A stretch of 64,000 nucleotides of DNA from Variovorax paradoxus (GTDB lineage: Bacteria > Pseudomonadota > Gammaproteobacteria > Burkholderiales > Burkholderiaceae_C). Of this stretch, positions 1-64,000 are shown one piece after another. The notes beneath the pieces were generated by a model. The model was not told where the DNA came from, searched no databases, and saw nothing but the letters and a program-made list of their open reading frames with translations. The stretch's first letter is position 1; every line of letters starts with the position of its first letter. The stretch lies in contig NZ_JAUSXG010000001.1 of the NCBI RefSeq assembly GCF_030815855.1, positions 186,001-250,000 on the forward strand, read 5' to 3'. Position numbers and translations under genes: made by a program.

Positions 1-2631
1 GACCCCCGAGGCAACGTCCTCACGGCCACCAACGCCCTCGGGCACGTCACCAGCTACACCTACGACGAGGCCAACCGCGTCGCGAGCTCAACGGGCCCCA
101 ACGGCCTGGCCACCAGCTACACCTACGACCCACGCGACCGCCTGCTGACCCAGACCGTCGGCGGTCAGACCACGGTCCTAACCTACAAGCCCTACGGCAG
201 CGTTGAATCGATCACGCTGCCCACCGGCTTGGTCCTCACCTACAGCTACGACGCCGCCCACCGCCTCACCGGCTGGAGCAACAACCGCGGCGAGAGCGGG
301 CTCTACACCCTGGACGGCATGGGCAACCGCACCGCCGAGCAGATCAAGGACAGCGCCGGCAATGTCGCCTGGAACGCCGTTCGCACCATCAACAACATCA
401 ACCGGCCAACTGCCAGAACCGAAGGCCCCAACCAGAGCGGCTATTTCAGCTACGACACCAACGGCGAACTCATACGCGCGACCAACGGTCTCAACCAGAG
501 CACGCAGTATGGGTTGGACGGCCTGCGCAGGATCAAATCCATCACCAACGCTGCGGGCGCTGCCGCCACCCTTCAGTACAACGCCCTCGATGCCGTCACC
601 GAAGCCAAGGACTTCAAGGGCGTGGCCACCACCTACGCGCGCGACGCCCAAGGCAACGCCACGGCCGAGAGCAGCGCCGACACCGGCGGCGCCAGCACCC
701 AGTACGACGCCCTGGGCCTGCCCAACCAGATCACCGACGCCCTCGGCCAGGCCACCACCATCACCCGCGATGCCCTGGGCCGTCCCACCAACTTGGTCTT
801 CGCCGACGGCAAGACCACCACCCTGCGCTACGACCTGAGCGCGAACAGCAAGGGCTACCTCTCCGAGATCGTCGATCGCAGCGGCACCACCGAGTACACG
901 CGAGACACCTTCGGCCGGGTCACCCTCAAGAAGCAGACCCTGGCCAACGGCAGCGTGCAGCAGGTCAGCTACAGCTACAACCCGAACGGCACCCTGGCGA
1001 GCATCGGCTACCCGAACAATGGCGGGCTGCTCACCCACAGCTACGACGCCACCGGCCGCCTCACGGGCCTGAGCCTGAACGGCAATCCGCTGGTCACCGG
1101 CATCGCCTGGAATCCGCTGGGACAGCCCACCGTGTGGACCTGGGCCTTTGCTTCCCCCAGTCTCGCAGCCAGCCGCAGCTACGACACCGCGGGCCGCATG
1201 ACCAGCACGGAGTTCAGCAGCTACGTCTACGACGCCGCCGGCCGCATCACCAGCCTGACGCAGACCCTCTACGCGCCGGGCGACACGGACCCCACCCACA
1301 GCACCATCGGCGCCGTTGCCATCACCTGGATCGTGGGCTACAACACTGTGGGCCGCATCACCGGCTTCAACGCCACCGGCAGCACCGCCGGCTTCGGCTA
1401 CGACGCCAACGGCAACCGAAGCAGTAGCACGCGGGTGCTCAACGGCCAGAGCACCAGCCGTACCTACACCGTGGGCGCTGCGAGCAACCGGCTCACGGGC
1501 TTCTCCCAGATCATGAGCGGCTCTAGCAGCACCAGCGTCACCTACGGCTACAACGCCAACGGCGACCTCGTGAGCGACGGCCTCAGGAGCTACACCTACG
1601 ACGCCGAGGGCCGCCTGGTGGCTTCCACCACCGGCGCCACCGACGTGAGCCCGACCACGCGCTACGCGCACAACGCACTGGGCCAGCGCGTCTTCAAGAC
1701 CGAGCCGCTGTACCCACCGGGCCCCGGCGATGAAGCCGACCCGGGCTTCATGCAGAGCCTGATCGCGTTCTTCACCAGATTGTGGAGCCCGGCAACCAAC
1801 CAAGCCGAGCAGCTGGGCTATGCGTACGTCTACGACGAGAACGGCACGCTGATCTCGGAGGCCGGCAGCGGCGGGGCCAACAGTGCGGGGCAGGTCAGCT
1901 ACATCTACCTGCCGACGGTGACCGGGCCGATGCCGATCGCAGCGGTGATCAACGGCGACATCTATGCGGTGCACAGCGACCACCTGAACACGCCGCGCAA
2001 GCTCAGCAATGCGGACGGCCAGCCTGTCTGGCAGTGGAGCTACAGCGCGTTCGGGGAGGACAAGCCGACGATTGCGAAGAACCGGTTCGCGAACCTGGAG
2101 ACCACACCGAACCCGGGCACAACGAACATCTCCGAGGTGAAGTTCAACCTGAGGTATCCGGGGCAGTATGCGGATGAAGAGTCGGGACTCTTCTACAACT
2201 ACTTCAGGAGCTATGACGCGAGGACGGGGCGGTACAGCCAGCCGGATCCGATCGGGCTGGATGGCGGGTGGAATCGGTTTGGGTATGTCTCAGGGAATCC
2301 CTTGACGTACGTTGATTCGAAGGGTTTACTTGCAGCCCTTCCTGCATCCCGTAGTTCGGCGCCTGGCGGCATCCCTTGGCCCAGTACGGCGCCGCATACC
2401 GATGCGGTCCCCGGTTCGCGGCCTGATGCCATCGACCGTCTGTTCCCACCTGAACCCTCAGGTTCTAACGAAAACCAGCTTTGCTTCAATGACTGCACTG
2501 CTGAGCGTGCCGGCTGCACAGCCATGTGCACGAGAGCACGAACTGACCCGAATCTCCCGACAGTTTTCGGTGGATCTTTCGGGACCTGTATGCGCAGTTG
2601 TATGCCCGCTCGATGTGGAGGTTTTGGATGA
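1..2631 (+). CDS. RHS repeat polymorphic toxin, 5' truncated by window edge (RHS1)
   Basis: The reading frame is open from base 1, so the N-terminus lies upstream. The visible part is made of YD/RHS repeats (many 'YxYDxxGRL' units), followed by the RHS core hallmark 'YAVHSDHLNTPRKL' and the end-of-core motif 'GRYSQPDPIGLDGG'. RHS proteins form a hollow shell around a variable C-terminal toxin that is cut free after the core. Here the tip is about 130 residues after 'PDPIGL'. It is proline-rich and then cysteine-rich, with seven Cys including three C-x3-C pairs (CFNDC, CTAMC, CMRSC). I do not recognise its activity. The core from about 570 to 2285 is almost identical to the two other RHS genes here. 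The stop overlaps the next gene's ATG, which suggests translational coupling to an immunity gene. Confidence 0.93.
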   Translation, partial: DPRGNVLTATNALGHVTSYTYDEANRVASSTGPNGLATSYTYDPRDRLLTQTVGGQTTVLTYKPYGSVESITLPTGLVLTYSYDAAHRLTGWSNNRGESGLYTLDGMGNRTAEQIKDSAGNVAWNAVRTINNINRPTARTEGPNQSGYFSYDTNGELIRATNGLNQSTQYGLDGLRRIKSITNAAGAAATLQYNALDAVTEAKDFKGVATTYARDAQGNATAESSADTGGASTQYDALGLPNQITDALGQATTITRDALGRPTNLVFADGKTTTLRYDLSANSKGYLSEIVDRSGTTEYTRDTFGRVTLKKQTLANGSVQQVSYSYNPNGTLASIGYPNNGGLLTHSYDATGRLTGLSLNGNPLVTGIAWNPLGQPTVWTWAFASPSLAASRSYDTAGRMTSTEFSSYVYDAAGRITSLTQTLYAPGDTDPTHSTIGAVAITWIVGYNTVGRITGFNATGSTAGFGYDANGNRSSSTRVLNGQSTSRTYTVGAASNRLTGFSQIMSGSSSTSVTYGYNANGDLVSDGLRSYTYDAEGRLVASTTGATDVSPTTRYAHNALGQRVFKTEPLYPPGPGDEADPGFMQSLIAFFTRLWSPATNQAEQLGYAYVYDENGTLISEAGSGGANSAGQVSYIYLPTVTGPMPIAAVINGDIYAVHSDHLNTPRKLSNADGQPVWQWSYSAFGEDKPTIAKNRFANLETTPNPGTTNISEVKFNLRYPGQYADEESGLFYNYFRSYDARTGRYSQPDPIGLDGGWNRFGYVSGNPLTYVDSKGLLAALPASRSSAPGGIPWPSTAPHTDAVPGSRPDAIDRLFPPEPSGSNENQLCFNDCTAERAGCTAMCTRARTDPNLPTVFGGSFGTCMRSCMPARCGGFG
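570..2285 (+). repeat. RHS core repeat, copy in RHS1
   Basis: About 1.7 kb of RHS core DNA that is nearly identical, in the same orientation, to 5733-7440 (RHS2), and inverted to 15785-17490 (RHS3). Confidence 0.9.
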
Positions 2632-3131
2632 CTAAAGACGTAGGACTACACAAAGCACTGGAACAGCTGGAGCGTAGCGTCCGAAAGCTCGATGTAGTGC
2701 AAGCCATTGCAATCATCGAAAACGAGATTGCTCAGGCCGCCCCTGAATACGTGCCTCATTTCGAGGTGGAAAAAGCCCGGCTCTTGTATGAAGCGGGGCA
2801 AATCGATGAGGCGGCGCAGGTGTTGCGACGCACGGCTGTCCATAATGATGGCATTGATAGCGTGCATTTTTTTGCAGGCCAGTACATGCTGGAACTAGGC
2901 CTTCACCAGCAGGCAATCCAGCACTTAACCCGATGCGTGGAGATTTGCGAGTCTTCGCATGAGCACTGGTACCTCGATTCCGCGTATCTCTTGAGAGCGT
3001 ATTGCGCGGCCCACGTTGGTAATAGAGAGCTAGCGCGGCGCGATTTGGCTCATCTTGGCGACGATGCAGACATGTCTTGGCTGGCTGTGGATCCCCCCGT
3101 TTCGAAGGCCGCTGTTAGCTCCATGCTCTGA
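2628..3131 (+). CDS. Small helical (TPR-like) protein, candidate immunity protein of RHS1
   Basis: 167 aa if started at the ATG that overlaps the RHS1 stop (ATGA). An in-frame start 30 bases upstream exists but would lie wholly inside RHS1. The protein is acidic and predicted helical, with a TPR-like pattern in the middle ('KARLLYEAGQIDEAAQVLRR', then 'YMLELGLHQQAIQHLTRCVE'). There is no signal peptide, so it should be cytoplasmic. A short gene coupled directly to the 3' end of an RHS toxin is normally its immunity protein, and that is the inference here. The codon usage is less GC-rich than the RHS core, as is usual for toxin tips and immunity genes. No named immunity family is recognised. 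Confidence 0.7.
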   Translation: MTKDVGLHKALEQLERSVRKLDVVQAIAIIENEIAQAAPEYVPHFEVEKARLLYEAGQIDEAAQVLRRTAVHNDGIDSVHFFAGQYMLELGLHQQAIQHLTRCVEICESSHEHWYLDSAYLLRAYCAAHVGNRELARRDLAHLGDDADMSWLAVDPPVSKAAVSSML

Positions 3132-3417
3132 GTTCCAGAAGTTCAACTCGGATCACTTCGACGTACAGGAACGCGATACAACATCGCGAATGTGTCGACT
3201 GCATGCGTAAGCAGCCGAACCGTTTAGCGATTACGTAGTTTTTTTAAGCGACGCCAAGACCGATCAAAATATTAGCGTTCATTTGCCGGTGAGCTGGACT
3301 TGCACGGGAGGAGGATGCGAACGATTCGGCCTCAGGCCGGTTTGTGTTGACCCAACACCGTTGTAACAGGTAGATTCACTCCCAAATCAACACGCCTTCG
3401 CGCGGTGGGGGGAAGCT
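3132..3417. other. Intergenic region upstream of RHS2
   Basis: 286 bases with no convincing coding sequence and lower GC than the RHS cores. It presumably carries the RHS2 promoter; a G-rich stretch just before the ATG at 3418 could serve as ribosome binding site. I see no insertion sequence ends or obvious operator. Confidence 0.5.
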
Positions 3418-6400
3418 ATGGCTGAGTGGTCAGTGTGTGCGCTTGCTCGGAGATGTCAGACCGCGGCGAGGCATGCTTTGCGTCTGATCGCATGCGCACT
3501 GCTGACGGTTGCTGCGCAATCGTATGCAGCGGTGCCGATGCTTTCAGGCTGGTACGCGGAGGACGTTCGGCCTCGCAAAATGGAGGCGACCTATCAGGAA
3601 GCTTGCGATGGCGCCCTTGAGTTGGCGCGGTCAACCTATGCATCCTGGGGACCGGTAGAACTTCAAATCATTTTCTACGGCGCTGACCCCGAAGCCAAAA
3701 CGGCCGTGCTATGCCGAACGCATGTTGTAGGATTGAACATATACCCCGACTACGTCGCTTGGCACGCGAACTACTGTCCCGGGAATAGCACAAGCACGTC
3801 GGCCGGAGATAGTTGCCAGTGCACCTTTCCCTTCCAGCAAGACGGAACCAACACCTCCTGCAAAGCAGCTACCCCGCAACCGCCTGCCAACATGTGCATG
3901 GCAGGTGTAGCGGCAGGCAAGCCCATCTTTCCCGCGACCGGTGAGGAATCCTTGACTGAGGCCGACTTGACGATCAACGGCCCCGCGTCGCTTTCATTTA
4001 CTCGTATTTATCGAAGTAGCTGGGCCGGCGACGCTTCACGAGTTTCCAGCAGCATGGGGCAGGCCTGGACCCACAACTACAACACTGTACTCAAGGCATC
4101 ACCGACGACCGGTCCGCTCGGCGTGGATATCGCCCTGCCAGAAGGGTACGTCCGCAGTTTCTCCTTGATCAGCGGAACGTCGAACTGGTCTCCGGGCAAC
4201 AGTGCCGACACCTTGACTCAAACGGGCGGCGGCTGGAGTTGGCATCGGGCTGACGATGACAGCACTTACAACTTCGACGGTACCGGCGCCCTACAAACCT
4301 TGGTGCAGCGTAACGGTCGGACTATCAGCTATACCTACAACGGATCCGGTCAAGTTGCCACCGTCTCCAACACGTTCGGTCGCAGTCTGGCGTTCGCTTA
4401 TAGCGAGGGCAAACTCGCGACGGTCACCACCTCTGAGGGTCGCGCGGTGGCTTACACCTACGACGGATTGGGACGCTTGTTCACTGCCATCTACCCGGAT
4501 GGTAGGAACAGGACGTATCTCTATGAAGATGCCGCCTTCCCTTGGGCGCTGACCGGTATCTTGGATGAAGCCGGGCAGCGATATGCAACCATCGCGTATG
4601 ACAGCAGCGGACGCGCCGTCAATACGCAACTCGCGGGAGGGGCTGATCAGTATCAGGTGAGTTATTCGTCACCGGGCTACGCCACAGTTGTCGACCCCCT
4701 CGGTATCAGCCGCAACTACGGCTACAGCGCCACGCAGGGCAGGCTGGCCGTAATCAGCAGCTCAGCGCTTTCGGGTGAAAGCGGTTCCGATGCGCGCTCG
4801 CGCACACAGGATGCCAATGGTCTGATCACCAAAGAAACCGACTTCAACTATGTGAACACGACCACGACTTGGGACGTGGTCCGGCGCCTGCCAACTTCTG
4901 TCACACGTATTGCGGACACGCCGAATGCCCAAACGGTCACCACGCAGTGGCACGCAACTTTTGCATTGCCAATGCTCGTGTCGGAGGCCGGGCGCACCAC
5001 GGCCTACACCTATGACACCTTGGGCAACGTCCTCTCACGCGTCGTCACCGACACCAGCGCCTCACCCAATACGGTGAAAACGTGGCAATGGACGTACACG
5101 CCGCAGAGCTTGGTCGCCTCCGAAACCGAGCCCAATGGCGCTGTCACGAGCTATAGCTATGACACCCTTGGCAACGTCATTCAGTCGACCAACGCGCTGG
5201 GCCACGTCACTCAGTACGGCTACGACAGTGCCAGCCGCTTGGTGAGCGCCACCGCGCCCAACGGCGTGGTCACGGCTTACACCTATGACGCTCGTGACCG
5301 ACTCCTGACGCAGACCGTGGGCGGCCAGACCACGACCATGACCTACAAGCCGACAGGTCTCCTCGAAACGGCCTCGTTCCCCAATGGCTTTGCCCTGACC
5401 TACACCTACGACGCGGCACATCGGCTTACTGGCTGGAACAACAATCGCGGCGAAAGTGCCAGTTACACCCTTGACGGCATGGGCAATCGCACAAGCGAAC
5501 AAATCAGCAGGGGGGGCAGCACCGTGGCATGGCAGGTTGTGCGCACGATCAACAGCATCAACCGCCTCGACACTGAGACGGTGGGGGCGAATCAAAGCGT
5601 CAATTTGATGTACGACGCCAACGGGAACCTCACGCGTAGACGAAATGGTTTGAACCAAGACACCAACTATGGTCGAGACGGCCTGGGCCGGCTTGTGAGT
5701 GTCCTCAATCCAAACTCCAACGTCTTCGCCACCCTCAAGTACAACGCCCTGGACGCCGTCACCGAAGCCAAGGACTTCAAGGGCGTGGCCACCACCTACG
5801 CGCGCGATGCCCAAGGCAACGCCACGGCCGAGAGCAGCGCCGACACCGGCGGCGCCAGCACCCAGTACGACGCCCTGGGCCTGCCCAACCAGATCACCGA
5901 CGCCCTCGGCCAGGCCACCACCATCACCCGCGATGCCCTGGGCCGTCCCACCAACTTGGTCTTCGCCGACGGCAAGACCACCACCCTGCGCTACGACCTG
6001 AGCGCGAACAGCAAGGGCTACCTCTCCGAGATCGTCGATCGCAGCGGCACCACCGAGTACACGCGAGACGGCTTCGGCCGCGTGACCCTCAAGAAGCAGA
6101 CCCTCGCGAACGGCAGCGTGCAGCAGGTCAGCTACAGCTACAACCCGAACGGCACCCTGGCGAGCATCGGCTACCCGAACAACGGCGGCCTGCTCACCCA
6201 CAGCTACGACGCCACCGGCCGCCTCACGGCCCTGAGCCTGAACGGCAACCCGCTGGTCACCGGCATCGCCTGGAACCCGCTGGGCCAGCCCACCGCCTGG
6301 ACCTGGGCCTTCGCGAGCCCGAGCCTGGCGGCCAGCCGCAGCTACGACACCGCGGGCCGGATGACCGCCACCGAGTTCAGCAGCTATGTCTACGACGCCG

Positions 6401-7929
6401 CAGGCCGCATCACCAGCCTGACGCAGACCCTCTACGCACCCGGCGACACCGACCCCACCCACAGCACCATCGGCGCCAGCGACATCACCTGGACCGTGGG
6501 CTACAACGCCGTGGGCCGCATCACCGGCTTCAACGCCACCGGCAGCACCGCCGGCTTCGGCTACGACGCCAACGGCAACCGATCGAGCAGCACCCGGGTG
6601 CTCGGAACCCAAAGCACCAGCCGCAGCTACACCGTGGGCGCCACCAGCAACCAGCTCACCGGCTTCACCCAGAGCATCAACGGCGCCAGCAGCACCAGCG
6701 TCACCTACGGCTACAACGCCAACGGCGACCTCGTGAGCGACGGCCTCAGGAGCTACACCTACGACGCCGAGGGGCGCCTGGCCGCGGCCACCACCGGCGC
6801 CACCGACGTGAGCCCGACCACGCGCTACGCGCACAACGCGCTGGGGCAGCGGGTGTTCAAGACCGAGCCGCTGTACCCGCCGGGCCAAGGAGATGAAGCC
6901 GACCCGGGCTTCATGCAGAGCCTGATCGCGTTCTTCACGAAGCTGTGGAACCCGACAGCCAACCAGGCCGAGCAGCTGGGCTATGCCTATGTCTACGACG
7001 AGAACGGCACCCTGATCTCGGAGGCGGGCAGCGGGGGCGCGAACAGCGCGGGCCAGGCCAGCTACATCTACCTGCCCACGGCGAACGGGCCGATGCCGGT
7101 GGCGGCGGTGATCAACGGCGCCACCTATGCGGTGCACAGCGATCACCTGAACACGCCACGCAAGCTCACGAACTCAGACGGGCAGGCGGTCTGGCAGTGG
7201 AGCTACAGCGCGTTCGGAGAGGACAAGCCGACGATTGCGAAGAACCGGTTTGCCAACCTCGACATCACACCCAACCCGGGCACCACGAGCCTCTCGGAGG
7301 TGAAGTTCAACCTGCGCTATCCGGGGCAGTATGCGGACGAGGAGAGTGGGCTGTTCTACAACTACTTCAGGAGCTATGACGCGAGGACGGGGCGGTACAG
7401 CCAGCCGGATCCGATCGGGCTCGGTGGAGGGTGGAATCGGTTCGGGTATGTTGAAGGCAATGCCCTCAATAACTTTGATCCGTTCGGTCTGGCAGTGATT
7501 TCGCTGCCAGGAGAGACGTTCGCTGAGAAGATGGCATCAGTCCGCAAGTACAAAGACCTCATCGATGCGAATAACGCAATGAGGGAAAAACTCGCGAAGA
7601 CTTGCCCCAATTTACTGGAAAAGTTTGATCGCTGGCGCGTCTACATCGATCCCAACATAGAGGATCCACTGCGGCGCTCCAGGGGCACGTATGCCCTTGG
7701 AACTCATGGCACCCAATCAACGCAATTCAACAAGAGCTTCTTCAACATCGGCCGTGACATCAATCCTTCTCAAGGCAATGTCTTTGCACATGAGTTCCGT
7801 CACATGATGGGTCAAAATTTCCGACTATCTCGCCGGGGCGATGAAGTTCGACCATCGTCCACAGTGCCGGCCGAGATCGATGCGGATAAGTGGGCTGAAC
7901 AATTTTGGAGAGGGGAATGTGAATGTTGA
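3418..7929 (+). CDS. RHS repeat polymorphic toxin with metalloprotease-like tip (RHS2)
   Basis: 1503 aa, apparently complete. Residues 1-38 are a Sec-type signal ('LIACALLTVAAQSYA'). Residues about 60-165 form a cysteine-rich segment. A DUF6531-type module follows ('PIFPATGEES', 'SLSFTRIYRSSW'), then long YD/RHS repeats to about residue 1320, and the core end 'GRYSQPDPIGLGGG'. The remaining ~165 residues form the tip. It contains HEFRH at residues 1458-1462 (bases 7789-7803), followed about 25 residues later by 'AEIDADKWAEQF'. That matches the HExxH plus distal Glu of gluzincin metallopeptidases, so I infer a zinc-protease toxin. The signal peptide and the absence of PAAR/VgrG argue for Sec export rather than T6SS loading. 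The stop overlaps the next gene by 7 bases. Confidence 0.93.
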   Translation: MAEWSVCALARRCQTAARHALRLIACALLTVAAQSYAAVPMLSGWYAEDVRPRKMEATYQEACDGALELARSTYASWGPVELQIIFYGADPEAKTAVLCRTHVVGLNIYPDYVAWHANYCPGNSTSTSAGDSCQCTFPFQQDGTNTSCKAATPQPPANMCMAGVAAGKPIFPATGEESLTEADLTINGPASLSFTRIYRSSWAGDASRVSSSMGQAWTHNYNTVLKASPTTGPLGVDIALPEGYVRSFSLISGTSNWSPGNSADTLTQTGGGWSWHRADDDSTYNFDGTGALQTLVQRNGRTISYTYNGSGQVATVSNTFGRSLAFAYSEGKLATVTTSEGRAVAYTYDGLGRLFTAIYPDGRNRTYLYEDAAFPWALTGILDEAGQRYATIAYDSSGRAVNTQLAGGADQYQVSYSSPGYATVVDPLGISRNYGYSATQGRLAVISSSALSGESGSDARSRTQDANGLITKETDFNYVNTTTTWDVVRRLPTSVTRIADTPNAQTVTTQWHATFALPMLVSEAGRTTAYTYDTLGNVLSRVVTDTSASPNTVKTWQWTYTPQSLVASETEPNGAVTSYSYDTLGNVIQSTNALGHVTQYGYDSASRLVSATAPNGVVTAYTYDARDRLLTQTVGGQTTTMTYKPTGLLETASFPNGFALTYTYDAAHRLTGWNNNRGESASYTLDGMGNRTSEQISRGGSTVAWQVVRTINSINRLDTETVGANQSVNLMYDANGNLTRRRNGLNQDTNYGRDGLGRLVSVLNPNSNVFATLKYNALDAVTEAKDFKGVATTYARDAQGNATAESSADTGGASTQYDALGLPNQITDALGQATTITRDALGRPTNLVFADGKTTTLRYDLSANSKGYLSEIVDRSGTTEYTRDGFGRVTLKKQTLANGSVQQVSYSYNPNGTLASIGYPNNGGLLTHSYDATGRLTALSLNGNPLVTGIAWNPLGQPTAWTWAFASPSLAASRSYDTAGRMTATEFSSYVYDAAGRITSLTQTLYAPGDTDPTHSTIGASDITWTVGYNAVGRITGFNATGSTAGFGYDANGNRSSSTRVLGTQSTSRSYTVGATSNQLTGFTQSINGASSTSVTYGYNANGDLVSDGLRSYTYDAEGRLAAATTGATDVSPTTRYAHNALGQRVFKTEPLYPPGQGDEADPGFMQSLIAFFTKLWNPTANQAEQLGYAYVYDENGTLISEAGSGGANSAGQASYIYLPTANGPMPVAAVINGATYAVHSDHLNTPRKLTNSDGQAVWQWSYSAFGEDKPTIAKNRFANLDITPNPGTTSLSEVKFNLRYPGQYADEESGLFYNYFRSYDARTGRYSQPDPIGLGGGWNRFGYVEGNALNNFDPFGLAVISLPGETFAEKMASVRKYKDLIDANNAMREKLAKTCPNLLEKFDRWRVYIDPNIEDPLRRSRGTYALGTHGTQSTQFNKSFFNIGRDINPSQGNVFAHEFRHMMGQNFRLSRRGDEVRPSSTVPAEIDADKWAEQFWRGECEC
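5733..7440 (+). repeat. RHS core repeat, copy in RHS2
   Basis: Direct repeat with RHS1 and inverted repeat with RHS3; differences are scattered and block-like. Confidence 0.9.
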
Positions 7930-8471
7930 AAACTCGCAGATATGTTTTTTTTATTCTTGGGTTGTTAGCTCAGTCTGCTTGGGCTGAATCGTTCGAATAC
8001 AGCAGCCTCTTAACACAAAGACCTATCATCACCATTCAAACAGATCCGCCTCTTGTCGCTTCTGGAGACCGTGCTGTTGAGGCGAGATTCTGCAATGAAC
8101 AACAATTTCACTGTGTCAGAAGCGATTGGTTTAATTTCTCAATTCCCAAGCATCGATCTGCAAATCAAGCTGAATGGAATTACGGCGGATTTGTTTATAG
8201 GCTCGTAGATGCTTCGCCAATTAGAGCGCTTGGCGTATGCCTGGAGGCAAGCAAAATAGTTAGCCTTCAAAATGACAGGGAGGTTCAGTTCTTTTTCTCA
8301 GATTCACATGGGTTGCTTGGATTCTCGATTCCGATTGAGGGGACTTCGGCGGCGTATGTGTCAGAACGGGAATTTGGCTTTGGGTCAACAAAATCGGACA
8401 AAGCGAAAGCTGCATTAACAAAAAAGCCGGGTGGTCCTCCAAATCATAAACTGCCTTCGGCATGCACTTAG
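7923..8471 (+). CDS. Exported small protein, candidate periplasmic immunity protein of RHS2
   Basis: 182 aa; the ATG at 7923 lies inside the end of RHS2, so the two are translationally coupled. Residues 1-21 form a clear signal peptide ('FFILGLLAQSAWA'). The mature part is beta-rich with three Cys and no known domain that I can name. A secreted partner fits a toxin that acts in the periplasm or at the cell surface, as expected for a protease tip on a Sec-exported RHS. The base composition is markedly AT-richer than the RHS core, a sign of separate origin of the tip/immunity cassette. The immunity role is an inference from position. Confidence 0.75.
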   Translation: MLKTRRYVFFILGLLAQSAWAESFEYSSLLTQRPIITIQTDPPLVASGDRAVEARFCNEQQFHCVRSDWFNFSIPKHRSANQAEWNYGGFVYRLVDASPIRALGVCLEASKIVSLQNDREVQFFFSDSHGLLGFSIPIEGTSAAYVSEREFGFGSTKSDKAKAALTKKPGGPPNHKLPSACT

Positions 8472-8569
8472 GTGTGAAAATTTCGCGTTGATGCATTCAT
8501 CCGGCCGAGATGCGAACTGATTCCAGCTATCAACGGTGGATCGTCTCCAGATGCCGTTCGATCTCATCT

Positions 8570-8918
8570 GAAGTTGCGGCTCAGCATCTCGCGCGGGCCA
8601 TACCTTCGCGGTTCGTCGCCAAGAGCGGTCCGGCTAATCGGCTCGGCAAGCTGTTTGTGGACTACCTGCGCAACGGGCACGGCGCGACCACCGCGGCTCC
8701 GTTCTCTGCGCGCGCCCGGCCGGGCCTCGGCGTTTCCGCCTGTCAGCTGGGACGACGTTGCCGCGCTGAAACGCGGTGCGCAATGGACGATCGCCACTGC
8801 GCGCGAGCATCTGTCATTTCAGACCAGTGACCCGTGGGAAACCTACTGGAAAGCCAGGCAGACGCTCGGCAGGGGCGGGCCGATGAAGGTGCTTGGGTTC
8901 AGGAAAAAGAAGGGGTGA
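8570..8918 (+). pseudogene. ligD: 3' remnant of ATP-dependent DNA ligase D (ligD), frameshifted
   Basis: Two overlapping frames together spell the end of a LigD polymerase/primase domain. The first reads 'GKLFVDYLRNGHGATTAAPF' and 'SARARPGLGVS'; after a frameshift near 8745 the second reads 'PVSWDDVAALKRGAQWTI' and 'SDPWETYWKARQTL'. In intact LigD this is the C-terminal part of the NHEJ polymerase module. The ligase and phosphoesterase domains are absent, and no start is present. It is a dead fragment, presumably captured or left behind by rearrangement at the island. Family assignment is confident; exact boundaries are not. Confidence 0.8.
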
Positions 8919-8989
8919 TCATTCGATGAAAGGCGCTTCTCTGAGCGTCGGACTGCGACTTCAGGTCCGATACACGGCTGCGTTGCAAT

Positions 8990-9150
8990 TTAGGCCCGCA
9001 GGACCAGCATCCCGCGTGCATGCCCGCTGGCGAGACGCTCGAGGGCGCCTCGAGCGTCTTCGAGCGGGTGAATGGTGTCCAGCACCACTTGACGAGGGTT
9101 CCCGTGAATCGCTCGATGACCGCAGGCATCTGCAAGGCGAAGTGCGACAT
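8990..9150 (-). pseudogene. C-terminal remnant of an MDR-family (quinone oxidoreductase-like) dehydrogenase
   Basis: One minus-strand frame (9150 down to about 9085) reads 'FALQMPAVIERFTGTLVK'. The frame below it continues with 'VVLDTIHPLEDARGALERL' and 'ASGHARGMLVLRA' up to a stop at 8990. Together they match the typical end of medium-chain dehydrogenases, where a 'hPLedAxxAhxxLexGxxxGKhVL' pattern closes the catalytic domain. A frameshift joins the two pieces and nothing upstream continues the gene, so it is a fragment. Confidence 0.5.
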
Positions 9151-9473
9151 GAAGGCATCGGGGCAAGTGAGGCGGAATGGCGCTCCTGCCCAACAGGGGC
9201 TTTACGAGTGTTCTGGGCCGGTCCCCGATGGAGGCAGCGACCCGCACGCCGCCCTTGTCGGGTTTGCGCATATCAGGCTTTCGGCTGGTGCTCTCGTGCC
9301 GGCCTGTCGAGCTCCGGCAGACGCACAGCGTGCCGCCGGGTATCTGGGCGATATATCCCAGCCCCGCTGCGCGGCCCGGTGGGCCCTTGCCCTACCCCGG
9401 CGTTCGTCCTTCTCCGTCTCGGCGCCAGCATAGCGCTCGCTAAGGTGGCCATTCCAATGAACAGGAGAATTCC
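9151..9473. other. Non-coding or decayed stretch
   Basis: About 320 bases between the dehydrogenase remnant and the small membrane-protein gene. The open frames here have no recognisable domains and I see no RNA or mobile-element signature. Confidence 0.4.
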
Positions 9474-9551
9474 ATGAAAAGCATCATTCTCTGGCTGTGT
9501 GGCGTACCGATTGGCGTAATCATCCTGCTGAAGGTATTCGGCGTCTTCTGA
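9474..9551 (+). CDS. Very small hydrophobic membrane protein
   Basis: 25 aa. A good Shine-Dalgarno (AGGAGA at 9463-9468) lies just upstream of the ATG. Almost the whole product is one membrane segment: 'IILWLCGVPIGVIILLKVFG'. Tiny single-span proteins of this style are common in Comamonadaceae but I cannot name a family. The coding call rests on the ribosome binding site and the clean hydrophobic sequence. Confidence 0.55.
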   Translation: MKSIILWLCGVPIGVIILLKVFGVF

Positions 9552-9791
9552 TTTGAAGCACGGTCCGCGGCCCGCGCATGGGACGACCCAGACCCGGGGC
9601 ATTTCTTCTGGGTGCTGTTGGAGGAAGACGACGCCAGTCAATGGAACGAGCTCGAGTCGATCGACGAGTCTTTTGACATGTGGCTAGACGCACTGTACGC
9701 AGGTGTGCGAGCGCTCGAAAGCTACGCAACCGACGTACGCATCGGCGCTCGCGCCAATGGCAACGATGAAGCTGTCGACCCAGTCGGCTAA
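9552..9791 (+). pseudogene. Start-less open frame, remnant of an acidic small protein
   Basis: This frame directly follows the stop of the 25-aa gene and stays open for 79 codons to a TAA at 9789. It has protein-like composition ('DDPDPGHFFWVLLEEDD', 'SIDESFDMWLDALYAG') but no ATG; the only candidate start is a GTG at 9612 in mid-motif. It may be a 5'-truncated gene, or the real frame may have been fused to the small gene before a nonsense change. Confidence 0.4.
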
Positions 9792-9805
9792 GAGAGAGGA
9801 ACACC

Positions 9806-10006
9806 ATGGCACCCAAGCAAGAGCATAAGCAAGGCGACATCGGGCGCCGCCTGATGTGGACCTTGCTGGTCGTCATCGCGGTCATTGTTGTTGGGGTGCT
9901 TTTCTTCTTTGGCATCAGCGATCCATCGAAGGGGCCAGGCAACGTGCCCGCAAGCGATGCCTCAGCTCCGAGCCAAGCGAGTGGAAACTCGCCCGCGTCC
10001 AAATAG
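9806..10006 (+). CDS. Small single-span membrane protein
   Basis: 66 aa with a purine-rich ribosome binding site (AGAGAGAGGA, 9791-9800). A basic N-terminus precedes one strong transmembrane helix ('MWTLLVVIAVIVVGVLFFFG'), followed by a short Pro/Ser/Ala-rich tail likely facing the periplasm. No function is recognised. It may form a small unit with the two preceding short frames. Confidence 0.65.
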   Translation: MAPKQEHKQGDIGRRLMWTLLVVIAVIVVGVLFFFGISDPSKGPGNVPASDASAPSQASGNSPASK

Positions 10007-10382
10007 GAGAAGCCGTCATGGCCCTTTACGTTATGTGGCGGGTCTGGTTGAAGGCAAGGGGGTATCTTCGTCGGCCTCCCCTCGCATGAAGTGAGATACG
10101 CGTGTGGCTCGTGTCCGTTGAGCTTCGCCGACTGGATCGCACGCACGAAGGGCCTGATCGCGACGACTTCGACGTTCGCACGTCGAAACGGTGCTGCGGG
10201 TCCTCGCTGATATCGACAGCCTCGACCTTAGGGCTGGCCGGTAGAGCCTCCATGGAACGCTCGTCCGCCCTGCAAGGCGCGAAACGCTATCGACAAAGTC
10301 TCGGGCTCGCGAATAAAACCGGTCCAAGTTTTATCCGCACCGCCGAGGGTCAGAAGTCCAGGGAATCCAACAGCCCTCGTGT
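10007..10382. other. Intergenic stretch without a supported gene
   Basis: 376 bases. A 23-codon frame (ATG at 10019, preceded by AGGAGAAG) is the only thing resembling a start region; its sequence has no recognisable feature and it may be chance. No repeats or RNA signatures noticed. Confidence 0.4.
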
Positions 10383-10628
10383 CTAGAGCCGCGCCTTGGT
10401 CGCTAACTCGGTCACGGAAACGCCAATGCCTGCGGCAATCTGAACAACGGTCATCACGCCAGGGTTTTGCATCCCTCTTTCGATGCTGCTCATGTAAGAG
10501 CGATCGATGTGACTGCGATGCGCGAGCTCTTCTTGCGAGATTCCGTGCGCTTTGCGTAATGCCTTGATGGCAGTACCCAGCGCCAACAGCGCTGGGTCGA
10601 GCGCGTGTTTGGGCGAGGCAATTGGCAT
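10383..10628 (-). CDS. XRE-family HTH transcriptional regulator
   Basis: 81 aa from the ATG at 10628. An in-frame upstream start at 10769 would add 47 residues and would overlap the divergent gene, so I prefer the shorter form. It is a single cro/C1-type helix-turn-helix: 'ALGTAIKALRKAHGISQEEL', then 'AHRSHIDRSYMSSIERGMQN', typical of stand-alone XRE repressors. The intervening ~126 bases to the divergent XRE-cupin gene would hold a shared promoter. Target genes unknown. Confidence 0.8.
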   Translation of the reverse strand: MPIASPKHALDPALLALGTAIKALRKAHGISQEELAHRSHIDRSYMSSIERGMQNPGVMTVVQIAAGIGVSVTELATKARL

Positions 10629-10754
10629 AGACAAAATGTTCTCGCCTCGTGTACGATCGCACCACGGACGATCTTCCACATACAGGCCTTCTCTCCATAT
10701 GTACTGCGCCGCCTCCAGACGGGTTTTCGAGCTCAAGCGCAGCTTCGTGGCCGT

Positions 10755-11426
10755 ATGACTCGCAGACACGTCGCATCGCCTCTACCAACGGCTCGACCTC
10801 TGCGGCTGCCGGTTTCGGTGACGCGTGTCCAGCCGCGGCAGCCCGCACCTGTCGTGCGCAGCCTGTCTGCGGCTCGCATCGGCGCGCAGGTGAGGGCGCT
10901 GCGCATGGCGGCCGAGGTGTCTGGCGGCGAACTGGCCAAGATCTCGGGGATTTCTGCCTCGATGCTTTCTCGCATTGAGCGCGGGTTGGTCTCGCCTTCG
11001 GTGGAGACCTTGGAGCGACTCGCGCAGGGCCTGCATGTGCCGACCTCACGCTTCTTCAGTGATCAGGCGCGGCGCACTGACTTTTGCCATGTGCGTGCAG
11101 GACATGGTGTCTTGGTCGATCGGATCGGCGCCGTGGCGGACTACCGCTACGAGCTGCTGGGTCACCTGCTGTCGGGCAATCTGTTCGTCGAGCCCTATCT
11201 GGTCACGCTGCTGCCCGGCGCCGATCCCTACGTGACCTTCCAGCATCCGGGCCTCAAGTTCCTGTACTTCCTGTCCGGGGAGGTCAGCTACCGCTATGGC
11301 GGCAGGACTGTGGAGGTGAGGGCAGGGGACTCGCTGCTGTTCGATGCGATCGCACTGCATGGGATTGAGGCCATCCAGACCCAGCCGGTCTCTTACCTGT
11401 CAGTGGTGTTCACGCTGCGAGAGTAG
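10755..11426 (+). CDS. XRE-cupin transcriptional regulator
   Basis: 223 aa from the ATG at 10755. After a basic, proline-rich 40-residue leader comes a helix-turn-helix ('ALRMAAEVSGGELAKISGIS', 'SMLSRIERGLVSPSVETLER'). A C-terminal cupin_2 beta-barrel follows (about residues 150-215; 'QHPGLKFLYFLSGEVSYRYG', 'VRAGDSLLFDAIALHGIE'). This architecture is that of the PuuR/MadR-type regulators that sense small ligands. It lies divergent to another XRE regulator. Nothing adjacent tells what it controls; on the island it may be a passenger regulator. Confidence 0.85.
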   Translation: MTRRHVASPLPTARPLRLPVSVTRVQPRQPAPVVRSLSAARIGAQVRALRMAAEVSGGELAKISGISASMLSRIERGLVSPSVETLERLAQGLHVPTSRFFSDQARRTDFCHVRAGHGVLVDRIGAVADYRYELLGHLLSGNLFVEPYLVTLLPGADPYVTFQHPGLKFLYFLSGEVSYRYGGRTVEVRAGDSLLFDAIALHGIEAIQTQPVSYLSVVFTLRE

Positions 11427-11539
11427 GCCGTTCTTGGGGGCCTTGCCGCGCAGCGCGGGCGATGCGGATGCCCATTCGATGGTTCCCCCGCGATTTCGCT
11501 GCGTGCCGAATTCACCTCTCCGTCCGTAGCTTTCTCTCG

Positions 11540-11559
11540 GTGTTCGGCATGCCGAACAC
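11540..11559. repeat. Palindrome copy 1 (core GTTCGGCATGCCGAAC)
   Basis: Perfect 20-base palindrome around the 16-base core. Same core recurs at 11769-11792 and 12365-12382. Could be a protein-binding site, or a hairpin in transcripts. Confidence 0.85.
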
Positions 11560-11717
11560 GGAGAAGGTCTCGAACGGCAGCAACAGCGGAGGTCTTCTGC
11601 TTGATGGAGCCGTGAGGAAATTCATGCAGCGGCCGGGTGGGCTTGCTCTGCGATCGGAATGAATTTTCGGTTTCGGTAGCTTGGGCGCGGCGATTGCAGG
11701 ACGACATCGAAACTTCG

Positions 11718-11751
11718 GGGCAAAGTTTTTGTGCGGCTACGAGGGCGGGAT
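11718..11751. repeat. Direct repeat, copy 1 of 2
   Basis: 34 bases beginning GGGCAAAGT and ending GGGCGGGAT; the second copy is at 11874-11907 with 29 of 34 matches. The copies flank palindrome copy 2. Confidence 0.7.
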
Positions 11752-11768
11752 CGTTCCGTCCACCTCCG

Positions 11769-11792
11769 CAATGTTCGGCATGCCGAACATTG
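11769..11792. repeat. Palindrome copy 2 (core GTTCGGCATGCCGAAC)
   Basis: Perfect 24-base palindrome, the longest of the three copies, lying between the two 34-base direct repeats. Confidence 0.85.
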
Positions 11793-11873
11793 ATGGTGGC
11801 CGTCGAGCAGTCGATCGACCGCAACGCTTCGGGAGCGGCGAAACGGGGAGGGGGTTCGACGCTGAAATTCCGA

Positions 11874-11907
11874 GGGCAAAGTCCTTGTGTGGCTATGAGG
11901 GCAGGAT
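11874..11907. repeat. Direct repeat, copy 2 of 2
   Basis: Begins GGGCAAAGT and ends GGGCAGGAT. It lies 40 bases before the start of the relaxosome protein gene. Confidence 0.7.
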
Positions 11908-11946
11908 AGACTGACGTCAGACATTGTTTACTGCAACGGCGTTGCA

Positions 11947-12528
11947 ATGACCAAGACCTTTCGATCGAGCCGCGTGATAGCTACTCGGGTGCCGTCCGAT
12001 ACGAAGGCGCACTTCGCCGCGCTGGCGGCGCGGCATCATCTCAATGCGTCGACTCTGCTTGCGAAGATGGTCGACGAGGTCCTCAGGACCAACGGTGAGA
12101 TCTCGCTGGGCTCGGATGGACGGCGCTCCCTGCGCGAAACGGAAAGCGGCATTCGCGAGGCGGATCGGATCACGCTGCGGCTTCGCAAGGGCGATCGAGC
12201 GCTGGCGACCGGACGAGCCCGTGCCCGTGGAATGAAGACAGGCAGCTACCTGGCCCTGCTGATCCACAACCATGTGCGTGACGCGGCCGTGCTGCCGCCG
12301 AACGAACTGGACCAGATCAAAGCGACCGGAGCTCGATTGGCCGCGCTGGGACGGCAGCTTCGAATGTTCGGCATGCCGAACACTCTGCCGGAGCCGGTGG
12401 CACCGGACCTCGGCGAAGCGGTCGCGCTGGTCCGGCGTGAAGTCGAGGAGGCACGCGAAGTCACGGCCGCCATCGTGCGCCGCAACCTCATCAGTTGGGA
12501 GACCGGCAAAGGGAGCCGCCATGCCTGA
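11947..12528 (+). CDS. MobC-like relaxosome accessory protein
   Basis: 193 aa. It has a basic N-terminal part of ribbon-helix-helix style ('VIATRVPSDTKAHFAALAAR', 'STLLAKMVDEVL') and a mid region 'ARARGMKTGSYLALLIHNHV' followed by 'NELDQIKATGARLAALGRQL', the pattern of MobC/relaxosome proteins that bind oriT and recruit the relaxase. Its stop overlaps the relaxase ATG by 8 bases, so the two are co-translated. One of the three palindromes lies inside it and encodes 'MFGMPN', which may be a recent insertion into the reading frame. Confidence 0.75.
   Translation: MTKTFRSSRVIATRVPSDTKAHFAALAARHHLNASTLLAKMVDEVLRTNGEISLGSDGRRSLRETESGIREADRITLRLRKGDRALATGRARARGMKTGSYLALLIHNHVRDAAVLPPNELDQIKATGARLAALGRQLRMFGMPNTLPEPVAPDLGEAVALVRREVEEAREVTAAIVRRNLISWETGKGSRHA
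12365..12382. repeat. Palindrome copy 3 inside the mobilisation gene
   Basis: 18-base perfect palindrome with the same 16-base core as the copies at 11540 and 11769, here within coding sequence and read as F-G-M-P-N. Confidence 0.8.
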
Positions 12529-13627
12529 ACAGACGGTGCGCTGGGGCCGAAGCAGCCGCGGCTTTACCGATGCGCCGCGCGACATGACGCTGGACATCGT
12601 GAGCTACGGCCGGCGAGGACCGGGCGGTCAGCTCCGCTTCGGCGCCGACCAGATCGCGCAAATCCAGCGCACGGTGGGCCGCACGCCCGAGGTGATGGTG
12701 AAGGTCTCCGGCGGAGCACGGGACATCGGCGGCGTGGAGGCCCATCTGCGCTACATCGGCCGGCATGGCAAGCTGGAGTTGGAAACCGACGAGGGGTTGG
12801 CGCAGCAGGGCCGGGGTGCAGCCAAGGAGATCACGGCCGACTGGCAGCTTGAGCTTTGTAGAAGCCAGTACAAGCCGAGACCCGCTCAGGGGCAGAAAGA
12901 TACGCGTGCGAAGTTGGTCCACAACATCGTCTTGTCCATGCCCGCCAGCACGCCACCGGAAAAGGTACTGGCTGCTGCGCGCGTCTTTGCACGCGAGAAC
13001 TTCGCGCTGCAATATCGCTACGCCATGGTGCTGCACACCGATCAGCCGCACCCGCATGTGCATCTGGTGGTCAAGTGCGAGCACGAGTTCGAGCCTGACA
13101 AGCGCCTCTACATCCGCAAGGACACGCTGCGGCAGTGGCGTGAGCAGTTCGCCGCACTGATGCGAGAGCAGGGCGTGGCGGCCAATGCCACACCGCGCCA
13201 AGTGCGAGGGCAGACCCGCAAGCCCTACAGGGACGCGATCCATCATCGGCTGCGCGCGCTTCGGGCATTCGACCAGCTGCCCCTGAGCGACCGGACCGGG
13301 CATCGGCCGCCGAAGACCTCGACCTTCATGCGAGCCAAGCTGGAGAGCGTGCTCCAGGCCTTACAGACAAAGCGAGGCACCCTGGATGCCGGCAAAGAGA
13401 CCATGCAGCGCACGCGGCAGGAGGTGGTAGCGGGCTGGCACGCAATTGCGGATGCGCTTCGAAGTCAGGGCCAGGCCGAGTTGGCCGACCGGGTGGAGCG
13501 CTTCCTCGCGCGCATGCCGGCTGTGCAGACAGATGCGCAGCGAATGGCGGATCGGTGGAAGGACACAGAGAGAAGTCGGGCGCCGGAGCGCGCCCATGCC
13601 AACTCGTCTGGGCCACGTGTCCGATGA
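12521..13627 (+). CDS. MOB relaxase (MobA/VirD2-like), mobilisation protein
   Basis: 368 aa. Relaxases nick oriT and lead the single strand into the recipient. The nuclease domain occupies roughly residues 60-230: 'GGVEAHLRYIGRHGKLELE' and the HUH metal-binding motif III in 'HTDQPHPHVHLVVK' (His-x-His). A basic helical C-terminal tail follows. There is no primase or helicase domain, and no type IV secretion genes are in the window, so the element would be mobilisable rather than self-conjugative. The start is the ATG overlapping the MobC-like stop. Confidence 0.85.
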   Translation: MPEQTVRWGRSSRGFTDAPRDMTLDIVSYGRRGPGGQLRFGADQIAQIQRTVGRTPEVMVKVSGGARDIGGVEAHLRYIGRHGKLELETDEGLAQQGRGAAKEITADWQLELCRSQYKPRPAQGQKDTRAKLVHNIVLSMPASTPPEKVLAAARVFARENFALQYRYAMVLHTDQPHPHVHLVVKCEHEFEPDKRLYIRKDTLRQWREQFAALMREQGVAANATPRQVRGQTRKPYRDAIHHRLRALRAFDQLPLSDRTGHRPPKTSTFMRAKLESVLQALQTKRGTLDAGKETMQRTRQEVVAGWHAIADALRSQGQAELADRVERFLARMPAVQTDAQRMADRWKDTERSRAPERAHANSSGPRVR

Positions 13628-13979
13628 TGGTGGAATCGTCCTCGTTTCAGTGACCTTCTGCAGGGTTGCCCGCATTGATACCGTGATGGTGTGGTCGTCT
13701 GAGCCTGGTAGTGAATGTGCCCGGGCCAGGGCGTTGCCTCCTGTCAAAACTGCCAGTTGTCAGAAGCTGTGAGTCGTCGCACGCTCGGCGCAAAAAAATC
13801 CATGCGAAAGAAGGGTCTAGGGGGCGCTGGGTTAGGCCGCAATTGCCGGGGCCAGTCCGATGGCAGCGCTGCTCTGGTTCCGGTGCCGTTCTGCTTTTGT
13901 CGGGGGTCTTCAAGTCAGAAATTCACCGTCGGTACGCAAGCCGCTACTTGAGGGCCCGACCCAACTTCAAGGAGTTGTC
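13628..13979. other. Long alpA leader, duplicated at 20.2 kb
   Basis: 352 bases upstream of alpA. From about 13755 it matches 20178-20410; the last ~120 bases before the ATG are nearly identical in both copies. No gene is supported here. Conservation up to and into the start codon suggests a functional 5' leader or regulatory region. Confidence 0.6.
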
Positions 13980-14231
13980 ATGCAATTTGAACCCCATGCC
14001 AATCACCGCCATGTTGATCTGCCGACCGCGACGGGCCCCGCGTTTTTTCGCATGGCCGACGTGATACGCATCACCGCACTGAGCCGCGCCACCTTGTATC
14101 GCAGGATTGCTGGAGGCAAGTTTCCTCCTCCTGTGCATTTAGGCGGACGCGCCTGTGGATGGCCGCGTGGGGCACTTCAGCACTGGATCGATGATCCGGA
14201 GGGGTACTCGGACGCTTCCCGAACCAGCTGA
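13980..14231 (+). CDS. alpA: AlpA-family DNA-binding regulator
   Basis: 83 aa; ATG preceded by AAGGAG. A MerR-like winged helix is visible: 'RMADVIRITALSRATLYRRI', 'GGKFPPPVHLGGRACGWPRG', then a terminal helix 'ALQHWIDDPEG'. AlpA proteins act as excision or activator factors on phages and integrative elements, typically controlling the integrase. The tyrosine integrase lies 11 kb away at the tRNA border. Its leader and first ~16 codons are duplicated at 20.2-20.45 kb. Confidence 0.85.
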   Translation: MQFEPHANHRHVDLPTATGPAFFRMADVIRITALSRATLYRRIAGGKFPPPVHLGGRACGWPRGALQHWIDDPEGYSDASRTS

Positions 14232-14402
14232 TTTAAGTATTGGAACCTGGCCACGTCTTGGCTGGTTGACTTCTACCGGGCGGTCGGAGATCCAGTGGCT
14301 ACGTCCGGGCTAGACGGGTTGCAGCTGGCCAGCTTCGGCAGTCGAACGACCGCTGCAGCCGTTTCCTGCCGTCACGAGCCACACGCAACCGTCGCTGCTG
14401 TG

Positions 14403-14505
14403 TCAGAGCGTATCGATAACCTCGACGCTAGCGCCGTCGGTAGACACGCGTCGGACCGAGCCAGCTTCTGGGTTGTAGAGCACGATGGCGTTGAAGGTCG
14501 CAAAG
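14403..14505 (-). pseudogene. C-terminal fragment of an unknown protein
   Basis: The minus-strand frame ending at the stop 14403-14405 reads 'TFNAIVLYNPEAGSVRRV' then 'STDGASVEVIDTL'. It looks protein-like but is cut off at the boundary with the pRiA4b remnant near 14500. Family not recognised. Confidence 0.3.
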
Positions 14506-14865
14506 ACCAAACGCTACGGCACGCCAGACCCGCGATGGCCCGAGGCAGACATGCTCAACGAGCGCCGCTACACCGTGGGCGACGTGCTCGGGCAGACCCT
14601 GCAGCAGTTCAGCTACAGCTATGACTTCGGAGGCGGCTGGGATCACACGATCGCGGTCGAGCAGCGTCTGGTCGGCGTCGAAGGAAAGAATACGTGGCCG
14701 ATGTGCATCGATGGCGAGAACGCATGTCCGTCCGAGGACGTCAGCGGCCCGCCGGGCTGCATGGACTTCCTTGAAGCTCTGCACAATCCGACGCACGCGC
14801 AGGACGAAGACATGTGGACCTGGGTAGGCCGGCACCTCAATTTTCCAATCGAGCGGCGGCGGTGA
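14485..14865 (+). pseudogene. Plasmid pRiA4b ORF-3 family protein, N-terminally truncated
   Basis: 126 codons. It contains the family core: 'RYGTPDPRWPEADMLNERRY', 'QFSYSYDFGGGWDHTIAVEQ', 'CPSEDVSGPPGCMDFLEAL'. Members normally have about 60 more residues at the N-terminus, including the segment before 'RYG', and these are missing: upstream sequence switches to unrelated material near 14500. Function of the family is unknown. The gene overlaps the convergent minus-strand gene by 29 bases at its 3' end. Confidence 0.75.
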
Positions 14866-15244
14866 CGATCTCTGTCTCGGTAGCCGATAGGAACTGATCG
14901 AATTCGCGTGCCCAACGGTCAAGGGCATGCTGAGCAATTTGATCGTCCCCGGACAGTTGAATCTCTGCGGAAGGCCCTACGGCCAACACCGTACCGTCAT
15001 CTTTGCAAGCATCCGATTCAATCGTCATCCGCTTTTTATCGCTTTGGACGTCCACCGTGATGGCGACCTCTTCGTTACCGGCACTTCGCCGAAGGGCCAA
15101 ATACGCTCTAAGCGCAAACGCATCGTTCTTGGTGCGCCCAATATCAGAGATCAACGAGGGGTCGATCATCGCAACCTTCCCCGAGAACGCTGACAGAGCG
15201 GCGTGTACACGGAGCCACAAGGTCTCAACCATAAGCGTCTTCAT
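14837..15244 (-). CDS. Small acidic protein, candidate immunity protein of RHS3
   Basis: 135 aa, starting 8 bases after the RHS3 stop in the same direction, so co-transcribed with it. No signal peptide; a mixed alpha/beta protein with the strand-like stretch 'NEEVAITVDVQSDKKRMTIE'. No named domain is recognised. Position alone suggests immunity to the RHS3 tip, acting in the cytoplasm. Confidence 0.7.
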   Translation of the reverse strand: MKTLMVETLWLRVHAALSAFSGKVAMIDPSLISDIGRTKNDAFALRAYLALRRSAGNEEVAITVDVQSDKKRMTIESDACKDDGTVLAVGPSAEIQLSGDDQIAQHALDRWAREFDQFLSATETEIVTAAARLEN

Positions 15245-15252
15245 GCAATTCC

Positions 15253-18200
15253 TTATTTCTTGAAGACGCCAGTCACGGCGTCCATCAGCTCTTGGGTTAA
15301 CGGATGTATGTCCGCTCCACCTCGGCTATTGACCCAACCCGGCATCTGGCTCATGTCCTTGGGAGCAATGGAAACGTGGCCCGTGGCCGCGTTGTCACAG
15401 ACTGCACAAAGATTTTGCAGCTTGGAGGCGTCAATGATCTGGTTCTTTCCTGCGAGGGCATTCTCAACACTGTTAGCCGCAGACAGCCCCTTCAGGTCCA
15501 CTGGGCGAGGAGTCATGCTGGCGGGAGTACCGGATGCCGATCGATAGATCAAGTTTCCGGCCTTTGCAGCACCAAGCGTACTGCCACAAAATCCCATTGC
15601 GATTTTTTCCCCGAGCGCCCGCTGCTCTGGTGTCTCGGGGAAATTGAGCCTTTCCCAGAAGGAGGGTGCCGGGTTTGTTGCAGGAAGGTATCGCCCATAG
15701 CCATAGCTGCCCCAGCGGTCCAGACCGGACGGATCGCTAAAGCCAAGGGGGTCGCCACTGACATACGCAAACCTGTTCCAACCTCCTCGAAGCCCGATGG
15801 GATCCGGCTGGCTGTAGCGCCCGGTCCTCGCGTCGTAGCTCCTGAAGTAGTTGTAGAACAGCCCACTCTCCTCATCCGCGTACTGCCCTGGATACCGCAG
15901 ATTGAACTTCACCTCGGAGACGCTGGTGGTGCCCGGGTTGGGTGTCGTGTCGAGGTTCGCGAACCGGTTCTTCGCGGTGGTCGGCTTGTCCTCCCCGAAC
16001 GCGCTGTAGCTCCACTGCCAGACGGGCTGGCCGTCCACGTTGCTGAGTTTGCGCGGCGTGTTCAGGTGGTCGCTGTGCACCGCATAGGTCGCGCCATTGA
16101 TCACCGCTGCAATCGGCATCGGCCCGTTCGCCGTCGGCAGGTAGATGTAGCTGGCCTGGCCCGCACTGTTGGCCCCGCCGCTGCCGGCCTCCGAGATCAG
16201 CGTGCCGTTCTCGTCGTAGACGTAGGCATAGCCCAGCTGCTCGGCTTGGTTGGTTGCCGGGCTCCACAATCTGGTGAAGAACGCGATCAGGCTCTGCATG
16301 AAGCCCGGGTCGGCTTCATCGCCGGGGCCCGGTGGGTACAGCGGCTCGGTCTTGAAGACGCGCTGGCCCAGTGCGTTGTGCGCGTAGCGCGTGGTCGGGC
16401 TCACGTCGGTGGCGCCGGTGGTGGAAGCCACCAGGCGGCCCTCGGCGTCGTAGGTGTAGCTCCTGAGGCCGTCGCTCACGAGGTCGCCGTTGGCGTTGTA
16501 GCCGTAGGTGACGCTGGTGCTGCTAGAGCCGCTCATGATCTGGGAGAAGCCCGTGAGCCGGTTGCTCGCAGCGCCCACGGTGTAGGTACGGCTGGTGCTC
16601 TGGCCGTTGAGCACCCGCGTGCTACTGCTTCGGTTGCCGTTGGCGTCGTAGCCGAAGCCGGCGGTGCTGCCGGTGGCGTTGAAGCCGGTGATGCGGCCCA
16701 CGGCGTTGTAGCCCACGGTCCAGGTGATGTCGCTGGCGCCGATGGTGCTGTGGGTGGGGTCGGTGTCGCCGGGTGCGTAGAGGGTCTGCGTCAGGCTGGT
16801 GATGCGGCCTGCGGCGTCGTAGACATAGCTGCTGAACTCGGTGGCGGTCATCCGGCCCGCGGTGTCGTAGCTGCGGCTGGCCGCCAGGCTCGGGCTCGCG
16901 AAGGCCCAGGTCCAGGCGGTGGGCTGGCCCAGCGGGTTCCAGGCGATGCCGGTGACCAGCGGGTTGCCGTTCAGGCTCAGGGCCGTGAGGCGGCCGGTGG
17001 CGTCGTAGCTGTGGGTGAGCAGGCCGCCGTTGTTCGGGTAGCCGATGCTCGCCAGGGTGCCGTTCGGGTTGTAGCTGTAGCTGACCTGCTGCACGCTGCC
17101 GTTCGCGAGGGTCTGCTTCTTGAGGGTCACGCGGCCGAAGCCGTCTCGCGTGTACTCGGTGGTGCCGCTGCGATCGACGATCTCGGAGAGGTAGCCCTTG
17201 CTGTTCGCGCTCAGGTCGTAGCGCAGGGTGGTGGTCTTGCCGTCGGCGAAGACCAAGTTGGTGGGACGGCCCAGGGCATCGCGGGTGATGGTGGTGGCCT
17301 GGCCGAGGGCGTCGGTGATCTGGTTGGGCAGGCCCAGGGCGTCGTACTGGGTGCTGGCGCCGCCGGTGTCGGCGCTGCTCTCGGCCGTGGCGTTGCCTTG
17401 GGCATCGCGCGCGTAGGTGGTGGCCACGCCCTTGAAGTCCTTGGCTTCGGTGACGGCGTCCAGGGCGTTGTACTTGAGGGTGGCGGTGGCGTTGGCCGCA
17501 TCGATCACGGCCTTGACGCGGCGCAGGCCGTCCAGGCCGTACTGGGTGCTCTGGTTCAGGCCGTTGGTGCTGCGGGTCAGCTCGCCGTTGGCGTCGTAGC
17601 CGAAGGAACTGGCCTGGTTGGGGCCTTCGGTCTGGGCGCTGAGGCGGTTGATGGCGTTGATGGTGCGCGCGGCGTTCCAGGCGACGTTGCCGGCGCTGTC
17701 CTTGATCTGCTCGGCGGTGCGGTTGCCCATGCCGTCCAGGGTGTAGCTGCCGCTCTCGCCGCGGTTGTTGCTCCAGCCGATGAGGCGGTGGGCGGCGTCG
17801 TAGCTGTAGGTGAGGACCAGGCCCGTGGGCAAGGACACCGTCTCGACCGTGCTGTAGGGCTTGTAGGTGAGCGTGGTGGTCTGGCCGCCGACGGTCTGGG
17901 TCAAGAGGCGGTCGCGCGAGTCGTAGGTGTAGGTGATGACGAGGCCATTGGGGGCCGTCGAGCTCGCGACGCGGTTGGCGTTGTCGTAGGTGTAGCTGGT
18001 GACGTGGCTCAGGGCGTTGATCGAGGTCAGGACGTTGCCGCGGGGGTCGTAGGTGTAGCTGGTGACCGCGCCGTTGGGCTCGGTGGCGGTGGCCACGAGC
18101 TGCTGGGCGTTGTAGGTCCATTGCCAGAGCTGAGCTTGGTTGGTCGCCGTGTCGGTGACCGTGCGGGTCAGGACATTGCCGAGGGCGCCGTAGGTGTAGA

Positions 18201-19899
18201 CGGTGGTGCGGCCTGTCTCAGTCACCAACGATGGCAGTGAGAAGGTCGGGTGCCACTGGGTGGTCACGGTCTGGGCTTCGGGGGTGCCGGAGGCGCGTGT
18301 GACTGATGTGGGCAGGCGGCGGGCAACGTCCCAGGTCGTTGTGGTGACCACGCCCTTGAAGTCGGTCTCCGAAGTGATCAGGCCGTTGGCATCCTGTACA
18401 CGACTGGCGGCATCGCTCTTACCTCCACCCGAGGGCAGAGAGCCTCCGGTAACCGCGAGCTTGCCCAGCGTGGTGCCGTAGTTGTAGCTACGGCTCGTGC
18501 CCAGGGGATCGACCACCGCAGCCGAGTTTGAAGACGGATAGCTGACTTGATAGCTGTCAACGGAGCCCGCGAGCTGAGTGCTGATCGCGCGGCCCGTACT
18601 GTCGTATGCGAACGTCCCCCAGCGAACGGAGGCTTCATCGAAGATGCCGGTCAGTGCCTGAGGAAACGAGGTGTTCTCGTAGACGAAATTGCGGCCCTTG
18701 CCGTCGGGGTACAGGACTGAGGCCAAGCGGCCGGACCCATCGTAGGCGTAGGCGATGACCCGCGCATCCGGGGTCGTGATGGCGGTCAGCTGGCCTGCGC
18801 CGTTGTATGTGAGCGCGAGGGTGCGTCCGAAACCGTTCGTGACGGAGGCCAGTTGGCCAGCACCGTTGTAGGTGTACGCAGTGACCCAGCCGTTGCGATC
18901 CACTTCGGTCTGCAGTTTGCCGGAGGCGTCGAAGCTGAGCGTGGCGTCGTCATCGACGCGGTGGTAGGTCCAGCTGCCAGAGGAGAGTTGCGCCAGGGTG
19001 TCGGCACCATTGCTGGCACTCCAGAAGGTGGCACCAACAGACTTGCCAAAGGTCCGCACATAGCCTTCGCCGGTGGTGATGGCTACGACTGAGGGGGCTG
19101 TGCTGGGCACGGCGACCAGCTTGGCACTGAAGTTGTGCCACCAGACCTGACCGAGCGGGTTACTGGCCCGGGTCAAATCACTCGCCCAACTGCTTCGGTA
19201 GGTGCGCGTGAAGGACAGAGCATCGGGACCAGCGTCGGACCAATCAGTTTCGGTGCGGTATTTCTCTGCGGTAGCAGGAAGAATAGGAGCGCCATTGAGG
19301 ACACCGTCCGGCGGACGCTGACACATGGGTGGTTGCTCGGGCCGAAGGCAAAAAGACTGTGTCGAATCTTCCTGAAAACTTCGGCTGCACAGACAATTGC
19401 CGCTACCGGTCAGCGTACTGTCGGCCGGGCACACCTTGTCATAGGCGACACGCAAGGCAGCAAGGGCGTCCGAAGTCGAGCCATCTTTCCAAACGTAATG
19501 GAAGGGGCAATTGGAATCAACCGGAGGGCCGGAACTGGTAACGGTTGCGGGGTATGTGCTGTAAAACTGTTGATAGAGCACAAGAGTGTCCGCGCAGGCT
19601 TCCTCTCTGGTGTACCGAAACACATCGCTCGCGTAGTGACTTATGGGTGAAGTCCCTGCCCATTTCTTAACGGGGGTTGACCAAATCGTCGCACCGGCTG
19701 CATGGGCTAGGCACAACAACAGCAACGCAAGACCCAGACGGAAGAGGGCTGTGAGCTCAGTATCGAAGAACGGCCAACCCAGAAAATTGTCCGACCTTCT
19801 GCCAGTCGGACCTCTCAGCCACTGATCCTGATGCGCCGAAATCCGCGGCCAAAGTAGAGCGGACCGAATCGGACATCGCAGCCTTTTCTCCTCCCTCAT
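15253..19899 (-). CDS. RHS repeat polymorphic toxin (RHS3)
   Basis: About 1548 aa if started at the ATG at 19899, which has GGGAGAG upstream; in-frame starts up to 20037 exist, so the N-terminus is uncertain. A hydrophobic segment 'LGLALLLLCLAHAAGA' marks signal-peptide-like export. It is followed by a Cys-rich region, a DUF6531-type module ('PILPATAEK', 'ALSFTRTYRSSWAS') and YD/RHS repeats to the core end 'GRYSQPDPIGLRGG'. The tip (~165 residues) contains 'GTPASMTPRPVD', 'PGW' and a CAVC pair and ends 'LTQELMDAVTGVFKK'. I recognise this tail as recurring on RHS proteins but not its activity. The core (15.78-17.49 kb) is an inverted copy of RHS2's. Confidence 0.92.
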   Translation of the reverse strand: MREEKRLRCPIRSALLWPRISAHQDQWLRGPTGRRSDNFLGWPFFDTELTALFRLGLALLLLCLAHAAGATIWSTPVKKWAGTSPISHYASDVFRYTREEACADTLVLYQQFYSTYPATVTSSGPPVDSNCPFHYVWKDGSTSDALAALRVAYDKVCPADSTLTGSGNCLCSRSFQEDSTQSFCLRPEQPPMCQRPPDGVLNGAPILPATAEKYRTETDWSDAGPDALSFTRTYRSSWASDLTRASNPLGQVWWHNFSAKLVAVPSTAPSVVAITTGEGYVRTFGKSVGATFWSASNGADTLAQLSSGSWTYHRVDDDATLSFDASGKLQTEVDRNGWVTAYTYNGAGQLASVTNGFGRTLALTYNGAGQLTAITTPDARVIAYAYDGSGRLASVLYPDGKGRNFVYENTSFPQALTGIFDEASVRWGTFAYDSTGRAISTQLAGSVDSYQVSYPSSNSAAVVDPLGTSRSYNYGTTLGKLAVTGGSLPSGGGKSDAASRVQDANGLITSETDFKGVVTTTTWDVARRLPTSVTRASGTPEAQTVTTQWHPTFSLPSLVTETGRTTVYTYGALGNVLTRTVTDTATNQAQLWQWTYNAQQLVATATEPNGAVTSYTYDPRGNVLTSINALSHVTSYTYDNANRVASSTAPNGLVITYTYDSRDRLLTQTVGGQTTTLTYKPYSTVETVSLPTGLVLTYSYDAAHRLIGWSNNRGESGSYTLDGMGNRTAEQIKDSAGNVAWNAARTINAINRLSAQTEGPNQASSFGYDANGELTRSTNGLNQSTQYGLDGLRRVKAVIDAANATATLKYNALDAVTEAKDFKGVATTYARDAQGNATAESSADTGGASTQYDALGLPNQITDALGQATTITRDALGRPTNLVFADGKTTTLRYDLSANSKGYLSEIVDRSGTTEYTRDGFGRVTLKKQTLANGSVQQVSYSYNPNGTLASIGYPNNGGLLTHSYDATGRLTALSLNGNPLVTGIAWNPLGQPTAWTWAFASPSLAASRSYDTAGRMTATEFSSYVYDAAGRITSLTQTLYAPGDTDPTHSTIGASDITWTVGYNAVGRITGFNATGSTAGFGYDANGNRSSSTRVLNGQSTSRTYTVGAASNRLTGFSQIMSGSSSTSVTYGYNANGDLVSDGLRSYTYDAEGRLVASTTGATDVSPTTRYAHNALGQRVFKTEPLYPPGPGDEADPGFMQSLIAFFTRLWSPATNQAEQLGYAYVYDENGTLISEAGSGGANSAGQASYIYLPTANGPMPIAAVINGATYAVHSDHLNTPRKLSNVDGQPVWQWSYSAFGEDKPTTAKNRFANLDTTPNPGTTSVSEVKFNLRYPGQYADEESGLFYNYFRSYDARTGRYSQPDPIGLRGGWNRFAYVSGDPLGFSDPSGLDRWGSYGYGRYLPATNPAPSFWERLNFPETPEQRALGEKIAMGFCGSTLGAAKAGNLIYRSASGTPASMTPRPVDLKGLSAANSVENALAGKNQIIDASKLQNLCAVCDNAATGHVSIAPKDMSQMPGWVNSRGGADIHPLTQELMDAVTGVFKK
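15785..17490 (-). repeat. RHS core repeat, copy in RHS3
   Basis: Inverted relative to the other two copies. Its first part follows RHS2 and later parts follow RHS1 in diagnostic positions. Confidence 0.9.
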
Positions 19900-20410
19900 C
19901 GCACTCTCCCTCATGCTTTCTCGTTTGTGTATCTCAACCTCGATGACCATCTCTTCGTGGGCCATGAGGCAAGCATTTCTTGAGCGGACGATCACCCAAT
20001 CAGGTGGTGTGCGCACTGCGCAGCGTATTCCGTACAACTTGTTTCAGATTAGCCGAAAGGTCGCACGCGGACAAACGACAGCTCGATAGCGCAGAGGATT
20101 TGGTCGATGAGTTGAATTGGAAAGTACGCAATTCGCTGAGGGGTGTTGTTGATGTGCGACTTCCCGGGGTCTAGCAGATTTGTCAGTTGTCCGAAGTCGA
20201 GCTTCGTTGCACGCTCGGCGCAAATCCACGCGGAGGACGATCTTTTTGGAGGACCGCTGGATTGGGCTGCTATGCCGGGGTGAGTCCGGATGGCAGTGCT
20301 GCCCTGGTTTCGGTGCCGGTTCTGCTTTTGTCCGGGGTCTTCAAGTCAGAAACTCACCGTCGGTACGCAAGCCGCTACTTGAAGGCTCGACCTAACTTCA
20401 AGGAGTTGTC

Positions 20411-20482
20411 ATGCAATTCGAACCCCACACCAGTTACCGCCATGCCGATCTGTCGTATGCGGTCAATGAACCCCGTCCTTGA
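20411..20482 (+). pseudogene. Truncated second alpA copy
   Basis: Begins with the same AAGGAG site and start as alpA at 13980 ('MQFEPH', then 'YRHADL' where the intact copy has 'HRHVDL') but diverges after ~16 codons and stops at 20480-20482. The IS66 element follows at once and is the probable cause of the disruption. Confidence 0.65.
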
Positions 20483-20505
20483 GCAGCAGGCTGAGACCTG
20501 ACAGC

Positions 20506-20539
20506 CTACGTTCCCACGTAGATGAACGCGGGAACGTAG
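20506..20539. repeat. 10-base inverted repeat before IS66 tnpA
   Basis: CTACGTTCCC (20506-20515) and GGGAACGTAG (20530-20539) are perfect complements with a 14-base loop. It ends one base before the tnpA ATG and could form a hairpin or a repressor site limiting transposase expression. Confidence 0.7.
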
Positions 20540-20983
20540 ATGACAGACGATTTCGAAGACCTCAAGCGCCGGCTGGTGGTGGGGCACAAGAGCGATGGAC
20601 GCAGCGTGTACGACGAAGCGGCGAAGTCCGAACTGGTGGCACTGTGCCTGCAGCCAGGCGCCTCGGTGTCGCGCCTGGCGCGCGAGTGCGGCGTCAATGC
20701 CAACCAGGTGGGACGCTGGCTTCGCGAGCATGGCCACGGTGCTCGTGCGCGCAAGGCCGTTGCCAGCGTGGTGCCGGCGCCCGCGGCGTTCGTGGCGGTC
20801 TCGGTGCCGCCGGCGTCGCCGATCGCGGTCCGAAGCGGCGGCGACATCGTCGCCGTGATGGACGTGCAGGCACGCTTGCCCAATGGCGTGGCGATCGACA
20901 TTCGCGGCGTCGAGCTGCGCAACGTCGGCGAAGTGATCGAGGCGCTCGGGAGGCTGCGGTGTTCCGCTTCGACGAAAGGCTGA
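20540..20983 (+). CDS. tnpA: IS66 accessory protein TnpA
   Basis: 147 aa with a helix-turn-helix of IS3/IS66 type ('SELVALCLQPGASVSRLARE', 'CGVNANQVGRWLREHGHG') and a Val/Ala-rich C-terminal half. In IS66 elements this small protein assists transposition. Start ATG at 20540; overlaps tnpB by 25 bases. Confidence 0.88.
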   Translation: MTDDFEDLKRRLVVGHKSDGRSVYDEAAKSELVALCLQPGASVSRLARECGVNANQVGRWLREHGHGARARKAVASVVPAPAAFVAVSVPPASPIAVRSGGDIVAVMDVQARLPNGVAIDIRGVELRNVGEVIEALGRLRCSASTKG

Positions 20984-21309
20984 AGGTCTACCTGCACCGC
21001 GAGCCGGTGGACTTCCGGCTGAGCATCAACGGCTTGGCGGTGCTGGTGGAGCAGGCCCTGGGCCTGGACCCGTTCGCCTCGTGCGCCTACGTGTTCAGCA
21101 ACCGCCGGCGCGACCGGGTCAAGATCCTGGGCTGGGAACGCAACGGCTTCTGGCTGTTGCTCAAGCGCCTGGAGAAGGACAGGTTCATCTGGCCCTCGGC
21201 CGAGGCGGTTCCCACGCTGACCCCCGAGCAACTGCACTGGTTGCTCGAGGGCATCGACATCGCGGTGGTGCAACGCCACTCCCGTCTGCGCTATTCCAGC
21301 GTGGCTTGA
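20959..21309 (+). CDS. tnpB: IS66 Orf2 accessory protein TnpB
   Basis: 116 aa using a GTG start at 20959 inside the end of tnpA, the usual translational coupling in this family. The signature is complete: 'VDFRLSINGLAVLVEQALGL', 'DPFASCAYVFSNRRRDRVKI', 'LGWERNGFWLLLKRLEKDRF', ending in 'GIDIAVVQRHSRLRY'. Required for IS66 transposition; biochemical role unknown. Confidence 0.92.
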   Translation: MFRFDERLKVYLHREPVDFRLSINGLAVLVEQALGLDPFASCAYVFSNRRRDRVKILGWERNGFWLLLKRLEKDRFIWPSAEAVPTLTPEQLHWLLEGIDIAVVQRHSRLRYSSVA

Positions 21310-21333
21310 GGTTAGACGGAACAATGATGGGGC

Positions 21334-22920
21334 ATGTCGATCCAAGCTGGCGTGCCGCCGCCTGCCACCATCACCGCTGAAGAACTCGCCGCGCTCATCG
21401 CCGAGCGCGACGCGCTGGCCGGCGCGTTGCGGGTAGCGACCACCGAGCGGGACCTCGCACTGGAGCGGTTGAAGGCGCTGCAGCGCCAGCTCTTCGCCGC
21501 CAAGAGCGAAGCCCGTGGCACGGATCAGAAGGACCTGTTCCTCAACGAGGCCGAAGCACTCGCGCCCACCGATCAGACGCCGCAGGCCGAGGTCGAAGAC
21601 ATCGACGAAGAGGAGTCGACGCCGGTCGCCGGTCACCAGCGCAAGAAGCGTGGACGCAAGCCGCTGGATCCGGCGCTGCCGCGCGACATCGTGCGCCACG
21701 AGCTGCCCGAGTCCGAGCGTGTGTGCGCTCACGATGGCCACGCATTGGTCGAGATCGGCGCCGAGGTCAGCGAGCAGATGGACGTCATCCCCGAGCAGGT
21801 GCGTGTGCTGCAGCATCACCGCATCAAGTACGCCTGTCCCTGCTGCGATCAGAGCCTGAAGGTCGCGCCGGTGCCGGCGCGCATCATCCCGCGAGGCCTC
21901 CTCACCGAAGAGGCCCAGGCCTGGGTCATCACCGGCAAGTACCAGTTCGGCATGCCGCTGTACCGCACGGCCGTCTTGCTGCGCCGCTTCGGTGGCGACA
22001 TCGCGAGCAACACGCTGGCGTCGGGCATCGTGCGCATCGGCCAGGCTGTGCAGCCGGTCATCAACTTGCTGCGCGACCACTTGCTGGACTCGGACCTGAT
22101 CTACGGCGACGAGACCCACGTCCAGGTACTGAAGGAGCCTGGGCGCAAGGCACAGACGAAGAGCTTCATGTGGGCGCAGATGAATGGCACGGGTCCACCG
22201 GTGCGATTGTTCGCCTATGCGCCGGGACGCGGCGCTGTGCACGCCGAGAAGCTGTATGCCGGCATCCGCCCCGGCACCACGCTCATCACTGATGGCTACG
22301 AGGTCTACAACGGCATCGCGAAGGCCGGTGGTCTCACGCACCTTGGGTGCTGGGTCCACGCGCGCCGACCGTTCATCAAGGCCGAGGAAGCCACCCCGAA
22401 GGCGGCTCGCTCGCCGGATCAGCTCGCGACCCGGTTCGTGCGGCTGATTGGCAAGCTGTACCGTGCCGAGTCCTTGGCCAGGGACTGGACGCCCGCGCGC
22501 CGGCTGCGGATGCGCTCGCGCTACAGCGCCGCGGTTGTGCGCGAGATCGAGCGACTGCTGCTCACGCACCTGCACAGCGTTGCGCCGTCGAGCTGGCTGG
22601 GCGAAGCGCTGCACTACCTGCATGGGCAGTGGCCCAAGCTCGTGCGGTTCCTAGACAACGCAGCCTGGCCGCTGGACTCCAATCCGGTGGAGAACGCGAT
22701 CCGACCCTTCGTCGTCGGGCGACGCAGCTGGCTGTTCGCCGACACCGTCGGCGGTGCCAATGCAAGCGCCAATCTCTACTCGCTGATCGAAACGGCCAAG
22801 GCCAACAAGGTCGAGCCCTATCGGTACCTCGTCGCCTTGTTCAAGAAGCTGCCACTGGCACAGACGGTCGACGACTACGAGGCGCTGCTGCCCTGGAACA
22901 TCGAGATCGGCTCGCCGTAG
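21334..22920 (+). CDS. tnpC: IS66 family DDE transposase TnpC
   Basis: 528 aa, full length. The N-terminal coiled coil is about residues 15-60. The zinc-finger IS66 domain has 'CAHDGHALVEIG' and the pair 'YACPCC'. The catalytic domain contains 'YGDETHV' (first Asp), 'LITDGYEVYNG' (second Asp) and 'SNPVENAIRPFVVGRRSW' (Glu), a complete DDE triad. The C-terminal IS66_C tail is 'VEPYRYLVALFKKLP'. No frameshift is seen, so the element may be active. Confidence 0.95.
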   Translation: MSIQAGVPPPATITAEELAALIAERDALAGALRVATTERDLALERLKALQRQLFAAKSEARGTDQKDLFLNEAEALAPTDQTPQAEVEDIDEEESTPVAGHQRKKRGRKPLDPALPRDIVRHELPESERVCAHDGHALVEIGAEVSEQMDVIPEQVRVLQHHRIKYACPCCDQSLKVAPVPARIIPRGLLTEEAQAWVITGKYQFGMPLYRTAVLLRRFGGDIASNTLASGIVRIGQAVQPVINLLRDHLLDSDLIYGDETHVQVLKEPGRKAQTKSFMWAQMNGTGPPVRLFAYAPGRGAVHAEKLYAGIRPGTTLITDGYEVYNGIAKAGGLTHLGCWVHARRPFIKAEEATPKAARSPDQLATRFVRLIGKLYRAESLARDWTPARRLRMRSRYSAAVVREIERLLLTHLHSVAPSSWLGEALHYLHGQWPKLVRFLDNAAWPLDSNPVENAIRPFVVGRRSWLFADTVGGANASANLYSLIETAKANKVEPYRYLVALFKKLPLAQTVDDYEALLPWNIEIGSP

Positions 22921-23038
22921 ACCACCCCGCGCACGTCGGTTCCGACACTACGCGCAAGGGCGTGGTTTATTGACGGCTTACGTAGCGGTGACTGCGATTG
23001 TCCGTTGTTCTTTCATGGCGCCGTGTTTTGCTCGGGCG

Positions 23039-23773
23039 TTATCGTAAGCGCTGCCAGGTTCGCTTGACGATGCTCGTTCCGCAGTCGTAGACAAAGATCT
23101 TCGCAAACTGACAGCCATCATCAAGCGTCGCAAGGTAGTCATCTAGATCGGCGAGCCAGACATCGTCGGGGAACATTGGGTTGCCGTCGATGTAGGCCAG
23201 AAGGTTTGGCTGTCCCTGCGGCATATAGCTCTTCCCCATCTTGCCTTTGAGGGCATCCACAGACGGGTCGCCCACCCAAGTCACGGAGGTGGCATCGAAG
23301 AGCGGACCGACGAAGGCTCCACGCCCAACGTGCACGTGGCTCAGGACGGTTTCCAGGAGGGTGCCGCCTAGGAATACATCACCCGTGAATCCATCTGGCA
23401 AGCCGGCCAGATGTCTGAAGATGGCAGGAAGCGCATTCTTGCGGCGTTGCCCGCTCATGTTGTCGCGAAAGGACAGCGCGATGTCGGCGTCCCCGAACGC
23501 CGAGCGCAAGGCGGCAGCTTCAGGCGCCTGCAGGCTGCCGAGATACGCGTTGCAGGCATCCTTCGTGTTGAAGGATTGGCCCAGTGAAGCCGAGTAGTCC
23601 TGATCGATGATCTCGACGAGTTCGAATGCCTGACTGGTTCCGTCCGCCGCCAAGTAGAGGATGTCCGGCTCCGGTTCCGGCCGGCTGGTGAACGTACCTC
23701 CGGGCAGAAGGCCCGCAGTCCTTGCGAAGTGTTCGAAGATGAGGCGCTCGCGCGCATCTTTCGAGAGTGCCAT
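23039..23773 (-). CDS. Hypothetical protein, possible PD-(D/E)xK-type nuclease fold
   Basis: 244 aa, not recognised as a named family. N-terminal helix 'ARERLIFEHFARTAGLLPGG', then 'EPEPDILY' and, after a short gap, 'QAFELVEIID'. The spacing of an acidic PD and E-x-x-E in strand context resembles the core of restriction-like nucleases, although the expected Lys is not obvious. It lies directly downstream of an HNH-type gene in the same direction with a ~45-base gap, so they may form a two-gene defence or nuclease cassette. This is inference from position and motif only. Confidence 0.55.
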   Translation of the reverse strand: MALSKDARERLIFEHFARTAGLLPGGTFTSRPEPEPDILYLAADGTSQAFELVEIIDQDYSASLGQSFNTKDACNAYLGSLQAPEAAALRSAFGDADIALSFRDNMSGQRRKNALPAIFRHLAGLPDGFTGDVFLGGTLLETVLSHVHVGRGAFVGPLFDATSVTWVGDPSVDALKGKMGKSYMPQGQPNLLAYIDGNPMFPDDVWLADLDDYLATLDDGCQFAKIFVYDCGTSIVKRTWQRLR

Positions 23774-23817
23774 TTCAGAGGTTCCAAGGCCGGGAAAAAC
23801 AGTTGGAGGCGCGAACC

Positions 23818-24741
23818 CTACGTGGGCACGAGCGTGTTAGTCGACGTGGCAATTTCCTCGCAATTGGTCGCCAAGTCGTGCGTGTAGACGAACTGCGGGC
23901 CGTCAACCGACAGAGTTCGGAAATGAACTCTAAACGCGAGTTGCCCAAAGTAGCGTACCTGGACCGTAGCGTAGGGATGATTGCCTTCAAAGAGAAGGCC
24001 ATGAAATGGCTTGGCCTCGGGCGCTTGCAGGCGGTCAACGACGACGTGGACAGGATCGATCGGCGCTCCCATGAGCGCGGCGCGGATCGCGCGCAGCCCC
24101 GGCGCGTTCACGCAAATTGCGGTGTTCAGGTGCAGCGCCAGGAACTCATAGGCTGACTTGATGGGAACGAGGAGGTTGAGCAGCGGTCCATCAAGCGCCG
24201 GTTGAATCCCGTCGATACGCCACTTGATGACTTCGATCGCCGGTGTGATCTCGAGCCGTGTGTTCTCTGGCGCGTCCGCGAACCGCCGCAATGCCTGCGC
24301 AACGTCGACGGCAGCGTGATTGTCACGGGCGAGCAACTTCTGGAGGGTCTTTACGGCCTGTGGTGTCGATTGGATCAATGAGCCGTCATCGAGCTTTGTT
24401 GAGCTGACGAAGAACTCACCGCCTTTGACATACCCCGGCGATGCCCCGCCTGGCCCGGTCGACACGTAGCGTTGCCCTTCGGCGAACTGACCAGCGAGCC
24501 TCGGTATGGCACGGGCCAGTTTCGCAACCAGTGATCGAATCGTCGGATCGGCCTCTGCTTGGCTCTCAGCCTGATGACCGATCCGCGAATTGCACGCGCG
24601 ACACAGCAGGCGCGAAGTCAGGCGTCCGCCGAGGGCTTCGGGGATCAGGTGCTCCACCGTGAGATCAGAGGTCGCCAGGCAGACAATGCATTGCGGGCCC
24701 GGCCATGGAACGTCGATGGTGAACCTCGGTGTAGTTACTTG
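23818..24741 (-). CDS. HNH endonuclease-like protein with unclear 5' end
   Basis: The safe part starts at a GTG at 24657 (279 aa), but the reading frame upstream to about 24741 encodes 'PWPGPQCIVCLATSDL' directly before 'TVEHLIPEALGG'. Together these give the C-x2-C, E-H-x-I-P and later C-x2-C ('LLCRACN') layout of HNH_5 zinc-ribbon nucleases, so the true protein must include the upstream part. No ATG, GTG or TTG lies in that segment before the in-frame stop, so either the start is unconventional or the 5' end was lost. The rest (~200 aa) is an unrecognised domain. Confidence 0.6.
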   Translation of the reverse strand, partial: QVTTPRFTIDVPWPGPQCIVCLATSDLTVEHLIPEALGGRLTSRLLCRACNSRIGHQAESQAEADPTIRSLVAKLARAIPRLAGQFAEGQRYVSTGPGGASPGYVKGGEFFVSSTKLDDGSLIQSTPQAVKTLQKLLARDNHAAVDVAQALRRFADAPENTRLEITPAIEVIKWRIDGIQPALDGPLLNLLVPIKSAYEFLALHLNTAICVNAPGLRAIRAALMGAPIDPVHVVVDRLQAPEAKPFHGLLFEGNHPYATVQVRYFGQLAFRVHFRTLSVDGPQFVYTHDLATNCEEIATSTNTLVPT

Positions 24742-24953
24742 GTGGTAGAGAGATTACCCGCAAAGTGGCCCAACACTAGACAATCTGCGCGCCTCGCGGG
24801 CTTTAGCGAATGCGCGAGCTGGGCCGGCCGCGGTACGACGCGATCGCGTTGGTCGCCCTGCTCGAAAAGCGCGGGTTGCCCCAGACTGCGGCGCACCTGC
24901 GCGATGTCGTGGCACTCATCTAGCTGGCTTGGCAGGAGCGCGCGGCCTTGGGG
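24742..24953. other. Gap between HNH gene and integrase
   Basis: Contains a 37-codon plus-strand frame (24810-24923: 'RELGRPRYDAIALVALLEKR', then 'GLPQTAAHLRDVVALI') that looks like the tail of a lost gene. I cannot name it. Nothing else supported. Confidence 0.35.
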
Positions 24954-26183
24954 TTATGTCATCGGGCGCGGCTTCAAGGGAATCACGTCGGCACCGATGC
25001 GCAGCTTGTCCAGATAGTCCGCCCAGCGCTGCATCATTTCTCGGCGCGCGGGGAGATGTGCGGTGCGGTTGTACGCACGACCGTTGGCATCCTTGACTGT
25101 GTGGGCGAGCTGGTGCTCGATGAAGTCCACGCGCTCGCCAAGCACCTCATCCATGATCGTCCGCGCGGTTGCCCTAAAGCCGTGGGCCGTGTGGACTTCA
25201 GCGCTGTAGCCCATCCCACGCAGAGCGGCATTGATGGTGTTCTCGCTCATGGGGCGTTCACCTGTCCGTATGCTGGGAAACACAAACCGTCCATGCCCTG
25301 TGATCGGGTGGAGGTTGCACAGGATCTCCACCGCTTGGGTTGCCAGCGGCACGACGTGATCGACTTTCATTTTCATCTTCGGGCCGGCGATGCGCCACTC
25401 GGCCGCGTCCAGGTCGATCTCAGCCCATTCCGCGGTGCGCAACTCGCCAGGCCGAACAAACAGCAGAGGGGAAAGCTTCAGCGCGGCAACGGTAGTGGGG
25501 TGGCCGCTATAGGCATGGATCGAGCGCATCAGGTCTCCGACTCGCTTGGGTTCGGTAATGGCGGCGAAGTGCTTGGTCGCTTTCGAGGCCAGGGCTTCGC
25601 TCAGATCGGCAGTTACGTCCCTCTCTGCCAGTCCTGACACCACTGCGAAGCGAAACACCTGCCCGCAAAGCTGCTTGACGCGGTGGGCGGTATCGATAGC
25701 GCCGCGTGCTTCCAGCTTGCGGACCACTCGCTCCAGAATGTCGCGCGGACCGATGGTGGACATGGGCATCTTGCCAATGAAGGGGAACACGTCCTTCTCG
25801 AGCCATGTCTTGACCTTGAGCTGCGTTCCACTGGCTCGTTTGGCCGCAGTCTTTCCTAGCCACTCGCGCGCAACCGCCTCGAACGTATTCGCCGCTGCGT
25901 CGGCTCGAGCTCTCTTTTCTTCGCGCTTGGCCGCGCTCGGGTCAGTCCCGTCTGCCAGCAGCTCGCGGGCGGCGGCGCGGCGATCCCGAGCTTTGGCCAG
26001 CGAGACCTCTGGGTAGGTTCCCAGCGCTAGCGTTTTCCGCTTGCCGGCGAAGGTGTAATCCATTCGCCAGTATTTCCCGGCAGTCTTCACCAAAAGGTAC
26101 ATGCCGGCGCCGTCGGCATATTTGTCGCCGTTGGCCTTCCCGGTGGGCTTCACCTGCCGAACAAACGTGTCTGTCAGCGCCAT
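24954..26183 (-). CDS. int: Tyrosine recombinase (P4-type integrase)
   Basis: 409 aa from the ATG at 26183, which has AAGGAG just upstream; a GTG at 26189 is the alternative. Domains: N-terminal DUF4102 arm-binding module ('KYADGAGMYLLVKTAGKYWR', 'LALGTYPEVSLAKARDRR'), core-binding helices (100-200), and a catalytic domain with Arg in 'LFVRPGELRTAEW', His-x-x-Arg in 'AHGFRATARTIMDE' and the nucleophile Tyr in 'GRAYNRTAH'. All active-site residues are present. It sits 174 bases from the 3' end of tRNA-Arg, the expected target, and marks the right end of the island. Confidence 0.95.
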   Translation of the reverse strand: MALTDTFVRQVKPTGKANGDKYADGAGMYLLVKTAGKYWRMDYTFAGKRKTLALGTYPEVSLAKARDRRAAARELLADGTDPSAAKREEKRARADAAANTFEAVAREWLGKTAAKRASGTQLKVKTWLEKDVFPFIGKMPMSTIGPRDILERVVRKLEARGAIDTAHRVKQLCGQVFRFAVVSGLAERDVTADLSEALASKATKHFAAITEPKRVGDLMRSIHAYSGHPTTVAALKLSPLLFVRPGELRTAEWAEIDLDAAEWRIAGPKMKMKVDHVVPLATQAVEILCNLHPITGHGRFVFPSIRTGERPMSENTINAALRGMGYSAEVHTAHGFRATARTIMDEVLGERVDFIEHQLAHTVKDANGRAYNRTAHLPARREMMQRWADYLDKLRIGADVIPLKPRPMT

Positions 26184-26290
26184 CTCCACTCCTTAACGGT
26201 ATCTCGTCACGGGGATTTCCGGGATACCGGCAAAAGTAACGGTATTTCCGTGCGATGGGATGCTACGCGGTGCCTCGTCGCGAGGCAAAG

Positions 26291-26325
26291 AAAAACCCGC
26301 TACGCCTTGGAGCGTGCGGGTTTTT
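26291..26325 (-). terminator. Rho-independent terminator between tRNA-Arg and integrase
   Basis: Inverted repeat AAAAACCCGC (26291-26300) / GCGGGTTTTT (26316-26325) with an inner ACGC/GCGT extension and a six-base loop. It can act in both directions; it lies 33 bases beyond the tRNA 3' end. Confidence 0.85.
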
Positions 26326-26357
26326 GATGTTTGGTGAGACGCCGTGATTCGGGTCCT

Positions 26358-26432
26358 TGGTGCCTTCGACAGGAATCGAACCTGTATCTGAGTCTTAGGA
26401 GGACCCCGTTCTATCCATTGAACTACGAAGAC
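26358..26432 (-). tRNA. tRNA-Arg (anticodon CCU)
   Basis: Folds as a full cloverleaf on the minus strand: acceptor GTCTTCG / CGAAGGC, D arm GTTC...GAAC, anticodon loop CTCCTAA giving CCU (decodes AGG), T arm with TTCGATT, discriminator A and an encoded CCA (26358-26360). The rare-codon tRNA-Arg(CCU) is a common integration target. The integrase lies just past its 3' end, so the 3' part should be the attachment-site core. Confidence 0.95.
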
Positions 26433-26495
26433 GGTGGACGGCCCGCACTTTACCAGTTCGACCGCACTTCTAACGACCCTGTGGCGCGGCCGTGC

Positions 26496-26735
26496 TCAGC
26501 GCAGGCCGATGCGCGAGGCGTGCCAGCGCAGCACCGCGGCACGCGCCGGATCGGACGCTTCGATGCGGTTGGCGCGCGTCTGCAGCGCACGCATTTCTTC
26601 GACCTCGCTGATGATCTTGCCTGGGCTCAGCAACGCCTGAACGAGCACGCTTGCTTCTTCTGCAAGCGCCTTGAGCGCGCCAGCCAAGCCACTGCCGAAT
26701 GTGCTCGCGCCGGACGACCGGTCAAGGGTGGACAT
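26496..26735 (-). CDS. Small helical protein, paralogue A
   Basis: 79 aa, all-helical in appearance: 'ALKALAEEASVLVQALLSPG', 'KIISEVEEMRALQTRANRIE', ending in 'ASRIGLR'. It is clearly related to the 78-aa product at 46275-46511 ('ALLSPNKIIGEVEQMRTLQ', same 'ASRIGLR' end). Function unknown. The promoter region contains a TAGGGTTTACCC element immediately followed (minus strand) by a -10-like TAGAAT, shared with another small gene at 44.3 kb. Together with its paralogue it brackets the oxalate module. Confidence 0.75.
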   Translation of the reverse strand: MSTLDRSSGASTFGSGLAGALKALAEEASVLVQALLSPGKIISEVEEMRALQTRANRIEASDPARAAVLRWHASRIGLR

Positions 26736-26778
26736 AAGGGAACTCCTGGATCTGGTGAGTGGGATGACCCCGCTATTC

Positions 26779-26790
26779 TAGGGTTTACCC
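26779..26790 (-). promoter_or_regulatory. TAGGGTTTACCC promoter element (copy 1)
   Basis: Read on the minus strand it is GGGTAAACCCTA running into TAGAAT, a plausible -10 box, about 45 bases before the ATG at 26735. The same arrangement occurs at 44365-44378. Confidence 0.55.
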
Positions 26791-26914
26791 GAATGCACCC
26801 TGGAGCGCAAGAAATGGGCACCGCAGGCACCAGGAGTGGGCCGCTCGCGTCCTGCTCGCGCAGCTCGTCCAACCACACGGCGCGGGCTAACCCCAAGACA
26901 AAATCTTTGAAAAG

Positions 26915-26928
26915 TTGACCATGGTCAA
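26915..26928. promoter_or_regulatory. TTGACCATGGTCAA palindrome upstream of tctC
   Basis: Perfect 14-base palindrome with FNR/CRP geometry (TTGA-N6-TCAA), about 100 bases before tctC. One of four such sites in 26.9-44.8 kb. The likely binder is the Crp/Fnr protein encoded at 31111-31719. Confidence 0.7.
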
Positions 26929-27021
26929 GCAAGCGAAGTTCTTCCCGCGCGCACCATCGGCCCTGTTCGCATCTCGGCTCAGATCCACTAAAAAAAGAGC
27001 GCACCTTACACAGGAGACAAC

Positions 27022-28047
27022 ATGATGAAGAACTTCTTTTCGCGCACCCGCGCTTGTCGGGCAAAAGTCTTCACCGCGGCCATGTTGGCACTCGCGGTTG
27101 CGACACCAGCCTTCGCATGGGAGCCCACCAAACCGGTGGAGTTCGTGATTCCCGCGGGGACCGGCGGAGGCGCCGACCAGATGGGCCGGCTGCTGCAGGG
27201 CATCGTCATCAAGTACAAGCTGATGAAGGAGCCGCTGATCGTGGTCAACAAGTCGGGCGGCGCGGGCGCCGAGGGCTTCCTGGCGATCAAGGAAGCCAAG
27301 GGCGATCCGCACAAGATCGTCATCTCGCTCTCCAACCTGTTCACCACGCCGATGGCCACGGGCGTGCCTTTCAACTGGAAAGACATGACGCCTGTTGCGA
27401 TGCTGGCGCTCGACCAGTTCGTGCTGTGGACCAACGCCGAGCAGCCGTACAAGAACGCTTCGGAGTACGTCGCAGCGGCCAAGGCAGCCGGCCCGAACAA
27501 GTTCAAGATGGCTGGCACCGGCTCCAAGCAGGAAGATCAGATCATCACGGTGGCGCTCGAAAAAGCCACCGGCACCAAGTTCATCTACGTACCGTTCAAG
27601 GGCGGCGGCGAGGTGGCGGTGCAGCTGGTGGGCGGCCATGTGAATTCCACCGTCAACAACCCGATCGAGGCCGTGGCCCAGTGGCGCGCGGGCAAGCTGC
27701 GCGCGCTGTGCGTGTTCGACGACGAGCGCATGCCGTTCAAGGCCAAGGTCACCGAGACGCAGTCGTGGAACGACATTCCCACCTGCAAGGAAGCCGGCGT
27801 CCCGACCAAGTACACCATGCTGCGCGGCATCTTCATGCCCCCCGGCGTCACGCCCGAACAGCGTGCGTTCTACGTCGACCTGCTGACCAAGATCGCGGCC
27901 ACGCCGGACTGGAAGGAATACATGGAGAAGGGCGCGTTCAACCCGACGTTCATGACGGGCGACCCCTTCACCAAGTGGCTTACCGAAGCGGAAGCCACGC
28001 ACCGCACGCTGATGAGCGAAGCGGGTTTCCTGGCGAGCAGCAAATAG
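27022..28047 (+). CDS. tctC: Bug-family periplasmic receptor of a tripartite tricarboxylate transporter
   Basis: 341 aa (or from the second Met), preceded by CAGGAGAC. The signal peptide ends near residue 33 ('MLALAVATPAFA'). The mature protein shows the Bug fold: 'VEFVIPAGTGGGADQMGR', 'VVNKSGGAGAEGFLAIKEAK', and a late 'MPPGVTPEQRAFYVDLLTKI'. Such receptors bind small carboxylates with high affinity and hand them to TctAB. With tctB and tctA downstream it forms a complete TTT operon. The nearby oxc/frc genes make oxalate or a related C2-C4 diacid the likely ligand (inference). Confidence 0.92.
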   Translation: MMKNFFSRTRACRAKVFTAAMLALAVATPAFAWEPTKPVEFVIPAGTGGGADQMGRLLQGIVIKYKLMKEPLIVVNKSGGAGAEGFLAIKEAKGDPHKIVISLSNLFTTPMATGVPFNWKDMTPVAMLALDQFVLWTNAEQPYKNASEYVAAAKAAGPNKFKMAGTGSKQEDQIITVALEKATGTKFIYVPFKGGGEVAVQLVGGHVNSTVNNPIEAVAQWRAGKLRALCVFDDERMPFKAKVTETQSWNDIPTCKEAGVPTKYTMLRGIFMPPGVTPEQRAFYVDLLTKIAATPDWKEYMEKGAFNPTFMTGDPFTKWLTEAEATHRTLMSEAGFLASSK

Positions 28048-28172
28048 CCATCGAGCGCCCTGCAGCGCTGCTTCATGCCTGAACAGGCTGCGGCCCGGAT
28101 GGGCGGCGGGCGGGCGGAGCGCTGCGCTCTCGTTTTCTTTCACGGCACATAGACACGAACGATGAGGACTCC

Positions 28173-28694
28173 ATGGAGCACGACGAGATTTCCGATGGCG
28201 CGCCGCGCAGGGGCGTAGCGACCAACCTGGTCGAAGCGGTGGTTGCGCTGGTCCTGGTGGTGATAGGGCTGGTGGTGATCTACGAGAGCCAGAGGCTGGG
28301 CTCCGGCTGGACCAGCGACGGCCCCGGTGCGGGGTACTTCCCCTTCTACATCGGCGTGATCATCACAATTTCAGGTGCCGGCATCCTGTACCAGGCTTTG
28401 CTGGGCAAGGACAAGAAGACCGAGGTCTTCGTCGACTCGGTGCAGCTGAAACGCGTGCTGTCGGTTCTGCTGCCGGCCAGCGTGTATGTGCTCGCAATTT
28501 CCTTGCTCGGCCTGTACGTGGCTTCGGCGATCTACATCGCGCTGTTCATGGTGTTCCTGGGCAAGTACTCGTGGGTGAAGAGCGTCATCGCGGCGCTGGC
28601 GGTGAACACGGTTTTCTTCTTCATGTTCGAGGTGTGGTTCAAGGTGCCGCTGTTCAAAGGCGCACTCGACCCCCTTCGTTTTCTCGGCTACTGA
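28173..28694 (+). CDS. tctB: TTT transporter small membrane subunit TctB
   Basis: 173 aa with four predicted membrane spans ('VEAVVALVLVVIGLVVIYES', 'YFPFYIGVIITISGAGILYQ', 'VLLPASVYVLAISLLGLYVA', 'FFMFEVWFKVPLFKG'). The small, poorly conserved subunit of the TTT carrier. It lies 125 bases after tctC and 21 bases before tctA in one operon. Confidence 0.9.
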   Translation: MEHDEISDGAPRRGVATNLVEAVVALVLVVIGLVVIYESQRLGSGWTSDGPGAGYFPFYIGVIITISGAGILYQALLGKDKKTEVFVDSVQLKRVLSVLLPASVYVLAISLLGLYVASAIYIALFMVFLGKYSWVKSVIAALAVNTVFFFMFEVWFKVPLFKGALDPLRFLGY

Positions 28695-28715
28695 ATCTCA
28701 CGGAGCAAACGCGAA

Positions 28716-30245
28716 ATGGAAGAAATCAGTGCCCTGATGCAGGGCTTCTCGGTGATCCTCACGCCCATGAACATCGGTTTGATGTTCGTCGGCATCATCC
28801 TGGGGGTACTGATTGGCGTGCTCCCCGGTTTGGGCGGCGCCAATGGCGTGGCCATTCTGCTGCCCCTCACGTTCACGATGTCGCCCACCTCGGCGATCAT
28901 CATGCTGTCGTGCATCTACTGGGGGGCGCTGTTCGGCGGGGCCATCACCTCCATTCTGTTCAACATCCCGGGCGAGCCCTGGTCGGTGGCCACCACCTTC
29001 GACGGCTACCCGATGGCGCAGCAGGGCAACGCGGGCGCCGCGCTGACCACGGCCTTCACCTCGTCGTTCGTCGGCGCGCTGCTGGCGGTGATCATGATCA
29101 CCTTCCTTGCGCCGCTGGTGGCCAAGTTCGCGCTGAAATTCGGCTCTCCCGAATTCTTTGCGGTGTACCTGCTGACCTTCTGCAGCTTCGTGGGCATGGG
29201 CAAGGGGTCTCCGTTCAAGATCCTGGCCTCGATGGCGCTCGGCTTCGCATTGGCCAGCGTGGGCATGGACACGGTCACCGGCCAGTTGCGGCTCACGTTC
29301 GGCCAGTCCGAACTGATGCGCGGCTTCGACTTCCTGATCGCGGTCATCGGCCTGTTCGGCATCGGCGAAATCCTGCTGTCGATGGAAGAGGGCCTGAAGT
29401 TCTCGGGCAAGACAGCGAAGATCGATCCCAAGGTGGTGCTGCAGACCTGGAAGCAACTGCCGCAGTACTGGGTGACCTCGCTGCGCAGTTCGCTGATCGG
29501 TATCTGGATGGGCATCACGCCCGGCGGCGCCACGCCGGCTTCGTTCATGGCCTACGGCCTCGCCAAGAAGATGTCGAAGCGCGGTTCCAAGTTCGGCACC
29601 GGCCAGATGGAAGGCGTCGTGGCGCCCGAAACCGCGGCGCACGCGGCCGGCACCAGCGCGCTGCTGCCGATGCTGGCGCTCGGCATTCCGGGTTCTCCCA
29701 CCGCCGCGGTGCTGCTGGGCGGCCTGCTGATCTGGGGCCTGCAGCCCGGACCGCTGCTGTTCGTCGAGCAGAAGGACTTCGTCTGGGGCCTGATCGCCAG
29801 CATGTACCTGGGCAACATCGTCGGCCTCATCGTCGTGCTGAGCACGGTGCCGCTGTTCGCTTCGATCCTGCGCATCCCGTTCTCGATCATCGCGCCGGTG
29901 ATCATCGTGATCTGCGCCATCGGCGCCTACACGGTGCACAACGCGATGCTCGACATCTGGTTCATGCTCGGCTTCGGCGTGGTGGGCTACCTGTTCAAGA
30001 AGCTCGACTTTCCGCTCGCGCCGCTGGTGCTGGCGCTGGTGCTCGGGGACAAGGCCGAAGACTCGTTCCGCCAGGCCATGCTGGTCTCGCAGGGCGACGT
30101 GATGATCATGTTCTCGAACCCGCTGGTCGGCGGCATCACCACGCTGGCGCTGGTGCTGCTGTTCTGGCCGCTGATTTCCAAGGCGCTGGCGCTCGTCAAG
30201 CCGAAGAAGCACGACGAGTTTGCCGTCGAACGGCCGGTGGACTGA
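28716..30245 (+). CDS. tctA: TTT transporter large membrane subunit TctA
   Basis: 509 aa, about 12 spans. It carries the two family signatures: 'GVLIGVLPGLGGANGVAILL' near the N-terminus and 'GITPGGATPASFMAYGLAKK' in the second half, which line the substrate path, plus 'LGIPGSPTAAVLLGGLLIWG'. Drives proton- or sodium-coupled uptake of the ligand delivered by TctC. Full length, no defects. Confidence 0.95.
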   Translation: MEEISALMQGFSVILTPMNIGLMFVGIILGVLIGVLPGLGGANGVAILLPLTFTMSPTSAIIMLSCIYWGALFGGAITSILFNIPGEPWSVATTFDGYPMAQQGNAGAALTTAFTSSFVGALLAVIMITFLAPLVAKFALKFGSPEFFAVYLLTFCSFVGMGKGSPFKILASMALGFALASVGMDTVTGQLRLTFGQSELMRGFDFLIAVIGLFGIGEILLSMEEGLKFSGKTAKIDPKVVLQTWKQLPQYWVTSLRSSLIGIWMGITPGGATPASFMAYGLAKKMSKRGSKFGTGQMEGVVAPETAAHAAGTSALLPMLALGIPGSPTAAVLLGGLLIWGLQPGPLLFVEQKDFVWGLIASMYLGNIVGLIVVLSTVPLFASILRIPFSIIAPVIIVICAIGAYTVHNAMLDIWFMLGFGVVGYLFKKLDFPLAPLVLALVLGDKAEDSFRQAMLVSQGDVMIMFSNPLVGGITTLALVLLFWPLISKALALVKPKKHDEFAVERPVD

Positions 30246-30260
30246 GCGGAGAACGACAAC

Positions 30261-31097
30261 ATGCCAGTGATTGCACTCACCCAGGAGATGGGTTCCCTTG
30301 CGAAGGACGTGTCGCAGCGCCTCGCCGAGCAGCTCGGCCTCGAGCTCATGCGGCACGAGACGATCGAGCGCGTGGCCGACCGCATGCAGGTGCCGACCAG
30401 TTTCATCGGCCGCCTGCGCGACGGCAAGGCCGGTTTCGTCGAGCGGCTCACGGCCGACAAGCGCAGCCTTGCGCTCTACACGGCCGAGGAGCTCTTCGCG
30501 CTGGCCGACCGCGGCAACGTGGTGCTGCGCGGCTGGGGCGCGACCTGCCTGCTGCGGCCGGTGCCGCACGTGGTGTGCGTGCGCATCACGCGCTCGATGA
30601 AAAAGCGCGTCGAATGGCTGATGACGCACCTGGAGACCGACGATGCCGAGTTCGCCGAAGCCGAGATCCGGCGCAGCGACGACGCGCACGCGGCGCGCAT
30701 GCATGCGCAGTTCGGCGTGACCTGGGGCGACCCGGTGCTCTACGACCTGGTGCTCAACACCGACCGCCTCTCGGTGGACAGCTGCGTGGCGCAGATCCGC
30801 GCGCTGGTGGAACGTCCGGAGTTCGCGGAGACACCCGCCTCTCGCGCGCTCCTGGCCAACATGGCGCTCGCGGCGCGGGTGAAGTCGGCGCTGAAGGACA
30901 ACGAGGCAACCGGCGACATCCGCGTGACCGTCGAGGCCGACCAGGGCAAGGTCACGCTGCGCGGCATCGTGCTGAACGCGGAGGAGCGCGCTCTCACGGA
31001 GGCCGTAGCCTCCAGGGTCGACGGCGTGAGCGGCGTCGACAACGCGCTGCGCCTGATGAGCGTACCGCGCCGCTTCGCCTCGTCGAAGCAAACTTGA
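30261..31097 (+). CDS. Cytidylate-kinase-like protein fused to a BON domain
   Basis: 278 aa. Residues 1-190 belong to the Cytidylate_kin2 family ('VIALTQEMGSLAKDVSQRLA', 'GRLRDGKAGFVERLTADKR', 'VLRGWGATCLLRPVPHVVCV'). The usual glycine-rich P-loop of nucleotide kinases is not evident, so kinase activity is doubtful. Residues 205-270 form a BON domain ('VTVEADQGKVTLRGIVLNAE'), normally a lipid- or ligand-binding fold. It starts 15 bases after tctA, so it is co-transcribed with the transporter; a regulatory or sensing role is a guess. Confidence 0.8.
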   Translation: MPVIALTQEMGSLAKDVSQRLAEQLGLELMRHETIERVADRMQVPTSFIGRLRDGKAGFVERLTADKRSLALYTAEELFALADRGNVVLRGWGATCLLRPVPHVVCVRITRSMKKRVEWLMTHLETDDAEFAEAEIRRSDDAHAARMHAQFGVTWGDPVLYDLVLNTDRLSVDSCVAQIRALVERPEFAETPASRALLANMALAARVKSALKDNEATGDIRVTVEADQGKVTLRGIVLNAEERALTEAVASRVDGVSGVDNALRLMSVPRRFASSKQT

Positions 31098-31110
31098 GTA
31101 CGGCGCCTGC

Positions 31111-31719
31111 CTAGATCTTTCCGCGTTTTCGGAGCCGGCTCAGGGTTTCCGCGGAGAGATTGAGGTACGACGCGAGCTCCTTGCTGGGGATGCGGTCTTC
31201 CAGCTCGGGGTGCTTGCGCATGAACCGGTGCACGCGGCCCGGCGCGTCGAGCAAGTGCAGCGTGATCGTGTGCGCCATGATTTCGCTCATGCCGCGCATC
31301 ACGCAGTACTCGAACAGCTCCTTGGTGTCGGGGTGGCGGTTCAAGAACGCGATCCACTCCTTCAGCGGCAGGCTGGCCACCCGGGCCTTGGTGACGCACA
31401 CGATGCCGTAGGGCGTGGGCGTGCCCAGCCGCAGCGCCGCGTAGCTGGTTTCCATGTCGTGCGCATCGGCGAAGCGAAGGATCATTTCCTTGCCCTCGGG
31501 GTTGCTCACCACCCGCTTGAGGATGCCGTCGAGGATGAAGTACTGCTCCATCTCGCGCACGCCCTGGTGCAGCAGAAAGTCGCCCTTGTTGCCGTCCACG
31601 ATGACGAGATGGGTTTCCAGTTCGGCGCGTTCGCTCTCGCTCAGGTCCTTGAGAAGGATGTTCTGCCGGAGCTGCGCGCGAATGATGTTTTTCTCCGGGT
31701 GGTTTTCCAACAACGTCAT
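31111..31719 (-). CDS. Crp/Fnr-family transcriptional regulator of the oxalate module
   Basis: 202 aa from the ATG at 31719, within a longer open frame. N-terminal cyclic-nucleotide-type effector barrel (about 20-130; 'GDFLLHQGVREMEQYFILDG') and a C-terminal winged helix with recognition helix 'SAETLSRLRKRG'. This keeps the Glu-x-x-Ser-Arg pattern by which FNR reads TTGA half sites. There is no N-terminal cysteine cluster, so it is not an Fe-S oxygen sensor; the ligand is unknown. It is divergent from oxc, with a TTGA-N6-TCAA palindrome between them, and three more such sites at other promoters of the module. Autoregulation is likely. Confidence 0.85.
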   Translation of the reverse strand: MTLLENHPEKNIIRAQLRQNILLKDLSESERAELETHLVIVDGNKGDFLLHQGVREMEQYFILDGILKRVVSNPEGKEMILRFADAHDMETSYAALRLGTPTPYGIVCVTKARVASLPLKEWIAFLNRHPDTKELFEYCVMRGMSEIMAHTITLHLLDAPGRVHRFMRKHPELEDRIPSKELASYLNLSAETLSRLRKRGKI

Positions 31720-31788
31720 GGGTCCCGTCTTGCTCGAATTCGCAACAACAACATCTGGTTCGTCTGGCCGGTGCCGTTTTCCGGAAAG

Positions 31789-31802
31789 TTGACCGAGGTC
31801 AA
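31789..31802. promoter_or_regulatory. TTGACCGAGGTCAA palindrome between regulator and oxc
   Basis: With the flanking G and C the arms are seven bases (GTTGACC / GGTCAAC, 31788-31803). Centred about 77 bases upstream of the regulator and 80 bases upstream of oxc; suited to control both. Confidence 0.75.
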
Positions 31803-31875
31803 CGCCTGAAAGCATGCCCCCGAATCATAGTCCCGGCTCGGGCCTCGGCCATTCACCCAAGCAAGAAGGAGAGAC

Positions 31876-33705
31876 ATGTCTTCAGTAAGAACGGACAAAG
31901 AGGCATCCACCACCCTGGACGACGCCCTCAAGCCCAAGAACAGGGCTGCAGACGGCGACGCGGTCGTGCTCGCACTCAAGCAACCCACGGAGGAGGCGGC
32001 ATCGGCGCAGGACGCGACGATCGACGGTTTCCACCTGGTCATCGATGCGCTGAAGCTGAACGACATCGACACGATCTTCGGCCTGCCGGGCATCCCCATC
32101 ACCGACCTGACGCGCATGGCCCAGGCAGAGGGCCTGCGCGTCATCTCGTTCCGCCACGAGCAGCATGCGGGCAACGCCGCGGCCGCCGCCGGCTTTCTCA
32201 CGCAGAAGCCGGGCATCTGCCTCACGGTGTCGGCGCCAGGCTTCCTGAACGGCCTCACCGCGCTGGCCAATGCCACCACCAACTGCTTCCCGATGATTCT
32301 CATCAGCGGCTCGAGCGAGCGCGAGATCGTCGACCTGCAGCAGGGCGACTACGAAGAGATGGACCAGCTCGCGATCGCCAAGCCGCTGTGCAAGGCCGCC
32401 TTCCGCGTGCTGCATGCCGAAGACATCGGCGTGGGCATTGCACGTGCCATTCGCTCGGCGCTGTCGGGCCGCCCGGGCGGCGTGTACCTCGACCTGCCGG
32501 CCAAGCTGTTCGCGCAGACGATGGACGCCGAAGCCGGCCGCCGGTCGCTGATCAAGGTGGTCGATCCGGCACCGCGCCAGATTCCGGCGCCTGACGCAGT
32601 CAATCGCGCACTCGACCTGCTTAAGGGCGCGAAGAAGCCGCTGATCCTGCTCGGCAAGGGCGCAGCCTACGCGCAGGCCGACGCCGACATTCGCGCATTG
32701 ATCGAGAAGACCGGCATTCCCTACCTGCCGATGTCGATGGCGAAGGGCCTGTTGCCCGACACGCATGCGCAATCGGCCGCGGCCGCGCGCTCGTACGTGC
32801 TGCAGGAAGCCGACGTGGTGATGCTGGTCGGCGCGCGCCTGAACTGGCTGCTCTCGCACGGCAAGGGCAAGACCTGGGGCCAGGAGAAGGGCGCCAAGCA
32901 GTTCATCCAGATCGACATCGCGCCGACCGAGATCGACAGCAACGTGGCCATTGCCGCGCCGGTGATCGGCGACATCGGCTCCTGCGTGGCGGCGCTGCTC
33001 GCGGGCGTCGATGCCAAGTGGGTCAAGCCGCCGGCCGAATGGACCGGCGCCATTGCCGAGCGCAAGGACAAGAACCTCTCGAAGATGGCCGTGACGCTGG
33101 CCGCACGCCCGTCGCCGATGAACTTTCACAGCGCGCTGAGCGTGATCCGCGACCAGGTGAAGGCACGGCCCGACGCCATCGTGGTGAACGAAGGCGCCAA
33201 CACGCTCGACTTCGCGCGCAGCATCGTCGACATGTACGAGCCGCGCAAGCGCCTCGACGTGGGCACCTGGGGAATCATGGGCATCGGCATGGGCTTTGCC
33301 GTGGCGGCCGCGGTGGTCACCGACAAGCCGGTGATCGCCATCGAGGGCGACAGCGCCTTCGGCTTCAGCGGCATGGAGGTGGAAACCATCTGCCGCTACA
33401 ACCTGCCGATCTGCATCATCGTGTTCAACAACAACGGCGTCTACCGCGGCACCGACGTGAACGCGAGCGGCACGCCCGACGTGGCGCCCACCGTGTTCGT
33501 GAAGAACGCGCGCTACGACAAGCTGATGGAGGCCTTCGGCGGCGTGGGCGTCAACGCGACCACCGCGGATGAATTGCAGGCGGCACTGGCCGAAGCCGTG
33601 GCTTCGCGCCGGCCGACCCTCATCAATGCCGTCATCGACGAGACCGCCGGAACGGAAAGCGGCCGGATCACCAGCCTCAATCCGAGCACGGCGAAGAAGA
33701 AGTAA
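31876..33705 (+). CDS. oxc: Oxalyl-CoA decarboxylase
   Basis: 609 aa. Thiamine-diphosphate enzyme converting oxalyl-CoA to formyl-CoA and CO2. Clear family motifs: '[20 protein letters not shown]', catalytic Glu in '[17 protein letters not shown]', '[18 protein letters not shown]', '[20 protein letters not shown]', and the ThDP/Mg motif from 'GDSAFGFSG' to 'FNNNGVYRG'. Compared with the ~568-aa Oxalobacter enzyme it has about 40 extra residues at the N-terminus, low-complexity and charged, before '[18 protein letters not shown]'. Start ATG has AAGGAGAG. It heads the oxc-frc block and pairs with both frc genes. Confidence 0.97.
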
Positions 33706-33734
33706 ATCTGTCCATTCAATCAGGAGAACGCAGC

Positions 33735-35012
33735 ATGAGCAGCAACAACAAACCCCTCAACGGCATCAAGATCATCGACTTCACGCACGTGCAAGCCGGT
33801 CCGGCCTGCACGCAGATGCTGGCCTGGTTCGGCGCCGACGTCATCAAGGTCGAGCGTCCGGGTGCCGGCGACGTCACGCGCAGCCAACTGCGCGACATTC
33901 CGAACGTCGACGCGCTGTACTTCACCATGCTCAACAGCAACAAGCGCTCGATCACGCTGGACACCAAGAAGCCCGAGGGCAAGGCGGTGCTGGAAAAGCT
34001 GATCCGCGAATCCGACGTGCTGGTGGAAAACTTCGGCCCCGGCGCACTCGACCGCATGGGCTTTACCTGGGCACGCATCCAGGAACTGAACCCCAAGATG
34101 ATCGTCGCCTCGGTCAAGGGCTTCAGCGACGGCCATCACTACGAAGACCTGAAGGTGTACGAGAACGTGGCGCAGTGCGCCGGCGGCGCTGCTTCCACCA
34201 CCGGCTGGTGGAAGGGTGAAAACTCGGTTCCGACAATCTCGGCGGCCGCGCTGGGCGACTCCAACACCGGCATGCACCTGGCGATCGGCATTCTCACGGC
34301 CATCATCGGCCGCCAGCAGACCGGCAAGGGCCAGAAGGTGGCCTGCTCGATGCAGGACGCCGTCCTCAACCTGTGCCGCGTGAAGATGCGCGACCAGCAG
34401 CGCCTGGACAACGTCGGCTACTTGGAGGAATACCCGCAGTATCCGCACGACATGGACGCCTTCAAGGACAAGGTGGTGCCGCGCGGCGGCAATGCCGGCG
34501 GCGGCGGCCAGCCGGGCTGGATCCTGAAGTGCAAGGGCTGGCAGACCGACCCCAATGCCTACATCTACTTCACCGTGCAGGGCCATGCCTGGGACCCGAT
34601 CTGCGACGCGCTCGGCAAGCCCGAGTGGAAGACCGATCCCGACTACATGACCCCGAAGGCCCGCCAGCCGCACATCGACCAGATCTTCGCGACCATCGAG
34701 GACTTCATCAAGGACAAGACCAAGTTCGAGGCCGTGGACATCTTCCGCAAGCATGACATTCCCTGCGCCCCGGTGCTGTCGATGAAGGAACTGCTGCACG
34801 ACGAGTCGCTGCGCAAGAGCGGCTCCATCGTCGAAGTCCCGCACAAGGAGCGCGGCAGCTACTGGACCATCGGCAGCCCGATCAAGTTCTCTGACCTCAA
34901 GCCCGAGGTCACCGCTTCGCCGCTGCTGGGCGAGCACACCGACGAGGTGCTGGCGGAACTGGGCTACAGCAAGCAAGAGATCGACAATCTCAAGGAAGCA
35001 AAAGCCGTGTAG
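33735..35012 (+). CDS. frc: Formyl-CoA:oxalate CoA-transferase, copy 1
   Basis: 425 aa, class III CoA-transferase. Swaps CoA from formyl-CoA to oxalate, feeding Oxc. Visible: '[20 protein letters not shown]', '[15 protein letters not shown]', '[14 protein letters not shown]', the catalytic Asp in '[17 protein letters not shown]', '[19 protein letters not shown]', and the glycine loop '[13 protein letters not shown]' that closes over the active site. Close to the Oxalobacter enzyme in length and motifs. It starts 29 bases after oxc, RBS AGGAG. Confidence 0.96.
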
Positions 35013-35019
35013 CGGCTCC

Positions 35020-35058
35020 CCCGGCTTTGCCCGCTTGAAAAAGGCGGGCGAAGCCGGG
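35020..35058 (+). terminator. Strong hairpin between frc copy 1 and the PAS gene
   Basis: 15-base stem, CCCGGCTTTGCCCGC (35020-35034) against GCGGGCGAAGCCGGG (35044-35058), one G-T pair, nine-base loop. No T-run follows, so it may act as an mRNA stabiliser or attenuator rather than a full terminator. Confidence 0.6.
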
Positions 35059-35086
35059 AAATCGACATGAAGCGCCAGAGGTAAAC

Positions 35087-35524
35087 ATGCAAGCGAACGT
35101 TGATTTCAAGCAGCTCGTCGAAGGCGCCGGCGACGCGATCATGGTGTGCGACGCGAAAGGGGCGATCACGTTCTGGAACCGCGCCGCCGAGCGCATCTTC
35201 GGCTTCACCGAAGCCGAGGCGCTGGGCCAGTCGCTCGACATGATCATTCCCCAGCGGCAGCGCCAGCGCCACTGGGACGGCTACCAAAAGACCATGGAAA
35301 CCGGCATCACCAAGTACGGTGCCGATCTGCTGCGCGTACCGGCGCTGCACAAGGACGGACACACGCTGTCGATCGCCTTCACGGTGTCGATGCTGTTCTC
35401 CGAGAGTCGTGAAGTCACGGGCATCGTCGCCATCGTGCGAGACGAAACCGCCCGTTTCGCCGAAGAGCGTAAATTGCGCGCTCGTCTGCAAGAAGCAGAG
35501 GCCACGATCAAAGGAGACAGCTGA
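35087..35524 (+). CDS. Single PAS-domain protein
   Basis: 145 aa, essentially one PAS domain: '[20 protein letters not shown]', '[20 protein letters not shown]', '[20 protein letters not shown]', '[15 protein letters not shown]', then a short helix. No histidine kinase, GGDEF or HTH output is attached. Its stop overlaps the frc copy 2 start (TGATG), so it is translated with an oxalate enzyme. It could be a small sensor or a protein-binding regulator of the pathway; unknown. Confidence 0.85.
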
Positions 35525-36771
35525 TGAGCAAGGCACTAGCGGGTGTTCGCATTCTCGATTTCACCCATGTTCAGTCCGGCCCCACCTGCACCCAGCTGCT
35601 GGCGTGGTTCGGCGCCGACGTGATCAAGGTGGAGCGCGCCGGAGAGGGCGACGCCACGCGCGGCCAGCTGCGCGACATTCCCGGTGTGGACAGCCTCTAC
35701 TTCACGATGCTGAACCACAACAAGCGCTCGATCACGCTCGACACCAAGAAGCCCAAGGGCAAGAAGGTGCTCGACACGCTGATCAAGACCTGCGACGTGC
35801 TGGTCGAGAACTTCGCGCCCGGCGCGCTCGACCGCATGGGCATTACCTGGGCCCATATCCAGGAGCTCAATCCGCGCATGATCGTGGCGTCGGTCAAGGG
35901 CTTCGGTCCCGGCAAGTACGAGCATTGCAAGGTGTACGAGAACGTGGCGCAGTGCGCGGGCGGCGCGGCCTCGACCACCGGCTTCGAGGACGGCCCGCCG
36001 GTCGTCACGGGCGCGCAGATCGGCGACAGCGGCACCGGCCTTCACTTGGCGCTGGGCATCGTGGCGGCGCTCTACCAGCGCAACAGCACGGGCCGCGGCC
36101 AGCAGGTGCTCGCGCCCATGCAGGACGCGGTGCTGAACCTGTGCCGCGTGAAGATGCGCGATCAGCAGCGGCTCGAGCGCACCGGCACCATGCACGAATA
36201 CCCGCAGTACCCCGACGGCAAGTTCGGCGACGCGGTGCCGCGCGCGGGCAATGCCTCGGGCGGCGGCCAGCCGGGCTCCATTCTCAAGTGCAAGGGCTGG
36301 GAGACCGACCCCAACGCCTACATCTACTTCATCACGCAGGGGGCGGTGTGGCCGGCGGTGTGCAAGGTCATCGGCGAAGAAGGCTGGATCACCGACGAGG
36401 CCTACGCCACGCCGGCGGCGCGCCTCTTGCACCTGAAGCCGATCTTCGCGCGCATCGAGCAATGGACCATGACCAAGACCAAGTTCGAAGCCATGGACAT
36501 CCTCAACCAGTACGACATTCCGTGCGGGCCGATTCTTTCGATGAAGGAAATCGCCGCCGACGAGTCGCTGCGAGAGACCGGCACCATCGTCGAAGTCGAC
36601 CACCCGACGCGGGGCAAATACCTGACGGTGGGCAACCCGATCAAGATGTCCGACAGCCCGACCGAGGTCACGCGCTCGCCGCTGCTCGGCGAGCACACCG
36701 AAGAAGTGCTGATGCAGTTGGGCTACACCGCTGGCGACGTGGAATCGCTGCGCGCCGAAGGCGTGATCTGA
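35524..36771 (+). CDS. frc: Formyl-CoA:oxalate CoA-transferase-like, copy 2
   Basis: 415 aa, very similar to copy 1 throughout ('[20 protein letters not shown]', '[20 protein letters not shown]', catalytic Asp in '[18 protein letters not shown]'). The glycine loop differs: '[13 protein letters not shown]' instead of [11 protein letters not shown]. Since this loop shapes the active site in the Oxalobacter enzyme, copy 2 may prefer another CoA donor or acceptor (inference). Coupled to the PAS gene by a one-base overlap. Confidence 0.93.
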
Positions 36772-36808
36772 GCTGAAGCGCCATTGAGGGCTCAAGGAAC
36801 CGCGGGTG

Positions 36809-36870
36809 GTGAATGCATCCGCAGCGGTAATTCACGGCCATTTATGTATAACTTATCGTGAATGCATTCA
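36809..36870. promoter_or_regulatory. AT-rich promoter region with two GTGAATGCATYC motifs
   Basis: Motif copies at 36809-36820 and 36858-36869; the second is part of the perfect palindrome TGAATGCATTCA (36859-36870). The stretch 36840-36915 is strikingly AT-rich for this genome and contains TATAAC-like boxes. Probably a second promoter for the downstream sucCD-like genes. Confidence 0.5.
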
Positions 36871-36974
36871 ATAAAATAGTTTAACTATTATTTATCGATC
36901 ATAGGATCTACATTTTGATCATGCCGACCCGCAAACAATTTGCCGAACGGCGTTCAATTTCTAGGAGAAATTTC

Positions 36975-37304
36975 ATGATCGATGAATTGCCGATTCAATA
37001 CTGGAGCAGCGAAACCGAGCGCAATGCGTACAACGCGGCGTTCTACGAACTGGGCTTTCGCTGGCACTGGGACCGTGAAATCTATTGCCAGCTGCTTCGC
37101 CAGAGCCAGGACGGTATCGAGCGTGTCTGCCACTACCTCAGTAACCACCAGCCGCATCTTCTGCGTGCCTACGACGCCAAATCCCTGGCCGAGGTGATCG
37201 AGCAGAAGAAGGAAGAGCACCAAAAACGCGAATTGGGCAACGGGACCATGAAGAAGCGCTATTTCAATTGGGCCGAAAGCCGCGGCGCGGAACTCGGCGC
37301 CTGA
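36975..37304 (+). CDS. Conserved small protein before the CoA-ligase pair
   Basis: 109 aa from the ATG at 36975, which has an ideal AGGAG; in-frame starts 54 and 60 bases upstream are less likely. Aromatic-rich N-terminal half ('LPIQYWSSETERNAYNAAFY', 'ELGFRWHWDREIYCQLLRQS') and a charged helix ('SLAEVIEQKKEEHQKREL'). No family recognised. It ends six bases before the sucC-like gene, so it belongs to the same transcript. Confidence 0.75.
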   Translation: MIDELPIQYWSSETERNAYNAAFYELGFRWHWDREIYCQLLRQSQDGIERVCHYLSNHQPHLLRAYDAKSLAEVIEQKKEEHQKRELGNGTMKKRYFNWAESRGAELGA

Positions 37305-37310
37305 ATTGCC

Positions 37311-38483
<1,173 letters not shown>

Positions 38484-38526
38484 AAACTTGCTCTTCGATT
38501 CGTCGCGTTGTGCGTTCAGGGTGCGC

Positions 38527-38749
38527 TCCCGCTGATGGGGTACCTTGCTCCGCGAATGTCCCCCGGCCTGCGGCCTCCTCCTTTATTTCGCTGCGCAAGG
38601 CACCCCATCAGCGGGACCGTTGTACAGAGCGGTCGTTGATCGCACGGAACAAGCGCAGCGCCCGGTGTGCACAGGGCATCGGGTGCTCCCCGCAGCGAAA
38701 TCAAGGAGGAGGGCGAAGCCCGGGGGACATTCGCGGAGGGGAGTACCCG
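38527..38749. repeat. Interspersed repeat element with nested inverted repeats
   Basis: Two nested inverted pairs: 38527-38548 with 38595-38616 (CCCGCTGATGGGG / CCCCATCAGCGGG), and about 38540-38595 with 38691-38749 (CCGCGAATGTCCCCCGG against its complement, then the CTCCTCCTT.ATTTCGCTGCG segments). It fills the sucC-sucD gap. I believe it belongs to a family repeated in Variovorax genomes, but this is from memory of style, not a search. Confidence 0.65.
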
Positions 38750-38821
38750 GTGGCCTTTGCACAAGCCCTGAACAGCAGCGCCAAGAAAAGCCGCGCCAAG
38801 AACAAGACCCGGAGAGCTGAC

Positions 38822-39721
38822 ATGTCGATTTTGGTCAACAAGCACACCCGCGTCATCACCCAAGGCATCACCGGAAAAACCGGGCAGTTCCACACCGCCA
38901 TGTGCCGCGACTACGGCAACGGCCAGAAATGCTTTGTCGCCGGTGTGAACCCCAACAAGGCGGGCAAGTCCTTCGACGGCATTCCAGTGTTCGGCACGGT
39001 GAAGGAAGCCAAGGCAGAGACCGGCGCCACCGTGTCGGTCATCTACGTGCCGCCGCCGTTCGCAGCTGCCGCCATCGACGAGGCCGTCGATGCGGGGCTC
39101 GACCTGGTCGTGTGCATCACCGAAGGCATCCCCGTGCGCGACATGATCCGCACCCGCCATCGCATGGAAGGCAGCAAGACGCTGCTGCTCGGTCCCAACT
39201 GCCCGGGCCTCATCACGCCTGACGAAATCAAGATCGGCATCATGCCCGGCCACATCCACCAGAAAGGCCGCATCGGCGTGGTCTCGCGCTCCGGCACGCT
39301 CACCTACGAGGCCGCGAGCCAGCTTGCGAGCTTCGGCATCGGGCAGTCGACCGTCGTGGGCATCGGCGGCGATCCGGTCGGCGGGTTGCGGCACATCGAC
39401 GTGCTGAAGATGTTCAACGACGATCCGCGCACCGACGCCGTGATCATGGTCGGCGAAATCGGCGGCAACGACGAAGAGATTTGCGCGCGCTGGATCCGGG
39501 ACCACATGCAGAAGCCCGTGGTCGGCTTCATTGCCGGTGCCAGCGCACCGCCGGGCAAGCGCATGGGCCATGCGGGTGCCATCGTCTCCGGGGGCAACGG
39601 AACCGCACAGGGAAAACTGGCGGTGATGAAGGAGTGCGGCATTCACGTGACCGACAACCCCGCCGAGATGGGAAAGCTGCTTGCGTCGCTCGTCGTCCCG
39701 GACTACCTGCCCTTCGACTGA
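38822..39721 (+). CDS. SucD-like CoA ligase alpha subunit
   Basis: 299 aa from the ATG at 38822 with GGAGAGC upstream; the open frame extends further up through the repeat element, which I exclude. CoA-binding Rossmann domain ('[20 protein letters not shown]', '[20 protein letters not shown]') and ligase domain with the phospho-His in '[12 protein letters not shown]'. Pairs with the SucC-like subunit, from which it is separated by a 338-base repeat. Confidence 0.88.
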
Positions 39722-39760
39722 GCTCCAAAAAACACTCCAACAGAAATCAAGGAACGCGAC

Positions 39761-40543
39761 ATGCAACAACAGCAGCAGCAACAACGGTGGGTCCGTTTCG
39801 AACACGGCGGCGAAACGGCCTTCGGCACGCTCGAAGGCGATGCCGTGCACGAGCACCGCGGCAACATGTTCGAACGCCCGGAGCCGACAGGCCGCGTGTT
39901 CCTGCTCTCGGGCGTGCGGCTCCTCACGCCCACCGAGCCGACCAAGGTCATTGCGCTGTGGAACAACTTCCATGCGCTCGGCGAAAAGCTCAAGCTGCCG
40001 GTGCCCGCGGAGCCGCTCTACCTGCTGAAGGCGCCCAACTCCTACCTTGCGCCCGGCGCGGGCATCCGCAAGCCGCTGTGCGACGGAAAGGTGGTGTTCG
40101 AGGGTGAGCTCGGCATCGTCATCGGCAAGACCTGCACCGCGGTGCCCGAGGCGGAGGCGCTCGGCCACGTGTTCGGCTACACCTGCGCCAACGACGTGAC
40201 GGTCGCCGACATATTGAACCGCGATGCGTCGTTCGCCCAGTGGGTGCGCGCCAAGGGCTTCGACACCTTCTGCCCGATGGGCCCAGTGGTGGCCACCGGC
40301 CTCGACCCCGCCACGCTGACCGTGACCACGCTGCTCGACGGCGAGGTGCGGCAGAACTATCCGATCAGCGACATGCGCTTTTCGGTCCAGCAACTCGTAA
40401 GCCTGATCTCCCTCGACATGACGCTGCATCCCGGCGACGTGATCCTGTGCGGCACGTCCATCGGCGTCGGCTCGATGAAGCCTGGCAGCCTGGTCGAGGT
40501 CGAGATCGGCGGCATCGGCAGGCTCGGCAACCGCTTCGGCTGA
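39761..40543 (+). CDS. Fumarylacetoacetate-hydrolase-family protein
   Basis: 260 aa. Poly-Gln start, small N-terminal domain ('VRFEHGGETAFGTLEGDAV'), then the FAH fold: 'KVIALWNNFHALGEKL', metal-binding acids in 'VVFEGELGIVIGK' and 'YTCANDVTVADI', and 'LHPGDVILCGTSIGVGSMKP'. FAH-family enzymes hydrolyse or decarboxylate beta-diketo acids and tautomerise oxaloacetate. Within an oxalate block, an oxaloacetate- or acylpyruvate-directed activity is plausible but unproven. Confidence 0.88.
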   Translation: MQQQQQQQRWVRFEHGGETAFGTLEGDAVHEHRGNMFERPEPTGRVFLLSGVRLLTPTEPTKVIALWNNFHALGEKLKLPVPAEPLYLLKAPNSYLAPGAGIRKPLCDGKVVFEGELGIVIGKTCTAVPEAEALGHVFGYTCANDVTVADILNRDASFAQWVRAKGFDTFCPMGPVVATGLDPATLTVTTLLDGEVRQNYPISDMRFSVQQLVSLISLDMTLHPGDVILCGTSIGVGSMKPGSLVEVEIGGIGRLGNRFG

Positions 40544-40592
40544 GGCCTGTCTGCCCGCGCGCGCGCAAAGAATCAACAACTTGGGGATCGAC

Positions 40593-41606
40593 ATGAAGAT
40601 AGCAGTCATCGGAGCGGGCGCCATCGGCGGCCTGGTGGGCGCAAAGCTCGCCCTGGCCGGCGAGGACGTGACGTTCATCGTGCGCGGAAAGAACCTCGAC
40701 GCCATTGCCACCAACGGCTTCAAGCTCATCGGAGCCGACGGCACCGAGCAGGTGGCGCTCAACGCCAAAGCGACCGACCGCTACGACCAGGCGGGGCCGC
40801 AGGACATCGTGGTGCTGGCGATGAAGGCGCACCAGGTCGAGGCCGTGGCGAACGACGTTCCCAAGCTGTTCGGGCCCGAGACCGTCGTGGTCACGATGCA
40901 GAACGGCATCCCGTTCTGGTACTTCCACGGCCACGGCGGCGCGCTCGCGGGCACGCCGGTGCGCAGCGTCGATCCCACCGGCCTGGTGGCCGCGAAGATT
41001 CCGGCCGAGCGCGTCATCGGCTGCGTGGTGTACCCGGCGTCCGAGCTCATCGCGCCGGGCGTGGTGAAGCACATCGAGGGCGACCGTTTTCCGGTCGGCG
41101 AACTCGACGGCTCTTCGAGCGAGCGCGTGAACCGCGTCTCGGCCTGCTTCACTGCGGCCGGCTTCAAGGCGCCGGTGCTCGACAACATCCGCGCCGAAAT
41201 CTGGCTCAAGCTCTGGGGCAACCTGACCTTCAACCCGATCAGCAGCCTGTCGCATTCGACACTCGTCGACATCTGCCAGTACCCGCCTTCGCGCGCGCTG
41301 GCCGCGTCGATGATGGAAGAGGCGCAGGCCGTGGCCCACAAGCTGGGCATCGAGTTCCGCGTGACGCTCGACAAGCGCATTGCCGGCGCTGAAAAAGTCG
41401 GCAAGCACAAGACCTCGATGCTGCAGGACGTGGAAGCCGGGCGCGCGCCGGAGATCGATGCGCTGGTGGGCGCCGTGGTCGAACTGGCCCGGCTCACCGA
41501 CACCCCGACGCCGCACATCGACACCGTGTATTCCCTCGTCAAGCTGCTGGCGCGTACGATGGAAGAACAGCGCGGCCGGGTTTGCCTTCACGAAATGGCG
41601 GACTAG
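40593..41606 (+). CDS. 2-dehydropantoate 2-reductase-like protein
   Basis: 337 aa from the ATG at 40593. ApbA/PanE family: NADP-binding 'KIAVIGAGAIGGLVGAKLAL', 'ILVLAMKAHQ'-like strand ('DIVVLAMKAHQVEAVAND'), 'MQNGIPFWYF', and C-terminal helices with 'LWGNLTFNPISSLSHSTLVD' and 'KTSMLQDVEAGRAPEIDALV'. Reduces a 2-keto acid, classically ketopantoate in pantothenate/CoA synthesis. Its place here could support CoA supply or reduction of another keto acid; paralogues with other substrates are common. Confidence 0.85.
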   Translation: MKIAVIGAGAIGGLVGAKLALAGEDVTFIVRGKNLDAIATNGFKLIGADGTEQVALNAKATDRYDQAGPQDIVVLAMKAHQVEAVANDVPKLFGPETVVVTMQNGIPFWYFHGHGGALAGTPVRSVDPTGLVAAKIPAERVIGCVVYPASELIAPGVVKHIEGDRFPVGELDGSSSERVNRVSACFTAAGFKAPVLDNIRAEIWLKLWGNLTFNPISSLSHSTLVDICQYPPSRALAASMMEEAQAVAHKLGIEFRVTLDKRIAGAEKVGKHKTSMLQDVEAGRAPEIDALVGAVVELARLTDTPTPHIDTVYSLVKLLARTMEEQRGRVCLHEMAD

Positions 41607-41659
41607 CGCCACTGGGGCTGGGCGATTTTGCGCAGCCCGTGTGCGCTGTGATCAATGAA

Positions 41660-43087
41660 ATGGAACGGATGATGCGACGTACACGCAGCGCGAAGATCGT
41701 GGCCACACTGGGCCCTGCCACCACCGACGAACCGGCCATCCGTGCCCTGTTCGAGCGCGGCGTGGATGTGTTCCGGCTCAACTTCAGTCACGGCACGCAG
41801 CACGACCACGCGCGCCGCCTCGACACCATCCGGCGGCTCGAGAAAGAGTTCGGCCGGCCCATCGGCGTACTGCTCGACCTGCAGGGGCCGAAGCTGCGGC
41901 TCGGTACTTTCGAAGGCGGCCGCGCGCAGCTCGATGCGGGGTCGCGCTTTCGCCTCGACATGGACGCCACGAGCGGCAATGCACGCCGCGCACCGCTGTT
42001 GCATCCGGAAATCTTCGCGGCGCTGCAGGTGGGCACCGATCTGCTGCTCGACGACGGCAAGCTGCGGCTGCGCGTCGACAGTTACGGCGCCGACTTCGCA
42101 GAAACTACGGTGCTCGTCGGCGGGCCCATCTCCGACCGCAAGGGCGTGAATGTGCCGAGCGTGGTGCTGCCGATTTCGCCGCTCACGCCGAAAGACCTCG
42201 ACGACCTGGCCTGCGGCCTGGCGATGGGCGTGGACTGGGTCGCGCTTTCCTTCGTGCAGCGCCCCGAGGACATCGAAGAGGCGCGCGCCATCATCGGCAC
42301 CCGCGCGTGGATCATGGCCAAGCTCGAGAAGCCCGCGGCCATCGACCACCTGGATGCCATCGTCGATTTGTGCGACGGCGTCATGGTTGCGCGCGGCGAC
42401 CTCGGCGTGGAGCTGCCGCCCGAGCGCGTGCCCGAATTGCAGCGCCTGATCGTGCGTGCCTGCCGCAAGCGCGGCAAGCCGGTGGTCGTGGCCACGCAAA
42501 TGCTCGAATCGATGATTGCCGCACCGGTGCCCACGCGCGCCGAGGTGTCCGACGTTGCCACCGCCATCTACGACGGCGTGGATGCGGTCATGCTGTCGGC
42601 CGAATCGGCCTCCGGAAAGTATCCGCTGGAGGCCGTTTCCATGATGGAGCGGATCATCTCGCGCGTGGAATCCGATGCGTCCTACCGCATCGGCATCGAC
42701 GCCACGCACGAAGCGTCCTTGTCGACCACGGCCGACGCGGTCTGCGCTTCGATGCGGCAGGTGGCTGCGCTGCTGGCGCCCGCCGCCACCGTCACCTACA
42801 CCTCCTCGGGCTTCACGAGCCTGCGCGCCGCGCGGGAGCGGCCCGCGGTTTCCATCCTGGGGCTGACACCCGACATCGCCACCGCGCGCCGCATGGCGAT
42901 GGTGTGGGGCGTGCATGCGGTGCTGGTCGACGACGTGCACGACGTGGCCGAGATGATCGAGTGCGCCTGCCGTGTCGCATGCACCGAAGGCTTCGCGAGC
43001 ACCGGCAGCGACGTGGTGGTGGTGGCGGGCCTTCCTTTCGGGCTTTCGGGAACGACCAACCTGCTGCACGTCGCGCGCATACCCTAG
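41660..43087 (+). CDS. pyk: Pyruvate kinase
   Basis: 475 aa; the start is uncertain (ATG at 41660, 41669 or 41672). Complete core: 'RSAKIVATLGPAT', 'DVFRLNFSHG', 'VLLDLQGPKLRLGTF', substrate/metal loop 'IMAKLEKPAAIDHLDAIVDL', 'GVMVARGDLGVELPPERVP', 'QMLESMIAAPVPTRAEVSD', 'YDGVDAVMLSAESASGKYP', and the C-terminal allosteric domain. Converts PEP and ADP to pyruvate and ATP. Pyruvate kinases next to glyoxylate/glycerate genes are frequent in oxalate- and tartrate-users, fitting assimilation of C2 units through glycerate. Confidence 0.93.
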   Translation: MERMMRRTRSAKIVATLGPATTDEPAIRALFERGVDVFRLNFSHGTQHDHARRLDTIRRLEKEFGRPIGVLLDLQGPKLRLGTFEGGRAQLDAGSRFRLDMDATSGNARRAPLLHPEIFAALQVGTDLLLDDGKLRLRVDSYGADFAETTVLVGGPISDRKGVNVPSVVLPISPLTPKDLDDLACGLAMGVDWVALSFVQRPEDIEEARAIIGTRAWIMAKLEKPAAIDHLDAIVDLCDGVMVARGDLGVELPPERVPELQRLIVRACRKRGKPVVVATQMLESMIAAPVPTRAEVSDVATAIYDGVDAVMLSAESASGKYPLEAVSMMERIISRVESDASYRIGIDATHEASLSTTADAVCASMRQVAALLAPAATVTYTSSGFTSLRAARERPAVSILGLTPDIATARRMAMVWGVHAVLVDDVHDVAEMIECACRVACTEGFASTGSDVVVVAGLPFGLSGTTNLLHVARIP

Positions 43088-43158
43088 GCCCTTTTCGAGA
43101 GAGGCTCGGCGCGCCGCAAGATGCCTCCCCGCTCGCAGCAGCAGCAATCCTTTTCCGA

Positions 43159-44106
43159 ATGAAGCACGCGACCCTGCGCCAGTTGAAAGTCTTCGAAGCG
43201 GTGGCGCGCTTGCTGAGCTTCTCGCGCGCGGCGGAAGAGCTTCACCTGACGCAGCCGGCTGTTTCCACGCAGGTGCGCAAGCTCGAAGAGCACGCGGGCA
43301 ACGCGCTGTTCGAGCAGTTCGGCAAGAAGATCTACCTGACACCGGCCGGTACCGAGCTGCTGCAGATCAGCCGCGCGATCATCCAGCAGTTCGAGGCGGC
43401 CGAGAACGCAATGCTGCAGTTCAACGGCGTCTCGGGCGGCAAGCTCAACGTGGGCGTGATCAGCGCGGGCGACTACTTCTTTCCGCGCCTCCTGGTGGAG
43501 TTCGCGAGCCGGCATCGCGGCGTGACGCTGAACTTCACCGTGCACAACCGCGAAGGGCTCATGACCCACATCGCGGAGAACCTCACCGATCTCGCGATCA
43601 TGGTGCGGCCGCCGACCGACCTGGACACCGTCAACCAGCCCTTTGCGCCGCACCCTTATGTGATCGTCGCGGCGCCCAACCATCCGCTGGTGGGCGCGCC
43701 GAAAATCCCCTTGGCCCGGCTGATGCGCGAGCCTTTCGTGGTGCGCGAGAAAGCCTCGGACACCTGGCATTCGATGGAAGAGGGCTTCGGCGGCGACCTC
43801 CGCGGCATCAACATCGCGATGGAAATCCGCAGCACCGAAACCATCAAGCAGGCAGTCATCGCGGGCATGGGCGTGAGCTTCGTGTCGGCCCACACCATCA
43901 GCCAGGAGCTGCGCGCCGGCAGCCTGCGCGTGCTCGATGTGCAGGGCTTTCCGCTGATGCTCCACTGGTACGTGGTGCATCGGCGCAGCAAGCGCCTGCC
44001 GCCGGTGGCGCAGGCCTTCAAGGACTTTCTGCTCGCCGACGGGGCGGGGCTCATCTCGCAGATCGTGCCCTTCGGCAATTCCAATGAAAAAGAGCGCGGC
44101 GAGTAG
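43159..44106 (+). CDS. LysR-family regulator (CbbR-like)
   Basis: 315 aa. HTH in 'TLRQLKVFEAVARLLSFSRA', 'AEELHLTQPAVSTQVRKLEE'; effector domain 'LNVGVISAGDYFFPRLLVEF', 'IMVRPPTDLDTVNQPFAPHP'. Resembles the CbbR/RbcR group that governs carbon assimilation genes. Starts 72 bases after pyk in the same direction. Probably a local regulator for the carbon-assimilation part of the cluster. Confidence 0.88.
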   Translation: MKHATLRQLKVFEAVARLLSFSRAAEELHLTQPAVSTQVRKLEEHAGNALFEQFGKKIYLTPAGTELLQISRAIIQQFEAAENAMLQFNGVSGGKLNVGVISAGDYFFPRLLVEFASRHRGVTLNFTVHNREGLMTHIAENLTDLAIMVRPPTDLDTVNQPFAPHPYVIVAAPNHPLVGAPKIPLARLMREPFVVREKASDTWHSMEEGFGGDLRGINIAMEIRSTETIKQAVIAGMGVSFVSAHTISQELRAGSLRVLDVQGFPLMLHWYVVHRRSKRLPPVAQAFKDFLLADGAGLISQIVPFGNSNEKERGE

Positions 44107-44148
44107 CTCGCGCGCGCTCTTCGTGGAGAGTGAATCCGGCGTGGCGAC

Positions 44149-44313
44149 TCAACGCTGCACGGCCGCCGAACGGCGTTGCATCAGCGCGGCGCGTGCGGCC
44201 TTGTAGAAAATCACGATGGGCATGGCGGAGAACAGCTCGCGCATTGCGTTGTTGGCGGTCGACGACGAGGAAGGGGTACGCAGGGCGCTGGAATTCAAGG
44301 TGGCGTGGCTCAT
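44149..44313 (-). CDS. 54-residue basic protein
   Basis: Ser-rich start followed by 'NNAMRELFSAMPIVIFYKAA' and 'RAALMQRRSAAVQR', ending Arg-rich. It has the size and amphipathic-helix style of DUF1127-like small proteins but lacks their clear motif. Expression is supported by its promoter region: TAGGGTTTACCCTA followed (minus strand) by TAAAAT at 44361-44378, and TTGACCTAGGTCAA at 44408. Confidence 0.55.
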   Translation of the reverse strand: MSHATLNSSALRTPSSSSTANNAMRELFSAMPIVIFYKAARAALMQRRSAAVQR

Positions 44314-44364
44314 TGGCGGCTCCAAAGGTTGAATCGAAAAGACTGAAGGGATTACCCTCGATTT

Positions 44365-44378
44365 TAGGGTTTACCCTA
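44365..44378 (-). promoter_or_regulatory. TAGGGTTTACCCTA promoter element (copy 2)
   Basis: Inverted repeat TAGGGT/ACCCTA with two central bases. On the minus strand it runs into TAAAAT (-10-like), 52 bases before the ATG at 44313; an imperfect second copy (GGGTAATCCC) follows. Confidence 0.6.
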
Positions 44379-44407
44379 GACGGGCGCAAACGCCATTTTT
44401 GCGTTTC

Positions 44408-44421
44408 TTGACCTAGGTCAA
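44408..44421. promoter_or_regulatory. TTGACCTAGGTCAA palindrome
   Basis: Perfect 14-base palindrome of the TTGA-N6-TCAA class, about 95 bases upstream of the small gene at 44149-44313. Confidence 0.7.
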
Positions 44422-44736
44422 TTTTTTCCGCCGCAGACGGGTTCTGGCATCCGCCGGCTGCTGGAGCCCTTCGGGAGGAGTTCGAGCGAGCGCGCAACGC
44501 GCATCGCACCTCACGAAGGCCGTCGCACGGACCATCGAAAGTTCGCGCGAAGAGCGCCGAATTTCTTCTTTGCAATACCGTGTCTTCGCATTTGCGCAAT
44601 GCACATCGCATGCAGCGCAAGGTGTGCATGCATTGCCGCGTGTTTCGAGCGGTATCCATTCACGCAAGTGCGCGCGCATCGAGGCTTGGTGCGAGGGATA
44701 CCACGGGGCTTCGGCGTGAGCGCGATTCGCGTGAAC

Positions 44737-44750
44737 TTGACGGAGGTCAA
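44737..44750. promoter_or_regulatory. TTGACGGAGGTCAA site upstream of the MFS transporter
   Basis: TTGAC/GTCAA arms with four-base spacer, about 180 bases upstream of the transporter start; the only imperfect member of the four sites in its centre. Confidence 0.65.
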
Positions 44751-44924
44751 GAGTTTTTGAGCCGCTCGGTCCGACAGTCATTCACGCGCGGAAACTGGTG
44801 CTCCCAACGCCGTTTCAGCGATGTCAAAGAAGCCTCGTCGACTGTCGATACGCATCGATTGCTCGACTGATTGCTCCCTGTTCGCAGCCTGTCGGATTCA
44901 ACGAAAACACTTAGGACAAACTCC

Positions 44925-46250
44925 ATGACTCGGCCCACCTCCACGATCGCAGGTTCCAACCCCGCGATGTACCCCCCGTCCGAAACCTATGGCGCCAGCG
45001 CGACCCGATCCGAGGCCTATCGATGGGGCCAGTTGCTGATCGGCATCGTGTGCATGGCGATGATCGCCAACCTGCAGTACGGATGGACGCTCTTCGTCAA
45101 TCCGATTGCCGAGAAGCACGGCTGGAGCCGCGCCGCGATCCAGGTGGCCTTCACGATCTTCGTGCTCACCGAAACCTGGCTGGTGCCCATCGAAGGCTAC
45201 CTGGTCGACCGCTTCGGTCCGCGTCCCGTGGTGCTGGTGGGCGGCGTGCTGTGCGGCCTCGGCTGGGTGCTCAACTCGGTGGCCGACACGCTGCCGTTGC
45301 TGTACATCGCAGCGGCCATCGGCGGCATCGGTGCAGGTGCGGTCTACGGCACTTGCGTGGGCAACGCGCTCAAGTGGTTTCCCGATCGCCGCGGGCTTGC
45401 CGCGGGCATGACCGCCGCAGGCTTTGGCGCCGGCTCGGCCCTCACGATCATTCCGATCTCCGCGATGATCAAGTCGAGCGGCTATGAATCGGCATTTCTG
45501 TATTTTGGCATCGGGCAGGGACTCATCGTGTTCCTGCTCGCATGGATGCTGACCCGCGCGCCGAGCCACTCCAAGGCCTCGAACAGCCGCAACGTGCAGC
45601 AATCGCAGCGCGACTACGCACCCTCCGAAGTGCTGCGCTCGCCGGTTTTCTGGGTGATGTATGCGATGTTCGTGATGGTGGCTGCGGGCGGGCTGATGGC
45701 CACGGCCCAGCTCGCGCCGATTGCGCAAGACTTCAAGATCATGGACGTGCCGGTCAACATCATGGGCCTGGTGCTGCCGGCGCTGACCTTCGCACTCGCG
45801 ATCGACCGCGTGCTCAACGGGCTCACGCGGCCCTTCTTCGGCTGGGTGTCCGACAAGATCGGGCGCGAGCAGACGATGTTCATCGCCTTCGCGCTCGAAT
45901 CGGTGGGCATCCTGATGCTCTATCACTACGGCCACAACCCGATTCTCTTCGTCGTGCTCACGGGCATCGTGTTCTTTGCCTGGGGCGAGATCTACAGTCT
46001 TTTTCCATCGACCTGCGCCGACACCTTCGGCTCCAGGTACGCGGCCTCGAACGCCGGCATGCTGTACACCGCCAAGGGCACGGCCTCGCTGCTGGTGCCG
46101 CTCTCCAGCGTGCTCGCCGCCGCCACGGGCAGCTGGCAGGCCGTGTTCATTGCCGCCAGCGCGGTCAATGCGGCTGCGGCGCTGATGGCGTGGTTCGTTC
46201 TGCGGCCGATGCGGCGCAAGCACATCGAGCAGAGCCGGCTGTCGCCGTAA
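44925..46250 (+). CDS. oxlT: OxlT-like oxalate/formate antiporter family MFS transporter
   Basis: 441 aa from the ATG at 44925, 12 predicted spans. OFA-family sequence: 'IANLQYGWTLFVNPIAEKHG', 'IEGYLVDRFGPRPVVLVGG', 'GNALKWFPDRRGLAAGMTAA', 'FFGWVSDKIGREQTMFIAFA', 'YSLFPSTCADTFGSRYAASN'. OxlT exchanges oxalate for formate and so couples the pathway to energy. Its place in the block with oxc/frc supports oxalate, making it a second uptake route beside the TTT system. Confidence 0.88.
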   Translation: MTRPTSTIAGSNPAMYPPSETYGASATRSEAYRWGQLLIGIVCMAMIANLQYGWTLFVNPIAEKHGWSRAAIQVAFTIFVLTETWLVPIEGYLVDRFGPRPVVLVGGVLCGLGWVLNSVADTLPLLYIAAAIGGIGAGAVYGTCVGNALKWFPDRRGLAAGMTAAGFGAGSALTIIPISAMIKSSGYESAFLYFGIGQGLIVFLLAWMLTRAPSHSKASNSRNVQQSQRDYAPSEVLRSPVFWVMYAMFVMVAAGGLMATAQLAPIAQDFKIMDVPVNIMGLVLPALTFALAIDRVLNGLTRPFFGWVSDKIGREQTMFIAFALESVGILMLYHYGHNPILFVVLTGIVFFAWGEIYSLFPSTCADTFGSRYAASNAGMLYTAKGTASLLVPLSSVLAAATGSWQAVFIAASAVNAAAALMAWFVLRPMRRKHIEQSRLSP

Positions 46251-46274
46251 GCTGCGCCGCTCGCTTCTCGCGCT

Positions 46275-46511
46275 TCAGCGCAGACCGATGCGCGAGGCGC
46301 GCGAGCGCAGCGCTTCGGCCTGCGCCGGATCGGCGGCCTCGATGTTGTCCGCCGCAACTTGCAGCGTACGCATCTGCTCCACCTCGCCGATGATCTTGTT
46401 GGGGCTCAGCAGGGCCTCGGCGAGCATCAGGGTCTCGTCGAACAGTGCCTTGAGCGCATCGACAAGGCTTTCGGATGCGCTGGCATGGAAGGGCTGGCGA
46501 AGGGTAGGCAT
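46275..46511 (-). CDS. Small helical protein, paralogue B
   Basis: 78 aa, related along its length to the 26496-26735 product ('DALKALFDETLMLAEALLSP', 'NKIIGEVEQMRTLQVAADNI', 'SRASRIGLR'). Convergent with the OxlT-like gene. No known domain. The pair occupies the two outer edges of the oxalate block. Confidence 0.75.
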   Translation of the reverse strand: MPTLRQPFHASASESLVDALKALFDETLMLAEALLSPNKIIGEVEQMRTLQVAADNIEAADPAQAEALRSRASRIGLR

Positions 46512-46592
46512 CGATCGACTCCTGGTTGCTGTTGAATGTCTTCATCTTCGGCCCGTGTTCGCATCAAGTAAAACGATATTAATTGCCAGTTA

Positions 46593-46611
46593 AGTGCAAA
46601 ATTAATGCACT
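46593..46611. promoter_or_regulatory. LysR-type inverted repeat AGTGCA-N7-TGCACT
   Basis: Perfect 6-base arms around an AT-rich centre containing the T-N11-A pattern, 16 bases before the LysR start; likely autoregulatory site shared with the divergent small gene. Confidence 0.65.
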
Positions 46612-46626
46612 GAAACGGGATGCGGC

Positions 46627-47481
46627 ATGGACATCAACCTGGCCCGGACTTTTCTCGAGATCGTGGAGACGCGCAGCTTCCAGCGTGCCGCAGAGCGGCT
46701 GCACGTAACGCAGACCTCGGTGAGCGCGCGCGTGCGCACGCTCGAAGAGCTGCTGGGCCGGCCGCTCTTCGTTCGCAACAAGGCGGGCGCGGCGCTCACC
46801 GCCGCCGGCGAGCAATTCCTGCCGCATGCGACCCTGCTGGTGCAGGTGTGGGAGCGCGCGCGCCACCAGGTCGCGGTGCCCGACGGAAGCCGCGCCGTGC
46901 TCGCCATCGGATGCGAGATCAGCCTGTGGGATCCGCTGCTGCTGCAATGGCTGCTCTGGATGCGCACCGCCGCGCCGCACCTGGCCCTTCGCACCGAGGT
47001 GGGCTTTCCGCACGACCTGCTCGACAAGGTAGCCGCGGGCGTGCTCGACATCGCCATCGCCTACGCGCCGCAGCAACGGCCGGGGCTGCGGGTGGAGTTG
47101 CTCATCGAAGAGAAGCTCGTCATGGTCACCACCGCAGAGCGCCCGCGCGTGCCGCGGCCTGCGGACTATGTGTATGTCGACTGGGGGCCGGAGTTCGCCG
47201 CGCAGCACGGCCTTGCGTTTCCCGAGCTCTCCAATGCCGCGGTGATGGCCGGGCTGGGGCCGCTCGGCCGCGAGTACCTGTTGGCCGCGGGAGGCACGGG
47301 CTACTTTCGGCACGACGTGGTCCGCAGCCACCTCGAATCGGGCCGGCTGCGCCGCGTGCCCGGCACGCCGGAGTTTCTCTACCCGGCCTATGCGGTGTAC
47401 GCGGTGGGGGCGGACGCCGCCATCGTGGACCCCGCGCTCGCGGGCCTGAGGCAGGTCGTCAAGGCGAAGCCGGCGGACTAG
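46627..47481 (+). CDS. LysR-family transcriptional regulator
   Basis: 284 aa. HTH 'MDINLARTFLEIVETRSFQR', 'AAERLHVTQTSVSARVRTLE'; effector domain with 'VLAIGCEISLWDPLLLQWLL', 'IAYAPQQRPGLRVELLIEEK'. A short-type LysR. Its target is unclear; the palindrome just upstream suggests control of itself and possibly the divergent paralogue B. Confidence 0.88.
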   Translation: MDINLARTFLEIVETRSFQRAAERLHVTQTSVSARVRTLEELLGRPLFVRNKAGAALTAAGEQFLPHATLLVQVWERARHQVAVPDGSRAVLAIGCEISLWDPLLLQWLLWMRTAAPHLALRTEVGFPHDLLDKVAAGVLDIAIAYAPQQRPGLRVELLIEEKLVMVTTAERPRVPRPADYVYVDWGPEFAAQHGLAFPELSNAAVMAGLGPLGREYLLAAGGTGYFRHDVVRSHLESGRLRRVPGTPEFLYPAYAVYAVGADAAIVDPALAGLRQVVKAKPAD

Positions 47482-47484
47482 GTT

Positions 47485-47787
47485 TCAGGTTGCCAGCGTG
47501 TGCCTCGCACGCGCCACGCGTTCTTCGTGCGACTGGAGCAGCGACTCGTAGTAAAGGCACAGCGGCATTGCGACGAACACCATGCCCGCCACGTAGACGA
47601 TCAGGCCCATCAGCGGAAAGTCGTCTCCGCCCCAGTAGGGAATCGACGCCAGCACGGCGCCGGTTGCAACGGCTGCAATCACGCACTGCAATGCGTTGCG
47701 CAAGAACGTGGTTCGCGAGTACCCCGGGGGGTCGTACTTCTGACGGTCCAACCGGGAACACCCGCCCTTGTCTCCATCATCGTGCAT
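47485..47787 (-). CDS. Small two-span membrane protein
   Basis: 100 aa from the ATG at 47787. A charged N-terminal 40 residues ('DRQKYDPPGYSRTTFLRN') precede two hydrophobic helices ('CVIAAVATGAVLASIPYWGG', 'LIVYVAGMVFVAMPLCLYYE'). Convergent with the LysR gene; ends three bases from it. Unknown function. Confidence 0.65.
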   Translation of the reverse strand: MHDDGDKGGCSRLDRQKYDPPGYSRTTFLRNALQCVIAAVATGAVLASIPYWGGDDFPLMGLIVYVAGMVFVAMPLCLYYESLLQSHEERVARARHTLAT

Positions 47788-47866
47788 CGTCGTTCCTTGT
47801 TTTGGAGGGCGCCGATGATTCTTATCCCGGGGTATTGCCGCGGTCAAGGCGGCAGACCCGGAAACC

Positions 47867-50800
47867 TCAGTCGTACTTCATCGTGTAGATCAGGTCGAGG
47901 CCGCTGGTCTGTCCGGCCTGTCCGCGCAACGTGAGCCGCTGCGTCAGGTCGTAGAAGATGAAGATCGTGCCGAAGGTGCCGCCCACGCTGCGCTCGTAGG
48001 TCAGGTAGAAATCCTTCGACAGCCGCTTGCCGAGCGTGACGGCCGACTCGCGCAGGTCGCCGCCGTTGCCGGGGCCTTTGAAGCCGAGCTCGTCGAGCCC
48101 GAAGCGGCTCGCCAGGCTGCCGCCGCTCGCGCCCTTGCTGACATGGCCGATCAACGCGAGCGCCGCTTGCTGCAGCAGCGCCGATTCGCCGCCGCTGGTG
48201 GCCGAGGCACGGCCCAGCACCACCCACGAAAGGGTTTCCGCATCCGACAGCGCCGGCTCGGAATAGAGCTTGACGCGCGGCGACTGCGCGGTGCCCGTGA
48301 TCTGCACGCCCGCGCGCTGCGAGATGTTGGGCCGTATGGCCAAGATGTCGAGTGCGGGATTGTCGAAGGGCCCATTGAAGCGCGCGAGCCCGGTTTCCAC
48401 ATCGAGCTGCTGCCCATAGGCGCGGTACTGGCCCTTCACGGTCTTGACTTCGCCGGTGATGCTCGGCGGCGCATTGAGCCGGGTGCTTCGAATCTCGAGG
48501 TCGCCTTCGAGCCGCGTGGTGATGCCGCGCCCCTGCACCGCGAAGTCATCGCCCAGGTTGAAGTTCACGACGATGTCGGGCGGCTTCGCGGTCTGTGGCT
48601 TGGCGGCCTGCGCCTCGTTGCGCGCGGCATCGCGCTGGGCCTGCTCGGCCGCCTCGCGGTCCTTGGCGGCGGAGCGCACGACCACGTCGGAGCCGAGGCT
48701 GGGCGCGGTCTCGTCGGGCAGGATGATCACGGCACGGTCGGTCTTGAGCTTACCGCGCACGCTGAACTGGCCGCTGTCGAGCCGCGCCTGAAGATTGCCC
48801 GAGAGTGTGACCTGGCGATCTGTGCGCACCAGCACGCGCAGTGCGCGCAGGTCGGCTTGCAGCGCCATGCGAATGCCTGTGCCCGATGCACCCGATGCAC
48901 CGGCCGCACCCCATCCGATGTCGCCGCGTGCCGAGAGTGAGCCGCCGCCGATGCCGGCTTCGCTCGCCACGGTGCTGCGGTTGCCGCTCTGGCCCGCAAT
49001 GCGCGCTGTGCTGCCGGCGCCGCCCTGGAGCGTGAATTCATTGATCTCGACGCGCTCGCCCGTGAGCGTGGCGCGCAGGCGGCCATCGCGCAGGTCCAGC
49101 CCTTCGACCGGCGCGCGCAGTGCGAGCTTGTCGGCGCCGAGCCTGCCGGTCCAGCGTGGCGCCGCGCGGTTGCCTGCCAGGACGGCGTTCGCGTCCAGCG
49201 TGCCGGCCACGCGCCAGCCGGGCGGCGCGAGCATCGACCAGACCCCGAGGTTCGGCAGCGTGGCCTTGATGTTGCCGGCCAGCGGGGCATCGGCCGCCCA
49301 TTGCCAGCCATTGGCGCGCTGCTGCATGCGCGTGTTGAGCTCGGCATTGATCTTGCCGGCGCGTTCGCTGTCCCAGGCCAGTGTGGCGCGCACGGCATCC
49401 CCCTGTGCATCGAGCCGCAGTTCGGCCTGGCGCAAGCCGGCGGGCGTGCTGGGCGCCTCCGCGCCCGCGGTCGCGGAGTTCATCGTGCGCTCGCTCGCCG
49501 TGCCGGTGCCGCGGCTCGTGATGCGCGTGACGAGGGCCGCTTCGCCGGCCTGCACGCGGATGTCGCCGCTCTGGCGCGCAAGCCGCGCATGGGCGCGCAG
49601 CGTGTCGCCGGCATCGATGTCCCAGTCGCCGTCGAACATCAGGTCGCCGCTCACGCCGATCTCATTGAAGGTGGTGCTGGCGCCGAAAGCTTCGGCCCAT
49701 GCCATCGGAACGCCCTGCAGCTTGCCCTTCGATTGCACCCGGAAGGCTTGATTCGGCGCCACGCCGCTGCGCGTGAAACGCAGCGGCTGCCATTCGATGC
49801 GAACGGTGCCGGGCGCCGGTCCGCGCAGCGTGGCGGTGGCGGCCGAGGCTTCGAGATCGAGCCGGCTGGTGTTGCCGCTGCCGCTGGTCTTGATAGTGGC
49901 GGTGACTTCGCGCCCGAGCTCCAGTGTCCATGGCGCGGCGGCTGCACCGGCCGTTGCTGGCCGCGCGCTGTCCTGGGCCTGCAGGCGCAGGCTGGCAAGC
50001 GCCGCGCGCCATTGGCCGGGGCCCGCGAGGCCGCCGCTGGCGCGCGCATCGATGGCGAGCTTTTGCGTGCCGGTGGTGGCTTCGCCCTGCAACGCGAGCG
50101 TGGCCTGCGCAAGACTGCCAGCGAGTTCTGCGCGCAAGTCCTTCAGCGCAACCGTGGTCGCCGCCGCATTGCCGTTGGCCGCGGGCATGCGCAGGTCGAG
50201 GTGCGGCACGCCGAGCGTGGCCGTGAGGCTGGGTTCCGTGGTGCCGCGCGGGGCCGGTGCTCCGGGGTTTGCGAGTCGGCGCTGGAGGGTCTGCCAGCCG
50301 CCTTGCCAACTGGCGTCGAGCCGCGCCGAACCCTTGGCCGTGGTGCCCGCGAACACGCTCGACAGCTCGGGCAGGCCTTCGATCCAGCGCTGCACGGCGT
50401 CGGCATCGTCGATGCGCGCCTGGATGTCGCCACCCCCTTGCGCCGGCGCGATGTGGCCTTCGAGTTGCGCGCTGCCGCCGGGCAGCGTCAGGCCGAGCTT
50501 GCCGCTCGCAGCCTGTTCGGCCACGCGCAGCTGCAGCTTGCCTTCGACCTTCGCGCCTTCCGCTTCGAGGCGCAGGGTGCGCAGGTCCAGCACCTTGTCT
50601 TTCCACTGGCCCTGCGCAAGCACGCGGTCCAGGCCGAAGCCGGGCATGGCCTTGCTACCGGCACCGCCTTCGGCCCGTAGCGCGAGCTCGAAGCCGATGG
50701 CGTCCTCGCGCTGCCGCGCCGTGGCCGTGCCGCTGATGGGTGCACCTGAAAGCTCGCTGTGCAGCAGGCCGGCCCGCACGCCGCGCACCGTGGCCCGCAC

Positions 50801-51964
50801 CTGCCATGGCGCAGGCGCGGGGCTCCAGCGGCCCTCTGCCTCGATGCGGCCGCCGCCCGTGCGCAGCGTGGCTTCGGGAATCGTCCAGTTCGTGCCGTCG
50901 AAGCCCACGCGCGCCTCGACCTGTTCGAGCGGCAGCGCGCCCTTGTCCCAGGGCCCGGGCACGGCGTTGCGGATGCTGGCCGAGGCCTGCCAGGCGGCCG
51001 GGCCGGCGGCCGCATCGGGCTGCACTTCGACCGTGCCGGTCAGCTGGGTTCGCGGTGCGCCGGGCCACAGGCTGGCGGCATCCACATTGCGAAGATCGGC
51101 GTTGGCGTCGATCACCGGCTGCGGCAGCCAGGGCGCGATGTTGGCTTGCAGCTTCGCTTCCATCGGGTCTTCGGCCGCGGGCTCGGCCGGCTTCAGCTCG
51201 GCGGCCACCTGCAGCCGCGCCTCGGTGCCGGCGAGCTTGCCCTTGATGGCCGCTGCAGCCAGCACCTCGATGCTGCGGCCTTCGGCGAGCGGTGCCTTCA
51301 CGCGGCCGTTCAGCGCGGCATCGAGCGCCATGGGCGCGGGCCCTTGCAGCTTCACGCGTGCGCTGTAGTGGCCTTCGGCGATGTCGACGCCCTCGACCTC
51401 CAGTTGGTGCTCGGCGCCGGTGTAGCGGTAGCTGCCGGTGAGCTGGTTGGCTTGCAGCGCGGGCGGGCCGGTCCAGCGCAGCTCGTCGATGCGGAACGGC
51501 AGCTCGACCTCGATGGGCAGCGCGAGCTGTTCGAGCGGCTCGGTGGGCGTGTCGCTCGGCGGACCGCGCCGTTCGATGAGCAGCCGTGCCGCGTGCACCT
51601 CGCCGAGTTGCAGCTTGCGCTGGAACAGCGGCGCCAGCTGCCAGCCGATCTCGGCCCTGTGCACCTCGACCGCCAGTTTTTCGCTTTGCCAGCGCAGCCA
51701 GCCGATGCGCCCGCCCGTGCGCAGCGATCCCGTGACCTCGCGGCTTTCGAGCGTCTGGCCCGCGGGCAGGTAGCGCGCGGCCTTGGCAAGCGCGAACGCC
51801 AGCGACTGGTTGGAGCCGAGCCACCACCAGGCGCCCGCACCGAGCACGAGCACCAGCGCGAGCAGGCCCGCGGCAGTCCAGGCCAGCGCACGCAGCGCCC
51901 GGCGCGTGCGCGAGCGTCGTGCGCGCGGAGCGGCGTTGGACTGGGGTTCGGCGTCTGTCTGCAT
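47867..51964 (-). CDS. tamB: Translocation and assembly module protein TamB
   Basis: 1365 aa. An N-terminal signal-anchor ('LAWTAAGLLALVLVLGAGAW') is followed by a very long beta-helical AsmA/DUF490-type body and the conserved C-terminus ('DRAVIILPDETAPSLGSDVV', 'GQYRAYGQQLDVETGLARF', 'DNPALDILAIRP', ending 'GLDLIYTMKYD'). TamB bridges the periplasm and works with TamA in autotransporter insertion and phospholipid transport to the outer membrane. Starts 15 bases after tamA. Confidence 0.95.
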   Translation of the reverse strand: MQTDAEPQSNAAPRARRSRTRRALRALAWTAAGLLALVLVLGAGAWWWLGSNQSLAFALAKAARYLPAGQTLESREVTGSLRTGGRIGWLRWQSEKLAVEVHRAEIGWQLAPLFQRKLQLGEVHAARLLIERRGPPSDTPTEPLEQLALPIEVELPFRIDELRWTGPPALQANQLTGSYRYTGAEHQLEVEGVDIAEGHYSARVKLQGPAPMALDAALNGRVKAPLAEGRSIEVLAAAAIKGKLAGTEARLQVAAELKPAEPAAEDPMEAKLQANIAPWLPQPVIDANADLRNVDAASLWPGAPRTQLTGTVEVQPDAAAGPAAWQASASIRNAVPGPWDKGALPLEQVEARVGFDGTNWTIPEATLRTGGGRIEAEGRWSPAPAPWQVRATVRGVRAGLLHSELSGAPISGTATARQREDAIGFELALRAEGGAGSKAMPGFGLDRVLAQGQWKDKVLDLRTLRLEAEGAKVEGKLQLRVAEQAASGKLGLTLPGGSAQLEGHIAPAQGGGDIQARIDDADAVQRWIEGLPELSSVFAGTTAKGSARLDASWQGGWQTLQRRLANPGAPAPRGTTEPSLTATLGVPHLDLRMPAANGNAAATTVALKDLRAELAGSLAQATLALQGEATTGTQKLAIDARASGGLAGPGQWRAALASLRLQAQDSARPATAGAAAAPWTLELGREVTATIKTSGSGNTSRLDLEASAATATLRGPAPGTVRIEWQPLRFTRSGVAPNQAFRVQSKGKLQGVPMAWAEAFGASTTFNEIGVSGDLMFDGDWDIDAGDTLRAHARLARQSGDIRVQAGEAALVTRITSRGTGTASERTMNSATAGAEAPSTPAGLRQAELRLDAQGDAVRATLAWDSERAGKINAELNTRMQQRANGWQWAADAPLAGNIKATLPNLGVWSMLAPPGWRVAGTLDANAVLAGNRAAPRWTGRLGADKLALRAPVEGLDLRDGRLRATLTGERVEINEFTLQGGAGSTARIAGQSGNRSTVASEAGIGGGSLSARGDIGWGAAGASGASGTGIRMALQADLRALRVLVRTDRQVTLSGNLQARLDSGQFSVRGKLKTDRAVIILPDETAPSLGSDVVVRSAAKDREAAEQAQRDAARNEAQAAKPQTAKPPDIVVNFNLGDDFAVQGRGITTRLEGDLEIRSTRLNAPPSITGEVKTVKGQYRAYGQQLDVETGLARFNGPFDNPALDILAIRPNISQRAGVQITGTAQSPRVKLYSEPALSDAETLSWVVLGRASATSGGESALLQQAALALIGHVSKGASGGSLASRFGLDELGFKGPGNGGDLRESAVTLGKRLSKDFYLTYERSVGGTFGTIFIFYDLTQRLTLRGQAGQTSGLDLIYTMKYD

Positions 51965-51979
51965 CGATGGAAAACGCTG

Positions 51980-53917
51980 TCAGAAGGTGAAGCCGAGGCG
52001 GAAGTGCAGGCGGAACTTCTTCGTGTCCACGCCGTAGGCAAGGTCGGCCTGCACCGGCCCGACCGGGCTGCGCCAGCGGGCACCCACGCCCACACCGACC
52101 TTCGGCTTGAGCTCACCGGGCTTGTCGGCCACGGCACCGGCGTCGACGAACACCACGCTCTCCCATTCGGTGAGCTTGTCCTTGTAGACGAAGGGACGCT
52201 GCCATTCGGCGCTCACGACACCGAGGTAGCGGCCGGCCACGATCTGGCCGTCGCTGCGCACGGTGCCGATCTGGCGGTAGCTGTAGCCGCGCACCGTGGT
52301 GTCGCCGCCGGTCAGGAACATCAGCGTGGAAGGGATCTGTGCGCTGTCCTTGGCGCTCACCGCGCCGGCTTCGGCCCGCAGCTGGAACCGGCTGCGCCGC
52401 GCCAGCGTGGCGGCGTCGCGGCCGTCCGCAAAGCCCAGCGGCAGCACGCCGAGCCAGCGCGCATAGGTGCGCGTGAAGGGCAGTTGCTCGCCGGTCAGCG
52501 TGTAGCCCGCGGCGAGCTCGAGTGCCAGGCCGTAGCCGCGCGTGGGCGCGGCATTGTCGTCGAAATAGCGCCCGGTCCAGCCCCAGTTGGCGGTCACGGC
52601 GGAGGCCGAGGGCGGGGCGTTGGTGCCGCGGTTCTGCGCGTAGTCGTACTGCAGGAAGTAGCTGCGGTCGATGTGGCCGCTCGACTTGTTGCGTCCGCTG
52701 CGCACGCGGCCGCTGTCGACCACATAGCTGCCCGAGGTTTCGCTCTTGAGTTCGGCACCTGCAAACCAGCGCCAGCCGGTGTCGTCGGGAATGGCGTTCC
52801 ACTCGGTCCCCAGCGACTTGATGTCGCGGTCCACCGACAGGCGCGACACGGCACGCCAGCCGAGCAGCGGCAGCCGGTTGTGGATGTGGTCGACGGAAAG
52901 CCGCGGCCCGTTGTCGGTGGTGAAGCCGGCGCCCAGCACCACCTTCTGCATCGGGGCTTCGCGCAATTGCGCGATCACGGGAGCCGCCAGCGGCGCGCCG
53001 CTCTCGGTGTCGAGCGTGAGGAACACCGAGTCGTAGTAGCCGCTGCTGGCCAGGCGCTGCTGGGCGTCGAGCAGCTTCTGCTGGTCGTAGCCGGTGCCGG
53101 TGGGAAGCTGCGCGATGCGGCGCGCGGCGTCGGCGTCGTAGCGTTCGACGCCGCGCAGCACGAGCGGGCCGAAGCGGTAGGCCGGGCCCGACTGGTAGGT
53201 GACGCTGAGCCGCACCTCCTGCCGGTCGGCATCGACCTCGGCGCGGCTTATCTCGATGCTGCCGGTGGGGAAGCGCTTGGCGGTCAGGCTGCGCAAGGCC
53301 GTGGTCTTGGCGTTGTCCCAGCCTTGCTGCGTGAAAGGCTGGCCCGCGCGCAGTGCCCAGTCGGTGCGGATCGAATCGCGCTGGGCCTCGGCGGTGGGGT
53401 CGCTGGCGATTTGGCCGCCGTAGCTGATCTGCACGGTGCTCACGCGGGTGAGCTCGCCGGGCGCCACGGTGATGACGATCTCGCGCGGGGCCTTGGTGCT
53501 GGCCGGCGTCTCGTTGAGCTCGAGCGTCAGCGTGGGCGTGAAATAGCCCAGGGTGCCGAGCAGCTCGCGGGCATTGGCTTCCGCCGCCACCATGAGCCGC
53601 GAAATCTCGGTCGCACCGAGGTCGTCGAGCGTGCGGTAGCGCTGGATGTCCAGGTGCAATGCAAGGTAGTCGCGCACGGTGTCCGGCCCGCGGACTTCGA
53701 CAGTGAAGGCGTCGCGCCGGGCACGCTTGTCGCTGCCTTTCGCGGTCTCGTCACTTGCCGCGCCCGCGGTGTCGCCGTTGCGCACAAGGGTCGGCGCCGG
53801 GGCGTCGGCGTTGGCTTCTTTTTTCGGCAGCAGGCTGCATCCCTGCAAAAGCAGGACGCCGCAAAAAAGCAAAGCCGGCAACCATGCCGGCGCAAAGACT
53901 GGAACCACCCTGAACAT
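51980..53917 (-). CDS. tamA: Translocation and assembly module protein TamA (Omp85 family)
   Basis: 645 aa from the ATG at 53917. The N-terminus has a lipobox-like 'LLFCGVLLLQGCSLL', so it may be lipidated, unusual for TamA and worth checking. Three POTRA domains (about 60-280: 'LTRVSTVQISYGGQIASDPT', 'SYQSGPAYRFGPLVL'-type strands) and a C-terminal 16-strand barrel ('VVLGAGFTTDNGPRLSVDHI', 'TVRGYSYRQIGTVRSDGQIV', 'PVGPVQADLAYGVDTKKFRL'). The VRGY/F lid motif is present. Outer-membrane partner of TamB. Confidence 0.93.
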   Translation of the reverse strand: MFRVVPVFAPAWLPALLFCGVLLLQGCSLLPKKEANADAPAPTLVRNGDTAGAASDETAKGSDKRARRDAFTVEVRGPDTVRDYLALHLDIQRYRTLDDLGATEISRLMVAAEANARELLGTLGYFTPTLTLELNETPASTKAPREIVITVAPGELTRVSTVQISYGGQIASDPTAEAQRDSIRTDWALRAGQPFTQQGWDNAKTTALRSLTAKRFPTGSIEISRAEVDADRQEVRLSVTYQSGPAYRFGPLVLRGVERYDADAARRIAQLPTGTGYDQQKLLDAQQRLASSGYYDSVFLTLDTESGAPLAAPVIAQLREAPMQKVVLGAGFTTDNGPRLSVDHIHNRLPLLGWRAVSRLSVDRDIKSLGTEWNAIPDDTGWRWFAGAELKSETSGSYVVDSGRVRSGRNKSSGHIDRSYFLQYDYAQNRGTNAPPSASAVTANWGWTGRYFDDNAAPTRGYGLALELAAGYTLTGEQLPFTRTYARWLGVLPLGFADGRDAATLARRSRFQLRAEAGAVSAKDSAQIPSTLMFLTGGDTTVRGYSYRQIGTVRSDGQIVAGRYLGVVSAEWQRPFVYKDKLTEWESVVFVDAGAVADKPGELKPKVGVGVGARWRSPVGPVQADLAYGVDTKKFRLHFRLGFTF

Positions 53918-53989
53918 GGGCGGATTTTGACAGCAAGGCACGCGTGCTCCGGAAGCATCCGGAAACAGGTCTGCCCGACCCACGCCGCC

Positions 53990-55177
53990 TTACTTCGAAA
54001 GCATTCGCATCGCTTCTTCGAGGCCCCGCAGCGTGAGCGGGTACATGCGGTTGGACATGAGCTGCTGCATCACCGCGATGCTCTGCCGGTACTGCCACAC
54101 GCCCTGGGGCTCGGGGTTGACCCACGCGAACTTCGGAAAGGCGTGCGTCAGGCGCTGGATCCACTCGGCGCCGGCCTCTTCGTTGTTGTATTCGACGCTG
54201 CCGCCGGGCTGCAGGATTTCGTAGGGGCTCATGGTCGCGTCGCCGACGAAGATGAGCTTGTAGTCCTTGTTGTACTTGCGCAGGATGTCCCAGGTGGCGA
54301 ACTTCTCGGAGAAGCGGCGCTTGTTGTTCTTCCACATGAAGTCGTACACGCAGTTGTGGAAGTAATAGAACTCCAGGTGCTTGAACTCGGTCTTCACGGC
54401 CGAGAACAGTTCCTCGACGCGCTGGATGTGCTCATCCATGGTGCCGCCCACGTCCATCAGCAGCAGCACCTTGACGTTGTTGTGGCGCTCGGGCCGCATC
54501 TTGATGTCGAGGTAGCCGGCATTGGCCGCGGTCGAGTGGATGGTGTCGTCCAGGTCCAGCTCTTCCTCATGGCCTTCGCGCGCGAACTTGCGCAGCCGGC
54601 GCAGCGCCACCTTGATGTTGCGCGTGCCGAGTTCCTGGCTGTCGTCGTAGTCCTTGTAGGCGCGCTGGTCCCACACCTTCACGGCGCTCTTGTTCTTGCC
54701 CGCGCCGCCGATGCGAATGCCTTGCGGGTTGTATCCGCCGTGGCCGAAGGGCGAAGTGCCGCCGGTGCCGATCCACTTGCTGCCGCCCTCGTGGCGCTCC
54801 TTCTGCTCTTCGAAGCGCTTCTTGAGCGTTTCCATGAGCTCGTCCCAGCCCATCTTCTCGATCTTGGCTTTCTCTTCGGCGGTGAACTCGCGCTCCAGCG
54901 TTTTCTTGAGCCAGTCGAGCGGCACTTCCTTGGTGAAGTCGGTGAGCATCTCCACGCCCTTGAAATAGGCGGCGAAGGCGCGGTCGAACTTGTCGTAGTG
55001 CTTCTCGTCCTTGACCAGCGCGGTGCGCGAGAGATAGTAGAAGTCGTCGAGGCCGTAGGCACCGTCGGAGTTCGGTCCCACCACGTCGGCCTGCAGCGCC
55101 TCGAGCAGCGTGAGGTATTCCTTGACCGACACCGGCAGCTTGGCCGAACGCAGCGTGTAGAAGAAATCGATCAGCAT
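53990..55177 (-). CDS. VWA-domain protein (CoxE-like), MoxR partner
   Basis: 395 aa from the ATG at 55177. N-terminal helical domain ('MLIDFFYTLRSAKLPVSVKE', 'DFYYLSRTALVKDEKHYDKF') and a C-terminal von Willebrand A fold. The MIDAS position reads 'LLMDVGGTMDEH' (D-x-G-G-T) instead of the canonical D-x-S-x-S, which may weaken metal binding. Such proteins act with MoxR ATPases as chaperones in metal-centre insertion or complex assembly. Encoded downstream of moxR here. Confidence 0.88.
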   Translation of the reverse strand: MLIDFFYTLRSAKLPVSVKEYLTLLEALQADVVGPNSDGAYGLDDFYYLSRTALVKDEKHYDKFDRAFAAYFKGVEMLTDFTKEVPLDWLKKTLEREFTAEEKAKIEKMGWDELMETLKKRFEEQKERHEGGSKWIGTGGTSPFGHGGYNPQGIRIGGAGKNKSAVKVWDQRAYKDYDDSQELGTRNIKVALRRLRKFAREGHEEELDLDDTIHSTAANAGYLDIKMRPERHNNVKVLLLMDVGGTMDEHIQRVEELFSAVKTEFKHLEFYYFHNCVYDFMWKNNKRRFSEKFATWDILRKYNKDYKLIFVGDATMSPYEILQPGGSVEYNNEEAGAEWIQRLTHAFPKFAWVNPEPQGVWQYRQSIAVMQQLMSNRMYPLTLRGLEEAMRMLSK

Positions 55178-55200
55178 GGCGGCTTTCCTTGGGCTTCTCT

Positions 55201-55797
55201 TCAGCTTCGCGGCTTGTCGAGCAGGTAGAGCAGCTGGGCCTTCACCTCGGGCCACTCGCCCGCGCGCAGGCTGTACATGACGGTGTCGCGGATGGTGCCG
55301 TCGCGGCGCATCGCGTGCCCGCGAATCACGCCGTCTTTTCTTGCGCCGAGCCGCTCGATTGCCTGCTGCGAAGCGAAGTTGAAATTGTCGGTGCGCCAGC
55401 CCACCACATTGCAGCCGAGGGTATCGAAGGCATGCGTCAACATGAGCAGCTTGCAGGTGGTGTTGACGTGCGTGCGCTGGCAGCGCCTGGCATACCAGGT
55501 GTAGCCGATCTCCACGCGCTTCACGCCCGGCAGGATGTCGTGAAAGCTGGTGCTGCCGAGCACGGTGCCGGTTTCGGCCTCGGTCACGGCAAACGCGAAG
55601 CGGTGGCCGGCTTCACGGCCCTGCAGCGCGGTTTCGATGTAGGCGCGGGTTTCGTGCGGCTCCGGCACGGAGGTGACGCGCAGCTTCCAGAGCTCGCCGT
55701 CGGCCGCGGCGGCGCGCAGGCCTTCTTCATGGCCGAGCGAGAGCGGCACCAGGGCCAGGTCGCGCGCCTTCAGCGTGACAGGTTCGACGAACGCCAT
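55201..55797 (-). CDS. GNAT-family acetyltransferase (RimJ/RimL-like)
   Basis: 198 aa from the ATG at 55797. Acetyl-CoA fold: 'RFAFAVTEAETGTVLGSTSF', 'VEIGYTWYARRCQRTHVNTT', 'CNVVGWRTDNFNFASQQAIE', 'RLGARKDGVIRGHAMRRDGT'. The pattern is that of N-terminal or small-molecule acetyltransferases of the Acetyltransf_3 group. Lies between the VWA gene and a small membrane gene on the same strand. Confidence 0.88.
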   Translation of the reverse strand: MAFVEPVTLKARDLALVPLSLGHEEGLRAAAADGELWKLRVTSVPEPHETRAYIETALQGREAGHRFAFAVTEAETGTVLGSTSFHDILPGVKRVEIGYTWYARRCQRTHVNTTCKLLMLTHAFDTLGCNVVGWRTDNFNFASQQAIERLGARKDGVIRGHAMRRDGTIRDTVMYSLRAGEWPEVKAQLLYLLDKPRS

Positions 55798-55820
55798 CTT
55801 TTCAACCTCTTCGGAATTTT

Positions 55821-56072
55821 TCAGCGCGGCGGCTTGCCGTACTTGCGGTCGTACCAGGCGCGCGCCAGTTGCACGCCACCGCCGCCGCCCACGCCGATCA
55901 GCAGAATGCCGAAGATCTCGCGGTTGCCGTAGCCGTTGGGGCCGAAGGCATCGAGGCCGAGCTGGAGCCCGATCCAGCGGCCGAGCAGCGCACCCGCGAC
56001 GAACAGCACGGCCTGGGCCACGCCCAGCTTGAGCAGCTGGCCGACGGGGTGCGGTGCCTGCTGCTGGCTCAT
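55821..56072 (-). CDS. Small membrane protein
   Basis: 83 aa, two hydrophobic stretches ('LGVAQAVLFVAGALLGRWIG', 'REIFGILLIGVGGGGGVQLA') and a basic end. No family name. Located between moxR and the acetyltransferase gene. Confidence 0.7.
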   Translation of the reverse strand: MSQQQAPHPVGQLLKLGVAQAVLFVAGALLGRWIGLQLGLDAFGPNGYGNREIFGILLIGVGGGGGVQLARAWYDRKYGKPPR

Positions 56073-56133
56073 AAGGCAACCCCCGTGCTTCGCACTGCGG
56101 CGCGAGCCCTCTTCGAAACGGCCGGGCGGGGGC

Positions 56134-56988
56134 TCATCGGTTGTTGCGCTGCATGAAGACGAGCTTCTCGAACAGCGTCACGTCCTGTTCGTTCTTGAGC
56201 AGCGCGCCCACCAGCGGCGGCACGGCCACCTTGTCGTCCTTGCTCTGCAGGGCTTCGAGCGGAATGTCCTCGGCCACCAGCAGCTTGAGCCAGTCGAGCA
56301 GCTCGGAGGTGGAAGGCTTCTTCTTGAGGCCGGGCAGGTTGCGCACGTCGTAGAAGGTCTTCATCGCGGCCGTGAGCAGTTCCTGCTTGAGGCCGGGGAA
56401 GTGCACCGCCACGATGCTTTTCATCGTCTCGGCGTCGGGGAACTTGATGTAGTGGAAGAAGCAGCGGCGCAGGAAGGCGTCGGGCAGCTCCTTCTCGTTG
56501 TTGGAGGTGATGAAGACCACCGGCCGGTGCTTGGCGCGGATGAGCTCGCGCGTCTCGTAGCAGTAGAACTCCATGCGGTCGATTTCGCGCAGCAGGTCGT
56601 TCGGGAATTCGATGTCGGCCTTGTCGATCTCGTCGATGAGAAGCGCCACCGGCTGGTCGGCCGTGAAGGCCTGCCAGAGCACGCCCTTGACGATGTAGTT
56701 CTGGATGTCCTTGACGCGCTCGCCGCCGTCGACGTCCTTGAGCTGCGAGTCGCGCAGGCGGCTCACCGCGTCGTACTCGTAGAGGCCCTGCTGCGCCTTG
56801 GTGGTCGACTTGATGTGCCACTGCAAGAGCGGCAGGCCGAGCGCCTCGGCCACTTCCTCCGCCAGCATGGTCTTGCCCGTGCCGGGTTCGCCCTTGACGA
56901 GCAGCGGGCGCTTGAGGGTGATGGCGGCATTGACGGCCAGCATCAGGTCCTGGGTAGCGACGTAGTTGTCTGAGCCCTTGAATTTCAT
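56134..56988 (-). CDS. MoxR-type AAA+ ATPase
   Basis: 284 aa. Walker A 'GEPGTGKTMLAEEVAEAL', Walker B 'ALLIDEIDKADIEFPNDLLR', sensor 1 'PVVFITSNNEKELPDAFLRR' with the arginine finger, lid domain at the end. MoxR ATPases remodel protein complexes together with VWA partners, one of which is encoded 0.9 kb downstream. First gene of the minus-strand series. Confidence 0.93.
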   Translation of the reverse strand: MKFKGSDNYVATQDLMLAVNAAITLKRPLLVKGEPGTGKTMLAEEVAEALGLPLLQWHIKSTTKAQQGLYEYDAVSRLRDSQLKDVDGGERVKDIQNYIVKGVLWQAFTADQPVALLIDEIDKADIEFPNDLLREIDRMEFYCYETRELIRAKHRPVVFITSNNEKELPDAFLRRCFFHYIKFPDAETMKSIVAVHFPGLKQELLTAAMKTFYDVRNLPGLKKKPSTSELLDWLKLLVAEDIPLEALQSKDDKVAVPPLVGALLKNEQDVTLFEKLVFMQRNNR

Positions 56989-57150
56989 GAGTGGACGGGA
57001 GGCAAGGTGAGAAGGCAGGGTGGAGAAAAGAACACACTCGATTCGATCCGCGCAGCCTCTTGGGGGGCTTGCCGGGGGTCCCGGGAGACCCTTGCATATA
57101 ATCGAATGTTGATTCGAAAAACTGTAGCTCCACGAGATTGTGCGCGCAAA

Positions 57151-57843
57151 ATGAACAAGTTGTTGACCACGATGTTTGCCTTCGCTGTCGCTTGCGTGAC
57201 GGTCTCAGCGCAAGCCCAGCAAGTCACGGGCAAGGCCCAGGACGGTTCCAAGAAGGTAGCGATGTGCGTGGGTTGCCACGGCATCATCGGCTACCAGGCC
57301 AGCTTTCCGGAGATCCACAAGGTGCCGATGATTGCCGGCCAGAGCGCCAGCTACATCGTCTCGGCCCTCACCGCCTACAAGGGCGGCGACCGCAAGCACC
57401 CCACCATGCGCGCGATTGCCGACAGCCTGAGCGAGCAGGACATCGCCGACCTGGCCGCCTACTACAGCCAGCTGGGCCTGAAGGAAGGCGATGCACCGCC
57501 GGCCGCGCTGGCCAAGCCCATGCCCGACAACGTGCAGGCGCTGGTGTCGCGCGACAAGGACAACAGCTGCACCAAGTGCCACGGCGCCAACTTCAACACG
57601 CCGAACGACGGCACGGTACCCAAGCTGGCCGGCCAGCATGCCGACTACCTCTTCGTGGCGCTCAAGTCGTACCGCGTCAAGAACAACCTGCACCTGGGCC
57701 GTTCGAACGCGGTCATGGCGCAGCAGGTCGAGCCCAAGAAGTTCACCAACGCCGAACTCAAGACGCTCGCCAGCTACATCAGCTCGCTGCCCGGCGAACT
57801 CAAGACAGTGCCGGAATCGCGCATCCACCGCGCTCCGCAGTAA
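57151..57843 (+). CDS. Dihaem cytochrome c (c4-like)
   Basis: 230 aa from the ATG at 57151. Signal peptide ('LLTTMFAFAVACVTVSAQAQ') and two class I cytochrome domains with haem sites 'CVGCHG' and 'CTKCHG', and Met-bearing loops ('IAGQSASYIVSALTAYKGGD', 'LAGQHADYLFVALKSYRVKN'). Periplasmic electron carrier, typically to oxidases. Divergent from moxR. Confidence 0.92.
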   Translation: MNKLLTTMFAFAVACVTVSAQAQQVTGKAQDGSKKVAMCVGCHGIIGYQASFPEIHKVPMIAGQSASYIVSALTAYKGGDRKHPTMRAIADSLSEQDIADLAAYYSQLGLKEGDAPPAALAKPMPDNVQALVSRDKDNSCTKCHGANFNTPNDGTVPKLAGQHADYLFVALKSYRVKNNLHLGRSNAVMAQQVEPKKFTNAELKTLASYISSLPGELKTVPESRIHRAPQ

Positions 57844-57862
57844 GCGCTGCAGCCGCCCCATG

Positions 57863-57891
57863 AAGAAAGCCCGCATCGAGCGGGCTTTCTT
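57863..57891 (+). terminator. Rho-independent terminator after the cytochrome gene
   Basis: AAGAAAGCCCG / CGGGCTTTCTT with a 7-base loop; the 3' arm ends in T-rich sequence. Works in both orientations, separating the cytochrome gene from convergent pcaG. Confidence 0.88.
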
Positions 57892-57912
57892 GTTTGCGGG
57901 GCCAGTTGTGGT

Positions 57913-58524
57913 TCAGACGTCGAAGAACACCGTCTCGTCCGCGCCCTGCATGCGGATGTCGAAGCGGTAGCTCACCGCGCCGCCTTGTTCCACGCGCTCC
58001 GCAACCAGCGTGTGGCGGCGCTCGGCCGGCACGCTGGCCAGCACGGCGTCTTTGGCATTGGCCTCGGCCTCGTCGCTGAAGTACACGCGCGTGAACGCAT
58101 GCAGCAGCAGCCCGCGCATCAGCACGATCACGTTGATGTGCGGGGCTTCGCCCGGTGTTTCGGCACCCGGCTTCACGGTGTGGAAGACAAAACGGTTCTG
58201 CGAATCGGTACCCGTGCCGGTGCGCCCGAAGGCGCGAAAGCCGATGTCGCGCGCCTCGGCCGGGGTTTGCGGATAGTTGCCTTCGCCGTCGGCCTGGCTG
58301 ATCTCGACCAGCGCATCGCCGATCGGGTTGCCGTCGCCGTCGATCACGCGGCCCTCGAGCCGGATGCGCTCGCCGGCGGCGTTGTCCAGCGCCACGACCG
58401 CGTCGAAAGGCTGGTTGAAGTCGTAGCCGTATTGCGTGGCCGTAAGGCCGTAGGCGAAGTAGGGGCCGACGGTCTGGGAGGGGGTCTGGCCGAAGTCGGC
58501 TTCCTGGGCGCTCATCAACGTCAT
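57913..58524 (-). CDS. pcaG: Protocatechuate 3,4-dioxygenase alpha subunit
   Basis: 203 aa from the ATG at 58524 (AAGGAGAC upstream). Intradiol dioxygenase fold: 'SQTVGPYFAYGLTATQYGYD', 'IRLEGRVIDGDGNPIGDALV', 'GEAPHINVIVLMRGLLLHAF'. The alpha subunit lacks a full iron site and assembles with PcaH. Cleaves protocatechuate to beta-carboxymuconate. It starts 20 bases after pcaH. Confidence 0.94.
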   Translation of the reverse strand: MTLMSAQEADFGQTPSQTVGPYFAYGLTATQYGYDFNQPFDAVVALDNAAGERIRLEGRVIDGDGNPIGDALVEISQADGEGNYPQTPAEARDIGFRAFGRTGTGTDSQNRFVFHTVKPGAETPGEAPHINVIVLMRGLLLHAFTRVYFSDEAEANAKDAVLASVPAERRHTLVAERVEQGGAVSYRFDIRMQGADETVFFDV

Positions 58525-58544
58525 GGTGTGTGTCTCCTTCTGGC

Positions 58545-59276
58545 TCAGCGGTTCTCGAACGGCGTTTCGTCGGCGCCGCGCAGCACGATGTCGAACTGAT
58601 AGCCCAGCGCGTAGCCTTCCTCGGTGATGTCGAGGCTGAAATCGGCGATCAGGCGGTTGCGGTAGCGCTCGGGCGTGCCGGTGATCATCGGGTCGTACTG
58701 CAGCAGCGGATCGCCCGGGAAATACATCTGCGTGACGAGGCGGCTGGCAAAACTCTGGCCGAACAGCGAGAGGTGGATGTGCTGCGGGCGCCAAGCATTG
58801 GGATGGTTGCCCCAGGGGTAGGCGCCGGGCTTGATGGTGAGAAAGCGGTAGCGGCCTTCGCTGTCCGTCAAGCAGCGGCCCGCGCCCAGAAAGTTGGGGT
58901 CGAGCGGCGCATCGTGCTGGTCGACCTTGTGCACATAGCGGCCCGAGGCATTGGCCTGCCAGAGCTCCACCAGCGTGTTGGCCACCGGGCGGCGGCGCTC
59001 GTCGAGCACCTGGCCGGTCAGGATCATGCGTTCGCCCAGCGGCTCGCCGTTCTTGCGCGCATTGCGCGTCAGGTCGTGATCGAACTCACCAATGCTGTCA
59101 TGGCCGTAGACCGGCTGCTGCAGCTCGCCCAGTGAGGCTTTCAGCGGAACCAGCGGCTTTTGCGGGCCGCGCTTCACCGTGGATTTGTAGCCGGGGTAGA
59201 CGTAAGAAGGGTGGGCTTCCCAGTCGCGCGGCGTGAGGATGGCGGAGGGCGCCTTGGTTTGCGTGGGGGTCAACAT
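58545..59276 (-). CDS. pcaH: Protocatechuate 3,4-dioxygenase beta subunit
   Basis: 243 aa from the ATG at 59276 (AGGAGAC upstream). Iron ligands are all visible: Tyr in 'SGRYVHKVDQHDAPLDPNF', Tyr in 'PGAYPWGNHPNAWRPQHIHL', and His-x-His in 'QHIHLS'. Catalytic subunit of the intradiol dioxygenase of the beta-ketoadipate pathway. pcaH-pcaG order is standard; no other pca genes follow, so the rest of the pathway lies elsewhere. Confidence 0.96.
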   Translation of the reverse strand: MLTPTQTKAPSAILTPRDWEAHPSYVYPGYKSTVKRGPQKPLVPLKASLGELQQPVYGHDSIGEFDHDLTRNARKNGEPLGERMILTGQVLDERRRPVANTLVELWQANASGRYVHKVDQHDAPLDPNFLGAGRCLTDSEGRYRFLTIKPGAYPWGNHPNAWRPQHIHLSLFGQSFASRLVTQMYFPGDPLLQYDPMITGTPERYRNRLIADFSLDITEEGYALGYQFDIVLRGADETPFENR

Positions 59277-59369
59277 GTCGTTGTCTCCTGTCGTGGGACG
59301 AATCGAATCCGGAAGCCGAACTTTAGAAGTCCCATCCGATGATGTAAATTGAAGATTGATTCGTTCTGA

Positions 59370-59384
59370 ATAACCAACGGTAAT
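59370..59384. promoter_or_regulatory. Candidate PcaQ operator ATAACC-N3-GGTAAT
   Basis: Near-palindrome in the pcaH-pcaQ gap. The described PcaQ motif in rhizobia is ATAACC-N4-GGTTAA, so this is a close but shorter-spaced match. It overlaps the first possible pcaQ start codon. Confidence 0.5.
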
Positions 59385-60382
59385 TGAAAAACCCCGCCGA
59401 CCTTCGCCAGGATTTTCTGCGCAACGTGCAATTGCGCCACTTGCGCTGCCTCGTGGCGGTGGCGCAGGAGCGCCATTTGGCGCGCGCCGCCGAGCGGCTT
59501 TCGCTGAGTCAGCCGGCGGTCTCCAAGACGCTGGCCGAACTCGAAGCCATCGTCGGGACGCGCCTGGTCGAACGCAGCAAGGCCGGCCGCCGCGGCGTGC
59601 AGGGGCTCGCACCGGCCGGCGAGCAGCTGCTGGCCCACGCCCTGCGCGTGCTCGAGGCGCTCGACGCCAGCGCGCAGGCCGTGGCCCCGACTTCGGGCGA
59701 GCGCGTCGAGCGGCTGCGCATCGGCGCGCTGCCGAGCGTGGCGCCTGCGCTGCTGCCCACGGCGCTCGCGCGCTTTCGCGAGCGCTGGCCCGCGGTGCAG
59801 ATCGTGGTCAAGAGCGCGGCCAATCCGGTGCTGCTCGACGAGCTGCGCGCGGGCGAAGTCGACCTGGTGGTAGGCCGCATGAGCGACCCGCGGCTGATGG
59901 GCGGGCTCAGCTTCGAACTGCTCTACACCGAGCCGCTGGTGTTCGCCGTGCGCGCGGGCCATCCGCTCGCGGGTCGGTCTGCGCGCGCGGTGTCGGTACA
60001 GGCGGTGCTGGACTATCCGCTCGTCGTGTATGGCGAAGGCACGATCCCGCGCCACAACACCGAAAGTTTTTTGTCGGCGCGCGGCTTGGCGCTGCCCGCC
60101 AACGCGTTGCAGACGCTCGACGTGGCGGTGGCGCGCGGCCTGCTGGCGGTTTCCGATGCGGTCTGGATCACGCCGCTCGGCGCCGCGCGCGGCGAGCTGG
60201 CTGACGAGCGTCTCGTCAGGCTGCGCATCGAAACCGCCGGCACCGACGAGCCCGTGGGCCTGCTGCTGCGCAGCGAGTCCGAGCCCTCGGCCCTGCGCGG
60301 CGCCATGGCCGCGCTGCTGCGCGAAGGCGCGAAGCAGCAGGGCGCGCCTCCCACCCGATCCCTGAAAAAGCCGCTGGCTTGA
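59384..60382 (+). CDS. pcaQ: LysR-family regulator PcaQ
   Basis: 332 aa if started at TTG 59384, the first codon after an in-frame TAA; a GTG at 59426 would give a start nearer the usual LysR layout. HTH 'VQLRHLRCLVAVAQERHLAR', 'AAERLSLSQPAVSKTLAELE', and a PcaQ-type effector region ('GALPSVAPALLPTALARFRE', 'LLRSESEPSALRGAMAALLR'). Divergent from pcaHG, the typical arrangement. Responds to beta-carboxymuconate-type intermediates in known members. Confidence 0.9.
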   Translation: MKNPADLRQDFLRNVQLRHLRCLVAVAQERHLARAAERLSLSQPAVSKTLAELEAIVGTRLVERSKAGRRGVQGLAPAGEQLLAHALRVLEALDASAQAVAPTSGERVERLRIGALPSVAPALLPTALARFRERWPAVQIVVKSAANPVLLDELRAGEVDLVVGRMSDPRLMGGLSFELLYTEPLVFAVRAGHPLAGRSARAVSVQAVLDYPLVVYGEGTIPRHNTESFLSARGLALPANALQTLDVAVARGLLAVSDAVWITPLGAARGELADERLVRLRIETAGTDEPVGLLLRSESEPSALRGAMAALLREGAKQQGAPPTRSLKKPLA

Positions 60383-60416
60383 TCCGCGAAATGCGCGAAG
60401 CCTGGGGGCGAGTCGA

Positions 60417-60851
60417 TCAATCCTTTGTTGCGCGGCGTTGCACGCACGCGACATAGCCTTCGCCGTCGGGCGCGCGGCCGGCTCGCTGGCTCTCCCACAT
60501 CATTTGCCCGAGGCATTCCATCGCCTCGTGATGCGCATCGAGCAGCGAACCGCGGCGGGCAGCCAGCAACTCCACGGCCTGGCGGATGCCGCGCGGCTGG
60601 TCGATCGAGCATTGCTCGCTGATCGAGAGATGCATCGACAGATGCAGAAACGGGTTCTCTCGGCCGCTCGAGCCGTCGTACACGCGCGCAACTGCCGCAT
60701 CGGCATCGGCCAGGTCCTCGTGGTATTCGGGATGCGCGTCGATCCATCCCGCGGCAATCGTCTCGAGGGCTTCCATCGGCAGGCCTTGCCGGTGCTTCGC
60801 ATACACGTCGCAGAAGAAGCGGCGCACGTCTTCCTGGGAGGGGTTGAACAT
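60417..60851 (-). CDS. DUF1841 family protein
   Basis: 144 aa from the ATG at 60851. 'MFNPSQEDVRRFFCDVYAKH', 'HPEYHEDLADADAAVARVYD', 'ENPFLHLSMHLSISEQCSID', 'HEAMECLGQMMWESQRAG' are characteristic of this conserved beta/gamma-proteobacterial family of unknown function. His-rich conserved motifs hint at a metal site (DinB-like), unproven. Confidence 0.88.
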   Translation of the reverse strand: MFNPSQEDVRRFFCDVYAKHRQGLPMEALETIAAGWIDAHPEYHEDLADADAAVARVYDGSSGRENPFLHLSMHLSISEQCSIDQPRGIRQAVELLAARRGSLLDAHHEAMECLGQMMWESQRAGRAPDGEGYVACVQRRATKD

Positions 60852-61139
60852 ATCTATATGAGGAGCCGAGAGGGAGAAGAGAAAGGTGGGGAGATGCGCG
60901 TGTGGAGGGGCCCGAAACACGCCCGATGTTCCGGTAGCACGACGTTACATCGTTACGTAACGAACGGCTAAAAGACCCTCGCAAGGGGCGTTTTCAGCGC
61001 GGCGCCTCGCCCCTGAAACGAAAAAATATCTATATAAATCAACGACTTGCCTCGTTCTTGGTACCGTGGCGAACAACTGTTAACGAATTGGCACGCCAGT
61101 TGCCCCTGTACATGCATCTTTTGTCACACAGGGGCCCCC
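60852..61139. other. Regulatory region upstream of the giant surface protein
   Basis: 288 bases. Contains the palindrome CGTTACGTAACG (60951-60962), two ATATCTATAT boxes (60851 and 61026), an A/T-rich block and the sigma-54 promoter. No gene supported. Confidence 0.6.
61089..61103 (+). promoter_or_regulatory. Sigma-54 (RpoN) promoter
   Basis: TGGCACG-CCAG-TTGC matches the -24/-12 consensus (TGGCACG-N4-TTGC) exactly. The ATG at 61140 lies 37 bases beyond, leaving a short leader. Confidence 0.8.

Positions 61140-64000
<2,861 letters not shown>

Follow-up and report, generated by a model that had tools for sequence, protein, structure and literature searches.

A small Crp/Fnr-family protein as the putative dedicated activator of genes for oxalate import and breakdown in Variovorax paradoxus

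Within the Crp/Fnr superfamily, FNR of the Escherichia coli type combines a TTGA half-site with an E-x-x-S-R recognition pattern and acts from the class II position. CRP also shows class II geometry, and its residues E72, R82 and S83 make the cAMP contacts. FixK2 and Dnr govern microoxic and denitrification genes. Their sites include TTGAC-type half-sites (PMC9104804, PMC5398030). The E. coli oxc gene appears among the genes altered in a study of LysR regulators rather than of a Crp/Fnr protein, in the YbdO/CitR section (PMC9068703). The accessible sections of PMC12927642, PMC9068703, PMC5398030 and PMC9104804 describe no Crp/Fnr regulator of oxalate genes, and a literature search conducted largely without subscription journals yielded no report of a Crp/Fnr regulator devoted to the oxc/frc route.

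The window analysed here (the whole stretch of 64,000 nucleotides of V. paradoxus DNA) contains a block of oxalate genes with four palindromes (Table 1). Based on sequence comparison, we consider it probable (approximately 0.85) that the small Crp/Fnr protein encoded beside oxc is a class II activator dedicated to the uptake and degradation of oxalate. It would bind 14-bp palindromes close to TTGACCGCGGTCAA in the promoters of oxc, tctCBA and oxlT, and in relatives also those of frc and fhs. Once bound, it would contact RNA polymerase and thereby substitute for the absent -35 box (class II activation), and it would most likely be switched by a pathway metabolite rather than by cAMP or oxygen.

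Table 1. Coordinates of the genes and palindromes of the oxalate block (positions in the window)
Feature	Position	Strand	Remarks
Predicted operator TTGACCATGGTCAA	26915..26928	.	upstream of tctC
tctC, tctB, tctA	27022..30245	+	tripartite tricarboxylate-type transporter; names from the initial annotation
Crp/Fnr-family regulator	31111..31719	-	202 aa, counted from the likely start; sensor domain of the cNMP type
Predicted operator TTGACCGAGGTCAA	31789..31802	.	between regulator and oxc
oxc	31876..33705	+	oxalyl-CoA decarboxylase; TIGR03254, 998.9 bits (cut-off 739.4)
frc1, PAS-domain protein, frc2	33735..36771	+	frc, formyl-CoA transferases
sucC-sucD-like CoA ligase, FAA hydrolase family, PanE-like reductase, pyruvate kinase-like, LysR	37311..44106	+
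Palindrome TTGACCTAGGTCAA	44408..44421	.	upstream of a 54-aa minus-strand ORF
Predicted operator TTGACGGAGGTCAA	44737..44750	.	upstream of oxlT
oxlT-like	44925..46250	+	oxalate/formate MFS antiporter; TIGR04259, 671.2 bits (cut-off 335)

The products of frc1 and frc2 matched TIGR03253 (716.6 and 718 bits, respectively; cut-off 504.2), and the PAS-domain protein encoded between them matched TIGR00229 (77 bits). The tctC, tctB and tctA products matched no NCBIfam family at E 0.001; orthologues of these genes adjoin the regulator in many loci. As for the genes downstream of frc2, the pyruvate kinase-like label is our own reading, and the LysR label (CbbR-like) comes from a profile score below the cut-off. 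Scanning of positions 36700-45000 revealed no plus-strand promoter-like site, and the sole plus-strand terminator-like site was the 44737 palindrome itself, so read-through from the oxc promoter past frc2 is possible and these genes may be transcribed with oxc as the distal part of its unit. The initial annotation had placed the whole oxalate block under the four sites; the dedicated oxalate regulon is strongly supported by the footprinting described below, whereas for the genes beyond frc2 the link is reduced to this possible read-through.

All four palindromes reported in the initial annotation were found in place. The pattern TTGAC-N4-GTCAA occurs four times in the window (shuffle mean 0.04) and six times in the 5.95-Mb genome (V. 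paradoxus group), against three copies of the reversed-pattern control. The probability that at least four of the six genome copies fall inside the 17.8-kb block is 1.2e-9, which opposes a scatter of the palindrome over random genome positions. The centres of the sites lie upstream of the start codons, at 100.5 bp from the ATG of tctC, 80.5 bp from that of oxc, 76.5 bp from that of the regulator gene and 181.5 bp from that of oxlT. The shorter pattern TTGA-N6-TCAA was rejected as a definition of the regulon: its 34 genomic copies compare with 33 in the reversed control, and genome-wide the motif is therefore informative only in its extended palindrome form.

The sensor domain of the regulator was recognized by PF00027 (E 1.9e-9, 37.8 bits, cut-off 27.5). 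The protein most likely starts at residue 33 of the listed 234-aa ORF (ATG at 31719), because 102 of the 120 best homologues in the protein listing are 202-208 aa long, the other 18 being longer. The 234-aa form was discarded: it would take in the 31789 palindrome, and regulator-gene distances derived from it gave a meaningless count (85 of 132), since the alignments overran the operator; these distances were redone with the 202-aa form. The C-terminal helix-turn-helix, which together with the cNMP_binding-type domain places the protein in the Crp/Fnr superfamily, is alignable with CRP and DNR through the recognition helix (S-A-E-T-L-S-R). The predicted Glu-x-x-Ser-Arg pattern is indeed kept (E191, S194, R195 of the 202-aa form) and is invariant in 41 aligned sequences. 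The protein ends seven residues past ETLSR, without a wing, which is probably why the HTH_Crp_2 profile did not match it. The AF2 model, unreliable at residues 76-78 and 82-88 of the sensor domain and so in part of the pocket, has the CRP fold and matches CRP and GlxR chains. The only cysteines among the 202 residues are C108 and C139, in agreement with the predicted lack of an N-terminal cluster.

Among 300 genomes sampled from the order, 54 (its own genome included) carry an orthologue of the regulator. Both the regulator and oxc were present in 46 of the 300, only the regulator in 8, only oxc in 7 and neither in 239 (Fisher p 3e-38). TTGA-N6-TCAA was detected upstream of oxc in 44 of the 46 genomes carrying the regulator (the remaining 2 had no site in the stretch examined), versus none of the 7 lacking it (p 2.3e-7), and the strict form TTGAC-N4-GTCAA in 32 of 46 versus 0 of 7; related genomes are not independent, and the seven regulator-less genomes represent four families. 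In regulator loci, sites precede (i) tctC in 77 of 91 cases (14 without a site in the stretch examined), (ii) oxlT in 11 of 16 (5 without) and (iii) fhs in 13 of 16 loci, the identity of fhs as formate-THF ligase being confirmed for two genes. The palindrome is hence not absent upstream of orthologous oxc and tctC where the regulator is kept. Many frc genes are also preceded by a site, and where oxc lies on a different contig from the regulator, 4 of 5 genomes carry a site upstream of oxc (counted among the 44). The regulon reaches past the initial proposal, to frc, fhs and oxc genes on other contigs. In several lineages a 2-hydroxyacyl-CoA-lyase-like enzyme occupies the place of oxc, and the survey points to an alternative enzyme replacing Oxc there.

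The regulator gene itself has a site within 300 bp upstream in 77 of 79 loci with sufficient sequence, about half of them from Variovorax (72 strict), and in 40 of 55 loci of a second set. The density of TTGACYNNRGTCAA, in the genome-wide search that the initial annotation had proposed, was 0.80 per Mb in genomes with the regulator and 0.33 in those without it (reversed control, 0.05 and 0.12), and the regulator loci, which contain 49 of the 158 sites and no copy of the reversed control, were enriched 91-fold over the remainder of their genomes. Regulator-less genomes contained 273 sites versus 98 in the reversed control, which indicates that some copies lie outside the oxalate regulon. In a phylum-wide sample of 299 genomes, all six regulator matches were inside the order. 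A database name from a Sulfuricaulis MAG hints at the regulator outside the order. Oxalobacter was absent from the named scan and from the best 120 of the protein listings.

The promoter layout was analysed for 141 non-redundant sites in five target groups. Position 5 of the site was C in 125 cases, T in 12, G in 3 and A in 1. At +29/+30 from the site centre, the mean match to TATAAT was 3.56 of 6, versus 1.86 at control offsets (maximum 2.04), and this offset ranked first of 116 in each of the five groups, while the -35 slot did not rise above background (1.89 vs 2.07). In the tctC group, a weighted -10 score placed the peak at -21 and +30 second. In the window, -10 candidates were CATAGT for oxc (+30 from the centre of the 31789 site) and the weaker CACCAT for tctC (+30) and GACAGT for oxlT (+29). 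No -10 facing the regulator gene was found at the class II position. The +29/+30 spacing would put the site centre at -41.5/-42.5 without a -35 box, i.e. in a class II activator layout, a placement that rests on the conserved -10 spacing rather than on mapped start sites and is weakest for tctC. The small gene proposed as a fourth target fared less well: its palindrome, about 101 bp ahead of the 54-aa ORF, exists, but of 19 oxlT-like loci from Variovorax only 7 keep it (all 19 have the oxlT-upstream site), and no -10 stands at class II distance from it.

Comparison of genomes shows the sites, their conservation, their dependence on the presence of the regulator and their spacing to a -10-like element; binding by the regulator, activation and the effector are what we infer from this pattern. 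The sites might instead belong to another Crp/Fnr protein of the FNR/FixK/DNR type, exerting oxygen or NO control, with the neighbouring regulator being incidental. FixK2 and Fnr/Dnr sites share the TTGAC half-site (PMC9104804, PMC5398030), and one other cNMP-domain protein of the genome carries P-E-S-L-S-R, an E-x-x-S-R helix, and may bind similar sites. However, the loss of oxc sites in the seven regulator-less genomes and their retention at oxc on other contigs argue against this, as do the low number of TTGAT-N4-ATCAA copies (2 of 34 TTGA-N6-TCAA copies genome-wide) and the absence of an A/V-E-x-x-S-R helix from 15 other proteins that were examined among the 37 HTH_Crp_2 matches (20 above the cut-off; one of the 15 has R-E-M-V-S-R). 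We therefore regard control by such a protein as quite improbable.

It is likewise improbable that the regulator is a repressor covering the -35 region until oxalate, or a metabolite derived from it, causes its release. The site does overlap the -35 position, and catabolic genes are commonly controlled by local repressors, but the target promoters combine a -10-like element, spaced as for class II activation, with no -35 match, as activator-dependent promoters would. That the palindromes reflect chance or a general repeat is hardly conceivable: two additional genome copies fall inside coding ORFs or where these begin, and regulator-less genomes contain sites at lower density, yet the shuffle counts and the conservation at orthologous promoters oppose it.

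With the regulator as activator, its cNMP-type pocket may, rather tentatively, bind oxalate or a CoA thioester (oxalyl-CoA or formyl-CoA) via the invariant E-T-S-Y and nearby basic residues. If true, this would be a Crp/Fnr sensor of a two-carbon dicarboxylate or its thioester, and in many Burkholderiales it would couple the import and decarboxylation of oxalate with the assimilation of formate (fhs) in one regulon. With the regulator, operator and promoter layout named, oxalate sensing becomes directly testable; the operator could be used to find oxalate genes, and the regulator is a candidate oxalate-responsive switch.

Among proteins of known structure, the best PDB sequence match is 3dn7 (E 3.1e-14), a cyclic-nucleotide-binding regulatory protein that is also short (194 aa) and for which the PDB listing names no regulon; the second best is DNR (3dkw, E 1.2e-7), with E-T-F-S-R at the same place. 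The regulator resembles CRP in fold and class II geometry, but the cAMP contacts are replaced (S92, T102 and P103 align with E72, R82 and S83 in the HMM alignment) and the half-site is TTGA, not the TGTGA of CRP. With FNR it shares the TTGA half-site, E-x-x-S-R and the class II position; it differs in lacking the N-terminal cysteine cluster for 4Fe-4S, in being a wingless protein of 202 aa, and in its operator, which has C/G flanks instead of T/A and so departs from the TTGAT-N4-ATCAA consensus. The oxalate regulon is also pathway-specific. TTGAC-type half-sites occur with FixK2 and Dnr as well; here the palindrome is extended towards TTGACC-N2-GGTCAA and stands before oxalate genes.

The four palindromes by which the initial annotation linked the oxalate block to a single Crp/Fnr-family regulator are all present at the positions it assigned to them (Table). 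The whole 5.95-Mb genome contains six copies of the strict form TTGAC-N4-GTCAA (three of the reversed control pattern), four of them within the 17.8-kb block (binomial p 1.2e-9); thus, the palindrome is not scattered randomly over the genome. The remaining two copies, which fall inside coding ORFs or at their beginning, lack the full form TTGACC-N2-GGTCAA.

Table. Features of the block and of related loci (window coordinates unless a locus is named)
Feature	Position	Strand	Remarks
Palindrome	26915		tctC
Palindrome	31789		regulator/oxc
Palindrome	44408		54-aa ORF
Palindrome	44737		oxlT
AGGGWTTACCC words	44347-44376		upstream of minus-strand ORF (54 aa)
AGGGWTTACCC word	26780-26790		upstream of minus-strand ORF (79 aa)
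Cytidylate_kin2 + BON domain protein	30261-31097	+	3' of tctA; adjoins regulator in many loci
Inverted-repeat element (~225 bp)	38524-38748		separates sucC-like and sucD-like genes
Candidate -10 of oxc, CATAGT	+30 from site centre
Candidate -10 of oxlT, GACAGT	+29 from site centre		weak
Candidate -10 of tctC, CACCAT	+30 from site centre		weak
HACL-like TPP enzyme	L061:10603-12369	+	also loci L062, L063, L069, L072, L075, L080 and named locus L201

Among 300 genomes of the same order, the regulator was identified in 54 and oxc in 53 (both in 46, the regulator alone in 8, oxc alone in 7). The relaxed site (TTGA-N6-TCAA), sought within approximately 600 bp upstream of each oxc, was detected in 44 of the 46 genomes with both genes and in none of the seven with oxc alone (strict site: 32/46 versus 0/7); these genomes are related, and the seven negatives represent four families, two of which (f31 and f46) also include positives. 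The seventh negative genome, G229, whose oxc fell below the 60% identity cut-off of the main scan, was checked separately, and its closest match lies approximately 700 bp upstream, beyond the stretch considered. The background frequency of the relaxed site was 31 in 1144 630-bp windows of the same loci. When oxc shared the retrieved locus with the regulator, the relaxed site was found in 39 of 40 cases, plus the window's own oxc; when it resided on a separate contig of a draft genome, in four of five. The latter cases carry most weight, because conservation there cannot be explained by a shared regulator-oxc intergenic region.

The regulator probably starts at the ATG at 31719, since 102 of the 120 homologues listed are 202–208 aa long, which places the palindrome between it and oxc outside the coding region. 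A site within 300 bp upstream of the regulator was present in 77 of 79 named loci with enough sequence (72 strict); the 80 named loci were retrieved by exact peptides and are therefore close relatives, about half of them Variovorax. In a second set the count was 40/55 (28 strict). In several loci missing this site, the regulator and oxc are not arranged divergently; a site is found before oxc or frc instead.

As the proposed regulon implies, the palindrome was also retained at tctC where the regulator is kept (77 of 91 genes in regulator loci for which 400 bp or more of upstream sequence was available). Further sites preceded (i) oxlT (11/16 genes in regulator loci, at least 65% identity), (ii) fhs (13/16; one of the three misses is located at a contig end), and (iii) all 19 oxlT-like loci of Variovorax (from 18 of 41 genomes), three of which are a partial match or 56–59% paralogues. 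Seven of these 19 carry a second site of the type found at 44408, always at a distance of 68 bp from two paired AGGGWTTACCC words; a similar second site occurs in one more of them, L254. This word occurs six times in the genome; each of the three copies in the window is no more than about 135 bp away from a TTGACC site.

NCBIfam scores were well over cut-offs for oxc, two frc genes and the oxalate/formate antiporter, and confirmed both fhs proteins tested as formate-tetrahydrofolate ligases. The tctCBA genes, whose orthologues adjoin the regulator in many loci, had no NCBIfam match at E 0.001 and keep the names of the initial annotation.

Outside regulator loci, the density of TTGACYNNRGTCAA was 0.56 per Mb in regulator-bearing genomes versus 0.33 in those without the regulator, which makes further targets likely; even in the latter, sites exceeded the reversed control (273 versus 98). 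No published account of this regulon was found in the literature searched.

Promoter layout was analyzed in 141 sites oriented to their targets and non-redundant at 80% identity (oxc 45, HACL-like 8, tctC 54, oxlT 24, frc2 10). A TATAAT-like hexamer at +29/+30 from the site centre ranked first of 116 offsets in each of the five groups, which places the centre at -41.5 or -42.5. A weighted -10 score peaked at the same offset in four groups; for tctC the peak was at -21, with +30 second. A -35 match at 17-nt spacing did not exceed background in these promoters, and no -10 was found at +29/+30 facing the regulator gene. The upstream half-site is preceded by an A-rich stretch.

In seven of the eight regulator-bearing genomes without oxc, a 2-hydroxyacyl-CoA-lyase-like (HACL-like) TPP enzyme occupies the place of oxc beside the regulator. 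It is approximately 25% identical to Oxc; the two proteins tested (L061, L069) were under all NCBIfam cut-offs shown, and the closest solved relatives of the former are 2-hydroxyacyl-CoA lyases. This enzyme may represent another type of oxalyl-CoA decarboxylase.

The regulator shares 99% identity with proteins of V. paradoxus and relatives, on which basis the window is assigned to Variovorax. The recognition pattern described initially is invariant (E191, S194, R195) in 41 aligned sequences, the others being 70–96% identical to the window's protein, and the N-terminal Cys cluster is indeed lacking. Its sole profile match is PF00027; HTH_Crp_2 does not match, probably because the protein ends 7 residues past the recognition motif. 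The latter profile has 37 matches in the host genome (20 over cut-off), and the helix pattern was not found in the 15 examined. However, a scan of 17 PF00027 proteins revealed a second short Crp-type protein (L283) with P-E-S-L-S-R at the recognition helix, which counts against uniqueness. The cAMP contacts of CRP are not conserved in the alignment. The AF2 model (mean pLDDT 79.6; below 50 at residues 76–78 and 82–88) aligned with CRP/GlxR structures over about 200 columns with TM 0.45–0.63 and rmsd 8–11 Å (among the 50 matches listed), so that the predicted domains match those of CRP/GlxR, while their arrangement does not do so closely.
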